NCBI RefSeq assembly: GCF_964355755.1
Contig: NC_092676.1
Location: forward strand, 27,386,288 to 27,450,287
Direction: 5' to 3'
Source of the DNA: Antedon mediterranea
Lineage: Eukaryota; Echinodermata; Crinoidea; Comatulida; Antedonidae
DNA length: 64,000 nucleotides
Below, piece by piece: positions 1-64,000 of this stretch. The notes under the pieces were generated by a model that did no database searches, was not told the origin of the DNA, and was given only the letters and a program-made list of their open reading frames with translations. The translations under genes and the position numbers were made by a program. The stretch's first letter is position 1. Each line of letters opens with the position of its first letter.

Positions 1-1125
1 TCGGTTCCTTATTGTGATGACACGTTCTTACGGCGCACTTTGCGTTGATCTGAAAACCAATTTCAGCTCTTAAAATATTTCCCGGGCCAAATTTGACAGT
101 TCGTCCCAATAGCTTATCATGAACTAACGGAACTTTACGTTTTATCTTTTTATTGTCAAAATAAAAAATAATGGGCCTACTGTATTCAAATTATGATTTG
201 ACAAAAGGCTAAATATAAAGATAAGCATCTGCGTATTCTGCAAATGTTGCTCGATCGTTAACAACCCGTTAATAGTATATAATTTCGTTAGATTTGTTTG
301 TGCAGTGTCAATTCTCTATTTAAATGGTCATTACACAACCGGTAACCTGTTTCTTCCGAAGCTGCCCGTCCTTCAATGTTTAAAGATTTTTATTTTCTTT
401 TGTTAATGGAGACTCATGGCAGGGATAATGCAAACATTTAGAATCGGGATGTCGACAATCTGTTGAAAATCGTCATCCACAGGCCTGTGCGATAGAAGGT
501 TGGTGGTTGGTGGTTAAGCCCGATACAAATTCACCATCATCATTAAAGCTTTATAGAGAGTATCACTTGTTTGTATTCATCACGGGTGCTTGAAAACAAA
601 AGTCACTTTTTCTTTTTTTTTACTTAGATGATGATGAAGACAATTTAGTGGTTGCCGGAACTGGAACTTATTAAACATGTCTTTTGACAATGTCGGTAAT
701 ACCACCGATATGAGTAAACACCCGTTTTAAATTTGAAAAATAAATTAAAGGTGAACACTATCGTCACATTGCAACCGTAAACAAATCGGAAAATTGTAAT
801 TTTGGCGCGCATATGTTGAATTGAATAGCTTTTGTCTTGTGAACGTTGACATAATCGCATGAAAATAATAAGATTTTTCGGAATTATGGAAGCCGTTACG
901 AATGTTTACCAATGCGCGCAGTTATCATTAAATGAAACAGATGATATGTCGCAGGAAACGATCAATTTATAAGAAAAATTTGCTGAGCGGATACCTATCG
1001 TTCGTTCTATTTAGCTTTTTGTCAAATTTGGCCCGGGAAATATTTTAAGAGCAGAAATTTCCATATCATCGACGCAAAGTGGGCCGTAAGAACAACCTTG
1101 CGTGTCATTACAAGTGGGAACCGAT
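1..1125. mobile_element. Non-coding element with ~105-bp terminal inverted repeats
   Basis: The first ~107 bases reappear as an imperfect inverted copy at about 1021-1125; both arms share the stretch around 'tttcccgggccaaatttgac' and the 'tgatgacacg / taatgacacg' outer part. The ~0.9 kb between the arms is AT-rich with no convincing coding frame. This looks like a MITE or foldback-type non-autonomous DNA transposon. The left end coincides with the window edge, so the true terminus and any target duplication cannot be seen. Confidence 0.7.
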
Positions 1126-2367
1126 GACGGAACACGGTGCCGTGGAGGTGTTCAACACCGTTTCTGCTTTATGTTCTTTATTGATTATCGATCGTAAGAT
1201 TAGATAAAAGGCAAATATTATAGATAATAAACATATAGGAAAAGGATCTCTGTATAGTTGTATTCACGCGTATAACATTTTAAAAACAAGTGTGAAATTT
1301 AAATACGGACACTTTTTATATAGGCTCTTAAAATTAGCCTAAATAGAGTACCGCCATCCTTTACTTCTAAAAATTTACTTTTATGTAGTTTATTTCTATA
1401 CTTTGGATATAGTTTTAAATTGTTGGGCGACGTGTGCTATAAAGTTATCGGAACAAAGTGATATTAATTAATATTGCAATCAATTCAATGCTCTGCGTCC
1501 GTCGCCTTGCAAATAGCGTGATGTGTGTGTTCGTAAACCATATTAACTCCATTGGCGAAAACGTGTGAGCTTATTCGTAGATAAAGTCATGTTTTGAAAT
1601 CGAAATATTTTTATAGAATCTGTAAAGTCAAGGTGTTATCACGATTTTGTATGATTTTGGTCGGATTTTGTGTACACTACCATTTCGTAGGGTCTTCGAT
1701 TTCGAGGTCTTCGCTTTCGACACCGTTCGCAGTTTGAAGTACATACTGCCAGTGATCTCAACCGCCTGATCTAAACAATAGGTACGCGGTTGTCTGGCAG
1801 TGTCCTTTGTACGAATTCGTTCGCGCCCCCAGCTCACTGTATGAGTACGATGATACACGTGTCAATATCATGTTACATCCAGCAACCAAAAATTCGTATT
1901 TATTTTTCAGATGAAAATCAGCAATTCAATTGCAACTTTTAGAAATTTACCAACACGTATTGCTCGACGTACGCTCATACAGGGAAGAAGGTAGAATACG
2001 AGTTTGTTAACCTTTTGTACTGTGAGGCACGTATTTGGAGGATTTTCAGAGATGAGGGAGGGTATATTGGGGATGGGGTTCGCAGTCGGAAAGCAGACCA
2101 CCCCCCCCCCCCCCCACATGTAATATTAAAAAAACTAAGTTGTAAATTGAGTTTTGATTTTTAGACTTTATTTTAATTTATTACACTGAAACCAAAGCAT
2201 TATTTGCACACTCCAGGAATATACAAATAAATGAATGTAATCATCATAATTTTTTCTCTAAGTTCAGTACTGTAACATTATTTGATGCTGTAGAATCACC
2301 AAACACCAACGATATTTTAAAATTTGTGTTTCTAGGTAAAATGTGGCATTTACAGTATATTCAAATT
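1126..2367. other. Intergenic stretch, no gene seen
   Basis: AT-rich sequence without a supported gene. A short minus-strand frame at 1628-1858 has no recognisable family motif and no splice context that convinced me. A homopolymer of about 17 C lies at 2099-2115. Confidence 0.5.
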
Positions 2368-2502
2368 AATTAATTAAATTTCAGTATATCACTGGGCGGT
2401 TTAGAATTAATTTTCTTTGCCTACTGTGTTTATAGTAAAAACAAATCAGGCAAAGAACATTAATTCTAAACCGCCCGGTGATATACTGAAATTTAATTAA
2501 TT
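2368..2502. mobile_element. Hairpin MITE with 44-bp arms
   Basis: Arms at 2368-2411 and 2459-2502 are near-perfect inverted copies (core 'cagtatatcac' and 'gtgatatactg') around a ~47-bp loop. The whole unit could fold into one long hairpin. A decayed relative of one arm ('aaattctaaaccactcagtgatata') lies near 32479-32503. No coding capacity. Confidence 0.75.
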
Positions 2503-2896
2503 ATTTTGAAACGATAAAGATGAGGAAATCTGTGAGAATGAGAAAAAGTCGACCCAACCAATATATATATATATTTGACATGATCTTTTTGTTACATTTT
2601 ACAGTATACAGTACTGTAGGTAACAAAGGCCTGCATTGTGTTTTCTCATAATCTAGATATTCTCACTTGTCACCTAACAGCGTTAACAGATAGAAGTTAC
2701 TGTTCACATTAGGTAAGGCTATAAAATACTAGAATTTATTTTTAAATTGTTGCTAAATTAAACTACTATGTACACACTGTCTTAGTTGTATTTTTCATTA
2801 ATTAGGAATTACATGCAATATACAAAAAATATATATAATGATAATAATTAAATAATTTTAATTTATGCTTACATGGGGAGAGTCGTTTGTTCAATT

Positions 2897-2962
2897 TTAA
2901 TAATTAAACATTTTGATTGTGCTGTCACTGTAATTTGCTACAGCAACCATACATGGGTTATA
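2897..2962 (-). pseudogene. Scrap of a TRIM-NHL C-terminus
   Basis: On the minus strand this reads as a variant of the last ~20 residues of the TRIM-NHL gene immediately upstream: 'NPCMVAVA' followed by 'YSDSTIKMF', then N-Y-stop where the intact gene ends D-Y-stop. The upstream reading frame is absent. It lies about 300 bp past the stop codon of the intact gene in the same orientation, so it is probably the remnant of a tandem paralogue or a duplicated 3' end. Confidence 0.65.
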
Positions 2963-3194
2963 TTAAAAATATGTAATGTAATAATATAAAAATACACATT
3001 GAATGATTAGATTAAGAATTAAAATACTAAAGATATTATTTATATTTTTTCATTTATTATGAATTAGGCAAAAATGGATCATATTCAGATATGTACAACA
3101 TTTAGAATTTGATTTAATAAATTGAATATTTCAATTTATATAGGAAATACTTTATATAATTAATGTATATACATAGGGAAGGGTAGACTTGCTT

Positions 3195-4928
3195 TTAATA
3201 ATCAAACATTTTGATTGTGCTATCACTGTAATGTGCTACAGCAACCATACATGGGTTATGAGAAATGATACATAACTGCTGTGGTGAACTAATTCCATCT
3301 TCTTGTTTATCAATTCTTTTGATAAAATGTCCATCACTACAGAATAGTTGTAGTTTGTTGTTACTTGCTATGATGATGTTATCATTCTCATCAACTACAA
3401 CATCCCATGGCATCATCACCTCACCATCTTCATCTCCTTCATTGATGAGTACTTTCAGTGACTTGTCCTTGTCATCATACAATAATATTTGGTTGTCTAC
3501 TGCATCTGCAACAAGTAGTTGACCAGTTTTTGTAAGTGCAACATCAGAGTAGTATCCCCCTAAGAATCCCCTTTGTGTTTCTTTTTTCTTCAATATCTTG
3601 CCACTATTAAGATCAAACAGCACACATCCTTTGTTCCAATCTGCTACATATATACGATTAGTTGCCTCATCTATGTGAATACCACGTGGATCCATCAATA
3701 CACCCTTACCAATGGATTTGATCACATGACCATTCATATCACATTCTTGAATGCATTTATTACCAAGATCACTAAATGCTATGTTGCCATTCTTCATTTT
3801 GTACATTCTGTTAACCATCACACCTTCTGGAAGTGTAATCTTGCTTATACATTCTCCTGATTGGTTGTATTTGTGAATTTTATTTCTGAGAAATGAAACC
3901 AGGAAGCAATCATCAAACTTTGCTAATCCATAAGGCTCACCCTTTACTTTGATAGGAAGTGGTTTGAATACAACATTTCTCGGCATATCTTCAAGTGATT
4001 TGAGTACAACATTCCCAATGTCCTTTTCTTTCAATAAATCAATTGGATGTTTGTTTCTGATAAAGTTAATTTGTCTTATAGAAGTACTGACTTGCTTGAT
4101 TTGTTCTGATTTATAAATTTCATCCATCAATTTATTTAATACAATCTCATATGATTTCATAGCTATTGCTGTCTCACTCTTTAGTAACTGATTTAAGGAG
4201 CTCATATTTGTGTTTAATTCAGCGTTGATTTTTGTTAATTTTGTAATTTGTAAGTCATTAACTTTCTTTTCATTTTCATAATTTGCTTCAACTTTTTTCT
4301 TCATTTCATCTGCTTTTTTCTGGATTATTAAAAACATTTCTTGAACTTGGTTATCAATATCTGTGAGACTTGCCTCTTTACTTTCTTCTAGTTCTTTAGC
4401 ATTCTTTGTGACTATTTTAAGTACATTTTCTATTTTTTGTATCGATTCATTGGCAGCTTTCTTTAAGTCTTCTGATGTTTCCTTAAATGTATTAAATGCT
4501 GTAACAATGTTAATTAGTTCATGTTTTCCATCTCCTGCAGCATGTTCCATTGCAGTGCATTCTACGCATATTGGTACTTTACATTTTGTGCAATACATTT
4601 CTAATGGTTTAGTATGAGAGGCACACAGCAAGGTAGTGCCTTTAGCCTCATCTTTCTCTTCATGTTGTTTGATGGTTTCCAAGAGGTTGTTAAGAATTGT
4701 ATTTGGGGCAAGTTTTTCAAGCCCTCCTACTGGAATAGGATACTCTTTGCGACAAATAGGGCACGTTAGCTTGCCATGATTGGTTTGAACCCAATTCTCC
4801 AAACATTTCAGACAGAAACTATGATGACAGCTAAGTGATTTTGGGTCTTCTAGTCTTTCATTACAAATAGAACATTCTAGTACTTTATCATCAATATCCC
4901 CAATTATACTTGTATTCTTACTAGCCAT
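3195..4928 (-). CDS. TRIM-NHL protein (RING, B-box, coiled coil, NHL repeats)
   Basis: A single uninterrupted exon encodes 577 residues from the methionine at 4928. A further in-frame methionine lies eight codons upstream, but the bases just before 4928 read like a splice acceptor ('ctattgcag|g'), so the downstream start is preferred. The N-terminus has a C3HC4 RING (CSIC ... CHHSFCLKC ... CPIC, residues ~20-60), then a B-box 2 (CASH ... CTKC ... CVEC ... H ... H, ~100-145), a lysine/glutamate-rich coiled coil (~150-290), and about five or six NHL-type blades to the C-terminus (for example 'DPRGIHIDEATNRIYVADW'). The family acts as E3 ubiquitin ligases, with the NHL propeller binding substrate or RNA. 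It resembles the large lineage-expanded TRIM sets of invertebrate deuterostomes; a one-to-one vertebrate orthologue cannot be assigned. All RING and B-box ligands are present and there is no frame break. Confidence 0.93.
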   Translation of the reverse strand: MASKNTSIIGDIDDKVLECSICNERLEDPKSLSCHHSFCLKCLENWVQTNHGKLTCPICRKEYPIPVGGLEKLAPNTILNNLLETIKQHEEKDEAKGTTLLCASHTKPLEMYCTKCKVPICVECTAMEHAAGDGKHELINIVTAFNTFKETSEDLKKAANESIQKIENVLKIVTKNAKELEESKEASLTDIDNQVQEMFLIIQKKADEMKKKVEANYENEKKVNDLQITKLTKINAELNTNMSSLNQLLKSETAIAMKSYEIVLNKLMDEIYKSEQIKQVSTSIRQINFIRNKHPIDLLKEKDIGNVVLKSLEDMPRNVVFKPLPIKVKGEPYGLAKFDDCFLVSFLRNKIHKYNQSGECISKITLPEGVMVNRMYKMKNGNIAFSDLGNKCIQECDMNGHVIKSIGKGVLMDPRGIHIDEATNRIYVADWNKGCVLFDLNSGKILKKKETQRGFLGGYYSDVALTKTGQLLVADAVDNQILLYDDKDKSLKVLINEGDEDGEVMMPWDVVVDENDNIIIASNNKLQLFCSDGHFIKRIDKQEDGISSPQQLCIISHNPCMVAVAHYSDSTIKMFDY

Positions 4929-6171
4929 CCTGCAATAGCATAAATTATTCAAATTAATAGAGAGAGATAGTAATGGTTTTTGTTTTAACAGTCTATTCTT
5001 TATTGTTGATATTTATTTATTTGGGTAAATTTCAAATTCATCTACATTCTTATAAATTATTTATTTTAATGGAGTTAGATTGGATTTGAACCCTTTGAAA
5101 TTGTCCAACATTAAGGTTGCTTAACATATAAATTATAATTTGAAACTGGTAAAGACCTATATTATTGTAAATAATAAATATTAAAAATTAAAAAGTCACC
5201 TTTTGATAAATGGTTGTACTTAAGATTCCTATTATGTGCTGACGTGGTCGATGAAAAGTAAGAAAGATTCCCACAAGATGCTGACGTGGTTATTGAAATG
5301 GAAGAAAGATTCCAATAGGTGAGACGTCGTTAATGGGACCTGTTATTTAGTATTCGGAAAAAAAAAAAGTTCAAATTTAACAATCTCTACATTGAACCTG
5401 TATCCGAGTCATTTGAGTCCAAAACAAAGTCTCTACAGACATTTTAATCGCATTATGTAGCCTATGCAAACATTGATAAATGGGGTCGAGGGTCAATTGT
5501 TGTATTTCCGGTCATTCGTAAATATGTTTCATAGAGCAAATATAAATAAGTACATTTTGAATAAATTAGTAAAAAAAACAAATCTTTCGGACTAGTAGTT
5601 TTTGAAATATGATAACCCTGTAATTTCACCCTAATTTGCATATTTAAGCTCATTTGCATATCATCAGGATGTGAGTTACAGAGGTGCGATGCTCAAAAAT
5701 GTTGACTCCTCATCATTATATGTGACCATTTGAAAAAAAATTCTCTGTTTGCAATTTGTTTCACTCAAAATGATAGATTGCCTAGCCTACTACTATTACT
5801 ACTAGTCACACCCATCAAATTAACGCACCACATCATTTCCATACATTAAAATATGTTCGTAGATAATTTCCACAAGCATAAAATTGGTTAACTTTCCAGC
5901 TGACCCCTCTCCTGACAATGAAATTTATCGCATGACTGTCCAATTGATACACATTAATAAATAATAAAAGATCATACCATCTTCATCTTCCTATCTATAA
6001 TGCGGAAGATCATTTGAATATAGTCACATATCTACTTTAATAATAATATACATGTCATCGTGTCATGAATGGATTAACCAAACACAGTCGCGATGGGTAG
6101 TTTCTTGTGTGAACGCATGGTGAAAATCGTCGCTCGAGTTTCGACAATGTTTGTTGACCGAGTACGTGTGA
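4929..6171. other. Divergent intergenic region between the TRIM and TMED genes
   Basis: AT-rich sequence between two genes that point away from each other. It should hold the 5' non-coding exon of the TRIM gene (a splice acceptor abuts its start codon) and the TMED promoter. The only structured piece I see is a pair of related ~45-bp units at about 5225-5330 carrying TGACGTGG motifs, listed separately. Confidence 0.5.
5238..5290 (+). promoter_or_regulatory. Two UPRE-like TGACGTGG motifs
   Basis: The 11-mer GCTGACGTGGT occurs at 5238-5248 and again at 5280-5290, each within a short duplicated block ('aagaaagattcc'). A related AGACGTCG follows near 5322. TGACGTGG matches the binding core known for XBP1/ATF6-type bZIP factors of the unfolded protein response. 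The sites lie ~0.3 kb upstream of the TRIM start and ~0.9 kb upstream of the TMED start. Function is inferred from motif and position only. Confidence 0.35.
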
Positions 6172-6201
6172 ATGCCACGTATTGTTGTCGGTGTGTTCAA
6201 G

Positions 6202-9200
6202 ATGAATGAAAAATTACTATTATTTGGCCTAGTTGTCAGCTTTTTATTTCAAATATGTTTAAGTGTTGAAATTGACATGACTGTTTTGGTACCTGCTGGT
6301 AGACGAGAGTGTTTTTATCAGCCCATAAAAGCGAAACAAACTTTAGATTTCGAGTTCCAGGTAGGTATGTTTTTAGGCCTTGCACCCCGGCCCACCATGC
6401 TGAATTTGAAGTGCCGGTGAGTCAGCAGAAGGTATTTTTCTGGCTCAGTCAGTGCTGAATGGCAAATAGGCCTAGGCCTAGCTTCGTTGGGGAGTGAGAA
6501 CATGATCCAGTAATTTAGTGTAATAAAGCGTGTGTAATAAGTAGTTATTCTAGAATTAAACTGAATTAAGGATTATTTTACAAGCTATAATATAATTAAT
6601 AAGCCTAGCCCTATAGATAGGAGACACAACTGGTAGACTTCAAGTTCAACTAGGCCTAGGCTAGCTAGGCCTAGCTAGCTAGTAGGCTAGGCTAGGCCTA
6701 CCCTCCCTAGCCTAACTAGCTAGAGGGCTAGGCTAGGCCTATATTAGCCTAGGCCAGGCTAGGCCTAGCCCTAGTATAGTCCCAGGCAGGCCCAGGGATG
6801 GCCCCCTATGCCTAGTAGTAGGCCTATTTATTAATATTATAGGGCTAAGCTAGTTATATAGGTAGGCTAGGCCCCAGCCAGAGGCCCTAGCACTAGCCTG
6901 CACAGCCAGGCGGAGGTGGCGCTAGTTAGCCTAGCCTAGCTACCTAGTCACTAGTGCCATATAGGCCTACTACTACTAGTACTAGACTAGGCTAGTGCCT
7001 AAAAGAGTAGGCTAGCCTAGTTCAATGTTACCGATAAAACCTTGTAGGATAAATCAATATTACTATAGGCCTGGCTAATTTAGTAACTTATTTTAAAAAT
7101 ATTTTTATTTTCATTTTTCATAGGTCATCGAAGGTGGTGATTTAGACATCAACTTTCTTTTAAGGTCACCAAGTAACAAAGCGGTTGCCACGGAGGCAAG
7201 GAAAGCAGAGGGCATTTACACGTAAGTAAATTAAAAAAACGAATATTCATATGGTACTTGCTATTCTCTATAATAAGCCACCAACATTTCTGACAATTTT
7301 ATTGTGCATGCGCTGTGTTTGGTAGAATTAATATAACTGGCACACCTTAATAAAGACCTTCAAGATTCTAAAAGGTGTCTAGGCTATAAACCCAAAAGAC
7401 TTCTTCACATCTCTCATAACAACAGAACTCTTGATCACAGTCTGAAGCTTTATCGTCCTAAACTTAAAGCAAATCTCTTGTGCAGAAATAACTTTTTTTC
7501 AATCAGAAAAATTACTTAATTGGAATGCCCTGCACGTGTCGGTTATCCAATCCCCCTCAGTCAACACATTTAAGTCGAGACTTGACAAAGACTAAACATG
7601 GAAGAAAATAGGCACTAGCCTAAACTAATTCCATCAAACATTAAGTGTAAGTGTACCAGATGAATTTTATTAAACACTACAAATAAAAAATGTTTTCTTC
7701 GCCAAAATTAATTTGCTATTTTTATTTATTTTTTTATTTTAAATTGTTTTGATGATTACAGGAGGACAACGCAAGAAACAGGAGATTACTTATTTTGTTT
7801 TGATAATACTTTTAGCAGAATATCTTCCAAGGTAAGTTTAGAAAAGTCACTCACCCAATTCGTCTGTCCAACCATGGATTAAAGAATAGAAGGATATGCA
7901 TCGACGGTGACATCAAACGATTTTACAACGCGCTTGCCTATACTAAAGCACTGCTGCCAATCAAACAAACACGCTCATTGAACTCCGTGTCTCTAACCGC
8001 AGCCCTCTGTAAAACGCTGCGAATCAACTGTTACATTTTTTTAGACCAAAACGTAACCATGTAGAAATCGTATGCGCAGTCTGAATGAGTAATTTTAAGT
8101 AGTTGGTAATATTAATAAAATATGCAATTTTTATATTTGAATTATCATTATTTGCCTGCCATCTTCTGTCATTAAAAATTGCGTTAAACTATAGAATATT
8201 AAATTATGTATTTGACCATGTATGTTGTTAGCGTGGCCGGTGTTCACCCATACAACAATCGTGTTTTTAATATATGGCTAAGCAGTGGTTTCTTCATAAA
8301 TCTCCTTAATTATCGATGTGATTATATTTAAATTGTAGTGCCTGGTGATTGGCTAGTGGTTATGTCATCCACATCGCATCCAATCACCGGGTCTAATTGA
8401 ATGAAAACAGCGATCTCTGATCCGGGATTGGCTGTATAGTTGCGATTCGTTACCTAGCGGTCGTTTTGAAAAGTACACGCATGGCAAACTTAATCACGAA
8501 CAAACGAAGTACCTGTTATTATTCACACAAGAAGTAAGACAACGGTGAGTATATACTGTAGATCATGATTACACGTTGTATATACTACACTTAAGATTAG
8601 CTTAGGCCTACCTAGGCAGTATCAATGTCGGCAAATCATATGGTTTACTAGTAAGCCTAGAAGGCCTAGGCCTAGTATCCTTGCTGATTTTGTAATTTTA
8701 CATGTATGTAGGCTGAGACAACAAATAAATAGTTGTCTCACTCAGATGTAGGGCTACTACAGGTCATAAAATGCTACTTTAATGTCATAAAAACATTAGC
8801 GTAGATCAATCGCGGCAGAAACCTATATTACAATTATAGCATCTACAATTCTAAGCCAATAACAATATAGTATTGTTTTTATCTGGTATATTGATGAAAT
8901 AGGCCTACACTAGGGTCTTCACAATAACATACAATGTAATTTAATAACTGTTTTCAATAAACATTATACTCAGTGGCGTGAGGCAGAGGCCTCAAGCCAC
9001 TTGTTTAGGAAACCTAAGTGACCCTCCAAGTTTCAAAGATCGAGGCCTCGGACGTTTTTAGCATTTTCGACATATTTTATGCCTGTTCCTCTGGGCACTG
9101 CTCATGGGCCCCAAGCTTTGGTTTAGCCAGTGAGCGCACATAGCCGTTACGCCACTGATTATACTGTTCAAATATGTATGAATACATACAGTGCAACAAA

Positions 9201-11845
9201 GAACGCGCGAAAGAAGCGTAGTCAACAAGGTTAAATGTCGTTGGCGGTCCGCGGTCTGTCGGAAGATAAGTTTTTGTTGAGACACTTTATGCATGGATTA
9301 AAGAATAGAAGGATATGCATCGACGTGAGATCAAGGGTTCCTTGACTCTCGCCGACAGACCGCGGACCGCCTACAATGTTACAGTTTAATTAACCGCATG
9401 GTAACAACGAAACGGTCGCGTGCCTAATATATTGTTTACTGCACATGTTAGAGACACGGAGTTCAATGAGCGTGTTTGTTTGATTGGCAGCAGTGCTTTA
9501 GTATAGGACATGATGATAGTGTAGACAGAGCTAAAAGATTACAACTCGCACAAGATCACAATGGAGACTAATATAAGCATAGAGGCGCAAGCAGTTTGGC
9601 CAATCATGACACAGTAGATTACCAAAAAGTAATTTGAGCCAGCCTAGTGCCAGCAAGTTTTGGCAATTTCTGTCGTGCTCTTTGTTACTACAAATCATAA
9701 TTACATTATTTTTGTAGACTGTTTTCTTTGATCTTGCGTTGGATTATGATAGTGAAGATGAACTAGTACATCCAAAGGCTCAATGGTTTGATGCGGGCAC
9801 TGAGGTACTTGACGTCCGCATAGAAGACATGCAGGTGAGTACATAATAGCCTCATCCAAAGGCTCAATGGTTTGATGCGGTCACTGAGGTACTTGATGTC
9901 CGCATAGAAGACATGCAAGTGAGTACATAATAGCCTCATCCAAAGCCTCAATGGTTTGATTGATGCGGGCACTGAGGTACTTGACGTCGTCCGCATAGAA
10001 GACATCCAGGTGAGTACATAATAGCCTCATGCAAAGGCTCAATGGTTTGATTGATGCGGGCACTGAGGTACTTGACGTCCGCATAGAAGACATGCAGGTG
10101 AGTACATAATAGCCTCATCCAAAGGCTCAATGGTTTGATTGATGCGGGCACTGAGGTACTTGACGTCCCCATAGAAGACATGCAGGTGAGTACATAATAG
10201 CCTATTGCAAAGGCTCAATGGTTTGATTGATGCGGGCACTGAGGTACTTGACGTCCGCATAGAAGACATGCAGGTGAGTACATAATAGCCTCATCCAAAG
10301 GCTCAATGGTTTGATTGATGCGGGCACTGAGGTACTTGACGTCCCCATAGAAGACATGCAGGTGAGTACATAATAGCCTCATCCAAAGGCTCAATGGTTT
10401 GATGCGGGCACTGAGGTACTTGATGTCCGCATAGAAGACATGCAGGTGAGTACATAATAGCCTCATCCAAAGGCTCAATGGTTTGATGCGGGCACTGAGG
10501 TACTTGACGTCCGCATAGAAGACATGCAGGTGAGTACATAATAGCCTCATCCAAAGGCTCAATGGTTTGATGCGGGCACTGAGGTACTTGATGTCCGCAT
10601 AGAAGACATGCAGGTGAGTACACAATAGCCTTATCCAAAGGCTCAATGGTTTGATTGATGCGGGCACTGAGGTACTTGACGTCCGCATAGAAAACATGCA
10701 GGTGAGTACATAATAGCCTCATCCAAAGGCTCAATGGTTTGATTGATGCGGGCACTGAGGTACTTGACGTCCGCATAGAAGACATGCAGGTGAGTACATA
10801 ATAGCCTCATCCAAAGGCTCAATGGTTTGATGCGGGCACTGAGGTACTTGATGTCCGCATAGAAGACATGCAGGTGAGTACATAATAGCCTCATCCAAAG
10901 GCTCAATGGTTTGATTGATGTGGGCACTGAGGTACTTGACGTCCCTATAGAAGACATGCAGGTGAGTACATAATAGCCTTATCCAAAGGCTCAATGGTTT
11001 GATGCGGGCACTGAGGTACTTGACGTCCGCATAGAAGACATGCAAGTGAGTACATAATAGCCTCATCCAAAGGCTCAATGGTTTGATTGATGCGGGCACT
11101 GAGGTACTTGATGTCCCTATAGAAGACATGCAGGTGAGTACATAATAGCCTATTGCAAAGGCTCAATGGTTTGATGCGGGCACTGAGGTACTTGACGTCC
11201 GCATAGAAGACATGCAGGTGAGTACACAATAGCCTCATCCAAAGGCTCAATGGTTTGATTGATGCGGGCACTGAGGTACTTGACGTCCGCATAGAAGACA
11301 TGCAGGTGAGTACACAATAGCCTCATCCAAAGGCTCAATGGTTTGATTAATGCGGGCACTGAGTGAGCCTCAAACCCTTGCCGATGTTATGGCTATGTAA
11401 TTACGGTTCTACTTTCTTAACCGCTCGGTCACTCGCTCGTATTTCCGTGTTGCCACTCACTCGATTATATTCAAGTTTCTCACTCCTTAGGGTGATCAAA
11501 GTATATTGAACAAAATGTTGAATATATACATGGTGTACCGCAAACTTTATATTAACATATTGATTTCTAATAACATAATAAATAATATAATATTTGTTCA
11601 ATTGTATTTGTTCTTTGTAGACCTCTTTAGACATTGTACAAGATAACGTAAAAAAAGCCCAACAGCACCAGCGAGTATGGCGCAACGTTGAGTTCCGTGA
11701 TAGGTATATTGCCGAGAGAAACTATGAACGTGTGTCGTTTTGGTCTTTAGTGTCCACCATTGTGATGATGTCCACGTTCATTGTCCAGGTTGTAATGATT
11801 CGATACTTATTTAGCGATACTAGATCAACTACGTCCAAAACATGA
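6202..11845 (+). CDS. TMED5: p24 family cargo receptor (TMED1/TMED5-like), complete
   Basis: Five exons in continuous phase: 6202-6360, 7124-7221, 7762-7831, 9718-9834 and 11621-11845, giving 222 residues, close to the ~227-229 usual for this subfamily. The N-terminus is a signal peptide (MNEKLLLFGLVVSFLFQICL), then a GOLD domain with 'VPAGRRECFYQ' and 'TGDYLFCFDNTFS' carrying the two conserved cysteines, a helical stalk, the conserved 'ERVSFWSLVS' before one membrane helix, and a short cytosolic tail. p24 proteins cycle between ER and Golgi in COPI/COPII vesicles and help export GPI-anchored and other cargo. The tail lacks a plain C-terminal KKXX. An upstream in-frame methionine at 6172 is possible, but the signal peptide starts at 6202. 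The exon 4 donor is followed by a long array of copies of itself. TMED1 versus TMED5 orthology is not resolved by eye. Confidence 0.9.
6600..7020. repeat. AGGCCTA/CTAG-rich low-complexity block in TMED intron 1
   Basis: About 400 bp made largely of short palindromic words (CTAG, AGGCCT, TAGGCCTA, GCTAGC). Similar smaller patches occur at 8590-8700, 22790-22950 and 25680-25900. No longer repeat unit is apparent. Confidence 0.7.
7337..7614 (+). pseudogene. Non-LTR retrotransposon (CR1-like) 3' fragment
   Basis: In the plus direction the text reads 'HSLKLYRPKLKANLLCRNNF' and, after one frameshift/stop, 'WNALHVSVIQSPSVNTFKSR' followed by LDKD and a stop. That is the typical last segment of a CR1/L2-type LINE ORF2 ('...HSLKL ... 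FF..R....WN.LP..V..A.S...FK..LD'). It is 5' truncated, frameshifted and sits in TMED intron 2, so it is dead. Confidence 0.65.
7873..9507. repeat. Nested direct and inverted repeats in TMED intron 3
   Basis: A 34-bp direct repeat occurs at 7873-7906 and 9292-9325. Just inside and outside these, a 61-bp segment at 7937-7997 recurs as a perfect inverted copy at 9447-9507. A third pair, the 20-bp GGCGGTCCGCGGTCTGTCGG near 9244-9263 and its complement near 9351-9370, is also inverted. The ~1.4 kb between shows no transposase-like frame. The arrangement suggests a non-autonomous element altered by an inversion, but element limits are unclear. Confidence 0.65.
9765..11363 (+). repeat. 19-copy tandem array of an exon end plus its 5' splice site
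   Basis: Copy 1 is the real 3' part of TMED exon 4 with the first ~20 bases of the following intron. It is followed by 18 more copies in head-to-tail order. Units are mostly 84 or 88 bp; the 4-bp difference is an extra GATT in the middle, and one unit is 91 bp. Nearly every copy keeps the donor CAG|GTGAGTAC; two copies have CAA|GTGAGT and the last is cut off before the donor. Just past each donor come TAA and TAG. In the frame of exon 4 these terminate translation, so later donors would give a truncated product. No polypyrimidine tract or acceptor is visible inside the unit. Minus-strand open frames across the array are by-products of the repeat. Confidence 0.95.
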
Positions 11846-12546
11846 GTATCATTCTTATAAGTAGTTCACACAATTTGACACCAAAAAGCTCGGGTACCTT
11901 ACTTAGTGATAGCCGTCCACTAAATTTCTTCCCTGAAAACCATTTTGATTTCATTTTTAACAAAGGCTAAAAAAGCAATAAGTGGTGTATATCGCAAATA
12001 TCTATAGAACCTCCTTCTCTTGTTTTGTAGCCGTTAGTTCCGTTTCCCACAGTGCCTTATTGGACAGTTGACCCCATTGGACAAACATTAGGTAAACATC
12101 TGTAATGTTAAAATTATGGACAATTTGGACATTTATAATTATACACTTTTTACCTTTTTTTGTAATTTAGAAGAAAAAAAATAGTATTTCACCATTTCCT
12201 TTACATCTTCATCACTTGGACACTAAACATTTATCTTTTATATTGCATATTAAATTGATTATAAACAACAAGATAATTTAACTTATATTTTTACACTTAT
12301 CTTTAAAATATAATTTATTAGTTTTCAATGTGGACACTGACAATCTTATAATTGATATAATTGAATTGATTGAATACAGTTTAAGTTACAAAACAGGGTG
12401 TGTGTAAGGGTTGCTTCAATACAGATGAGGAAACCACGCCCACCATTTTGGGGTTACATTTTATAAATGAACCACGGAGATGGAATAAATTTTGCAAAAG
12501 TAGGAAAGGATTGACAATTAATTATAGAAAAGTACCCCTGTTAAGG

Positions 12547-12690
12547 TATGTTTACACTATCAAACGTTATGTGACAAAAAATGTGATGTACCCATATTGG
12601 ACATGATGTCATATCACTATACCATATTTGAGCATATCACCACCATATTTGGGCATATCACACTTTTTTTGTCAAACTAGTTTGATAGTG
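12547..12690. mobile_element. MITE family A copy
   Basis: Ends resemble 'acactatcaaact.ttatgtgacaaaaaa' and its inverted counterpart 'ttttttgtcaaactagtttgatagtgt'. The interior has 'gcccatat' and repeats of 'atcac(t)accatatttgggcat'. Six or more relatives of this element are scattered through the window. Confidence 0.75.
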
Positions 12691-13332
12691 TTAGTATATC
12701 AATTTTGTGGTTTGTTTACAAATTGATATTAGCAAATAATGTTAGTTGCCATAAGGTTTTAAAAACCATGACAAGCCAGGTATAGATTTTATGATTGACA
12801 GTCTCTGAAATAATATTTCTATTGATAATTGAGGGCGATATACCGATTTCCTGCCAAAGCAGGCAGGTGTTAATCCTATTTATTTTTATTTTCTACAATT
12901 AAAAAAAAAATGCTCTTGTAACTTCTTTTTGGTAAAGTAGAACAATTTTTTTTGAAATATTTTAAATAGATTTGCACATTTATCAATAGACTTAGTTAAT
13001 TGTTAATGTACATTATTTTGTTTTCAAAGTGGTGATATGGGGTTTTTTTTCAACATTTGATAACAAAATAAAATATTGACACAATATAAATTGGTTTGTA
13101 TATTATTTATTCTAAGATGAAATGAGAGACAAAAGATATTCCAATCAAAAATACACTGTTTCATGGTTTGAGATTGTAGGCGTGAGATAAGACATAAAAT
13201 ACAGAAATATCATTAAAAAACAAACTAATGCAAGGTTAAAAGTTAGTTTTAAATGGTTAAAAATTGGTAAAAATTGTAAAAAATGATGTGTAAAATAGTT
13301 AAACTAAACAAAATGTTTACAGTGCTGCTAAG

Positions 13333-13457
13333 ATTGGTTCCCATTACAGATGCAACGTAAGTGATTTGACCAATCACAAGCGATGGATTATTGAATCACA
13401 CAATCGCATGTGATTGATCAACTTGATTGCGTTGCGTCTCTAGTGGGAACCAAGCTT
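13333..13457. mobile_element. MITE family B copy
   Basis: Termini 'ttggttccca...' and '...tgggaaccaa' are inverted. The interior carries words built from 'aacgcaa', 'gtgatttgaccaatcacaagcga' and the inverted counterpart. The same family recurs at 35390-35585, 38774-38956 and 52923-53079, with degraded copies near 37240-37370 and 51785-51960. Confidence 0.75.
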
Positions 13458-13668
13458 TTATTGAAATGCTTAATCGCAGATGGAAGAAACGAGTCCCTCA
13501 TCCCTGTTTGTTTTCCATTTTGGATAAGCTAACCTACCGGATTTTGTTGACAACTATGAGTGTAGTAAGGGGATTGTGATCATCTAACATAATTGCAGTG
13601 CAATGACGTCATTCGTATGATTCAAGCAATTACTAACAAATTCTCATTTTATTTAATTTTTTTAGGCA

Positions 13669-16600
13669 TCAATCATTTTTACTCTTTGGAATGAAGACCT
13701 TTTGAATATAGTCATTTACAAACCGTCCATCAGGGTCAAAATTCTTACGAATCTCGCAAAATCTTTCGAACTTCGGAAACATGTTCTGCAATTCTTTGAA
13801 TGTTAATTTGTGTTCCTAAAAGAAGACAATTAAATTTAAAGCATCAATACAATTAAAAGCAATCCTACAATATATCGCTCAAAAAATTAGTAAGAGGGAA
13901 AGTTTCTAGGAGAGATCCCTACAACTGTTACCCACCGCATAATAACTTGCTTCATTATTTATAGTATGATGATATATTTACAGAATTACCTTAGCCCAGT
14001 GTGGTCTACCGTTGTATTTTAGCATAATATTCTCGTATGCTGTCCAGTAACCATCTTTCTCAACATATTTCCCATATGGTCTGGAATACAAACACATTTC
14101 CAAATATGTAAATTTCCCACAAACAACCAGTAACATTACATACAACGAGTTTTAGTGACAAGACGTAAACATGATTAAGTTAGTCTTTCAAATTAGTCAC
14201 TTGGCTGTTGGTCCGAAGGTACGTACCCGAATGAAAAAATAAAGTAGAGGTCTGCTTTAACCGGGATTAGTCGGGACAGATTTGATAAAGTTTGGAAATG
14301 GTGGTTAGGTGAGGCCTGGTTGGGAGTTGGGCCTGGGTGGGGGTGGAGCCTAGTTGGACTGGGGTCTGGTTGGGGTTAAGGCGTGGTTGGGGTATGTCCT
14401 GGATGAGAATGTAGCCTGCGTGAGAGTACGGCCTGGTTGGGGGTGGACACTGGTTGGGGGTGGAAGCTGACTAGCGTACAGTCATAAACCATAGACATAA
14501 ACAGACCATAGACATAAACAGACCATATACCAACCTAAACATAACAATATTTATGTAACAGGAATCTCTTCCATAACATGGACTTAAATACAAGTCATCT
14601 TGTTTGGCGAATCGAACCTCAACTGGAAAATGTGCACGTACTTCGGGGTGTGCGTCTAACCACGATTTCAGGTCTTCTAACGCTTCTGAAGTCTTTTCTC
14701 TTAAACACAATTCAATATCAATTTATTAAAAAAAAGTACACAAACAAATCATCAGACTAAAAAGCAAAATGTTGGTTTTTTAACTTCTTTTTTAAAGCCG
14801 TTTTCTAAGAATTAATGTATTTTCTTCTTTTTTTTTAAGAGTAAAGGATTTCCCCTTTTGTACTTACCTTGGTATTGCCCAATCTGTTACATACTGCGCA
14901 AAAAGGCATTCAAATCCAAAGATGTTGTAATAATCATCTATATCCACTCGTAGGCCAGAATGCAGTTTAAAATACACATAGTTTATGACTGGAACAAGCC
15001 ACTTACAAAATGTACTAAAGTGAGAAAAGTAATATCTTTAGTGTTTAATTAAAAATGTAAAATAATTACACACATACCATACGACAACTGTATGTGTTAA
15101 AATGATTTTACTGTATTTTCTATATGTCAATAAAACCAAACAAAAGTATTTATATTATTTAATTTCAAGATAATACTTGAAAACAATACACGATCAATGT
15201 GAAAAATACAGATAAATGAACACAGTAAGAAAAAAATATTAGCAATGTATTTGAGGTAGGCCTTCACTCAAGAAAACAATTCTTGCATGTCGCTGTTGTG
15301 GCTTGGTGGTTATGATGCTTGGCTACAAGTCCCGTCACATGTCAGGATTTCTTCTAAGGACAAAATTACAACGCCACTCCAAAAGACTTGTAATAAGACT
15401 TTGTTTATGCAGAGCATCTTGTGTACGTTTGTCTTGTCTGAAGGTCCCTAATGATCAGCAATTGCTGGATGGATCACCCTCATTAAATATGGTTTTAAAA
15501 AAAATAAGTTCCCCTTTGGCGCGCATCACAACCACGCAACTATACCACCCCTCCCCTAATCCCTAAAAAAAAAACCATCATAAAAAGTTACCTGATCCAA
15601 TATAAAAATTGTAAAAGGTGAAAGCCAATAGCATAATCCCAAAACCAATTACTGCTGCTGGTTTTTTGTCTGTTAGTTTTATCAACCTCCCAGTAGACCA
15701 CACCCTCTGTGTGAGGATACCAAACAAAGCGGAAGTATTCGCTGTTACTGATGTGTTCATCTAAATGTGTCACCATCTATCAAACACAACGAGAAGATAT
15801 GAAACTGGGAATATTGCAATGTTTACTTCCATAGAGGAACAGATAAACTTTGCTCTGGGTTCATGAAAAGAGAAAATTGGGGCCTGCAACTAGTAGGTCA
15901 CTTAGATAGCGCAAATCTCCGCCTAGGTATAAAATTAAATCACGTGTTTACATACATCTATGAAACCATCCTTTAAAATCTTATAAAAATCGGAAAAAAC
16001 TTTGTGAGTATCCTGCTAACATAGAAAGAAACATATAGGCCTACACACCCGATTGATGTCATAACTTCTCGCCATTCTGGCAGAGTAATTAAAAAAACTA
16101 ATTGACTTCGTGTAGGCTGTAACACCGAACATGTAAATTTCTTTGCTTCTATTTTTAATGTAGTCGGCTTAATCAATTCTGTGAAATATTGTGAGTAATT
16201 GTTTTACTATGAAAGTAAATCATTAGCGATTTTTTGTAGTTTTAAGCGACATAACATTATTGCAAAATACTTCAATAAGCGCTTTAACCATGCTGGGGCA
16301 ATACATCAATACAATCGTTTAGGCCTGACTTATCATTATTTTTTGACAGTGTTTTACCTCTTTGAAAGAACATGACATCTGTCTCTGCTGCAGTTTAAAG
16401 TGTGGTTCACACTGAAGCGTAACCGACGTGATGATTCCTAGACAACCTAGACTACATGATGCCGCCAAAAATATTTCTTTATTCTCTTTTCTAGAACACT
16501 TGACTAATTTGCGATCAGCGGTTACCAACTCAATTTCTGTTATCTGCAAAGTATTCAGAAAAAACATTAACAAGTAAAGTAAACTTAACTTTAAAAAAAA

Positions 16601-18975
16601 ATGATTGGGTTTATCAAGATATAGGCCTAAAGCCCGTTTTCCAGTCGACGTTAAATTGCGTTTAATACGATACGATACGATTGACGATAATACGGTACAT
16701 CTGTGGTTGAATTGATCGATTGACGATAATACGGTACATCTGTGGTTGAATTGATCGGAGTCAACGATTTTACAGGAAAAAGAGGTCAAAATAAATTTTA
16801 AAATCGTTAGAATCTGCAATCATTAATTAAACGATTTGAAAATTCAACGTAACTAAACGTCGACTGGAAAACATGCATAAGTATCCAGTCACGATGACTT
16901 TTTAATTTATGAAAACTAACCACAATAGATTGTTAAGAGGTGGCTAAATCTCAAGCATCTGGATCCGGATCTGGATTGTTATTTCATGATGTAAGAAATA
17001 GGCCCAAGTTCTTCTGAATTAGTTACACAATGTAATATCAATCCTGCTAAAACACTCAGAATAACCATTTGTCTAAACCTGGCCTATACTTTTTTTTTCT
17101 ATTAACAATTTTGGAATTTGAAATCTATTTGGACTATCAGTGATAAAATTCACTATTAGTAATCCCAGATTATATAACATATCTCTAAAAATTATAGAAA
17201 CGCATATTTGTAATTTTACAGTAAACATCTTACATATGTAGAAATAATGCCAATATGTTTTCCGGTTCCGTGGGTTCCTGTGGATATACTACCAGCCACT
17301 GTTATATCGGACACAGAGCCTTGTCTGCGGAGAAAACAAATAATTATAAAATGATTAGTGATACAGATAATCTTTATATCTTAATCGGTTTTTTTTTCTT
17401 AAGAAAAACGTTGAATACCTTGCAAAACTTTAGTTATGTTTATAACTTATGCCTTATTAAAATGAAATTTATGTTTATTGCCGAAATGAATAAAAGAAAA
17501 TAAATAAAATAAATAAATAAAACATGAACTGAATGAAAATCATTTTGATGGTGATAATGATTTTGAATATTAGGCCTACTTTAACTTACGTTGACAATGC
17601 CATGTTGTACTTGGGTAAAACTTCTTCATTCAATGTCTTAATCGTGATTCCAGCTTCAACTTTGATTTGACAATTATCTTCATCAACCTAAATCAATATT
17701 GAAAACCTCGCAACGTTTTAATCTAAATCTAAGGCGCTTTTAACGGTAAACTTAGTTTAAAGGAGAGCTTCGGGGTTAAAAATTGTACATTCATACCGTA
17801 AATTAGAGCCTATGAAGAACTCCCGTAGACAACAAAAAGAGGGGCTTATATCATGTTGCTCATTCTGCTTTTCCACTGACAGTCAGCTTATAATATCAAT
17901 GTTGTTTGCAAAAGCTTATATTTTACAATAAATATATTTTTTTGACCCGGGCTATACCATGAAAGATAAGTTTGTGGGTTGTATTTCATGTCTCAATATA
18001 TTACATGCATCAGAGTCATATGTATGTAACAAACAAAATTGTTTAGTAAGTTATAAATTATATTGGTATATTATTTCTATTAAGTTATAAATTGGTAAAA
18101 ACAAACTTACTTTAAGTACGTTAGTAAACTTGTCAAGGTTGACTAGGTACTCGTTGGTGCATGCAATGTCAGATGGTGAATGACCTTTGCCACATACTCT
18201 GACCTTTTTGCCATTTTTCTTTGCTTGTTCCAATATCTTATAGAAAAGTTACGGTACTAATTAAGATTAGAAAATTTATTTTATATAGGACTTATTGGTT
18301 TAAAAATATAGATCAAACAATTGTTATTTGGCTGTAGGAGGAGGAAGAGAGACGTACACGATCTGCCCTCAAACTTACAAAAACAAAATTTTACCATTTA
18401 AATTTTTTATTTTTAATGGATTTACCACTGAAATTAGCGATAAATTATCTTTTATTCTTAGAAGTTTCGCACATCCCATTTATGATTTAAGATTTTTTTC
18501 CCTATAAAATATCATATTCATTAATACGATTTTTATGTTTTTGATAACATAGAACTTAGTGCTTTAAAAATATAATCAAACGAACATTGTTATTTGGCTG
18601 TAGGAGGAGAAGGAAGAGAGACGTACACGATCTGCCCTCAAACTTACGAAAACAGTTATGCCATTTAAATTTTGTATTTGTAATGGATCCACCACTGAAA
18701 TATTAACGATTAGAAGTTTCGCACATCACCTTTCTAATTTAAGATTATTTTCCCTATAAAATATCATATTCATAATTACGATTTTTATGTTTTTGATAAT
18801 ATGTAATACTAAAAACATAAATTTAAGAGCGTGCCTGGCCTATAGTACGATATGTAGGTTAGTTATTTATACATACCAATTTAATATCTTCCACACAACT
18901 CGGTTGAAAATATAGTTCAGGCTCGCAAGAGAAAGTGTTGGCCCAATTTCTAAAAATTGTTCCGGATATTCCTTC
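13669..18975 (-). CDS. GULO: L-gulonolactone oxidase, ten exons, first exon not found
   Basis: Exons in transcript order: 18975-18877, 18236-18111, 17687-17590, 17324-17234, 16543-16358, 15776-15592, 15014-14868, 14699-14535, 14080-13990, 13815-13669. All phases match and give 444 residues plus a missing start, against ~440 for the vertebrate enzyme, so only a few N-terminal codons are absent. The FAD-binding part has '[10 protein letters not shown]' (the histidine is the flavin-linked residue in mammalian GULO) and '[12 protein letters not shown]'; the aldonolactone oxidase half has '[12 protein letters not shown]', '[15 protein letters not shown]' and 'RPHWAK'. The enzyme oxidises L-gulono-1,4-lactone at the ER membrane in the last step of ascorbate synthesis. 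No frame break or missing motif was seen, so this looks functional. The start exon should lie upstream, past the Helitron-like insertion. Confidence 0.9.
15270..15510 (+). repeat. Possible tRNA-derived SINE
   Basis: The phrase 'tggcttggtggttatgatgc' resembles a polymerase III A box in a tRNA-like head, and the tail has 'cctaatgatcagcaattgctgg'. The B box is degenerate. It lies in a GULO intron. Weak call based on style only. Confidence 0.3.
16632..16872. mobile_element. MITE with 'gttttccagtcgacgtt' termini
   Basis: Inverted ends: gttttccagtcgacgtt at about 16632 and aacgtcgactggaaaac ending near 16872. A ~43-bp internal segment ('gattgacgataatacgg...') is duplicated in tandem at about 16679-16757. 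It sits in a GULO intron directly upstream of exon 16543-16358. Confidence 0.7.
18297..18800. repeat. Two-copy tandem duplication in a GULO intron
   Basis: About 250 bp starting near 18297 is repeated starting near 18563. Both copies share 'ttatttggctgtaggagga', 'gagagacgtacacgatctgc' and 'ccctataaaatatcatattc' with small indels. No coding content. Confidence 0.75.
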
Positions 18976-21749
18976 CTGGAATATAAAACGGACAGAATGA
19001 AAACAAAAACTAAACCAAAAACAAACATTCAAAATTATTAATAATAATTATAATCAAAACCAACTCACTGTCATGACTGTATCTTTATTAATAATGTCCA
19101 TTCAAGTTTTTGGACGAAATCACTTTATAACTAGACATGAAACTCGTCACTTTGACGAGTTAGTTATCCGCACGACAGATGCCACGTCATACGTTAAAAA
19201 CTATAATAAGAGGTGGTCCTGTATTTTCGCCTTGTATTATAATTAATTAATAATTAATAATAATAATTAATTAATTATACAGTACACTGTGTATAAAAGG
19301 AGACATTAATTCTACATGATACAGAGGGCGGCAAACAACAATTTGCTCACATCAGAGACTATGCTGGTGTACATTGTACTACTGTATATTATATGACATA
19401 TTAACTGAATTATGGGACCTGCTAACATGATGACGTCATAAAAAAAAACAACACAACGATAGCAATTTCTGAAGAAAATTATCTTAGCAACAACATATTA
19501 ACGTGTAGAAGAAATTTGAATACGTAAAATGTTGGTGCGCGCACATTTAAATGTGATGAACTATTACGCAAAATATGAAAATATGACTTTTTTTATTCAA
19601 CTGGCAATATGATGACGTCACAACATCCGATTGGCAAAATGTTTACATGAATTCGTATCTACAATCCTATAGCTTCCAGAAAACGTTTTAATCGTGATTA
19701 TCACATTTTATTCTTACGAGCCAATACAGATTAAAATTTACTGTAAAGATGAAATTAATGACCCAAGTAATTAAAATTTTTAGGCATGATGACGTTATAA
19801 AAATTTAAATATTTTTATCTCATGCTAAAGAAAGTTGATTGACCTAGACAATATAACAATATAGGAGAAAAAGGAATACAGATAAGCGTGATGCGCTCCA
19901 TTGAATGTGATGAGCAATAACGAAACAGACAAAAATCCTATATTTTACATTCGTGTGGCCATACGATTACGTCACAATGTTTTTTTTTAGCCTTATCGAT
20001 GCATGATCCGATATCTGCAACTCATCAACTTCTAGATTTTGTAATAAAAATAAACGGTTCACGGTTTACTTTAGAAACTATGACTGTTTAAAAAAAGACA
20101 TTATTTTGATGATTTTTTAAGCTTTTTCATAAAAAACGCGCACAAATTGTCTAATTCAACGTGTTCGTATGGCGTTATTTAAACTGGAAAAGGTCTAAAT
20201 TGTTTTCAAAATTACTAGGAAAGGCTTGAAAAATATAATTCAAGAGAAAAAAATATGTTTTTATCGCTACGTGCGCACCGCGTGCGTAAAAAATTGCGCG
20301 CCCGTGGGAATTTTTGAAATGCTCAAAATGACATGAAACGCGTAAAAAGTTGATTAGAAATTAATTTTGCGCATTTTGAAATTTTAAATGCGCGTGCGCG
20401 CGTAACTTCTTGTGAAACATGCCATAATCCGTAGAAAGTTTGCCTCTGATATGACTTAAATTTTGTCAAAGTGTAAATACTAAATAACTTTTGGTTTTTA
20501 ATCTATGATCAATCATTGAAATTCATAAAATTGCGCGTAAGTCACGTTGCGCAACTATGACGTCATTCAAAAATAGGAGGTGCACAACTTCACGTAAATG
20601 CCCATATGTTGTCAAAGTTATGAAATGTTATGTTTACACATTTTAGAGAAACGCGACTCACAAAAAGGAAGGAAGGAAAGAAGAATAATACAGAAAAAAA
20701 ATGTTGATCTCATACCATAATAATAATAACAAGGAGTTATCCGCTTGGTAACCAAGCGGATAACTAATTAGCGGAGTTTGATATCTGGAGACAATTAACA
20801 ACAAACATGTACTGTACTGCATACTGTATGCCTAATGACCAATTTATGGTATTGTTTGGCTTTATAGTGCGTTATAAATACAATTAATATACATAATTAT
20901 CAATATTATAATAATGCTTTGATTTTAGTTAGATATCTTTAGTAATAATTTCCGTAAGTTTCGTAACATTGTTAGTAGTTTAGTTTAATGTTTGTTATTG
21001 TATATGTTCGTGTTTGTCTGTGTTCCCTCCTGTAAGTGGTGAACCATGAGCTCACTGTTGGTTGGGAAATGAATAAATAAAAATAAATAATAAAAATTTA
21101 GATAATCGAGTTTCTAACAATACAGATTATAAAAAAAAACAATGACAATACATTTAACGTCGCGTTATTGATTAGATTTGGTCATTTTTTGCAGCATGTG
21201 AGGCGAGATGGACAGTCCATTAAAGTATTTATATATTCTAGCGATTGTTATTGAAATAGAGTGCATTATGCGACAATAACACTCAATCAAGAAAAGTTTG
21301 TTAAGCCCCAAAAATCATTCGTAAGTCACTCGAATCATCGTTGATAACAATTTATTTGCAGCAGTATTACAGATTTTTGTATCCGAGACCCAAAAACGAA
21401 GTCTTTTTAATTTCAGTAATTGTATTCAATTTGTTGAACGATAGTTTGAAGGGGAGTATGTTTATTCAAATATGGAGGTCTTTGTTTTCGGGTCTTAAGT
21501 TCGTTTTAAATTATAAATGAAGACCCTGTTTTTCAGGTCCCTTTTATGCCACAATGCCTTAATCATGTGTTTAATTTAATTACCGTGTTGTTGATGATTC
21601 TACGGTATCTGAAATGTTATTGATTATGGAATGAGTTATTATATTATTCAGTTGTTATGGCTTGTTGATGATATTGGCGATATTGATATAATAACGCTTG
21701 GTAAAATTAGATCTGTGTGATCTCTCATCCTCCTATAATTTGATCAAGT
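18976..21749. other. Divergent region between GULO and CYB5R4
   Basis: Should contain the GULO first exon and both promoters, but I could not identify the GULO start. It is dominated by a Helitron-like insertion at 19131-20766. Near 20990-21090 a sequence ending in AATAAAT-rich repeats looks like a retroposon 3' tail. Confidence 0.4.
19131..20766 (-). mobile_element. Non-autonomous Helitron-like element, single copy
   Basis: Read on the minus strand, the element begins with the hairpin gttatccgcttgg/ccaagcggataac at 20764-20735 and ends at 19131 with a second hairpin (aactcgtcaaagtgacgagtt) followed by TTCATGT and CTAG, then a T. A stem-loop about ten bases before CTAG is the standard 3' terminus of Helitrons. 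The ~1.6 kb interior is non-coding and rich in 'acgtcatcgtatggcc'-like words. The same element is arrayed at 59.3-64 kb on the plus strand. Confidence 0.65.
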
Positions 21750-21876
21750 TGAATAGAGTTATAGAGGGCGACATATTCATTTTCCTCTCTCTGCTGCCTG
21801 CTGTTCTCTCTCCTCCTCCTCCTCCCCGGACTGTTTACATTTCTCGTCCAACTGACCGAAAACACCATCAGCAACC
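21750..21876 (+). other. CYB5R4: Probable 5' non-coding first exon of CYB5R4
   Basis: A pyrimidine-rich segment (ctctctctgctgcc, tcctcctcctcctcc) ends at a strong donor, AACC|GTAAGTAT, at 21876. The next exon of this gene begins with an acceptor one base before its ATG at 26070, so a separate non-coding first exon is required, and this is the best candidate. The 5' limit is a guess. Confidence 0.5.
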
Positions 21877-23397
21877 GTAAGTATTTATATGTGACATTTA
21901 ATGGTAAATTAGGTATGAGTACACATACAATATAATAAATAGTGCTTTTACTAGGCCCTAGGCTAGTATGTAATAGCAGCACTAGGCCTAGCTAGGATCA
22001 CAGGTCTCCGCTAGTAGCGGCCTTCCTTGCTTACCAGCAGGGAACACTCAAAGTATAGGCCTAGCTAGTATGAATGTATAGCATATAGGCTATGGGGCAT
22101 GGCCTTCTATCGTTTCATTTCGTGATCCCCTATCGGGGGGGAGAATAAAATTGCTATGACAATTATAACAAAAATATAGATAACCTTAAACTGGCCGGTC
22201 CCGCTTGTAAATTTTACGCGTCAACGAAATATGTTTGTTTTTATATGTATTTTATTGCGATATAGAAAATTTTTGTAGGTCAGTACAGGTCGCACAATTG
22301 ACCAATCAAAAAATTTGTCTTTTAACTCATGGGGCTGTGCAACAGTAACTGTCCAATCAGATTCCCTTACACAGCGGGATACGGCTACTAGACGATCGTA
22401 AACAAACATGTGTTGTTCTTCTGGAGCGCGGAGCAGGAAGATGTCATCTTCTGATGATCAAAAACGTTGTTATTGACACAATACATCTAATTCTGGGACA
22501 ATATTAACATTCACAGAAACCAAATGGAAAACTTTTTTAATGTGTACAAAAAGTTGGTGCAATCTAAGCGGCAATCAAAAGGAGTTTTGTAGCCGCAAAT
22601 CCTTTTGAAAATATTGAGAGGAGCTTAATACCAATACTTGTTACCAATTCCTGGCGACGCTGGATGTCATAAAAAGATGCTATCAATATTTCACTGATTG
22701 TAGCAAACAAAGGCGAGCAGTAAAATATGAAATAGAGGATGTTAATTCATCCAACAATGAAGAAGGTAAATTCTATTTGTTTTAATGATAGGTCTAGCCT
22801 AGGCTAGCTAGGCCCAGTAATTAGTTCATATCATACTGCCTTGCTAAAAAAAGCCTAGCTACTAGGTAGGTTGGCGGTGGGTAGTCTACAAAGTTTATTT
22901 TTTTAATATGTATTAAGCCTACGTAGAGTAGGCTAGGCCTAGTATATAATTTTTTTTAAATATCTGGGCCAACAAAAAAATGAACCCATAATTACAATAT
23001 GAATTAGGCCTAGCTAGGGTGGCCCCAGTATTATTGTGTAGTGGACCTAGTTTGATGGTACCTCCATCTTGGGAAAAAACATTTGCATTTTATTATTCAA
23101 TGTGGTAATGCATGCAAACCTTGGCAAGTAGCCTCAGGCAAGGACAGAATGGACCAACCTGATGCTTTATGTTGTTATTTGAGACATATTATTTGAATTC
23201 TTGTACTGCAATATTAAATAGTGTATAGATGATACTGAACTGATTATATTATTATATTTATTACACAAACATTTAGAATCATAAATATTAATTAGTATTC
23301 TTTTTTTTTACAGAAGAATTTCAAGGATTAGAGTCAACAGAAGAGTTACTAAACGAAGGAGAGTTCTGCGATCACATGTAGCAATTACACAAACTGC

Positions 23398-24009
23398 ATA
23401 AAAAATGCTGAACGAAGTCGAAGAGTAGCCATCGGCTCACAAACAATTAAAATACCAAAAGCCGAACAGCAAATTCCAGAACAGTTGAAAACATTTTTAT
23501 CTGCTAATCAAGTTCTTCTTTCAAATATGAAGCATGTGTGAAGCAGATCACCTCAAGGGAATAAATGTATTCATAACATCATCATTATTATGCAATTCTA
23601 TTTCAGAATCAAATGGAAAAGTTTTAATCAAGAAGAGGCAGACACCAGAATGTTTCTGTATGCGAAGTATGCTGCACACCATGGTGGTAAAGATATTTTT
23701 ACAATCAGCCCTGACACTGATGATGTTTTTATTATTGGATTGGCATTTTGCAAAAGTCTGCATGGCTCTCACCTATATTTCAATACTGGAAAAGATGCTA
23801 ATCTCCGAACAATTCATCTGCAGGCTATTCAGGAACATGTTGGAAATGATGTTTCAAATGCATTAATTAGACTACATTGCTTCACAGGATGCAATTCAGT
23901 CAAAGCTTTTTTTGGGAACGGTAAAGTGAAGGCAATGAAACTCGTAATGGAAAACTCTAATTTATGCATTCTTTTCATTGGGCAATTCTACCAGCAAACT
24001 TTCAGATAA
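23398..24009 (+). pseudogene. PIN/XPG-like nuclease fragment of a transposon protein
   Basis: The frame 23590-24009 contains 'EEADTRMFLYAKYAAHHGG', 'ISPDTDDVFIIGLAF' and 'LHCFTGCNSVKAFFGNGK'. The order EADT, then (S)PDTD, then TGC(D/N)S...GKGK matches the acidic residues and glycine-rich loop of FEN1/XPG-type PIN nucleases and a transposon-borne protein family seen widely in invertebrates. One expected aspartate appears as N in TGCNS. The coding text before 23590 continues in other frames ('KIPKAEQQIPEQLKTFL'), so frameshifts separate the pieces. No intact start and no transposase domain were found. It is a relic, not a host gene. Confidence 0.6.
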
Positions 24010-24559
24010 ATTACTTTGTGATCTAGAAACATTTGTATGTAGGCTGTACAGTATTGTCACAAGAACCAATCTGTCAATGAAGTAAGGTATGCAATGTTCT
24101 CAATGAATGTAAGAGCTGAAAATATGATGCCACACAATAAAGATACTGTATATAAACATATTCAGCATGCCAATTCTCAAGCTTCAATTCACAAAGCTAG
24201 TTTTATTCAACAACAAAATGCTCCATCTCCTGTTGGAAATGGGTGGAAGATGGCCGATAATAAACTCGTAATTGATGGAGAAGCAACCTGCTCTACACAG
24301 CATTCTCGAATTGTCATCCTGGTCATGTAAAAAGTCAAAATGCAATGAAGGGGTTGCAAATGAAAAATGCTGTGTATCCTTAGGATTCTCTTGTACAGAA
24401 TTATGCTCGTGCAAAAACTGTAACAATCTTCTTCATACATCAGATGTTTGAAATTGATGGAGATGATAGCGATGATGAGGAAGAGTTTGAGCAGGAAGAA
24501 CTTTTTAGTGTAGTTTAAGTGTAATTTATGGTTTACAAATGTTCATTTTACTTGGTCTA

Positions 24560-25045
24560 CATGATTTTAATGTAATAGGCCTATAATATGTAAATTTATA
24601 TTAAACTATTTTGTAACTTAACTATTTTGTAACGTAAAGGATGAACCATGAGAAAGTATAAATAAAGAACCCATGAGGTGATAAGCAATATTAAGACACA
24701 TGAGTATTATAAGAAACTTTCTACTTTGATGCTTACAATACATTAGTATGCCTATAAAATGTAAATTTATATTAAACTATTTTGTAACTTAACTATTTTG
24801 TAACGTAACGGATGAACCATGAGATGATAAGCGATATTAAGACACAGGAGTATTATAAGAAACTTTCTACTTTGATGCTTACAATACATTAATATGCCTA
24901 TAAAATGTAAATTTATATTAAACTATTTTGTAACTTAACTATTTTGTAACGTAACGGATGAACCATGAGAAAGTATAAAATAAAGAACCCATGAGATGAT
25001 AAGCAATATTAAGAAACAGGAGTATTATAAGAAACTTTGCTGTAA
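24560..25045. repeat. Three-copy repeat inside the transposon relic
   Basis: The block 'aatttatattaaactatttt' with 'gtaacttaactattttgtaacgtaa' and 'gatgaaccatgaga' occurs three times, starting near 24592, 24762 and 24907, with spacings of about 170 and 145 bp. Confidence 0.75.
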
Positions 25046-26069
25046 TAATTTCATTTATTTGTTACTAATTGATTATAATTCTATGTTATACATCTACAAT
25101 GAAAACAATAATGCAACATTTGATTTATTACTAATTGATTATAATTCTATGTTATGCATCCAATGAAAACAAAAAGTTGCAATTATATAGGAGAGATAAT
25201 ATTAATAAATATTTTGTGACAGCATAGTCATGAATTATAAAGATTGAAAATGCATCTTCTTTTCAGTGTGCTTAAATAAATATTAATTAAGGTTTACTAA
25301 CAGATACATTTCTTACAAGGACTACAATATTAATCTCAAAATTATGATAAAAATATTGCATGTTAAATGTGAAAGAAAGATACAGTATAAGTTATTCCAA
25401 TGGAACGATTGTATTTTATCCAGTACTAACACTAACAGAAAATATACAAAATAGAGGGCGCTATTTCTATGTATTTCTTTATGTTGAGAAATTCGATTTT
25501 TTTACACCTAAAATTACACTTATTGCGTAACTTTTGAAAGCGGGACCGGCTGAATTTGTGTTAATCTAATTATTAACTATAAACTGTGTGAATATCTTCC
25601 TCCCCCCCGTTAGGAGATCACGAAATTCGTTTTCTAGGCCTCTTTTTGGCTCATGCCCCATAGCCTAATATGCTAAGCCGAAGTAGCTAAATAGGCTTAG
25701 CCTACCTAGGTCTAGTAGTAGTAGGTAGGCCTAGGCCTCACCTCACCATATCTCGGTTAGCTCTATTATTACTATTCATTCATTTATTCATTCATATAGG
25801 CCTACATTACATATACTAAACAAAGGCTGGAGGTATATTTTTAAATGCTACGGTTTATACCTAGCCTAGCCTAGGGCCTAGGCCTAGCCTAGCCTAGTCC
25901 TTATCCGAAAAGACTCGTTCTACCATGCCAGAACCAAGGAGGGAGTGAGCCATGGCAATCAATGGAAAATTTAAAATTACATTCAAAGTACATTGGAGAT
26001 ACAGGGTATTTCAAATGCTATTGACATTATAGAAAATTATTTTACTGTATAGTAACATTTCTTTTCAGG

Positions 26070-29000
26070 ATGGCCAGTCTTAACAGTCTTTCCGTGCCAC
26101 AGTTTCCAGCTCGCGACTCTCCACAAAGACTTGGAGGTAAAGTCGCAGAACCAGGTCGAGCTAAAGTACCATTAAAACCAGGTCGATCACTTATGGACTG
26201 GGTTCGACTGGGACAAAGATCAGGGCCTGCATTAAATGGTTTGAGAGGAAACCAAATGCCAGTTGTTACGATGGAAGAACTAGCGAAGCATAACAAAAGA
26301 GATGATGCTTGGACTGTACTTAGAGGTAATGTTAAGTGGTTATATTTGACCTTTTTTAACATTTAACTACTTTTTACGAAAGAGTAGCTACATGCTACAT
26401 GTTTGCCATAGCTACAGTAACAACACCAGAAGAGGGTGCCTGGATGTAAAACTTACTATATTAAGACCTTGTTTATATAAGACTGTATAACTAGTATAGT
26501 ATTACCACCAAGTAAGCATCAAACATGAAAGGTATTTCAATATGTTCTACTGTTCATGAAAAGAACTTAAGGACTCGAAGTTTAATTATTTTTTTTTTTT
26601 TTAGGGCGTGTTTACAACATTACCCCGTACATGGAGTACCATCCAGGGGGCGCTGATGAGCTACTCAAGGCTGCAGGAATTGATGGAACTGATCTATTTA
26701 ACAATGTATGTAAATTCTTTCTTTAATGTTTAATTTTGTATGTACATTATATGTATTATATCTCTATCTGAGAAGCCACCCCTCACAAACCCTCCAATCA
26801 GGTAAATGGAGAATATAACCTACAGTAGCACCTAAACATTCTTTTTTTCAGATACACCAATGGGTTAATTTTGAATCCATGTTATCCAAGTGTTACATTG
26901 GCAGTCTTAAAAACTCATTCTCTGTTCCTACAAAAGGTAATTGATGATGTGCCCATATGGGCATGACGATATCATATCACTACCATATTTGAGCATATCT
27001 CTACCATATTTGGGCACATTTTTTTTTTGTCTATCTAGTTTGATATTGTAGGCAGAGCTTTAGACCTTCTATATATTATAAAATAAAAGTGTGTGAAACC
27101 TCAACATGTTTGAAGGGTAAACTGTCTGAGCTTTATGATAAAATGCATAGGATGAATGAAACTACAGTATATAGTTTGAATGTTGACTTGTTTTCTGTTT
27201 AAATTACAAGATATTATAGATATGTCCTAATACTGAACATTCTCTTGTTTCTTATCAGCTCCCCCAAATTCCAAACCCAAAGTTTTAACATCATCAAGTT
27301 CAGGTATGTTTTAGAATTCATTTCCCCATGTCTACTCCTAGGTAATTTTACTGTATAATAATTATGTCAATTTGCACATTTAATAAACCCAGTACTTCCA
27401 CAAAATGTATTGTTTTTTTTTTATATATGATGAATGTATTTTTACTTTGTTTAATTTTAGAGCCAAAACAACCAGAGATTGAGAAGTATGAAGGAAAACC
27501 AAGAGCAAGGTTATTTGTCAATAAGTTTATTTTTTAGTCTTGTTTAGTTTTTGAGTCTTTAATTTAAAACAATATGGTACAGAACAGTGGCCATATTTAC
27601 CAACCACACTTAAAGCTCTATCTACACTATCAAACTTTATGTGACAAAAAAATGTGATTTGCCCATATAGATAGAGACACAATGATGTCATATCACTACC
27701 ATGTTTGGGCACATCATATTTTTTTTGTCAAACTAGTTTTAGTGAGATATTTCCCTTAAATATTAAGTATTTCACTTAACTCAATAAATATTTAAGTATT
27801 CCTCTTAAATTGTTTTCATTTAGATAGGAGATTTTCTTAACTTTAGCCTAAGTGTTAATGGTGAATACAGCCACAGGCATTTCTTTATTAATGATAATTT
27901 CCAGTTATATAGCGCCATTCCAATGATCATTGCTAATGGCGCTGTGGACTTTATGTTACACTTTTTAACTAAATGCTCTCCCCTAAGGGTCATGTCAGTG
28001 CTGCCAATTCTAGTGCTCTCTCATTATTATATTATTAAGTATTTTGAAAATTAATCACTTGGTTTCTTATGCCTTCTTATTCAGGTATGACTGGTACCAA
28101 AACGCTAGCAGTGTCATCATCACAGTTTATGCCAAATGTCAAGTAAGGCTCACTGACAACATAACAGCAAGTTTTGCAAACAAAGCAAAAATCAGTTTTA
28201 CAATATGATTCAATTCAATTTAACAAAAAATTTATTCTTTCAATTGAAAAAGATGATAATAAAGACTAAGAATGAAATGATTGAAACTGACTTTTATTTG
28301 AAAAGGCAAAAGCCAAAAAATAAACAACAGTTAGAACGGGATGACTTTTAATCTTTTTTTACAAAACTCTCTTTTTCTGAGCATCGTTTCGTTTACTACT
28401 TGTAGATGTTGACACCAAATTGCATAATAATTGATAAGACTTCTCAAGACTTTAAAGCCAAAGTTTACCTTGATGATCATATATATTTCTTACACCTTGG
28501 TGAGTTATGGATTTTTTTTGTAGAAAAAACTTTTAAAATGCATTATAAGCAATTGTTAAAAAATCAGCATGTGTGAGAAAACACAAGTTCAATACCCTTC
28601 AGTCATTGTTTTTGATAACATTTAATAAACATTACCTTATTGATAACATTGTGCTTTATTTTGCTAGTAACTAATTGATCAAACTTTTTCTTTTTCCCCC
28701 CTTATTTGTGGTTTTTTGTGTGTAATTATTATCTTTTTTTTTCTATAGAACTTAATCAAACAGTTACATCCGATTACAAAAGTAAGTCAATTAAGATTAT
28801 ATTTTTACATAATTTTAAATTTTGTATTAAAAGATTATATTTTAGAATTTCAAAATTATTGTATATATCCTTTTCAAGTTAACACTAATATCTTACATTG
28901 TTGAAGTACAAGTCAGGAAAGGCTCAGTGCATAGATTGGAAATAGTATTACAAAAGATGGAATCTGGGAAACATTGGCAAGGTTTGGGAAAACAAATGGA

Positions 29001-32000
29001 AGGCCATGGATCTATAATGGAAGCAAAGGAAAAAGGTGCTGCTAAAAATGTTTATTTATTTATTCATTTAATGTTATTTTAAAAGGATAACAACTCACTT
29101 GAAGATCTAACTTTCGTTTTAGTACAGTTTAGCTGAGAGAGTGATGTAAAATCAAGTTTGAATACTTTTACATTTTTTCAGAATTGACATTTAGAAGTTG
29201 TAAAGTCAAGAAAGTTGAAACAGTGACCCATGACACAAAGCTACTGACCTTTGAACTTCCAGAAGGGTCGTGGATGAGCCCTCCGATTGGTTACCATGTA
29301 TATTTAAAAGCCACTGTTAATGGTATGTTGAATGCATTACTTAAAATGAGTTGTTGTTTGTGTATTTTTGTCAATCTTGTTCAATATTTGTGTAATTGTT
29401 ATTGTAAAATGTGAACAATGTTTTCTTCGGGCTTCCGTTGATTTAAAAATCAATTAAAGATACTGCCATGTAAATTTCGAAATTTTGTATACACTAAATT
29501 TAAAAATATTTTGATCAGGTACAGAAGTAAATCGTCCATACACTGTTGTTGAACCAACCATTATAGGAGAACCAATGAACAACACACAGCTGCATCTTAT
29601 GATAAAGATATACAAAGATGGGCTATTGACACCAACAGTAGATGCTTTAAAAGAAGGTTAGCATAAGACTTATTAAATAATATCTAAAGAAGATGATTTT
29701 CTCTAATTTGGTCTTTTTCTTGATCTGACCAACTTACAAATTGAGCACACAATAGCAAACCAAAAAAAAAAACAAAAAAAAACAGATATTAAATCAATAA
29801 CTCTCGGTTTAAACATTTTAATTTTACTTGCTTCACCAACTTCCCTTCCATTTTATAAATGTGTCTATCCCCACATAATGCTAATGCTAATTTAATCCTG
29901 TTTTTCATTGTAGGTGATGTCATTGATGTGTCTATCCTCACATAATGCTAATGCTAATTTAATCCTGTTTTTCATTGTAGGTGATGTCATTGATGTGTCT
30001 ATCCTCACATAATGCTAATGCTAATTTAATCCTGTTTTTCATTGTAGGTGATGTCATTGACATAAGTGACTATGAAGGTTCCTTTGTAGAATCGAGACTG
30101 AATACTTGTCAAGATTTAGTCCTACTAGCAGCAGGGAGTGGTTTTACTCCAATGATAAGACTAATACATACAAGTATTGCCTCTAATTCTAATAGGTATT
30201 AATACTATTCAAGATGTATTGTCCCCCAAAAACATGAAAAATGAAGATTAATTAAATTTTGTTTATTTTAATCATTTCGGCAATATACATGATAAACTTT
30301 ACAGAACATAGACAAATATAATATAAAGTAAATCAAACTTTGAATAGGAATAGAAAAATGTTTTTACTTATAAAATAACATAACAAATGGTTAAATTCAA
30401 CAAAAGATCCATTGGCTGGCAGCAAATTTGACCCCGTTTTGCTTTAAATTACAGTTTTTCAGGTAAATAAATTTGATTTAGACTATTATGTGACATTAAA
30501 AATGGCATATTCAACAAAGAAATTTCAACAATTATTTTTCAGGGGGACATCTTTAAATGTTATTATCTTTAAAATTCATTAAAGAACATTAATACATTCC
30601 TTCAGTGTCTTGATGTCATGACTTTTGTAAAATGTAAAGTGTTTTTTTTTTCAGAAAAGTTAAACTGTTGTTCTTTAACAAAACAGAAAAAGATATTTTA
30701 TGGAAACAAGAACTAGAAATTCTATCAGAAAAAGATAAAAGGTATTTTACAGATTCTGCATGTGTAAACAAACTTAAATATGTTTTGATTTTAAGTTTTG
30801 TTATTTTTAATTGATCTCAAATCGTTCTTTTAATCACTAGGCTTGAAGTAGCACACATATTATCAAATCCAGATTCCACATGGAAGGGGCTGACAGGGAG
30901 AATACGGAATGAAGTCCTTAAGGAACAGTTAAACAATCAACCTGGCACTGCTAAAACCCAACTGATTTGCGTTTGTGGACCAACTCCTTTTACCAGAACT
31001 GCTTTAACGTACGTACATCTTTTTATTTTTGTAACAAACTATTTGTTGACTTTCCTGTTTAGGTTGAAGCAGGTGGGTTCTATATTAAGACTTTACGCTT
31101 ATACGAACATGAAAGGGTAGAGAACAATACATACATCTGTATATGCCTACAAACCAATTGGCAATATGGATGAAAATGTTTATTGTATCACAAATTTGAT
31201 TGTTTTGTAGGCATGTGCAGATGTATGTTACGCTCTGTTGCATATTTGTCTTTAGTGACACATTGTGTAAAATCTCTAAGATATTGGCTGTTTTACACTA
31301 TTAACCAGACAGCGTTCTATTGTCGGCTAACAATTTTATTTGCACAACACCCTCCAACTATCAATGTTATTTTGAAGTATCATATTTTATATTTCAGGCC
31401 AACGAAAAGTTGTTTTTAATTTTAATAATATAAGTAACATAAAATAACAATTATTTAAAAAAATTTAATATTTTATTAATTTTCATTTTGACTTTGTGTC
31501 TCAAGAGTGAAAGATTTTAAAGGCATATTATTTTTTTATTTTAACCAATCAGCAATCAGAAGTCATGATGCATATTTATTCTGTCCAATCAGCAATCAGA
31601 ATTTATAATTTGTATTTATTCTGTCCAATCAACAGTCAGAATTCATAATTTGTATTCTGTCCAATCAACAGTCAGAATTCATGATTTGTATTTATTCTGT
31701 CCAATCAGCAATCAGAATTAATTTATGATTTGTATTTATTCTATCCAATCAGCAATCAATAGTAAAATTTTCCTGAATTATACTATAATTCACAGTTCTC
31801 CAAACATTTGTACCAAAAAGGTTTTCAATAATTTAAAAAGAATGTTTACATACTCTGTTTTGAATTTGTAAAAGTACTTGTTTGATTTCTTACTTTATTC
31901 CATCCGTACCTATCATACTTGTGACATAAAGTATGAAAATTCATTGGAAATTCCTCAAAATAGGCTGTATTTTCATCGTTGTAGCGCAAGATATTACTCT

Positions 32001-32212
32001 TAACAATTAAGGAATACAATGTAACCATTAAAAATACACAAAAAAAAAAAACAAGTTTATCAAAACAGCAACATTTTACTTAAACTGAATACATTACATT
32101 ATTTCACAAAATGATTTTACTTTAGAATTAAATAAAAATATTTATTTTATGTTACAGGGTTGTTAAGCAGTTTGGGTATAGTATGGAATCTCTTCATCTT
32201 TTTACGGCATAG
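26070..32212 (+). CDS. CYB5R4: Cytochrome b5 reductase 4 (NCB5OR), complete
   Basis: Fifteen coding exons in continuous phase: 26070-26325, 26605-26705, 26852-26936, 27259-27303, 27461-27509, 28085-28142, 28406-28499, 28749-28781, 28907-29035, 29182-29322, 29519-29656, 30048-30195, 30655-30741, 30841-31008, 32158-32212. They encode 528 residues (human ~521). The cytochrome b5 domain has both haem histidines (HPGG in exon 26605; [11 protein letters not shown] in 26852). A CS domain spans exons 27461-28907. The reductase part has 'RPYTVV' for FAD and '[15 protein letters not shown]' plus 'CGPTPF' for NAD(P)H. The protein is a soluble haem-flavin reductase linked to ER redox and lipid desaturation in vertebrates. 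The acceptor of exon 30048 is the last of three tandem copies. The acceptor of 28907 is weak, so that boundary is less certain. Confidence 0.93.
26944..27056. mobile_element. MITE family A, truncated copy
   Basis: Contains 'gatgtgcccatat', 'catatcactaccatatttg' and an end resembling 'agtttgatattgtaggcagagct'. The left terminus is missing. It begins within ten bases of the exon 26852-26936 donor. Confidence 0.7.
27612..27741. mobile_element. MITE family A copy
   Basis: Begins 'agctctatctacactatcaa' and ends 'ttttttgtcaaactagtttt'. The interior has 'gatgtcatatcactaccatg'. It lies in a CYB5R4 intron. Confidence 0.75.
29862..30061 (+). repeat. Triplicated 3' splice site (67-bp tandem unit)
   Basis: A 67-bp unit containing 'cctgtttttcattgtag|gtgatgtcattga' is repeated so that three identical acceptors occur, after 29913, 29980 and 30047. 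Only the last is followed by the rest of the exon. After the first two the frame runs [10 protein letters not shown] and stops at TAA, so splicing to them would truncate CYB5R4. Confidence 0.93.
31543..31757. repeat. Tandem ~40-bp repeat with CCAAT words
   Basis: Five or six copies of 'ctgtccaatcagcaatcaga' plus 'attcatgatttgtatttatt', with small changes (aacagtcaga, atcaatag). It lies in the last CYB5R4 intron. Each copy has CCAAT in the plus direction. Confidence 0.75.
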
Positions 32213-32390
32213 ACAAACAGTAGCATTGTGTTACATATTAGCACCCTTTTACAAAAACTTACGGAAACTAAAAATGCATTTTAAAACATTTTATAACATC
32301 ACAATATTTATTTGTGAAATTCAATATGTCTCCCTCCACTTTCACAAATTTAATTTTTTTTAAACGTCCAAAATAGTGTGCGCTATTCAC

Positions 32391-32396
32391 AATAAA
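32391..32396 (+). terminator. Candidate polyadenylation signal of CYB5R4
   Basis: An AATAAA lies about 180 bp past the CYB5R4 stop codon, the first such hexamer after the coding end. Assigned by position only. Confidence 0.5.
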
Positions 32397-32426
32397 GACT
32401 CACCGATTACTATAGTTATTAAATAT

Positions 32427-32459
<33 letters not shown>

Positions 32460-33374
32460 CTTCAACAGGCCCAGAATAAATTCTAAACCACTCAGTGATA
32501 TATATATATATATTCAGATTTTATATATTGTTGTTAGACAGTCTTTCAAATGTTATATTTTTTTGTATTTTGTCCATGTATGTGTGGTATATGTATAATA
32601 TTTATATATATTATTTGTACGCTTTTATATTGTAGTATGAATTATTTTTACGAAAACTTTCAAGTAATGTATATAATAATAATAATAATAATAATATATA
32701 GGCTTAGCAATAGCAATCATAATTGACATTTTGTGTATTGGTTTTGTTTGTACATCATTGAGAATGCAAGTGGATTTCATTTCACGAAACAGCAATAAGA
32801 AGTTTTGCTAGGACCTAGTATCCTATTGTGGTGTTGGCCCTGGCCGCGATTTTTTTCTTTCGTACTTGAGTTGGGGACTCATTATATGAAAGATAGCTGA
32901 ACTACTTCCTAAACCTAACCCTCTGAATAATCATCTCTTTCCTCACTATGAAATAAAAAGAAGTTGCTCATGATTTTTGAACCTCATACATCGACATTTA
33001 AAGTCCATAATCTAATCTATTCAGTTACACAGACGGCTTGACAGTAATCGTTTGCATTAGTGAATTGTAGTTAGATCAATTCTTACGTCATACACCTTAT
33101 GGATATGACTAGTGAATATTATTTTGTGACGTTTCATGAGGGGACCCAACTTACGAACAGAAATATTGCGTCCTGGCCTCAGAATCTCCTAATAAAGGAA
33201 TTAACCAGATATACAGTACTAGTCCCTAATTCGTTGCAAATTAAAAGTTCTTTAAAACACAAATTTAATGTTTATAGTTGTTACGGAATCATCCACAAAC
33301 GTAATTGTTTTATGGTACAACTTTTTCATCCAGTCGTGTCCATCTTTTTTCGCAAGATAACATGGTAAGGGTAT
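32397..33374. other. Intergenic stretch with microsatellites
   Basis: A TA microsatellite at 32431-32459, a second one near 32498-32512, and an AAT run near 32672-32695. The remainder shows no gene. The 3' flanks of CYB5R4 and of the adhesion GPCR gene meet here. Confidence 0.5.
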
Positions 33375-36300
33375 TTAACCAGATGATGTTTCATGTTGTG
33401 ATGGTAGCGTTTCTTCTTTAAACGCTTCAACTGGTTTTGTAAGCGGTTTACCCCAGGCAACCTTTGCTTGTCGGGAACTCGCCACTTGTCCTGTCTTCAC
33501 TGTCGTCATATTCGTCTGAGGATCTCTCTAAAAGAAATATCAGAAAAAAAACTAAAATGTAATTCCACAAAAAGTGATTTCCTGCCCTGGTACTGTCTGT
33601 ATACAAATGTAGCTCATAGTAGTATTGAAATTTAAGGCCTGGTACACACTGCTATAACGTTCGATCCAAAAAACTCAACATAACTCCGGTGTGTACCAAC
33701 CCCCAAAACACAACGAAAATTTAAAAAAATTCTACCGACCTTTTGGTTTGATGGATTACTATCCGTGTGTAAAGCAACGTTCAGTTTCTTAGCCGACCAT
33801 CTTTGTTTTGCCGCACGGACCTTAAAAAAAATCAAAGCTACTATGTTAAATCCACAAACTACCTAAACTTACTGACGTCACCAAATTCGTTATCATGGTT
33901 ATTTCGGTACCATGGAAAACGAGAAAATGCGTCAACGTCGGATAGTAGTCGTTCAAAGTCGCCACACACTGCCGCCCTTATTATGTACATTCCAACGCGT
34001 TTTCATTATCAATCCCTGTAACGCGTCATATACCTACTTCGTTATCCATAACACAGTATACAATAAAGATGAAAACGCCTTGTAATGAGTTGGTGACGGC
34101 AAATATGTATTCGATGACCATGGAGTCTGTAGCTGACATGAGAGGCCCAGTTACCCACGCTACCCCCAGCAGAGGTAGTAACATTAGTGTTCCCTTCACT
34201 GCAGATCTTGGGAGAAAAAATGCAAAACACGTTATCCGCACCGTGCGTCATTTATGAATGTATCTTTGTCATATAATGTATTTATTGTTATTGTCACATG
34301 ACCAGTATTACCATGATACATTTTATTCTAATTACATCAAGGAGGTTATATCAGGGAAGAATTTAATTTAACACTTTCCTGGTTATATTTACAATATATT
34401 TTTCCAATGCAATTATCATCATTATCGGACTTTCTGCATTCTCACTCCTGAGAATGCAGGCTTAAAGCTCCTTGGGGTTTAAATGGTATTCTCCAGGCAT
34501 AATGCAACTATATTATTTACTTAATTTCCAACCACTTGTATCTTTTATATTTTGTATATGTTTGCATTATGTGAATAAATTTGAACTTGAACTTGAACTT
34601 GAGTAAGTACGATCAAAGCATATTGATCGAAACGTCGAGAAACTCAACAGTTCTTTTTCAGAACTAATATACGTGGTGTACCGTAAACTTTATACAAACA
34701 CTACCATCGTCTTCATAATCTTCAATACATATTATAATCATCATTATTAATACTCTACTTTAACTTCTAAATTAATTAAACTTACTTTGTTTTATTATGC
34801 TGCTTTTGCGTATTGTCGGACTTGGTGTGTACTGTCTTTGATCGTTGGTAGATTATACGAATTAGAAATCCCAAAGAAACAATATTGAACTAAACAAAGA
34901 AACAATAAATCGATTATCAATGTTTGGCCAAAGCGTGTATTGATGACAATATATATCTATGTAGGCCTACATTACAGTATACTTATCAGGGAAGAGTTAA
35001 TTTAACTCTTCCCTGATACTTATTTTCTTCTTCTCAGCTCAGAAGAAATTAGAAAAACGCATTTTCGCTACCTAGCACGCACTATTCACCCACAAAAAGA
35101 AAACTACTAAAACATTCTTAAGCTCTGTCTGCACTACCAAACTAGTTTGACAACAAAAGTTTGATGTGCCCAAATATGGTAGTGATATGACATCATCATG
35201 TCCATATATGGGCACATCACATTTTTTTGTCACATAAAGTTTGATAGTGCAGACAGAGCTTTAGTAAAAAATGTCTATGCTTACCATTTCGATAGCGACG
35301 ACTGGTAAAATAACTGCCCACACGCCGTCCTTACTCAACCAACACCTTTGTAAAACACAACAGTAGGCATATTAATGTTGTTTATTACGCTTGGTTCCCG
35401 CTAGGACACAACGCAAGGACGTAAGCGGAACTCAAGGACGTAAACGCAACGCAATGACGTTAGTGCAACGCAAGGACGTAAGCGCAACGCAAGTAATTTG
35501 ACCTATCACAAGCGATTGATTATCATTGATCAACTAGCTCGCATTGCGCGCACATCCTTGCGGTGCGTCTAGTGGGAACCAAACTTTATATCCTTAAACA
35601 TTACTTCAAGAATTCTGAAATCTGAGTTGTCCAAGACAGTTATCACAATAAGCATGTGCCGACGTTCTTTACGCACGGTTGCTTCGTAGTTTTCGACGTC
35701 ACGTATGATCAAATAGTACTGTACCTATATATTTTTAACCAAGATTAGAATGTCCTTTTAATATTATAGCAAATGTTTGCGCTACGTGCACCCCATGTTA
35801 CCGTCCATAGATAAGCTACACTTACACGTCCGATGAATCGGGGGCGTACAGGTCGGTTTTGGACACCAACAATATTGCAACCAATACAAGTGGCGTTCCA
35901 TAACAAACCAGTAGGTAGTTGCGGATTTTGTTGAATTTACTTGGTGTTTTCTTCACTACTTTGAATATCAAATACACCGCTTCCGCCAGCATCCACATCA
36001 AGGAATTCAGGAGGAATAGATGTAATAAAACGGCGACAGTTTTACAGGCCGCCTGAGGAATAGACAAACAAGGAAAGAGAACATGAAATGCCAAAAAGAT
36101 AAACTTTAAGCTATATGACCTTTTGAACTTATGTTTCTTAATTTCAGTTTATTTCTTAAAACAACCAATGTTACCTATGTTATTCTATACTCGTAAAATT
36201 CACCTCATTTTGTTTTATTTTGATTAATAAGTACCACAATTGCACGATGTTCCCGTACTTAATTATAATTACATTAATACAATTTAAATAAGTTACCACA

Positions 36301-37177
36301 GTTGAGCAGTGTTCAATTCTTTACTCAAATAAATAAGTGAGCTAGTTGTAACGGCCTTGTTCCAAATTTAAATATTTCAGAAATACGTAAATAGTTTAAT
36401 ATTCAAATCAATATCGCACGTTAATGTAATATTTATACATTGAAAATTGTTATGGCCAACATTTTAATACACGAAAAATAAATGATACGTGATTTTGAAA
36501 TGACTTAAGTATCCTTTCCTAATGTTCATATATTGTACACTAATTATTCTTAGTAGTTCTCGACATTATCGTCAATAATTTATAAAATAATGTACGTTTT
36601 ACCGTGTCCTTGGCGTATTGAATTCCACCAATGAAAAAAATATAAAATATTAACATATTTCCGACCAAGTTTTTATGAATTGCGTTCCTTAGTGATTTCC
36701 ATAGCTCTCTGTAGAAATAAAAGCCACATTATTCATTTTCAATATTTTATTCATTATTTTGTTTTTTTAGAATATCATCAGTAACAAAATTAAGATTTTT
36801 AATGGATAAAATCTTGGAAAATCAAAACGTACGTAGGCCTAAACGTAAACAGTCAGAAATACAAATTTAGAATATACCCCTAGATGTTGACACTCGTATC
36901 ACAATTAATGTTACTTTGGAAAAGTGCCCTCCTTCATATTCTCAGGGTTCGGGTTCGTGTTTTACATTTTTACAACAAATTCATTGGTGACGTAATTAGT
37001 TCTACCGGTGACGTAGTAGGCCTACCGGTGACTTAATAAGCCTACCGGTGACGTAATACGTTACCTGAAAAATATGTAGGTGACAGCGGTAAAGATAAGC
37101 GCTATGATTGAGATACTTAGACCGACGTAAGTGATGTAAGACAACAAAGTTTGGTGTTCAGACTCCAGGCTAGATGT
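33375..37177 (-). CDS. Seven-helix (7tm_2) part and tail of the adhesion GPCR
   Basis: TM1 lies in 37177-37065 (YITYVGLSISIIALIFTAVT), TM2 in 36708-36603 (NLVGNMLIFYIFFIGGIQYA), TM3 and TM4 in 36052-35826 ('LNSLMWMLAEAVYLIFKVV', 'NYLLVCYGTPLVLVAILLV'), ECL2/TM5 in 35345-35285 and 34889-34786, and TM6/TM7 in 34206-34038 ('LLPLLGVAWVTG', 'NSLQGVFIFIVYCVMDNE'). The MWMLAEAVYL and LQGVFIF motifs are hallmarks of family B2. ECL2 carries the expected CWLSKDG cysteine. The last two exons encode a basic then Thr/Ser-rich tail ending SQHETSSG. For exon 34206 the acceptor at CCAAG, not the later TGCAG, restores the frame. Confidence 0.88.
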
Positions 37178-40100
37178 CTAAATAAGAAGAAAAATTTTAC
37201 ATTGTTTTTGTACCTCAATTATTATTTTATAAATTAGGTTTAAAATCGTAAGAACGTACGCGCAACGTACCGGTAATTGACAAATCAGAAGCAAAAGTAG
37301 TCCTTCGCATCTGATTGGTTAATTTTCTTGCGGCGCGCTACGTCATTATGTTGCATCGTAATAAGAACCAAAAAATGTTATGTTGAAAACGTTCAACGAA
37401 AAATCGTCAGTCATTTGGTGAAAAATGAGATTTAAATCGGTTAAATGATCGTACACATTTGTTTTGAATTTCAAAAAGAAAATGTGACTGAGTACACATT
37501 TCCTATACATAACAATAGATAAATACACTACACCTATAACCACCTTTTCCCGCAACTTTCCGCCCTACACTTTTCTCACCTGCGTACTAACACGCATCAG
37601 GACGCCAAAGCTCGTCAGGTGGTTACAAGTACAACGAACCAAGCTATCAAAAACGTTCGAATCCGTGTGACATCCGTCAAACGACCAAACGCTGAAGATG
37701 TGGAAAATTACATAGGAAATGAGTTACTTATAATGATGTGAGATTTGTATTGTCGTTTACCTTGAGCGTGTACGAGGAAATGAAAAGATGTAAAACAAAT
37801 ATCGTAGATGTCCGTCGTATTAAATGCACCTGAGTTAATTTACTGGGAGATGAAATGAGTTAGACCGTGTATCCGACGATTAAATCGCTATTCAAATTTG
37901 TTAATACACGCTGTAAATGTGAACGGGAGTTTACACAAGTTATTTCGCACGGCAAAAAATGATGTAGGCCTACCCGAGATAAACGGGTTTTATGATATAT
38001 TAAGATTCAAATTAAAAATTCAGCGCCCTGGTGGTCAGGTTTTGCAAGCGATCACACTGGTAAATAAATCATTAATTATATCTACAATTAGTCGGGTCTT
38101 GAACCAATTAAATAATTTAAACAATAACGATATGATATTACCTGGTGTTATATTCAGGATCTAGAAATGCACAATGTAACGATGCCCCCTCTGTTTCAGA
38201 AATATTAGCCTGTTGAATTGATACAAACTTATTATTAAAGTTATAAGCCATACAGATATTTATTGACTGTTGTTTGATTTTGAAAACATACGGTACATAA
38301 GATGTGGTATTAGTATGGTACCAGGGATAGCCCTATAAATCCCCAAAAGAGGATTTGTCCCCAATTGTGGCTGTACAACCTACGCCCTTAACTAATTCTC
38401 ATCCTTTTCTTCTGAAAAGGTTCTCTCCTGGGCACCGCTTCCCTCACATCACCTTGCGTTGTCTTTTATTTTAACATGAACCAACCTTAGTAATCAATAT
38501 GTTGTATGTAACGTTCGCCTTTACTCTTGTCTCGTCGATAGCGAACACACTTATTGACAGGTAATCTGTTACCATCTCGTATCGATCAACTTCGAGCGAT
38601 GTAGATCTAAACAAAAAAATAAAAAATAAAAAAATTGTCGTTTCGTGTTTTTTTTTTCAAATATTGCTAATGATCATGGAAAAAATATAAATAAAAAGGC
38701 AAAAAAAATTAAAATAAAAACAATACTAAGTGTAGTACGTGAGATATCAATGAAAACTGTATGTTATTTTACTTAAGCTTGGTTCCCACTAGAACGTAAC
38801 GCAAGGACGTAAACGCAACGCAAGCGTTTTAACCAATGACAAGCGAAGTTATAGACAGTTAGCAATCACAAGCGAATAAGCCATCGCTTGTGATTGGTTA
38901 ATTCACTTGCGTTGCGTTACGTCCTTGTGTTGCGTCGCTAGTGGGAACCACGCTTTAGTAAAATTCAAACAGCCAAACGAATACCGTATAGCTATATATG
39001 ATGGATACCCAGACCTCTTTAAAAAAAAATAACAAAACCCTTTTCAATTTCCCTGATCTGTTTCCAGACTATCTTTCAAGTTGTATAAATTTGATTGTTT
39101 TTAGGCCTCTGTATTTATATATATTATATGTATTTAAAAAAAATTATTTTTTAAATGTAGGCCTATTTATTTATATTATAAATAAAAAAGAAAAAAACTT
39201 TTACCGACTGTCTGCCGTCACTGATACATTTACAGGATGGTCAGACTCCCAGTAATTTGCCATCACTATTACGGGACCTGTTGTAATGAACATAAATTAT
39301 ATAACATGCTAGTCACTTAACTTCTCACCGTATGAAGTGACTAACAGTATAAGTGATACTGTGCAGGGGAGTGCTAATTGGAGATACGGGGTGGGGAGAT
39401 AAAGGGTGAGGGAACAGAGGGTTGGAAGATAGAGTGTGAGGGAACAGAGGATGGGGATAAAGGGTGAGGGAACAGAGGGTGAGGAGATAGTTGGTGGGGG
39501 AACAAAGGGTGGGGAGATAAAGGGTGAGGGAACAGAGGGTTGGGAGATAGAGGGTGGGGACATAGAGGGTGAGGGAACAGAGGATGGGGAGATAGAGGGG
39601 GAGGGAACAGAAGGTTGGGAGATAGTGGGTGGGGGAACAGAGGGTGAGGAGATAGAAGGTGGGGGAACAGAGGGTTGGGAGATAGAGGGTGAGGGAGATA
39701 GAGGGTGGGGGAGATAGATGGTGGGGGGAACAGAGGGTGAGGAGATAGAAGGTGGGGGAACAGAGGGTTGGTAGATAGAGGGTGGGGGAGATAAAGGGTG
39801 GGGAAGATAAAGGGTGGGGAAGATAAAGGGTGGGGGAACAAAGGTGGGGTAGATTGAAGGTGAGGGAGATTTAAGGTGGGGGAGCAGAGGGTTGGGAGAT
39901 AGAGGGTGGGGGAGATAAAGGGTGGGGGAACAGAGGGTTGGGAGATAGAGGGTGGGGACATAGAGGGTGAGGGAACAGAGGATGGGGAGATAGAGGGGAG
40001 GGAACAGAGGGTTGGGAGATAGTGGGTGGGGGAACAGAGGGTGAGGAGATAGAAGGTGGGGGAACAGAGGGTGGAGGAGATAGAGGGTGGGGGAGAGGAA

Positions 40101-43100
40101 GAATGCCTTGCAAAGCAGTATTTTCTCCACATGGTATGTTATAACAAAAAATTGATATGAAAAAAGTTCATAAATTTCGGCCGGATCCTCCTTCCCTGTG
40201 CGCATGCGTTGAGAAAGTGAAATTTAATTTGTTTTTATATAACGATTCGTATTGTTATTTCAGTAAAAGGAATAAGAGTGATAAATTGGTCAGATGTTTT
40301 GCCATTCTCTAATTAATATTTTTAAGTCGATCGAACTAATATTACAAAAATAAAATCGTTTTTTATAACATCAATTGCCGCCGGTTTTAGCCACGTTGGT
40401 GCTATGCACACCTGTATTCTATCTTTTAATCAATTCAAACTGCAATTATACATAGAATTGATTTTGTGACTACAAAATAGTAGTTAACGGCGGAATTAAC
40501 TTAAACCGGATTTTAGTCGTGATTAAATGCACAGCATTTAAGTTACGTTATTATTTACATTTTATATACAGTATGCAATGCAATGTAAAGTGTTTGTCTG
40601 ATCTCATTCAGTTGAATATTATGGGGCGCCATGCGCAGCATGACACTTTTTCTGCGTATGGCGCCCCATAGAACATACCGCCGCACTAATTTTTTACTAT
40701 AGTATCGCACGTCATATACGCATAAATGGATGATACCAATGCATACTGCAGGCTTAACCAAATCAATTTTAACTTTCAATGTTTAGAGACTTACATATAT
40801 GCTGGAAATAAAAACATCACTTCTTCCCAAATATGTAATTGTAGACATAGGTAAAATGAGCCCCGGGCCTCGGTAGAAACATAAGTAGGCCTACCGCATA
40901 ATTGTCTGAAAGCGTCGATCGCACATTGTGTAATAATCGCCGCGTGACTTGTCGCACTTTGTAAAAGTTGTCGCACGTTGTTAAGACGCCTACCACCGCG
41001 TTGAAACTTACACCCTAAATATACGCGCTATTTGATCACAATCTGCGGTGGTAGGCCTATTTATAATAATAATAAATACGTTTGTTTTTTTTTAAAATTA
41101 TTATTATCGACCTACCGGTTGTGGCATCAGCAACGTATACAGACATTGTTACGTCTTTATCCCTTTCGGATACTGTAATATTCTCCAGGCTGATGGAGTT
41201 GTTTAATATCACCACACGACCATCTGCCGAAGGAATAACAACAATAGTTAAAAATGGTAATTCGCGAAATGTATTAATAAATTGTCGGTCACAGTGAGTG
41301 CGACCGATATTGACATTAACGTAGTTTTCGTGAGAAAAATAAAGGATTTATACTACTTTGTTATTTTTTATTCATTATTCTGTGGTTTATGCAGCAGAGG
41401 TTCTTTATTTAAATTTAAAGGCCAATTTACACAGACGAGCGGTACAGGTAAGCGGAAAACCGCGTAGTTTGTCCCACGTAGAGCAGAAACGGGCCGTTCG
41501 ATCCGTGTTGTGTATATAAAAACAAGAATAACATAGATTCTAAACTTTATATTACCGTTACCGCTCGTCTGTGTCAATTGGCCTTAAAACATGTTCAGAT
41601 CTACATGGATTCCGCAGAAAATGAATTATTTTGTAACCTACTCAATATATCGCCTTCGGTTGAGCATTCTAGTAAGTCGGTTGATGAAACTCCACTTGAA
41701 ACACACTTTAGAAACGTTGACTCCACACATTCTATTGATGAAGTTATAGCTACTGGATCCTGTAAATAAATCGAAGCAAATTCGGTTAGTCGGTCGGTTA
41801 AGGCCAACTCAGCACAGCGTTCGACAAGGCCCGACGAAACGTCTTGACACGCGGTGCTGTCTGAGTTGAATCCCGAAAAGACGAGTCGTCGATCGTGGGA
41901 TAGCGTCGGGCGTAGTTTTTAGGTCGTCGGGAGAACATTACAGATGTTTAACTTTCTCCCGACGACATGATTCGTCGGGCCTCCTCGTAGTACGACGCTG
42001 TCCGGGGAGGTGTTTAGTCACCCAGATGGGTCATTTGATCTCTATATTAATGTACAGGTAGTTATGTTACTCTGTATACTTACTATGTCAACTAACTGGT
42101 CGTCTGTGAGACAGGATTCAAGAATGTAACTATTTTCCAAAAATGTTTCGTCTTCTGTGAACATAAAAACAATGTATAAAACTAATACAGTAGGCCTATT
42201 TTAGAGTTTGCCTGGTAATAATAATAACAAATGAGCGTCGCAGTCGGTGGAAACGCGTCGCAGTCGGATATTCGTCGCAGTCGAAAGTGCGTCACAGTCG
42301 GTGAACAAATAAATAATTTTATGAGTTACCTTGTTCGCAAATTGTCGGGTAGGATCTGTCGCAGGGATGGTCGTACCATTTGAATTCATTTCTCGTATCA
42401 ATGTATACACAGTCCTCTGAACGGCCAAACGACTGACCGTTATTCGGCTCACCTGTCGAGAAATCTTAAAAAAAGTAACGTGGGTTAAAACTTGAACAAT
42501 AATTAAATTTATTTAGTCTGTAATTCGCATCCACATTGAAGTTGGTCATTTTGTTTATTCATTTCTGTATAAGATGTTGTAAAAGACAAAGGGTAACTTA
42601 ATAGACCTACAACAGGAAAAATAATTTTCTCTAAATATTATTATTATTATTTTAATTTCATATCTTTTATGCATACAAAAAAAAGACATTTAAACAAAAG
42701 CAAAATTAGAAAAATAAGTTAATAAGTTATATAACTTATTTCTTCATGATATAAAATGAAACAATAATGAATAAAGCACAATAACTTGACAATTGTGGAA
42801 AACAAATAAAATAAGTAAAAGTATAAAACGTGAGCAAAACACTTTTGCAAGCGTTTTACCATGAAATAATAAGGTATCTCATCGTTAAAATATATATTTA
42901 ACCATAACTTAAAACTGTTACTGTAGATGCGAAAGGTACTATCTCATCGTTAAAATATAACTTTAACCATAACTTAAAACTGTTACTGTAGATGCGAAAG
43001 GTACTATCTCATCGTTAAAATATAACTTTAACCATAACTTAAAACTGTTACTGTAGATGCGAAAGGTACTATCTCATCGTTAAAATATAACTTTAACCAT

Positions 43101-46100
43101 AACTTAAAACTGTTACTGTAGATGCGAAAGGTACTATCTCATCGTTAAAATATAACTTTAACCATAACTTAAAACTGTTACTGTAGATGCGAAAGGTACT
43201 ATCTCATCGTTAAAATATAACTTTAACCATAACTTAAAACTGTTACTGTAGATGCGAAAGGTACTATCTCATCGTTAAAATATAACTTTAACCATAACTT
43301 AAAACTGTTACTGTAGATGCGAAAGGTACTATCTCATCGTTAAAATATAACTTTAACCATAACTTAAAACTGTTACTGTAGATGCGAAAGGTACTATCTC
43401 ATCGTTAAAATATAACTTTAACCATAACTTAAAACTGTTACTGTAGATGCGAAAGGTACTATCTCATCGTTAAAATATAACTTTAACCATAACTTAAAAC
43501 TGTTACTGTAGATGCGAAAGGTACTATCTCATCGTTAAAATATAACTTTAACCATAACTTAAAACTGTTACTGTAGATGCGAAAGGTACTATCTCATCGT
43601 TAAAATATAACTTTAACCATAACTTAAAACTGTTACTGTAGATGCGAAAGGTACACTGCAGCTGCGTTAGAGCAGTGGTAGGTGCGGAGTCTTTTTAAAA
43701 ACTATTATTCAACTATTAGCCAATTTTTTTTTTATTTGTTTACTAACGCAATGAAAAACAACGAGTGGTTAACCAACGTAGGACCATAGCCCCGGTCGCG
43801 CCCGGTCGTGAATTTATAGAATATTGTCTGTTAAGCTATAGTGTTATATACAGAATGGAAATAATGTTAAACTCTGTCTAAACTATATAAAACTAGTTTG
43901 ACAAAAAAGGTGTGATTTGCCCAAATATGGTAGTGATATAAATAAATATGGTAGTGATATGACATACTAAACTATAAAACTAGTTTGACAAAAAAAGTGT
44001 GATTTGCCCAAATATGTTAGTGATATTGTCACGAACTCCTCTCACGTATGTTTCCGAGCGGTTGAAAATACTTTAGGAACTCCCTTGTGACATAAAAGTA
44101 TACACACAAAATCCACAAAGTTGTAAAATAACTCAAAAACAAAGCTTTAATTTCAATCAACTTCAACTTTCAACAATCCAGTAAGCACTTTAAACAACAG
44201 TTTCACAATAACTTTACAATATAATATCCAACCTCTAATCCAACAACCTTCTTCAAAATAAATGCTTCAATCAAAATCCTTCTCATTATTACATGATTAC
44301 AGTTTCTATTAATAGCACTTCTGGAATGTTCTTGATTGTTCTTATTAATTATACATGGTTTATTAAATCAAAACATCTTATTCTAGAATGTTCATGTAAA
44401 TACTATGTTACTCTATATGTTAGGGAATGGTAATTTATTACACTCCCCCCTCTTTCTGAGCTCAAAACTCTTTCTTGGAGTTTTGAGGGGCAAGTATACA
44501 CGGACGTGGCAAAATTTAACCCACTCCTAGTCTATAAAACTTAATTACACCATAATAACATAGAACATAATTATTAATAATTACTAATAATGAACCAACA
44601 ATATTCATGTAAATTTGTCGGAATGGTTCACTAACAATTACTGACATAGGAATCATCGGGCCCTTAAATTTAGTTTTATACTTTGAAGTTTTCTGACAAT
44701 TTTCACAAGTGTTACAATATTCGGTCACATCCTTTCTAATACCAGGCCAAAAGAATCTCTGCTTTATCCTATCTAATGTCTTTTTCCTACCTAAATGACC
44801 TGCCAAAGGAATATCATGTGAGACTTTCAATACACTATTACGGCAAGGGTATGGAACTACTAATTGCTCTATTGGTTCTGTCTGGTGTTTAGTGAAAACC
44901 TGCCTAAATAAAATTCCATCCTTACAGACTATCTTTATAGTGTCATCATCCTTCTGTACTAACATCTGTTCTCGAAGTGAAATTAAAGTTCTATCCTTAA
45001 CCTGATAATCCTTAATTTTATCTCTGCCAATATCTAAAATGTCTAATTCACTATCTTGGCTAGATTGAGCTTCCTTTGTTTTTGCAAACTCTTTCCTAAC
45101 TTTTCGTTTCTCACTTCTGGTTTTATGAACTTTTTCCTTGGGAGGGTTGTTACTGAGTAGTTGGCCATCTAAATGTCCAAATTCTTCTTGAAAATTAACC
45201 ACATCATCTAACTGATGTGAAATAACCCCAGAAGCTTTTTCCGACTTTAATTCGTTTTCCTCTCTTAGTTTTTCTTTTCTAGCATGATCTCTAGTGGCAA
45301 CAAAACTATGCCTATCATGATTCTTATCCCTCTTTCCTAATAAGTCTCCAAATTTAGGAAAGTCCCTACCAAGAATTACATCTCTTGGTAAATCGCTGCA
45401 AACGCCAACCAACAAATTATGGTCTTCGTTATTAACCTTAATATTGACGAATGCAGTAGGATAGGCTTGGACATGGTCATGGACGCACCTGCATGTAATT
45501 TTAGCTTGCTCCGCGCGATTAATTTTCTTAGCCGCTACTAAATCAGAATGAACAAGTGTCATATCACATCCAGAGTCTATCAAAATTTCACAATCACATC
45601 CTTCAACTAGGCCTCTACAAATGTAAGGTGTACATGGTTTTGAAACAGTATCTGTCTTTGTCGACAAAAAGCCATCCTTACTTCGACAAAATCGTTCTAT
45701 GTGGCCTACTTTTTTGCACCGTCTACAAACGAGAGGTTGTCTAGCGTCAGATTGTGATTTATGAAAGTTATCAGGGGGATTATTATTACCCTTACTGTCA
45801 ACTTCAGGAGTGCCTTTCACTGTTTTCTCCTGGTTGTTTCTATTTTCGTGTTTTCTATTTTGAAACTTTTTCTCAAAATCGATACCTTTTCTAGCTTGAA
45901 AATAATTATCTGCTAATTCCGCAGCATTTAATCCCGAATCTGGTTTATGTTCTTTAACCCAAATTTGTACCCCTGTGGGCATAATATCTATCAATTGCTC
46001 TAAAATAACAATTTCAGCTAAATCATCTTTGCTTTTATCAGCAGGCCTAGCCCACTTAGTAAATAAATCTTTTAACCTAACATACATTTCTCTATAACTT

Positions 46101-49100
46101 TCTTCACTTTTCTTTTTAATTGACCTAAACCTTTGCCTATATGTCTCTTCAGTTATGTCATACCTTTGTAATATTGCTTTCTTCACTATGTCGTACTGGT
46201 TACTTTCTGTCACTGGTAGTGATGCATAGGCTGCTCTTGCTTTGCCTGTCAAATGAGGTATTAGTTTTACTACCCAGTGTTCTTTTCGCCACTCATAGGT
46301 GTTAGCAATACGTTCAAACGTAGTGAGATAATTTTCAATATCATCACTATCAGAAAGCTTTGCAATCTGAACTTCCTTCAATCTCATTATGTCTTTTAAT
46401 CGTTTCTCCTCACTGTCCTTTTGCTTGTCCATTAACGCCATTACTAATGCTTGCTGTTTCTCCATATCTTCCCTACGTAAACGTTCTTGTCTTTCCATAT
46501 CTTCTTTGCGTAAACGTTCTTGTTTCTCTATATCTTCCTTGCGTAAACGTTCTTGTTTCTCTATATCTTCCCGACGTCTTTCATTATCTTCTTGACGTGA
46601 ACGTTCTTGTTGTTTCATCATCTGCTGCATCATAATATTCTGCTGTTGCATTTGCTGCTGCATCAACAACAAAAAGTCTTTTGAAAATGAGTCAGCCCCT
46701 GTAGGGTTATGTCCACTGGTTGGTCCAGACTCTTCTGCCTGTTGTTCAGGTTGAATTGATTGAACTGATTCTACATCCGAATCAGTTTCATCGCCGCCGC
46801 TGTATTCTCTACCGGATCTTGTTGTTGATTGTTTATCAGCCATTTTTTAAATCTGGATGAGGGTCTTGTTACTAGTTAATCGTAGTTACCGAGACGTTCA
46901 CAAGTCTACTGTTCCAAATAAATAATGTACTGTTCTTAAAACAATGTTTGTGTACTTACGATTAAACAAAACGTAGCACCACGGCTTCCGTAAAATATCT
47001 CAGTATCGTAAGTACCACTTCCTCAAAATATCAATAAAAGTACAGTTGATCCTAAACAGCCACCAATCTATGGCAAAATACAGTAGATCAAACTGCTACC
47101 ACAAAATATCACAACAGTACTGTAGATAAATACACAGTTAAGTCGAACAGTAGATCGAAATAACCGCTGCCACCAAATTATGTCACGAACTCCTCTCACG
47201 TATGTTTCCGAGCGGTTGAAAATACTTTAGGAACTCCCTTGTGACATAAAAGTATACACACAAAATCCACAAAGTTGTAAAATAACTCAAAAACAAAGCT
47301 TTAATTTCAATCAACTTCAACTTTCAACAATCCAGTAAGCACTTTAAACAACAGTTTCACAATAACTTTACAATATAATATCCAACCTCTAATCCAACAA
47401 CCTTCTTCAAAATAAATGCTTCAATCAAAATCCTTCTCATTATTACATGATTACAGTTTCTATTAATAGCACTTCTGGAATGTTCTTGATTGTTCTTATT
47501 AATTATACATGGTTTATTAAATCAAAACATCTTATTCTAGAATGTTCATGTAAATACTATGTTACTCTATATGTTAGGGAATGGTAATTTATTACAGATA
47601 TAAATAAATATGGTAGTGATATGACATCATTATTGATCCGAATTTTTTAATAAAAACTTTGTTCCTAGTTGAACCTGTCTTGAGAGAGCTTGTTTGAGTT
47701 TCTCCAGATACAAGGCATTAACTATTAATTTAATTCATATTTTGAATTTTGCTTTTTGTAAATAAATAAATGAATGAATATGGGAACATAAAATGATGTT
47801 TTCACATAAAGTTTGATATTGTGGACAGAGCTGAAGTCTCGGGGAGAAAAACATGCAATTTGAATATACATCATTTTAGCTACAACATTGAGGCGATCGT
47901 TAATTTTTGTTGCGTTATATGCATACATTTACACATTTTATGATTTTAATTTCCTTTATACAACTCCCTGGTACAGTTAATAGGTCAATTTGAATCACGA
48001 ACCCCTTGATTGACAAAAGTAAATCAAAGCAAGGAAACTATTGCTATACGGCTTGTTTTCATTAAGCGGATATCAGGCAAGAGCTTCACTCTTCCCTGGC
48101 GGATATTATGTTGTTTTTTTTTCAAAGAATATTTTGTAATGAGCTAATGGATAGGAAACAGCCTTACACACGATCTTGCAATAGTTGTCTTTAGTCTATT
48201 ATTCTATAGTGTTATTATAGTGTTATCATCATCTTATAGAGCCACAGTAATTAGTTCTGTCAAAAAATCTTTAAGTGATAAACACAATATTTCGGTATAT
48301 CTTTATTAAACAAAAAAGTCAATGACACAAACAGCCGATGGCTGAAACCGTAGTCGTACATTATAAAATAAATATACAATCATAATAAAAACATCAAAAT
48401 AACATTACAAAACATAAACTTCGTTTAACAGTCTAGCTATAGTAGGAACAGGTGATTTCTTAAATCGCTCAGTTCTGCCAAACGGAATACGAAGGAGGGG
48501 GCGAGACCGAAGGCGGACACCAAGTTCGCGACAATGAGGGAGCAGTCCCTAGTATTATTCGAAGAGCTCGTTTCTGGATTCTCTCAATCGCACGAGACTT
48601 CTCCCCAGTTAGGTAACCATGCCACACAGGACAAGCATATTCTAACAAAGGTCTAATATAAGCTAAGTAAACATTAATAAGGTCATTCATTGGTGCATTG
48701 GCCTTTTTTTAGAATGCATAATGTGAACAATTTTCTCGAAGCCCTACGTACGATATCATTAACATGAAGATTCCATCTTAAGTTATATCACTACCATATT
48801 TGGGCACATCACACTTTGTGAAAATTTTTTTTAATCGAAATGCTAAAAAAATAATGCAAAAATAAGCTATTCTAAGCAGTTTGAGGTATTCAACTCGATA
48901 AATTAAAAAGGTTTTCTTGTAGTTTAATCTTGTTTCAAGAATAATAGAACTAAGCAATTGAACACAACCATGGGTTTAATACAATGCTGAACAACAAACC
49001 TAATTAGAGTAGAATCAGTTTTTATATTAAAAAAAGAAACGAGTGCATAATAATAGATGTAGGATCATAATAAAAAGGTAATTATACTATTCGTTTAATA

Positions 49101-52100
49101 CATTGTCATGATTAAACTAATAAAAACAGTGTTAGGCAATAATAGTCGTTTTTTAACAAGAGATAGTACAGTGTCATTTTACACAGAATCGATTATTATT
49201 ATATTCACTGTACTCTTCTACATTATCCAACTTTATATTGTGACAAAAAAATGTGATGTGCCCATATATGGACAGGATGACGTCACATCACTACCATATT
49301 TGGGCATATCACTACCATATTTGGGCATATCACTACCATATTTGGGCATATCACTACCATATTTGGGCATATCACTACCATATTTGGGCATATTACACTT
49401 TTTTTGGTCAAGATTATATAGTTTGATAGTGTAGATAGAGCTTTAGTAATATCCGAACCAAATGTATTCCTTTGTGAATAGAAGACCAGTCAATATTGCA
49501 GACGCATTTGCATGTGGAAATTGAGTATACATTTTAAAATAAATTTAAATTAATAAATTACTTTAAAACGCTGCTTTGCTTTGTTGATAATTACATATGA
49601 ATATTGGAGGAACTCCATACATAGTTTTAAGAACAGAATTCATGACAGTTGCAATAGTTTGATTCAAACCATCGTACTTCCACAATCCAACCTACATCGG
49701 CGTTGGTGCAAATTTGTATTTAGGATATTGTAGGTTGGTTTTGCGGAAGTTGCTTATCTTGTTAATTTTTTAATGAAATTGTTTTCCTTTTTTGTTTTTT
49801 TTTAATGATTTGTATATGGATGTACTATCCGAAATAAAGAAAATAAATGAATGAATGAATACGGTATATTATATTGATTCTTGTAATGTTCTTGTTTGTA
49901 TATTTAAAAAAATAAATAAATGAACTTTATTCAATCAATCGTCCTTTTTTTTATAATGGTAACCATAATGAGGTATGATATTACAGTAGATTTTTACACA
50001 AAACAATATAAATATTAGGAATATTAGGAAAATATTAAATGAAAAATTGTTTTGACTTTGATAGAACGACAAATTAAATAAATAACAAGCCTGCATATGA
50101 ATATATTGATGGGTGATCTGAAAAAATTAATTGGGTTGCGTGAATGAATAATGCTCGCTATATATCATATTCGAAATTAAACGCACATTATTCGAATAAT
50201 TAGTGGTTATAATGTGATTATAATGTAAGCCTACCTGAGTAACCACTTAAAGTAGAGCCATCCACCCACACATACGTGCCCTCTGTGGCTATGTCACTTA
50301 GACCAATCCACATCTTGTTAGAGTCTACAGATAATCTAATCGCATCGATAGCAGACTGTTCTTGTGCAGAATCGATGATGAGCAAGTGTTGTCCACTTGC
50401 CTGGCACGACGAATTGTGTGATTCCCAATTCATATAGTTCAGGTTTGTGTAGTAGCAGCTATCGTTGTAACTGTATGTACAATCTGTTATATTTTACGAA
50501 TACCATAATTAAGACCAATTAATGATAAAATAGTGATTTCGGCTTCGCCAAGAAGGCAAACATCACAATAATATGACTGGACATTTAGCTCACGTGAGTA
50601 GCAACAACATCCTGCAGTGTTAGTGCTAAGATTCCATTTTCGTTAATAATAATATTAAATTTACACGTTTACATTTAAACTACGACGCTCAAAGGAGAAA
50701 CAGAAGTACAGACTTACCCAACTTAAATTCGCGATCTCAAATCTTGGTAAACGCATGGACTAGCGTAATTACCAAATAAGCCAATTGCAAATCATATTTT
50801 TTTATTATTTTATAATGGTTTAAAAAAAAAACCCAAAATATATATTTCATTACAATTTGTATTATGGAGAAAGGAACACATTACCAATGACATGTCACTG
50901 GAAGTGGATATCTTCCTACTCACCTATTCCACACAATGCTTGAAGTGGTGTCGTACATTCGGTAGTGTTTAACCCCTGATTACTTATATACAAGCAGTCA
51001 CTTGAACCTAAAGAAATACACCATCGGTTAGTTGATAATTCATTTAAAGATTAGGTCTACTTTTTAAAAATGCTAAAATATCTGTATTACCTTCATTACC
51101 AATCCAGAGTTTGTCGTCATCTTCTAGACGGCTTTTAAAATAGTCAATTTGCGACGTGTCATTGGTGACGTTCGGTAAGTTCCCGTTTATACTACCACAT
51201 GAGAATTCCTGGCTGGTCCAAGTCTTTGGTTCGGACAAGAGTAGATAACACGTTGTATTCCAGACAAAATAGCAATCTGAAATAGGAAGTAGGCCTGTTT
51301 GTGAGTAATTGGACATGGCCTACGTAGTTGTTCAATCATCATAAACAATAATTGTTATTCATATCATCATAAGATGGAGAGGATGAGAAAGTCTTTCGTT
51401 TCTTTGATTGTGCATTGTAGGATATATATTAACTGAAGTAATATATGATGTTGTCGTTATCGAGGATATGGGCCTCTGAGTGGAAGCATAAAAAGGCATT
51501 GTTTTCGGAGGCACATTTAAACGGTTTTTGATACACGCGCGTAACTTTTTGGCGGTAATGCCTACACTTACTTCGTTCACACATAGCTTGCAATGACGCA
51601 TGGCATGGCAGATCGTTCCAGTTTGTATCTGACGAGTATGCGTACATCTCGATACAATTTTCTCCACTACCACCCCATATCCATCCATTGTCGGGTTGAG
51701 CATCAGCGAAATCTAAAATTGTAAAAACAAACCCAAACAATGTTAGCCTCTCGTAAAGTTAGGTGTATCTTGTTGGTCAAATTACTTGCGCTGCACGTCT
51801 GTTCTTACGTTATGTTCAGTGGGAGCCAAGTTGCAGGGCTCTGAGATTCGGTCGGTTGTACGTGCCACTCGATGCACGTAAGGACCTACGCGCAATTTAC
51901 GTGACAAATTGGATGAACTGTTTTTTAATTAGTCAACTTACGTTGCGCTTACGTTTAGCTTTTTACAGATGTTCATTAACTTACCACTATACGTTGGACT
52001 CGTCATGTTGTTTGACCATAAGAAATCTCCTTCGTTAATCTGGTCGTTAAGCCCAATCCAGATGTTAGATGTACTAACGCTAAAATGCGTATTGATTGCG

Positions 52101-53605
52101 CCTACGATGATATCGCGTTCTTCTTCTGAGTTGACCTCTAACATATGTCTTTCTTCAATAATTCTGCATTCGTCGTACTGATCTTCCCATGGTAATGATC
52201 TCTGTACGACTGTATAACAACGCCCAAGACGTTTAAAATCACACTCTGGAAAGAAAACCGGAGTTTGGCCACCATTATGAACCAAATTGGCGGATTTGTT
52301 TGACGGTGACACTTCGTGAGTAAACAACCACGCGTAGAAAACACCCTTTATGTACGCGCCCTCTCTCACATTGTTTTCCCTTTCAGTAAATTAATATTTG
52401 ATATTAACATCACGTCCCTCGTAACAGAGAACAATAAGGTAATCTTCGTAAATAGTGATGACAATTTCAAATAAGAGAGAGAGAGAGAGAGACATTATAC
52501 ATGACCGGACCTCACTATGACGGATTTGCATATTGTTCAAAGTTTGCAGGCGCTAAAATAATTATATGGAATAACTTCCAACTGAAATTATTAAATATTA
52601 CCCAACAATATCGCTTCATTCAAAGCTAGATATCGATCTCATTTTTCTTCACAAAAATAAAAATTTTTCGCCCCCCTGATTTTTTGTATTTAAGACAGGA
52701 ACACAATGCAAAACAGGTTTTCTTTTACCTGATTGTGTAATCGATCCTTTATAAAGATGTTTAAAAAATGAATGTTTTTTAAACTCTAACCTGCCATCCT
52801 GGAGTCGATTCTCGGTCGACCTAAGCCGTACTATTATTATATTTCTACAAATTGTCTAGTACAATTTAGAAGACAAATTCCATTATAGGTCCAGGCCTCG
52901 TCACGTGTCCCAGCCAGCCGCTAAAGCTTGGTTCCCACTTGGACGCAACGCAACTACGTAACGCAACGTTAGTGATTTGACCAATCTCAATCGGTGGATT
53001 GTTCCAACAGTCGCTTGTCATTGGTCAACTCGGTTGCTTTGCGTCGACGTCCTTGCATCCTTGTGGGAACCCAGCTTTAATTTAGATAACCTTCATAGTA
53101 CAGACAGTACACGAGTGACTAAATCCCCCCCCCCCACCCCACCACCCATAATGAAAATACAATACAAATAACGCTCAGATATTAGAGCTGTTGATGAAAA
53201 AGTAAACTATACCGGTACTTGGCTAAACGTGGAATTGCCTTTTAAGAGTTATCTTAACGCACAAGATGTTTTCATTTCTTGTTCATTGTTTTGATTGACA
53301 GGAAAATGAAATTGGTTTAATATTTTAAAATGTACAATCCGTTTGAGTGGCTTTGTATGTTGTAACGATTGTCTTGGTTTAGTGTTGTGTTTATATATGT
53401 TCTATGAACGCATTTACAAGTAGAAAGGACAACACATCAGTGACCTTGTTTTCTTGTATATCACACAATATCATCTCATCTCATCTCATTATTTAATTTG
53501 TTAGGTGGATATCTTTGTTGTTTTTGTTTGTTGCTTTTTATTTTAATTTTTTATTTGATTATGTTTTTCCTTTGTAATGTATTATATGATGAAATAAAAA
53601 ATAAT

Positions 53606-53636
<31 letters not shown>

Positions 53637-54568
53637 CATCTCATCGTTTCATTAATTTTGTGACAGGAATGTAATTTTTTTATAATTTTAAATTTATTTT
53701 AAGGGATATAGGCAAGCATTTTAGTTTAAGATACAGAGCAAGTGAGGATCAACATCATGTGAGTGAAATGGCCGAGCGGTTAAATCAAGGACGCCGTTTA
53801 CCGTACCTAAAAGAGCCAACAAGGGTTCGAAGCCGACTTGCTCCTAGTTCTGGTGGTGGAACAAGTCTTCTCGGATAAGGACTATAAACCGTAGGTCCAG
53901 TGTACACAGTTATAACCCGTGTGCACTTTAAAAAATCATTCACGACGAGTAGGGGTTACCCAAGTGAACTGGTTCACAAAATTTCCCCTGCATCAGAGGG
54001 TTGTCACCTACCCTGATAGGACAGTGATTAATTTACTATTGGTAATCCTTGTGCCTAAATATAAAATAAAACCCACAAACATAATATTATTTTAACATAA
54101 GTACAAATAAACGTAGTGTTTGGATCAGGAAGCCCTTAAGAACGAAGCGCACGAAATCTTATAGGCCTAGAATGCGCGTGTTTTATAAAAAGCGTCTCCC
54201 AACAGGACACTACATTTTATATTGTACCTTGCACCATACAAAACTGAAAAGTATATAAAGCTAAAACTATAGGATAATCTTTATATTGTCTATGATGAAA
54301 ATGGATATTATAGAGTATTCAATCCAATCAATTGACGTCATTATAAAAAAAAACAGTGACATTAATACAACACAACAATTAAATTGATTATGACATTTTT
54401 GATTCAATTTGTGAATGTCATTTTCATCAAAGATACGATAAACAGTTAATTACAACTTTTTGTTTGTTTTCTGTAGAAAAAAATATCTCTTTATTAACAC
54501 TTACCAGCACATGAGAAATATATCCAACATATTTGAACAATTAAAACAACTGCCTCCGCATGAAACAT
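33375..54568 (-). CDS. Adhesion GPCR with three C-type lectin domains (22-exon model)
   Basis: Exons in transcript order: 54568-54505, 52245-51985, 51712-51572, 51276-51091, 51007-50924, 50483-50235, 42452-42330, 42154-42084, 41759-41642, 41223-41116, 39277-39205, 38606-38486, 38209-38142, 37691-37580, 37177-37065, 36708-36603, 36052-35826, 35345-35285, 34889-34786, 34206-34038, 33820-33740, 33527-33375. Every junction is GT-AG and in phase, giving about 930 residues: signal peptide, three CTLDs, a GAIN-like stalk, a canonical GPS, seven membrane helices and a tail of ~75 residues. Adhesion GPCRs cleave themselves at the GPS and are activated by the exposed tethered peptide. No human adhesion GPCR that I know carries a CTLD; polycystin-1 combines a CTLD with a GPS but is not 7TM. 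The least certain exons are 41759-41642 and 42154-42084. Two genes fused by my model is the main alternative, but the phase continuity argues against it. Confidence 0.78.
34440..34605 (+). repeat. Retroposon 3' tail with TTGAAC repeats
   Basis: The text runs into 'gtgaataaatttgaacttga' and several more TTGAAC units. LINEs of the CR1 group often end in short tandem repeats of this kind. No coding part remains. Confidence 0.4.
34987..35019. repeat. 33-bp perfect palindrome
   Basis: ATCAGGGAAGAGTTAA is followed immediately by its inverted copy TTAACTCTTCCCTGAT. A partial relative lies at about 34349-34375 and another at 48067-48103, so it is probably the hairpin end of a dispersed element. Confidence 0.6.
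35116..35265. mobile_element. MITE family A, best-preserved copy
   Basis: Ends 'aagctctgtctgcactacca' and 'tagtgcagacagagctt' are inverted, with 'aaactagtttgaca' and 'tgtcacataaagttt' next inside and 'gggcacatcac' within. It lies between TM5 exons of the adhesion GPCR. Confidence 0.8.
35390..35585. mobile_element. MITE family B copy with tandem 'aacgcaaggacgtaag'
   Basis: Starts 'cttggttcccgctaggacac' and ends 'gcgtctagtgggaaccaa'. The words AACGCAA and GGACGTAA are repeated four times near the left end. It also has the 'gacctatcacaagcgattga' core shared by the family. Confidence 0.78.
37580..42154 (-). CDS. GAIN-like stalk and GPS of the adhesion GPCR
   Basis: Exons 42154-42084, 41759-41642, 41223-41116, 39277-39205, 38606-38486, 38209-38142 and 37691-37580. 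The middle exons have β-rich, N-glycosylation-rich text ('GRVVILNNSISLENITVSER', 'PVIVMANYWESDHPVNVSVT') as expected for GAIN subdomain B. Exon 38209 has 'LHCAFLDPEYNT', and exon 37691 has 'VWSFDGCHTDSN' then 'VRCTCNHLTSFGVLMRV'. The Trp, the paired Cys residues and the His-Leu-Thr cleavage triad are all present, so autoproteolysis should work, releasing a tethered agonist beginning TSFGVLM. Exon 41759-41642 has no family motif and is included because it joins the flanking phases. Confidence 0.8.
38774..38956. mobile_element. MITE family B copy
   Basis: 'cttggttcccactagaacgt' at the left and 'cgctagtgggaaccacgctt' at the right, with 'acgcaaggacgtaa' and its inverted form just inside. The interior has two 'caagcga' blocks in opposite orientation. 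Confidence 0.78.
39379..40096. repeat. 0.7-kb purine-only minisatellite
   Basis: The plus strand is almost wholly A and G apart from scattered T: degenerate units such as 'gagggaacagagggt' and 'tgggagatagagggtg', about 15-32 bp. On the transcribed strand of the adhesion GPCR gene it reads as a long C/T tract in the intron between 41116 and 39277, ending about 100 bases before the exon 39277-39205 acceptor. Open frames across it (Pro/Ser-rich on minus, Gly/Glu-rich on plus) are composition artefacts. Confidence 0.9.
40617..40672. repeat. Hairpin 'tatggggcgccat'
   Basis: TATGGGGCGCCATGCGCAG at about 40620 is matched by CTGCGTATGGCGCCCCATA ending near 40671, leaving a ~17-base loop. Probably a small foldback element; no coding role. 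Confidence 0.6.
41418..41586. mobile_element. MITE with 'aaggccaatttacacagacg' ends
   Basis: AAGGCCAATTTACACAGACG at the left and CGTCTGTGTCAATTGGCCTT at the right are inverted over ~27 bp. It lies 56 bp beyond the donor of exon 41759-41642 in the adhesion GPCR gene. Confidence 0.75.
42330..50483 (-). CDS. Third C-type lectin domain, split by a 7.8-kb intron
   Basis: Exon 50483-50235 encodes 'DCTYSYNDSCYYTN' to 'KMWIGLSDIATEGTYVW', and exon 42452-42330 encodes 'GEPNNGQSFGRSEDCVYI' then 'FKWYDHPCDRSYPTICEQ'. The join creates YSGEPNN in frame. This is a full CTLD with the four core cysteines, the WIGL motif and an EPN motif, known from Ca2+-dependent mannose-type lectins; the usual WND is WYD here, so Ca2+ binding is uncertain. 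The intron contains the 65-bp satellite, the LTR element, a LINE fragment and several MITEs. Confidence 0.85.
42870..43653. repeat. 65-bp satellite, about 12 near-identical copies
   Basis: The unit 'gaaaggtactatctcatcgt', then 'taaaatataactttaaccat', 'aacttaaaactgttactgta' and 'gatgc' recurs every 65 bp. The first copy lacks a few bases and has 'tatatatt' in place of 'tataactt'; the others appear identical. There are no spacers, so this is not CRISPR-like. It lies in the intron that splits the third CTLD, a few hundred bases from exon 42452-42330. Confidence 0.95.
44027..44442 (-). repeat. 3' LTR (element on the minus strand), 416 bp
   Basis: Begins TGTCACGAAC and ends TTTATTACA in plus text; on the element's strand this is TGTAATAAA...GTTCGTGACA, i.e. 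TG...CA ends. It appears identical over 416 bp to the copy at 47181-47596. Just inside, on the element strand, a purine run (AGAAAGAGGGGGGAG) is the polypurine tract. GATAT at 44022-44026 is the left target duplication. Confidence 0.93.
44516..46843 (-). CDS. Gag-protease-integrase N-terminal polyprotein of the LTR element
   Basis: One open frame of 775 residues. After an acidic N-terminus comes a tandemly repeated charged coiled coil (units like EKQERLRKED, ~residues 75-135), then a capsid segment whose end ('YRQRFRSIKKKSEESYREMY') resembles the SCAN domain, a CX2CX4HX4C zinc knuckle (CRRCKKVGHIERFC), a retropepsin-type protease with 'ILIDSGCDMTLV', a basic linker, and the H2C2 zinc-binding part of integrase ('AGHLGRKKTLDRIKQ', 'CNTCENCQ'). 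The frame then passes 'RQIYMNIVG' into unrelated text and stops; the catalytic integrase core, RT and RNase H are absent. The break therefore lies shortly after the zinc-binding domain. SCAN domains are thought to derive from a Gmr1-like capsid, which fits. Confidence 0.9.
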   Translation of the reverse strand: MADKQSTTRSGREYSGGDETDSDVESVQSIQPEQQAEESGPTSGHNPTGADSFSKDFLLLMQQQMQQQNIMMQQMMKQQERSRQEDNERRREDIEKQERLRKEDIEKQERLRKEDMERQERLRREDMEKQQALVMALMDKQKDSEEKRLKDIMRLKEVQIAKLSDSDDIENYLTTFERIANTYEWRKEHWVVKLIPHLTGKARAAYASLPVTESNQYDIVKKAILQRYDITEETYRQRFRSIKKKSEESYREMYVRLKDLFTKWARPADKSKDDLAEIVILEQLIDIMPTGVQIWVKEHKPDSGLNAAELADNYFQARKGIDFEKKFQNRKHENRNNQEKTVKGTPEVDSKGNNNPPDNFHKSQSDARQPLVCRRCKKVGHIERFCRSKDGFLSTKTDTVSKPCTPYICRGLVEGCDCEILIDSGCDMTLVHSDLVAAKKINRAEQAKITCRCVHDHVQAYPTAFVNIKVNNEDHNLLVGVCSDLPRDVILGRDFPKFGDLLGKRDKNHDRHSFVATRDHARKEKLREENELKSEKASGVISHQLDDVVNFQEEFGHLDGQLLSNNPPKEKVHKTRSEKRKVRKEFAKTKEAQSSQDSELDILDIGRDKIKDYQVKDRTLISLREQMLVQKDDDTIKIVCKDGILFRQVFTKHQTEPIEQLVVPYPCRNSVLKVSHDIPLAGHLGRKKTLDRIKQRFFWPGIRKDVTEYCNTCENCQKTSKYKTKFKGPMIPMSVIVSEPFRQIYMNIVGSLLVIINNYVLCYYGVIKFYRLGVG
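47181..47596 (-). repeat. 5' LTR (element on the minus strand), 416 bp
   Basis: Same sequence as 44027-44442. On the element strand it is followed after a few bases by TTTGGTGGCAGCGG, in the position of a primer-binding site; I do not assign the tRNA. GATAT at 47597-47601 is the right target duplication. Confidence 0.93.
48268..48783 (-). pseudogene. 5'-truncated LINE reverse transcriptase fragment
   Basis: The minus strand reads 'LKWNLHVNDIVRRASRKLFT', then 'YIRPLLEYACPVWHGYLTG' and 'RAIERIQKRALRIILG'. These are the conserved motifs after the catalytic part of Jockey/CR1-type LINE reverse transcriptases. Downstream the frame shifts and ends in an A-rich 3' tail around 48270. The 5' side stops at 48783, where a fragment of MITE family A begins. 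Dead fragment in the intron splitting the third CTLD. Confidence 0.75.
49224..49443. mobile_element. MITE family A copy with expanded 20-bp internal repeat
   Basis: Between the usual family ends ('actttatattgtgacaaaaa' and 'tagtttgatagtgtagatag') the internal word 'ggcatatcactaccatattt' is repeated about five times in tandem (about 49284-49392). Other copies have one or two. A plus-strand frame with SLPYLGI repeats is a by-product. Confidence 0.8.
50924..51276 (-). CDS. Second, short C-type lectin domain
   Basis: Exons 51276-51091 and 51007-50924. The text runs 'CYFVWNTTCYLLLS', 'WTSQEFSCGSINGNLPNV', 'DDKLWIGNEG' and then directly 'SSDCLYISNQGLNTTECTTP' and 'LQALCGI'. The core cysteines and WIG are present, but the segment between WIG and the third cysteine is cut to a few residues, and no EPN/QPD or WND motif is present. 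It should fold as a degenerate CTLD without Ca2+-dependent sugar binding. Confidence 0.82.
51572..52245 (-). CDS. First C-type lectin domain
   Basis: Exons 52245-51985 and 51712-51572. It contains 'CDFKRLGRCYTVV', 'NIWIGLNDQINEGDFLW', then 'DAQPDNGWIWGGSGENCI' and 'NWNDLPCHASLQAMCER'. All core cysteines are present, together with a QPD motif (galactose-type in known lectins) and an intact WND motif, so Ca2+-dependent glycan binding is plausible. The exon split after the WIGL strand is the same as in the other two CTLDs, which indicates tandem domain duplication. Confidence 0.88.
52923..53079. mobile_element. MITE family B copy
   Basis: Left 'aagcttggttcccacttgga' and right 'cttgtgggaacccagctt' are inverted, with 'gcaacgcaactacg' and the inner 'gatttgaccaatctcaatcg'. 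It lies in intron 1 of the adhesion GPCR gene. Confidence 0.78.
53180..53634 (+). repeat. Poly(A)-tailed retroposed sequence
   Basis: The sequence ends with 'gatgaaataaaaaataat' followed by a run of about 35 A interrupted once (53595-53634), the signature of target-primed insertion of a polyadenylated RNA. The body shows no coding frame I can assign. The 5' limit is uncertain; a C-rich run lies at 53126-53146. Confidence 0.45.
53737..54085 (+). repeat. tRNA-derived SINE
   Basis: A polymerase III A box lies in 'atggccgagcggttaaatc' (~53768) and a B box in 'agggttcgaagccgac' (~53822), with a class II (Leu/Ser-type) tRNA look including a long variable part. The tail 'ggactataaaccgtaggtcc' ... 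'ccctgataggacagtgatta' continues ~230 bp and ends in AT-rich 'ataaaataaaac'. It lies in intron 1 of the adhesion GPCR gene. Confidence 0.65.
54505..54568 (-). CDS. Signal-peptide exon of the adhesion GPCR
   Basis: Encodes MFHAEAVVLIVQICWIYFSC plus A and the first base of the next codon; the donor is GCTG|GTAAGT. Joined to the acceptor at 52245 it gives ...CA-ECDF in frame, a short positively neutral n-region, a hydrophobic core and a small-residue cleavage site just before the first CTLD. The exon is too short to stand out alone; phase and content make the case. Confidence 0.7.
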
Positions 54569-55882
54569 CTTCAAGAAGAATATTTGGTGCCAATTCTATA
54601 GTAGCTGTGTACAGTGTGCGCGTCGTATCACTTATTTGCGCGTTCTGAATTCGATCGTTGTCTGCTAAGTAATCAGATTATTACACTGTATACTGCCATC
54701 ATCCACCATCCATCAGTTGCTCATATTGGATTCGATCAAATTATAGCGTGAATATGTGTGCCACAAAATGAACACGCTATTCAAAAAAAGAGTTGAAGCA
54801 TAATGGATGAAAAAGTCACTAGAATAATTAGGCTAACGAATGTAATTTTGATATTACTGCTGTGTGTAATTAAACATTTTAAGATATGACATATTTTTGA
54901 TAGTAAATTTAAACTTGTGTATCGCTCTTGATAATTGCTGCAGAAAAAACCCAATGGTTCAATGGATGGATACGGTCAATGACTTACGTAATAATGAAAA
55001 CAATGCGTCAACATTAATGAGATGACGAAAACGGAAAAAGGTCTCTGTAAAGGTTTTTTTTAAACTAGGCATTTGAGGACCAGTAAAATTACATTTTTAA
55101 TGGCCATCCGCTCCTTATACTGGTCACCGTAATATTGGGCCTATGGAGGCCTTCAATTAATTTATCTTAGAAAAAATAAAAATGAGGAACAGACAATCGA
55201 TTGGTTACCCAGGTGTGAAATATCGTTAATTATTGATACAGTATTTCGTACTCATGGTTTTATTAAAATTTTAACTGGTCCGCCACACATTTAAAAACCG
55301 GCCATTGGCTGGCGGACCCGGTCGTGTGTACATTGCGAAGATGGCCGATTAGGCCTACATTAAAAGTGATAATAAATGAAGATGATCAATTGAAAACGTA
55401 TTGATAACCATGAGGATTAGGACGATATAATATGACGACAAGGAGAACATTGCACGAAACTTAAAGTAGGTAGGCCTTCACAACGCGCGCGCTTTTGTTT
55501 AGATGGCCTCTGGTGGTAGGCCTACTCTACATGCTTTTTTTTTTACTGAGTTCATGCCTCTAATCGTCTTTTCAATAAAATGAGTCACGTTCTATAATTA
55601 ATCGAAATTCAAGTATAACGTTGTTTAGAGGTGTTTGTTTTTGGAAACAGCTTGGATGTATTCGGACGGTTGATTTTTTTGTAATACATATTTACACAAT
55701 TCCCGTGTTAAATTTATCAAGTTATTATATCATTTTTGTAATAGCGCCCTCTTTTTAAAACTTATTTCTACTACTAACACTACCACTGCTCAGTTGTTGT
55801 GGACGGAAGTGGATTTTTAGCAAGGTGGGTGGTGTGGTAGTAGTCTTAAATTTGGTTCTTCAATTTCTGTATTCAAGTTATT
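54569..55882. other. Divergent intergenic region
   Basis: Separates the adhesion GPCR start (minus) from a possible plus-strand gene starting at 55883. It should contain both promoters. No clear motif, repeat or additional frame was identified. Confidence 0.4.
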
Positions 55883-58800
55883 ATGGGTAAGTTACAGTCT
55901 CACAAGCTCTTTTAATAGATACTATATGTTTAATTTTAAACGTCATTTAGGTGTTGTCAATTACATAAGTATCTTTGAGTCACGATTTTTCAAGCTAGGC
56001 CTAGGCTAAGCTAGACTTAAAAGAGCTGAGGACGAGGTTAGGCCAGAGTTGAATGTCAATCGTGGGCTGCTGCTGTCAAATTTAGCGGTCGGCATGAGGG
56101 CCTTGGATGGTGTGTGACGAACCAATTGAGCTTGTGATTGTTATTATTGGTGGTAAACAATAATAATAAATAACTAAGTAGGCCTACTGGAAACCACTTA
56201 ATATGATATGTTATTTATTTACCAAAAGTTATGAAATGTTCATTTATTATTTATTATCAAGATGTCATGAATAAGATTTAAGCAGCTAGTGTAGTACTAG
56301 CTAGTAGGCCTGCCCTCCTCTAGTAGTAATACCAATGTTATTCAATTATTCAGCCTATTGTTCTACCTACAATAACTATGCTACTAATATACTAGCCTTT
56401 AGGCCTATAGTACTAGTATTTATACTATCAGTATACTATGGCAACAAGTATTGGTAATTCCTATGAGGATGGTATGCTCCATACAATTTCCCATATTATC
56501 GAGTAGATGTATGTAATTCACTTTGATAAAAAATAGATTTAATCTTGTAATTATTATTTGCACTAATAATAATAATATCCTGGATTTATAAAGCACCTAT
56601 AATTTTGTAAAACCTCAAAGCGCTGTACATGTTATTACCCCGGTCGCTATACATTTCTACAGCAATACAGTAGCTTATTTATAATAAGAGCTATTTTATC
56701 ATTTACTCCATTTTCAGGTTTTTTTAGATTGTTAACACCAAATCAAATAAAATAATAAATGAACAGACACTATCATTGAAACCTATGTATCAATGAACAC
56801 CTTAGCCCTGAATATGAATAAGTTAAATACACTTCAAAGTTAACAGCTGTTGCCAATCACTAACGTGTGGCTGCAAAAAGATTGATTTTAAAGAAAGCTA
56901 TGTATTTGATTACTGTGCTCAATTATAAGCCCGCCATGGGATATAATCCTATTTGGAAAAACCTTTTCCACAATGTGTTATTACATCATGGTATACTGTA
57001 AAACAAACAGTTAAATTTTAGCCTGTGTTTCTGGAAATTCCAATTACTTGGTTCTAGGTGGTGGAATTACCCATGTCAATATCCGGTATTTTAAGGAAAA
57101 ATCAGATGTTAATGTATGTTTCCTTTTATGATGTAATTGTAATTATTTTGATTTTAAATGTTTTTATTTTCTTAAAATGCTATTCTAAATCTAATACTGT
57201 AAACTGTTTATAAATCATAATTTCTAATATCTATTTAAATCCATTAAACCTAAAATCATATATGAATGAAATTATAGACCGGTTTAACCTTTATTGACTT
57301 TAAATTGTAAAAAAAAATACCAAAATAATGGCAGTTTCCTCCCATATTTAGTGAGTGAATCATGCAAAAAAAAAAAATGACATCATCACTTTACTATAAG
57401 TGGAAATCACTCTAAATGTGGGTTAATCTGGAAGTAAGCAATTAATAAGAGTTTAAAAAAAACAAGTCTTTGTTTGCCTTTAATTGGTAATAGATCTTTT
57501 GAACATTTTGTCAAGTGCAATTGGTTATGTAGGCCTAATTACAGGTCTCTTTTCCAAATATTGTCAAACTTTTTTTTGTGTCATATTGTGCTGTAGTAAG
57601 TAGGAAATATATTATGTAATTAGTGAATAATAACCCATATCATTTTCATTAGCCATACGATTTGTCACTAGCTCATACCCTATACCACAATTACCCATAC
57701 CATTTCTATTACTTAGTTAATACCATTGCCACTAGCCGATATCATTGTCACTAGTCCATAAAATTATCACTAGCCAAATTACTATTGACATTAGCCCAGA
57801 CATACCAATGTAACTAGCCCATACCATTGCTCTAGCCCATATCATTGCCACTAGCCCATATCATTTCTACTAGTCCATATCATTGTCACTAGTCCAATTA
57901 TCACTAGCCAATACAAATTAGTAATTGCTACTTAGCACATACCATTGCCACTAGCCCATACCATTGCCACTAGTTCATATCATTGCCACTAGTTCATATC
58001 ATTGCCACTAGTCCAATTATCACTAGCCCATTTAAATTACTAATTGCCATTTAGCCCCTCCTAAACAGAACCAATTTGCTACAAAATTACATTTATTGTC
58101 TTTTAAAATAGGTCTTGTCATCAGGAAAAATTAAATACTGTATATATATTTTTGCTTGATAATAGTTTATTAAGGAAGTATAAAATTACTTTACGAGTTC
58201 GCTCACTTCAAGTGTTTATATAGTTTTCTAGATAGGAGGAAGTTAGTGAGTTTTTTTATGTGAGAAAGACAGGAATGATTTTAACAGTTAATATTTGTAA
58301 ATCGTAAATTTTTGTTTTGTTGTTATTTTTAAAGTAAATATTTGGAGAGAAAAATTATAGATTTGTTTACAGTTTATTTTCATGTTTTACTCAAAAACTT
58401 GTGAATGTTAATTTACTAAATGTTTTAACTCGATGCCATTTCGGCAATCAAACAATATCAAATATATATCTGCTTTGTTTTAAATTTGGAAACAAAAAAT
58501 GTCAGTGTCCATTCATATTTTTATTTGTTTATTCTGTCTTTATAATGAATGCCACTTTAGGTGCTAAAGCATTGAGTGAGAACATTAAAAATAATTCATA
58601 GACAACTAACACAGTAATTTTCATTAGTACACACACATTTATAAAAAGGTAACTATCTACAAAACATAATATATAGTATAAAACAAATGGAAGGAATTCA
58701 AGGTAAAATTTACTAAACATTTTGAATTGAATTTTTAAAAGTTGAAAAATCCATATAGGACTGTATGTACCTACAGTAGATACCTTTAACCATATAGTTT

Positions 58801-58907
58801 AACCATAGACCAATACACTGTACACTACAGTAGGTCCATGGTTTGACCTACAGTAAGCTTGTAGATGTGCTTTTCTTCAGGGGGAATATGGCAAAATCAG
58901 CACTGTG
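55883..58907 (+). CDS. Possible 5' part of an unknown gene (three small exons)
   Basis: A reading-frame-consistent set: exon 55883-55886 (ATGG, donor GTAAGT), exon 57058-57113 (acceptor 'ggttctag', donor GTATGT) and exon 58881-58907 (acceptor 'ttttcttcag', donor GTAATT). The phases match and give MGGGITHVNIRYFKEKSDVN then GEYGKISTV. The start MGGGIT fits the N-myristoylation pattern MGxxx(S/T). I do not recognise the family. Remaining exons would lie beyond the Helitron-like array, outside the window. With only ~29 codons this could be a chance set of splice consensus sites. Confidence 0.35.
56560..56660. repeat. Dispersed repeat 'tttataaagcacctataatt'
   Basis: 'cctggatttataaagcacct' with 'caaagcgctgtacatg' resembles a very common marine-invertebrate interspersed repeat. 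A relative with 'ttatatagcgccattcc' and 'aatggcgctgtggac' lies at about 27890-27960. Confidence 0.4.
57650..58060. repeat. Degenerate ~18-bp tandem repeat
   Basis: Some twenty imperfect copies of 'cactagcccataccattgc', with variants tagtccatatcattgtcac and tagccaatacaaatt. It lies between candidate exons 57058-57113 and 58881-58907. Confidence 0.8.
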
Positions 58908-59287
58908 GTAATTTTTATAGATTATCTGATAAAAATCATAGAAAGTAGGAAGCCTTTTGCCACTTTCCCCCTGACTAATGAAAACAAAATAATAATAATA
59001 ATAATAATAATAATCACAAATATTTAGAAGAAAATGCTTGTAATGTAAGGTGATTTGTTGTACAGTAATTAATGGTTGGCTATTTTCATTCATTACTCAC
59101 TTTCCTTCTTTATAAAAGGGTTTTCCTGTTTTGTATCAAAGCATGCCATGTGATTATACGCTTCATTTCTTCACCATCAAATAATGAATATATAATGCAT
59201 TCATGTTCAATACATATAATCACTAAAAGTACAGTAAATACTAGATGCAATAATGAGCTTATTAAATACAGTGAACTATTATTATTA

Positions 59288-59539
59288 GTTATCCGCTTAG
59301 TAGCGGATAACTCCTTGTAACTGTATGAAATCATCTTTTTTTTTTTTTTTTTTTAGTTATCCGCTTGGTATACCAAGCGGATAACTCCTTGTTATTGTAT
59401 GAGATCAACAGTTTTTTTCTGTATTATTAGTTATCCGCTTAGTAGCGGATAACTCCTTGTAATCGTCCTGGATCTTTTTTTTTTTCTTTATTAGTTATCC
59501 GCTTAGTAGCGGATAACTCCTTGTAACTGTATGAAATCA

Positions 59540-59570
<31 letters not shown>

Positions 59571-61102
59571 CTGTATTATTCTTTCTTTCTGTCAATTTTG
59601 TGTCTCGCGTATCTCAAAAACTTGTAAACAAAACATTTTATAACTTTGTCAACATGTGGGCATTCACGTGAAATTGTGCACCTCCTATTGTGAATGACGT
59701 CAGAATTGCGCAACGTGATTTACGCGCGTTTTAACGAATTTCGCGTATTTAACATAGATCGAAAACCATATAGCAATTTAAATTGAAACTTAACAAAAGT
59801 TTAATTTATATCTTGCGCTAACTGACTGTGGAAAAAAAATGGCATGTTTCACAAGAAGTTACGCGCGCACGGGCGTTTAAAATTTCAAAATGCGAAAAAT
59901 CAATTTCTAATCAACTTTCTACGCGTTTCATGTCATTTTGAGCATGTCAAAAATTCCCACGCGCGCGCATATTTTTACTCGCACGGTGCGCACGTAGCGT
60001 TGAAAATAAATTTTTTTCGCGTGATTCATGTTTTTCCAGCCTTTTCTGGTGATTTTACCAACTTTTGAACAATTTTGACCTAAAATTACGTCATACGGGC
60101 ACATCCAATTGGATAATTTACGTGCGTTTTTGATGGAAAAGTTCAAAAATTTGTCAAAATTCGTCAAAATTATGCCTTTTTTTAAACATTCATAGATTCT
60201 AAACTACGAGGTGAACTTTTTTTAAATTATATATTCTGGAAGTTGTAGATATGGAATCATGCATTAATATGGCTAATCGGACATTATAACGTCATCGTAT
60301 GGCCACGCGAATATAAAATATAAGATTTTTATATCTTTCGTCATAGCGCATCACATTTAATAGAGCGCATCTCCACTTATCCGTTTTTTATTTTCACCCC
60401 GATTTTGATATTCTCTAGGTGAATGAACTATCTTTCGCATGAGTTAAAAATATTTTAATTTTTATGACGTCATCATGTCGAAAATTGTAAATAACGTGGG
60501 TCACTTATTTTCATCTTTACAGTAAATTTAAATCTGTTATAGCTCATCAGAATAAAAAGTGATAATCATGAATAAAACGTTTTCTGGAAGCTATGGGATT
60601 GTAGATACGAATTCATGTAAACATTTTGCCAATCGGATGTTGTGACGTCATCATATGGCCAGTTGAATAAAAAAAGTTGTATTTTCATATTTTGCGTAAT
60701 AGTTCATCACATTTACAAGGGTGCGCATCTATATTTTACGTATTCAAATTTCTTCTACACGTTAATATGTTGTTCCTAAGATAATTTCCTTCTGAAATTG
60801 CTATCTAAGTGTTTCATTTTGATACCGTCGCCATGTTAAAAATTGGAATAAATGGCGGGTCCCGTAATTTCACCTATTCTACACTGTATGTAATATGTAT
60901 ACAGATTATACTGCAGTGTTTGCATGTATACTATATGACACAAAATTGACAGAATTCAGCACTAACAGCATATCATATTCTTCAGTTTTTGTCATAATGC
61001 CATAATCTTTATCTGTGTGGAATATTCCAACGTATGACGTGCACGTGGCGTTTGTCGTGGTGCGGATAACTAACTCGTCAAAGTGACGAGTTTCATGTCT
61101 AG
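59288..61102 (+). mobile_element. Helitron-like element, copy 1 with four stacked 5' hairpins
   Basis: The hairpin 'gttatccgctta.taagcggataac' or its longer form occurs four times, starting at 59288, 59355, 59430 and 59494, each followed by 'tccttgta' and a T-rich run. A ~1.5-kb non-coding body follows and ends at 61062-61102 with the hairpin AACTCGTCAAAGTGACGAGTT, TTCATGT and CTAG, then T. The body matches the element at 19131-20766 in inverse orientation. No Rep/helicase frame is present. Confidence 0.68.
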
Positions 61103-62521
61103 TTTTTTCTTATTTCTTTCTCCCTCATTTTTGTGCCTCACATATCTCAAAAACTTGTAAACATAACATTTCATAACTTTGTCAACATATGGGCATTTAC
61201 GTGAAGTTGTGCACCTCCTATTTTTGAACGACGTCAGAGTTGCGCAACGTGACTTACGTGCGATTTTATGATTTTTTATGATTGATCATAGGCTAAAAAC
61301 CAAGCATAATTTTGTTTTGACACTTTCTGAAAATTTAAGTCATATCAAGGGCAAACTTTTTGTGGATTAAAAATGCCATATTTTACAAGACGTTACGCGC
61401 GCACGCGCATTTCTCCTTTATTTTTGTGTCTCGCTTATGTAAAATATGTGTAAACATAACATTTTATAACTTTGTCAACATATGGGCATTCACGTGAAGT
61501 TGTGCACCTACTATTGTGAATGACGTCAGAAATGCGTAACGTGACTTACGCGTGATTTTATAAATTTCCCGTATTTAACATAGATTGAAAACCAAATAAC
61601 AATTTATGTTGAAACTTAGCAAAAGTTTAATTTATATCTTGCGCTAACTTTTTGTGCACTAAAATGGCATGTTTTACACGAAGTTACGCGCGCACGCGCA
61701 TTTAAAATTTAAAATGCGCAAAATTAATTTCTAATCAACTTTCTACGCTGATCATGACATTTTGAGCATGTCAAAAATTCCCACGCGCGCGAACAATTTT
61801 ACACGCGTGGTCCGCACGTAGCGCTAAAAACATCTTTTTTTGCGTGAATTATGTTTTTCCAGCCTTTTATAGTAATTTTACCAAATTTTAAAACAATTTA
61901 GACTTAAAATTACGTCATACGAGCACGTCGAATTGTACAATTTGTGCGTGTTTTTAATGAAAAAATTCAAAAATTCGTCAAAATTATGACTTTTTTTAAA
62001 CAATCATAGATTCTAAACTACGAGGTAAACTTTTTTTTACTTACATATTCTGGAAGGTGATGAGTTGTAGATATCAGATCATTAATCAATATGGCTAACC
62101 GGACATTGTGACATCATCGTATGGCCACACGAATGTAAAATATCGGATTTTTTACTCTTTCGTTATTGCTCATCACATTAAATGGAGCGCATCACGCTTA
62201 TCTGTATTCCTTTTTCTCCGAGATTTTAATAGTGTCTAGGTCAATCAACTATCTTATGCACGAGTTAAAAATATTTAATTTTTATAACATCATCATGCCT
62301 AAAAATTTAAATTACGTGTATACAGATTATACTGTGTACTTTAAAATGTATATACAATATGACAAAAAAATAGACAGCATTTAGCACTAACAACATATAT
62401 TCTTCAGTTCAGGTCATAATACCATAATCTTTTTCTGTGTGCAACATTCCAACGTATGACGTGCACGTGGCGTTTGACGAGCGGATAACTAACTCGTCAA
62501 AGTGACGAGTTTCATGTCTAG
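61103..62521 (+). mobile_element. Helitron-like array, unit 2 (truncated body plus full body)
   Basis: Begins directly after the CTAG of copy 1. A first body ('tttctttctccctc', 'atttttgtgcctcacatat') runs only ~320 bp to about 61420, where a second body start ('tctcctttatttttgtgtct') takes over and runs to the same hairpin and CTAG at 62518-62521. There is an internal deletion near 62320. Confidence 0.68.
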
Positions 62522-64000
62522 TATTATTCTTCTTTCTTTCTCCTCCATTTTTGTGTCTCGCGTATCTCAAAAACTTGTAAACATAACATTTCATAACTTT
62601 GTCAACATATGGGCATTTATGTGAAGTTGTGCACCTCCTATTTTGAATGACGTCAGAGTTGCGCAACGTGACTTACGTGCGATTTTATGATTTTTTATGA
62701 TTGATCATAGGCTAAAAACCAAGCATAATTTTATTTTGACACTTTCTGAAAATTTAAGTCATATCAAGGGCAAACTTTTTGTGGATTAAAAATGCCATGT
62801 TTTACAAGACATTACGCGCGCACGCGCATTTCTCCTTTATTTTTGTGTCTCACTTATATAAAAAATGTGTAAACATAACATTTCATAACTTTGTCAACAT
62901 ATGGGCATTCATGTGAAGTTGTGCACCTACTATTGTGAATGACGTCAGAAATGCGTAACGTGACTTACGCGTGATTTTATGAATTTCCCGTATTCAACAT
63001 AGATTGAAAACCATATAACTATGTAAGTTGAAACTTAGCAAAAGTTTAATTTATATCTTGCGCTAACTTTTTGTGCACTAAAAATGGCATTTTTTAAACG
63101 AAGTTACGCGCGCACGCGCATTTAAAATTTAAAATGCGCAAAATTAATTTCTAATCAACTTTCTACGCTGATCATGACATTTTGAGCATGTCAAAAATTC
63201 CCACGCGCGCGAACAATTTTACGCGCGTGGTCCGCACGTAGCGCTAAAAACATCTTTTTTTGCGTGAATTATGTCTTTCCAGCCTTTTATAGTAATTTTG
63301 TTAAATTTTAAAAACAATTTAGACTAAAAATTACGTCATACGAGCACGTCGAATTATACAATTTGTGCGTGTTTTTAAAGAAAATATTCAAAAATTCGTC
63401 AAAATTATGCCTTTTTTTAAACAATCATAGATTCTAAACTACGTGGAGAACTTTTTTTTACTTACATATTCTGGAAGGTGATGAGCTGTAGATATCGGAT
63501 CATTAATCAATATGGCTAACCGGACATTTTGACGTCATCGTATGGCCACGCGAATATAAAATATAGGATTTTTGTCTCTTTCGTCATAGCTCATCACATT
63601 TAATAGAGCGCATCTCCACTTATTCGTTGTCTATTTTCACCCCGATTTTAATATATTCTAGGTCAATCAACTATCTTTTGCATGAATTAAATTTTTTTTA
63701 ATTTTTTTAACGTCATCATGCCTAAAAATTTAAATTACGTTGGTCATTAATTTCATCTTTACAGTAAATTTTAATCTGTTATAGCTCGTAAGAATAAAAT
63801 GTGATAATCACGATTAAAACGTTTTCAGGAAGCTATTGTATTGTAGATACAAAATCATGTGAAAATTGTGCCAATTGAATGTTGTGACATCATCATATGG
63901 CCAGTTAAATAAAAAAAGTCGTATTTTCATCTTTTGCGTTATATTTCATTACATTTAAATGAGCGCGCATCAATATTTCACGTATTCAAATTTCTTCTAC
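62522..64000 (+). mobile_element. Helitron-like array, unit 3 (same truncated-plus-full layout), runs off the window
   Basis: Follows unit 2 without spacer. It repeats the same layout: a ~310-bp truncated body, a new body start near 62827, then the long body to the window end. The shared junction shows that units 2 and 3 come from one event duplicated as a ~1.42-kb higher-order unit. The 3' end is outside the window. Confidence 0.65.

Follow-up and report, generated by a model that had tools for sequence, protein, structure and literature searches.

A crinoid gene predicted to encode an adhesion G protein-coupled receptor with three N-terminal C-type lectin domains

Do three C-type lectin domains (CTLDs) and a seven-helix receptor encoded on the same strand of the Antedon mediterranea genome belong to a single gene, and what might such a receptor bind? 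Adhesion G protein-coupled receptor (GPCR) ectodomains mix and match their domains, and few of these receptors have a known ligand. The window analyzed here is a 64-kb stretch of DNA whose initial annotation proposed one 22-exon gene of this kind.

Exon structure of the predicted gene

Splicing of 22 minus-strand exons, from the ATG at position 54568 to the stop codon at 33375, gave an in-frame predicted protein of 934 residues with a single terminal stop once one splice site had been corrected (Table 1). Each of the 21 introns began with GT and finished with AG; the uncorrected splice was likewise one open frame, of 931 codons including the stop. The 22 in-phase exons of the initial annotation were all present, and one border was changed: the acceptor of exon 7 was moved 12 bases upstream to 42464 (ttttttaag directly followed by ATTTCTCGACAG). 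The shift added the residues DFST, equal in length to the NFRG of a protein from the crinoid Anneissia japonica described below, and restored the CTLD spacing. Domain borders, set by hand, placed CTLD1 at residues 22 to 155, CTLD2 at 156 to 245, CTLD3 at 246 to 373, a GAIN-like region at 374 to 585, an agonist-like strand plus stalk at 586 to 609, the seven-transmembrane (7TM) domain at 610 to 857, and a tail at 858 to 934. The proposed signal peptide did correspond, by eye, to a hydrophobic start of that kind. Each of the lectin-coding exons, 2 to 7, started in phase 1. Uniform phase-1 starts are the pattern expected for shuffled extracellular modules.

Table 1. Exons of the predicted receptor gene, with encoded features and the evidence for each
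Feature	Position	Strand	Encoded feature	Evidence
Exon 1	54505..54568	-	ATG; signal-peptide-like hydrophobic start (residues 1-21); phase-1 end	By eye; no individual tblastn match
Exon 2	51985..52245	-	CTLD1, first part	Pfam, tblastn
Exon 3	51572..51712	-	CTLD1 end: QPDNG (residue 114), GENC, WND (residues 140-142)	Pfam, tblastn, PDB alignment
Exon 4	51091..51276	-	CTLD2, first part	Pfam, tblastn
Exon 5	50924..51007	-	CTLD2 end, without the long-loop sugar-site region	Pfam, tblastn; loop loss by eye, Anneissia alignment
Exon 6	50235..50483	-	CTLD3, first part	Pfam, tblastn
Exon 7 (corrected acceptor)	42330..42464	-	CTLD3 end: EPNNG (residue 334), SEDC (344), WYD (residues 358-360)	tblastn, PDB alignment
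Exon 8	42084..42154	-	GAIN-like region start	No individual tblastn match
Exon 9	41642..41759	-	GAIN-like region; helix predicted in Anneissia model	tblastn
Exon 10	41116..41223	-	GAIN-like region; strands predicted	tblastn
Exon 11	39205..39277	-	GAIN-like region	tblastn
Exon 12	38486..38606	-	GAIN-like region	tblastn
Exon 13	38142..38209	-	GPS motif region begins	Pfam, tblastn
Exon 14	37580..37691	-	GPS: CNHLTSFGVLM at 37627..37595; cleavage predicted at Leu585/Thr586 by the H-L-S/T rule (Thr586 codon 37615..37613); then tethered-agonist-like TSFGVLM	
Exon 15	37065..37177	-	Short stalk and TM1	Pfam, tblastn, predicted model
Exon 16	36603..36708	-	TM2	Pfam, tblastn, predicted model
Exon 17	35826..36052	-	TM3-TM4	Pfam, tblastn, predicted model
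Exon 18	35285..35345	-	Extracellular loop 2 (CWLS), TM5 start	Pfam, tblastn
Exon 19	34786..34889	-	TM5 end, intracellular loop 3	Pfam, tblastn
Exon 20	34038..34206	-	TM6-TM7 including NSLQGVFIF	Pfam, tblastn
Exon 21	33740..33820	-	Cytoplasmic tail	tblastn
Exon 22	33375..33527	-	Cytoplasmic tail end and stop	No individual tblastn match

One gene or two

Protein searches indicated that the top match was a predicted Anneissia japonica protein of 979 amino acids, filed at NCBI/UniRef as "adhesion G protein-coupled receptor L2-like isoform X2" (P0001), which contained Lectin_C, GPS, and 7tm_2 and covered 99% of the 930-residue query at 52% identity and 1024 bits. A match of that length and score places the spliced protein beyond chance. 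Alignment of the two proteins with MAFFT gave 55% identity and the same domain order throughout. Moreover, when the Anneissia protein was compared by tblastn (E ≤ 1) with the whole 64-kb window, 19 of the 22 exons (all but exons 1, 8, and 22) were matched singly, in their order along the minus strand, and no match fell outside 33.7 to 52.3 kb. RNA-seq exists for A. japonica (project PRJNA553591), according to the covered text of PMC7351957.

The long intron 6 (50234-42465), which contains repeats and a retroelement, would be the natural place to suspect that two adjacent genes had been misjoined, a secreted lectin encoded by exons 1 to 7 and a GPS receptor encoded by exons 8 to 22. However, CTLD3 itself spans the retroelement, exons 2 to 7 share a phase-1 start, and exon 7 runs into a splice donor and not into a stop. 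Moreover, the Anneissia protein crosses the junction of exons 7 and 8 with both flanks conserved (CEKEDKSFLEN versus CEQEDETFLEN). Because a single predicted Anneissia protein is continuous over this junction, the two-gene reading was rejected, and we regard it as very improbable. As far as gene models go, the same continuity contradicts a break between the exons at 42330 and 41223, which the initial annotation had named as the finding that would speak for separate genes. A decaying or unexpressed copy of a single gene is, in our judgment, hardly to be expected either: a young retroelement with identical LTRs does lie inside intron 6 and CTLD2 does lack its loop, but the frame is intact, the splice sites are present, the 7TM domain is 76% identical to its Anneissia counterpart, and the shortening of CTLD2 is found in Anneissia too. 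We conclude that the locus, judged by its sequence, reads as one gene for a class B2 adhesion GPCR, with a GPS and a 7TM domain downstream of three CTLDs at the N terminus.

Repeats and other features of the window

The retroelement of intron 6 is an LTR element (44027-47596, minus strand) that has the same orientation as the gene and lies between the two halves of CTLD3. Its two 416-bp LTRs are identical, which indicates that the element is young, and a 5-bp target duplication, ATATC, was seen by eye. The frame at 44519-46846 encodes a SCAN-type gag (Pfam, 4.9e-24), protease-like matches, and an integrase zinc-binding domain, and no Pfam match to a reverse transcriptase was obtained in that frame. 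The combination of a SCAN-type gag with an integrase after the protease presumably recalls Gmr1-like elements. Beside the retroelement, intron 6 also holds a tandem array of twelve 65-bp copies (42875-43654; 99% match). Part of intron 10 (39380-40096) is an imperfect tandem repeat with a period of 15/30/45, GGAGATAGAGGGTGGGG-like units, and a strong GC skew. A further tandem repeat at 9769-11363 consists of 18.5 copies of an 88-bp unit at 93%, and the overlapping open frames found there are products of the repeat.

Three other coding features were noted in the window. A TRIM-like frame of 605 codons (3198-5012, minus strand) matched RING, B-box, and NHL repeat models. An exon-like segment at 16322-16819 (minus strand) resembled L-galactono-1,4-lactone dehydrogenase (9e-10), had no Pfam match at 0.001, and is perhaps part of a gulonolactone-oxidase-type gene. 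Another at 26025-26363 (plus strand), also with no Pfam match at 0.001, matched root lateral formation protein RLF at 4.7e-10, with a weak match to cytochrome b5 reductase 4 (0.0011), and may belong to a CYB5R4-type gene as its first exon.

Lectin domains and sugar-site motifs

Pfam matched Lectin_C to the spliced protein at 1.3e-34 in the 930-residue first model. CTLD1 alone scored 52.2 bits and CTLD2 alone 27.9 bits against a Lectin_C cut-off of 22.6, and CTLD3 (residues 263 to 369) was the strongest Lectin_C stretch of the whole protein. All three CTLDs proposed at the outset were therefore recognized, with the qualification that CTLD2 is degenerate, as its best stretch covered only profile positions 2 to 46 of 107. 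CTLD1 carries QPD and WND, and CTLD3 carries EPN and WYD, the latter lacking the Asn of WND. By eye, CTLD2 has neither EPN/QPD nor WND; its sugar-site loop is absent, and the shortening is common to Anneissia. The QPDNG and WND of CTLD1 and the EPNNG, SEDC, and WYD of CTLD3 are all conserved in the Anneissia protein, to which CTLD1 is 41%, CTLD2 40%, CTLD3 55%, and the 7TM domain 76% identical. Alignments to PDB entries indicated that the QPD of CTLD1 and the EPN of CTLD3 face the same triplets in MRC2, the second matched domain of which has EPN and WND. In lectins of the C-type fold, QPD goes with galactose-type and EPN with mannose-type specificity.

The Antedon genome as a whole contained at least 154 Lectin_C matches (150 of 530 candidates scored), and CTLD stretches lay partly in tight clusters, for example at C3:29.085-29.107 Mb and C1:36.79-36.85 Mb. 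None of the matches listed fell inside the window, probably because the CTLDs of this gene are split over exons.

GPS, GAIN-like region, and seven-helix domain

In the same first model of 930 residues, Pfam recognized a GPS (2.6e-08, residues 545 to 587) and a 7tm_2 domain (5e-44), in agreement with the CNHLTSFGVLM motif and class B2 helices of the initial annotation. The seven-helix domain is of the adhesion (class B2) type. The GPS is canonical: CTCNHLT occupies residues 580 to 586, so placed that HL/T is followed by TSFGVLM and the H-X-S/T site lies just before TM1. Both CTCNHLT and TSFG(V/A)LM are common to the Antedon and Anneissia proteins. Two publications give, in the text covered, the rule that the cut falls on the N-terminal side of the S/T in H-X-S/T (PMC13062082, PMC9672506). 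ADGRB2 has a canonical HLS motif yet is uncleaved (PMC13062082, covered text), and thus the motif alone is no proof of cleavage in the Antedon receptor.

The Pfam GAIN model PF16489 was recognized in a clam receptor considered below and in three latrophilin-type receptors but was reached neither in the spliced protein nor in its Anneissia relative. The original wording of a "GAIN-like" stalk is therefore apt, GAIN itself being unproved. Comparison by hhalign of the region preceding the GPS with the GAIN domains of those four receptors gave a probability of 0.1 to 0.3% and no similarity; inclusion of the GPS gave a probability of 96% over 63 columns, which comprised the GPS and a few residues upstream of it.

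An AlphaFold model of the Anneissia protein, made from a 13-sequence alignment, had a mean pLDDT of 47.6. Ten-residue means were 55 to 90 in the 7TM domain, the best part, and 31 to 64 in the GAIN-like region, and the CTLDs were unmodelled, probably because most other rows of the alignment have different ectodomains. In this low-confidence model, the GAIN-like region consisted of a single helix and, after it, 12 strands, with TSFGALM on the final strand. The best Foldseek match was inactive CD97, with 526 columns at an rmsd of 16.8. As a 7TM domain would fill only about half of 526 columns, the match suggests that the GAIN-like region was aligned as well. The 7TM domain matched adhesion GPCRs structurally by way of an alignment whose rows mainly covered residues 641 to 916 of the model, so that it bears on neither GAIN nor the CTLDs. 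We take the modelling as support, short of proof, for a GAIN domain whose helical part is reduced.

Relatives and origin of the lectin array

Three protein searches at E ≤ 0.001 returned 20, 6, and 20 proteins, the first two having scored the 8000 and 7998 candidates that shared most words with the query. Among the matches listed, Lectin_C and 7tm_2 occurred together in 2 of 20 (Anneissia and a clam), 2 of 6 (Anneissia and the amphioxus protein P0025), and 1 of 20 (Anneissia). No protein identical to the query was among the matches; judged by this one gene, a crinoid other than A. japonica would be the likely source of the window. The whole domain order was found among those matches in the Anneissia protein only, and the architecture does look lineage-restricted, as had been proposed. 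The Branchiostoma lanceolatum protein P0025 was discarded as a parallel. It is an fn3-GPS-7TM protein (7TM at 664-913) with a partial CTLD downstream of the 7TM domain (1202-1269) and, by eye, a hydrophobic stretch between the two, an arrangement that may reflect a fused model of two genes.

A query limited to the GAIN-like and 7TM portions of the Anneissia protein brought up a second Anneissia protein, LOC117107191 (P0021), with F5/8 type C, GPS, and 7tm_2 matches. The final tree of GPS and 7TM regions contained the window protein and 11 others; P0005 was left out for want of a GPS pattern match, and P0015, P0023, and P0025 for the long branches flagged in a preceding 12-row tree. The Antedon protein grouped with the triple-CTLD receptor of Anneissia (100/99) and then with LOC117107191 (100/99), and the clam CTLD receptor fell outside this crinoid clade in a tree whose backbone is poorly supported. 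Forcing the three CTLD-bearing rows together made the 12-row tree worse (p-AU 6.4e-06), a p-value that is less clean than its figure since the clade test was chosen after the first tree. Rejection of that grouping suggests separate acquisition, and we regard it as reasonable evidence for independent gains of lectin domains in the crinoid and clam receptors. Gain of the lectin array apparently took place inside a group of crinoid receptors, the closest of which among the matches listed bears a discoidin domain instead. That relative hints at ectodomain exchange within crinoids on one 7TM lineage, which we offer as a suggestion.

A proposed mode of action

We propose, as a model that stands about evenly between right and wrong, that the gene encodes a glycan-binding, self-cleaving adhesion GPCR with an attached lectin array, in which pull or movement would trigger G-protein signalling. 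The protein would be exported, and a short GAIN domain would fold. By the H-L-S/T rule, the receptor would cut itself between Leu585 and Thr586, and the lectin array would remain noncovalently bound to the 7TM domain after cleavage. CTLD1, and perhaps CTLD3, would bind glycans carried by adjacent cells, by matrix, or by particles, the binding by CTLD1 being probably Ca2+ dependent, and CTLD2, which has no sugar-site loop, would act as a spacer. Load on the bound lectin array, or its movement, would then release TSFGVLM, which would insert into the 7TM domain and switch on the G protein.

Protein binding or a structural role is common among CTLDs whose Ca2+ site is incomplete. The CTLDs of the same receptor may accordingly bind proteins or serve as structural adhesion modules rather than as sugar receptors, a reading that we take seriously while leaning somewhat against it. 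QPD, WND, and EPN are retained in two animals though the domains that carry them are only 41 to 55% identical, which argues for sugar binding, but CTLD2 is shortened, CTLD3 has WYD instead of WND, CTLD1 and CTLD2 trail the 7TM domain in conservation (41 and 40% versus 76%), and the CTLD of the clam receptor has no EPN, QPD, or WND visible by eye. On the glycan-binding model, an ectodomain made of lectins whose sugar-site motifs can be read provides a defined ligand class, glycans, for tests of pull-and-release activation by a tethered agonist. A bolder and rather doubtful extension is that crinoids independently turned an adhesion GPCR into a dual-specificity lectin receptor. In it, a galactose-type and a mannose-type CTLD, kept apart by a sugar-blind CTLD spacer and coupled to a self-cleaving GPS with its tethered agonist, would convert contact with the glycans of a cell, microbe, or particle, or a pull on it, into a G-protein signal within one protein.

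Comparison with known receptors

The Anneissia ADGRL2-like protein has the same domain order, sugar-site motifs, and GPS motifs as the Antedon receptor and differs in a longer CTLD2 insert and a longer stalk between the GPS and TM1. LOC117107191 of Anneissia, the closest other 7TM domain in the 12-row tree, differs in its discoidin-type domain and gave no Lectin_C match. The "ADGRL4-like" protein of the clam Mercenaria mercenaria (P0003; Lectin_C, GAIN, GPS, and 7tm_2) likewise places an N-terminal CTLD on an adhesion GPCR but has a single CTLD, a Ser/Thr-rich stalk, a GAIN domain recognized by Pfam, and a 7TM domain in another clade.

Latrophilins (ADGRL), the source of the Anneissia relative's name, have a GPS, a 7TM domain, and a lectin-type N-terminal domain in common with the Antedon receptor. 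However, the latrophilin-type receptors (P0002, P0004, and P0022) carry a SUEL lectin, HRM, and the Pfam GAIN domain, none of which was found in the Antedon protein; there, SUEL/RBL lectin, olfactomedin, and HRM gave no Pfam match up to an E value of 1. The nearest 7TM domain to the Antedon and Anneissia pair, in the tree with the poorly supported backbone, was that of LOC117107191, which is without latrophilin domains. Judged by predicted domain content, the database name ADGRL2-like is unsupported by the domains that mark latrophilins, and automatic names of this sort conceal different receptors.

The mannose receptor family (MRC1/MRC2) also has tandem CTLDs, and MRC2 was the best PDB sequence match of CTLD1 and the second best of CTLD3. 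MRC-type proteins differ in having more CTLDs than the Antedon receptor, and they are not known to have a 7TM domain or GPS. Polycystin-1 combines a CTLD with GPS/GAIN in one protein that has 11 transmembrane segments and PLAT (PMC9672506, covered text). The CTLD and GPS pairing is alike, whereas the membrane part is unlike, being 7tm_2 in Antedon, where PLAT and the polycystin channel were absent from the seven Pfam families matched up to an E value of 1; the initial annotation had drawn the same distinction.

Published repertoires were consulted in the text covered for each. A 2026 family review (PMC13197933) describes choanoflagellate adhesion GPCR ectodomains as diverse, names rhamnose-binding lectin as the sole lectin in its human domain legend, and in the portion covered does not use the term "C-type." A CTLD-bearing adhesion GPCR was likewise absent from the covered text on Ciona (PMC2396169), Amphimedon (PMC4302439; the word "lectin" is absent from the main text covered), and two sponges (PMC6208332), and no crinoid or triple-CTLD adhesion GPCR was described by title or abstract in the open-licence literature, partly within the best-ranked papers only. 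The initial annotation, with human receptors in view, knew of no CTLD on an adhesion GPCR, a view contradicted as a general one by adhesion GPCRs with a Lectin C-type domain in amphioxus (Nordstrom et al. 2008, PMC2246102, covered text), which show the same pairing as the Antedon protein and are its earliest printed example among the papers covered, and by the relative already filed at NCBI as ADGRL2-like. Given the amphioxus report and the clam protein with one CTLD, the pairing is not categorically new. We conclude that the triple-CTLD crinoid receptor is an uncommon variant within a known receptor family.
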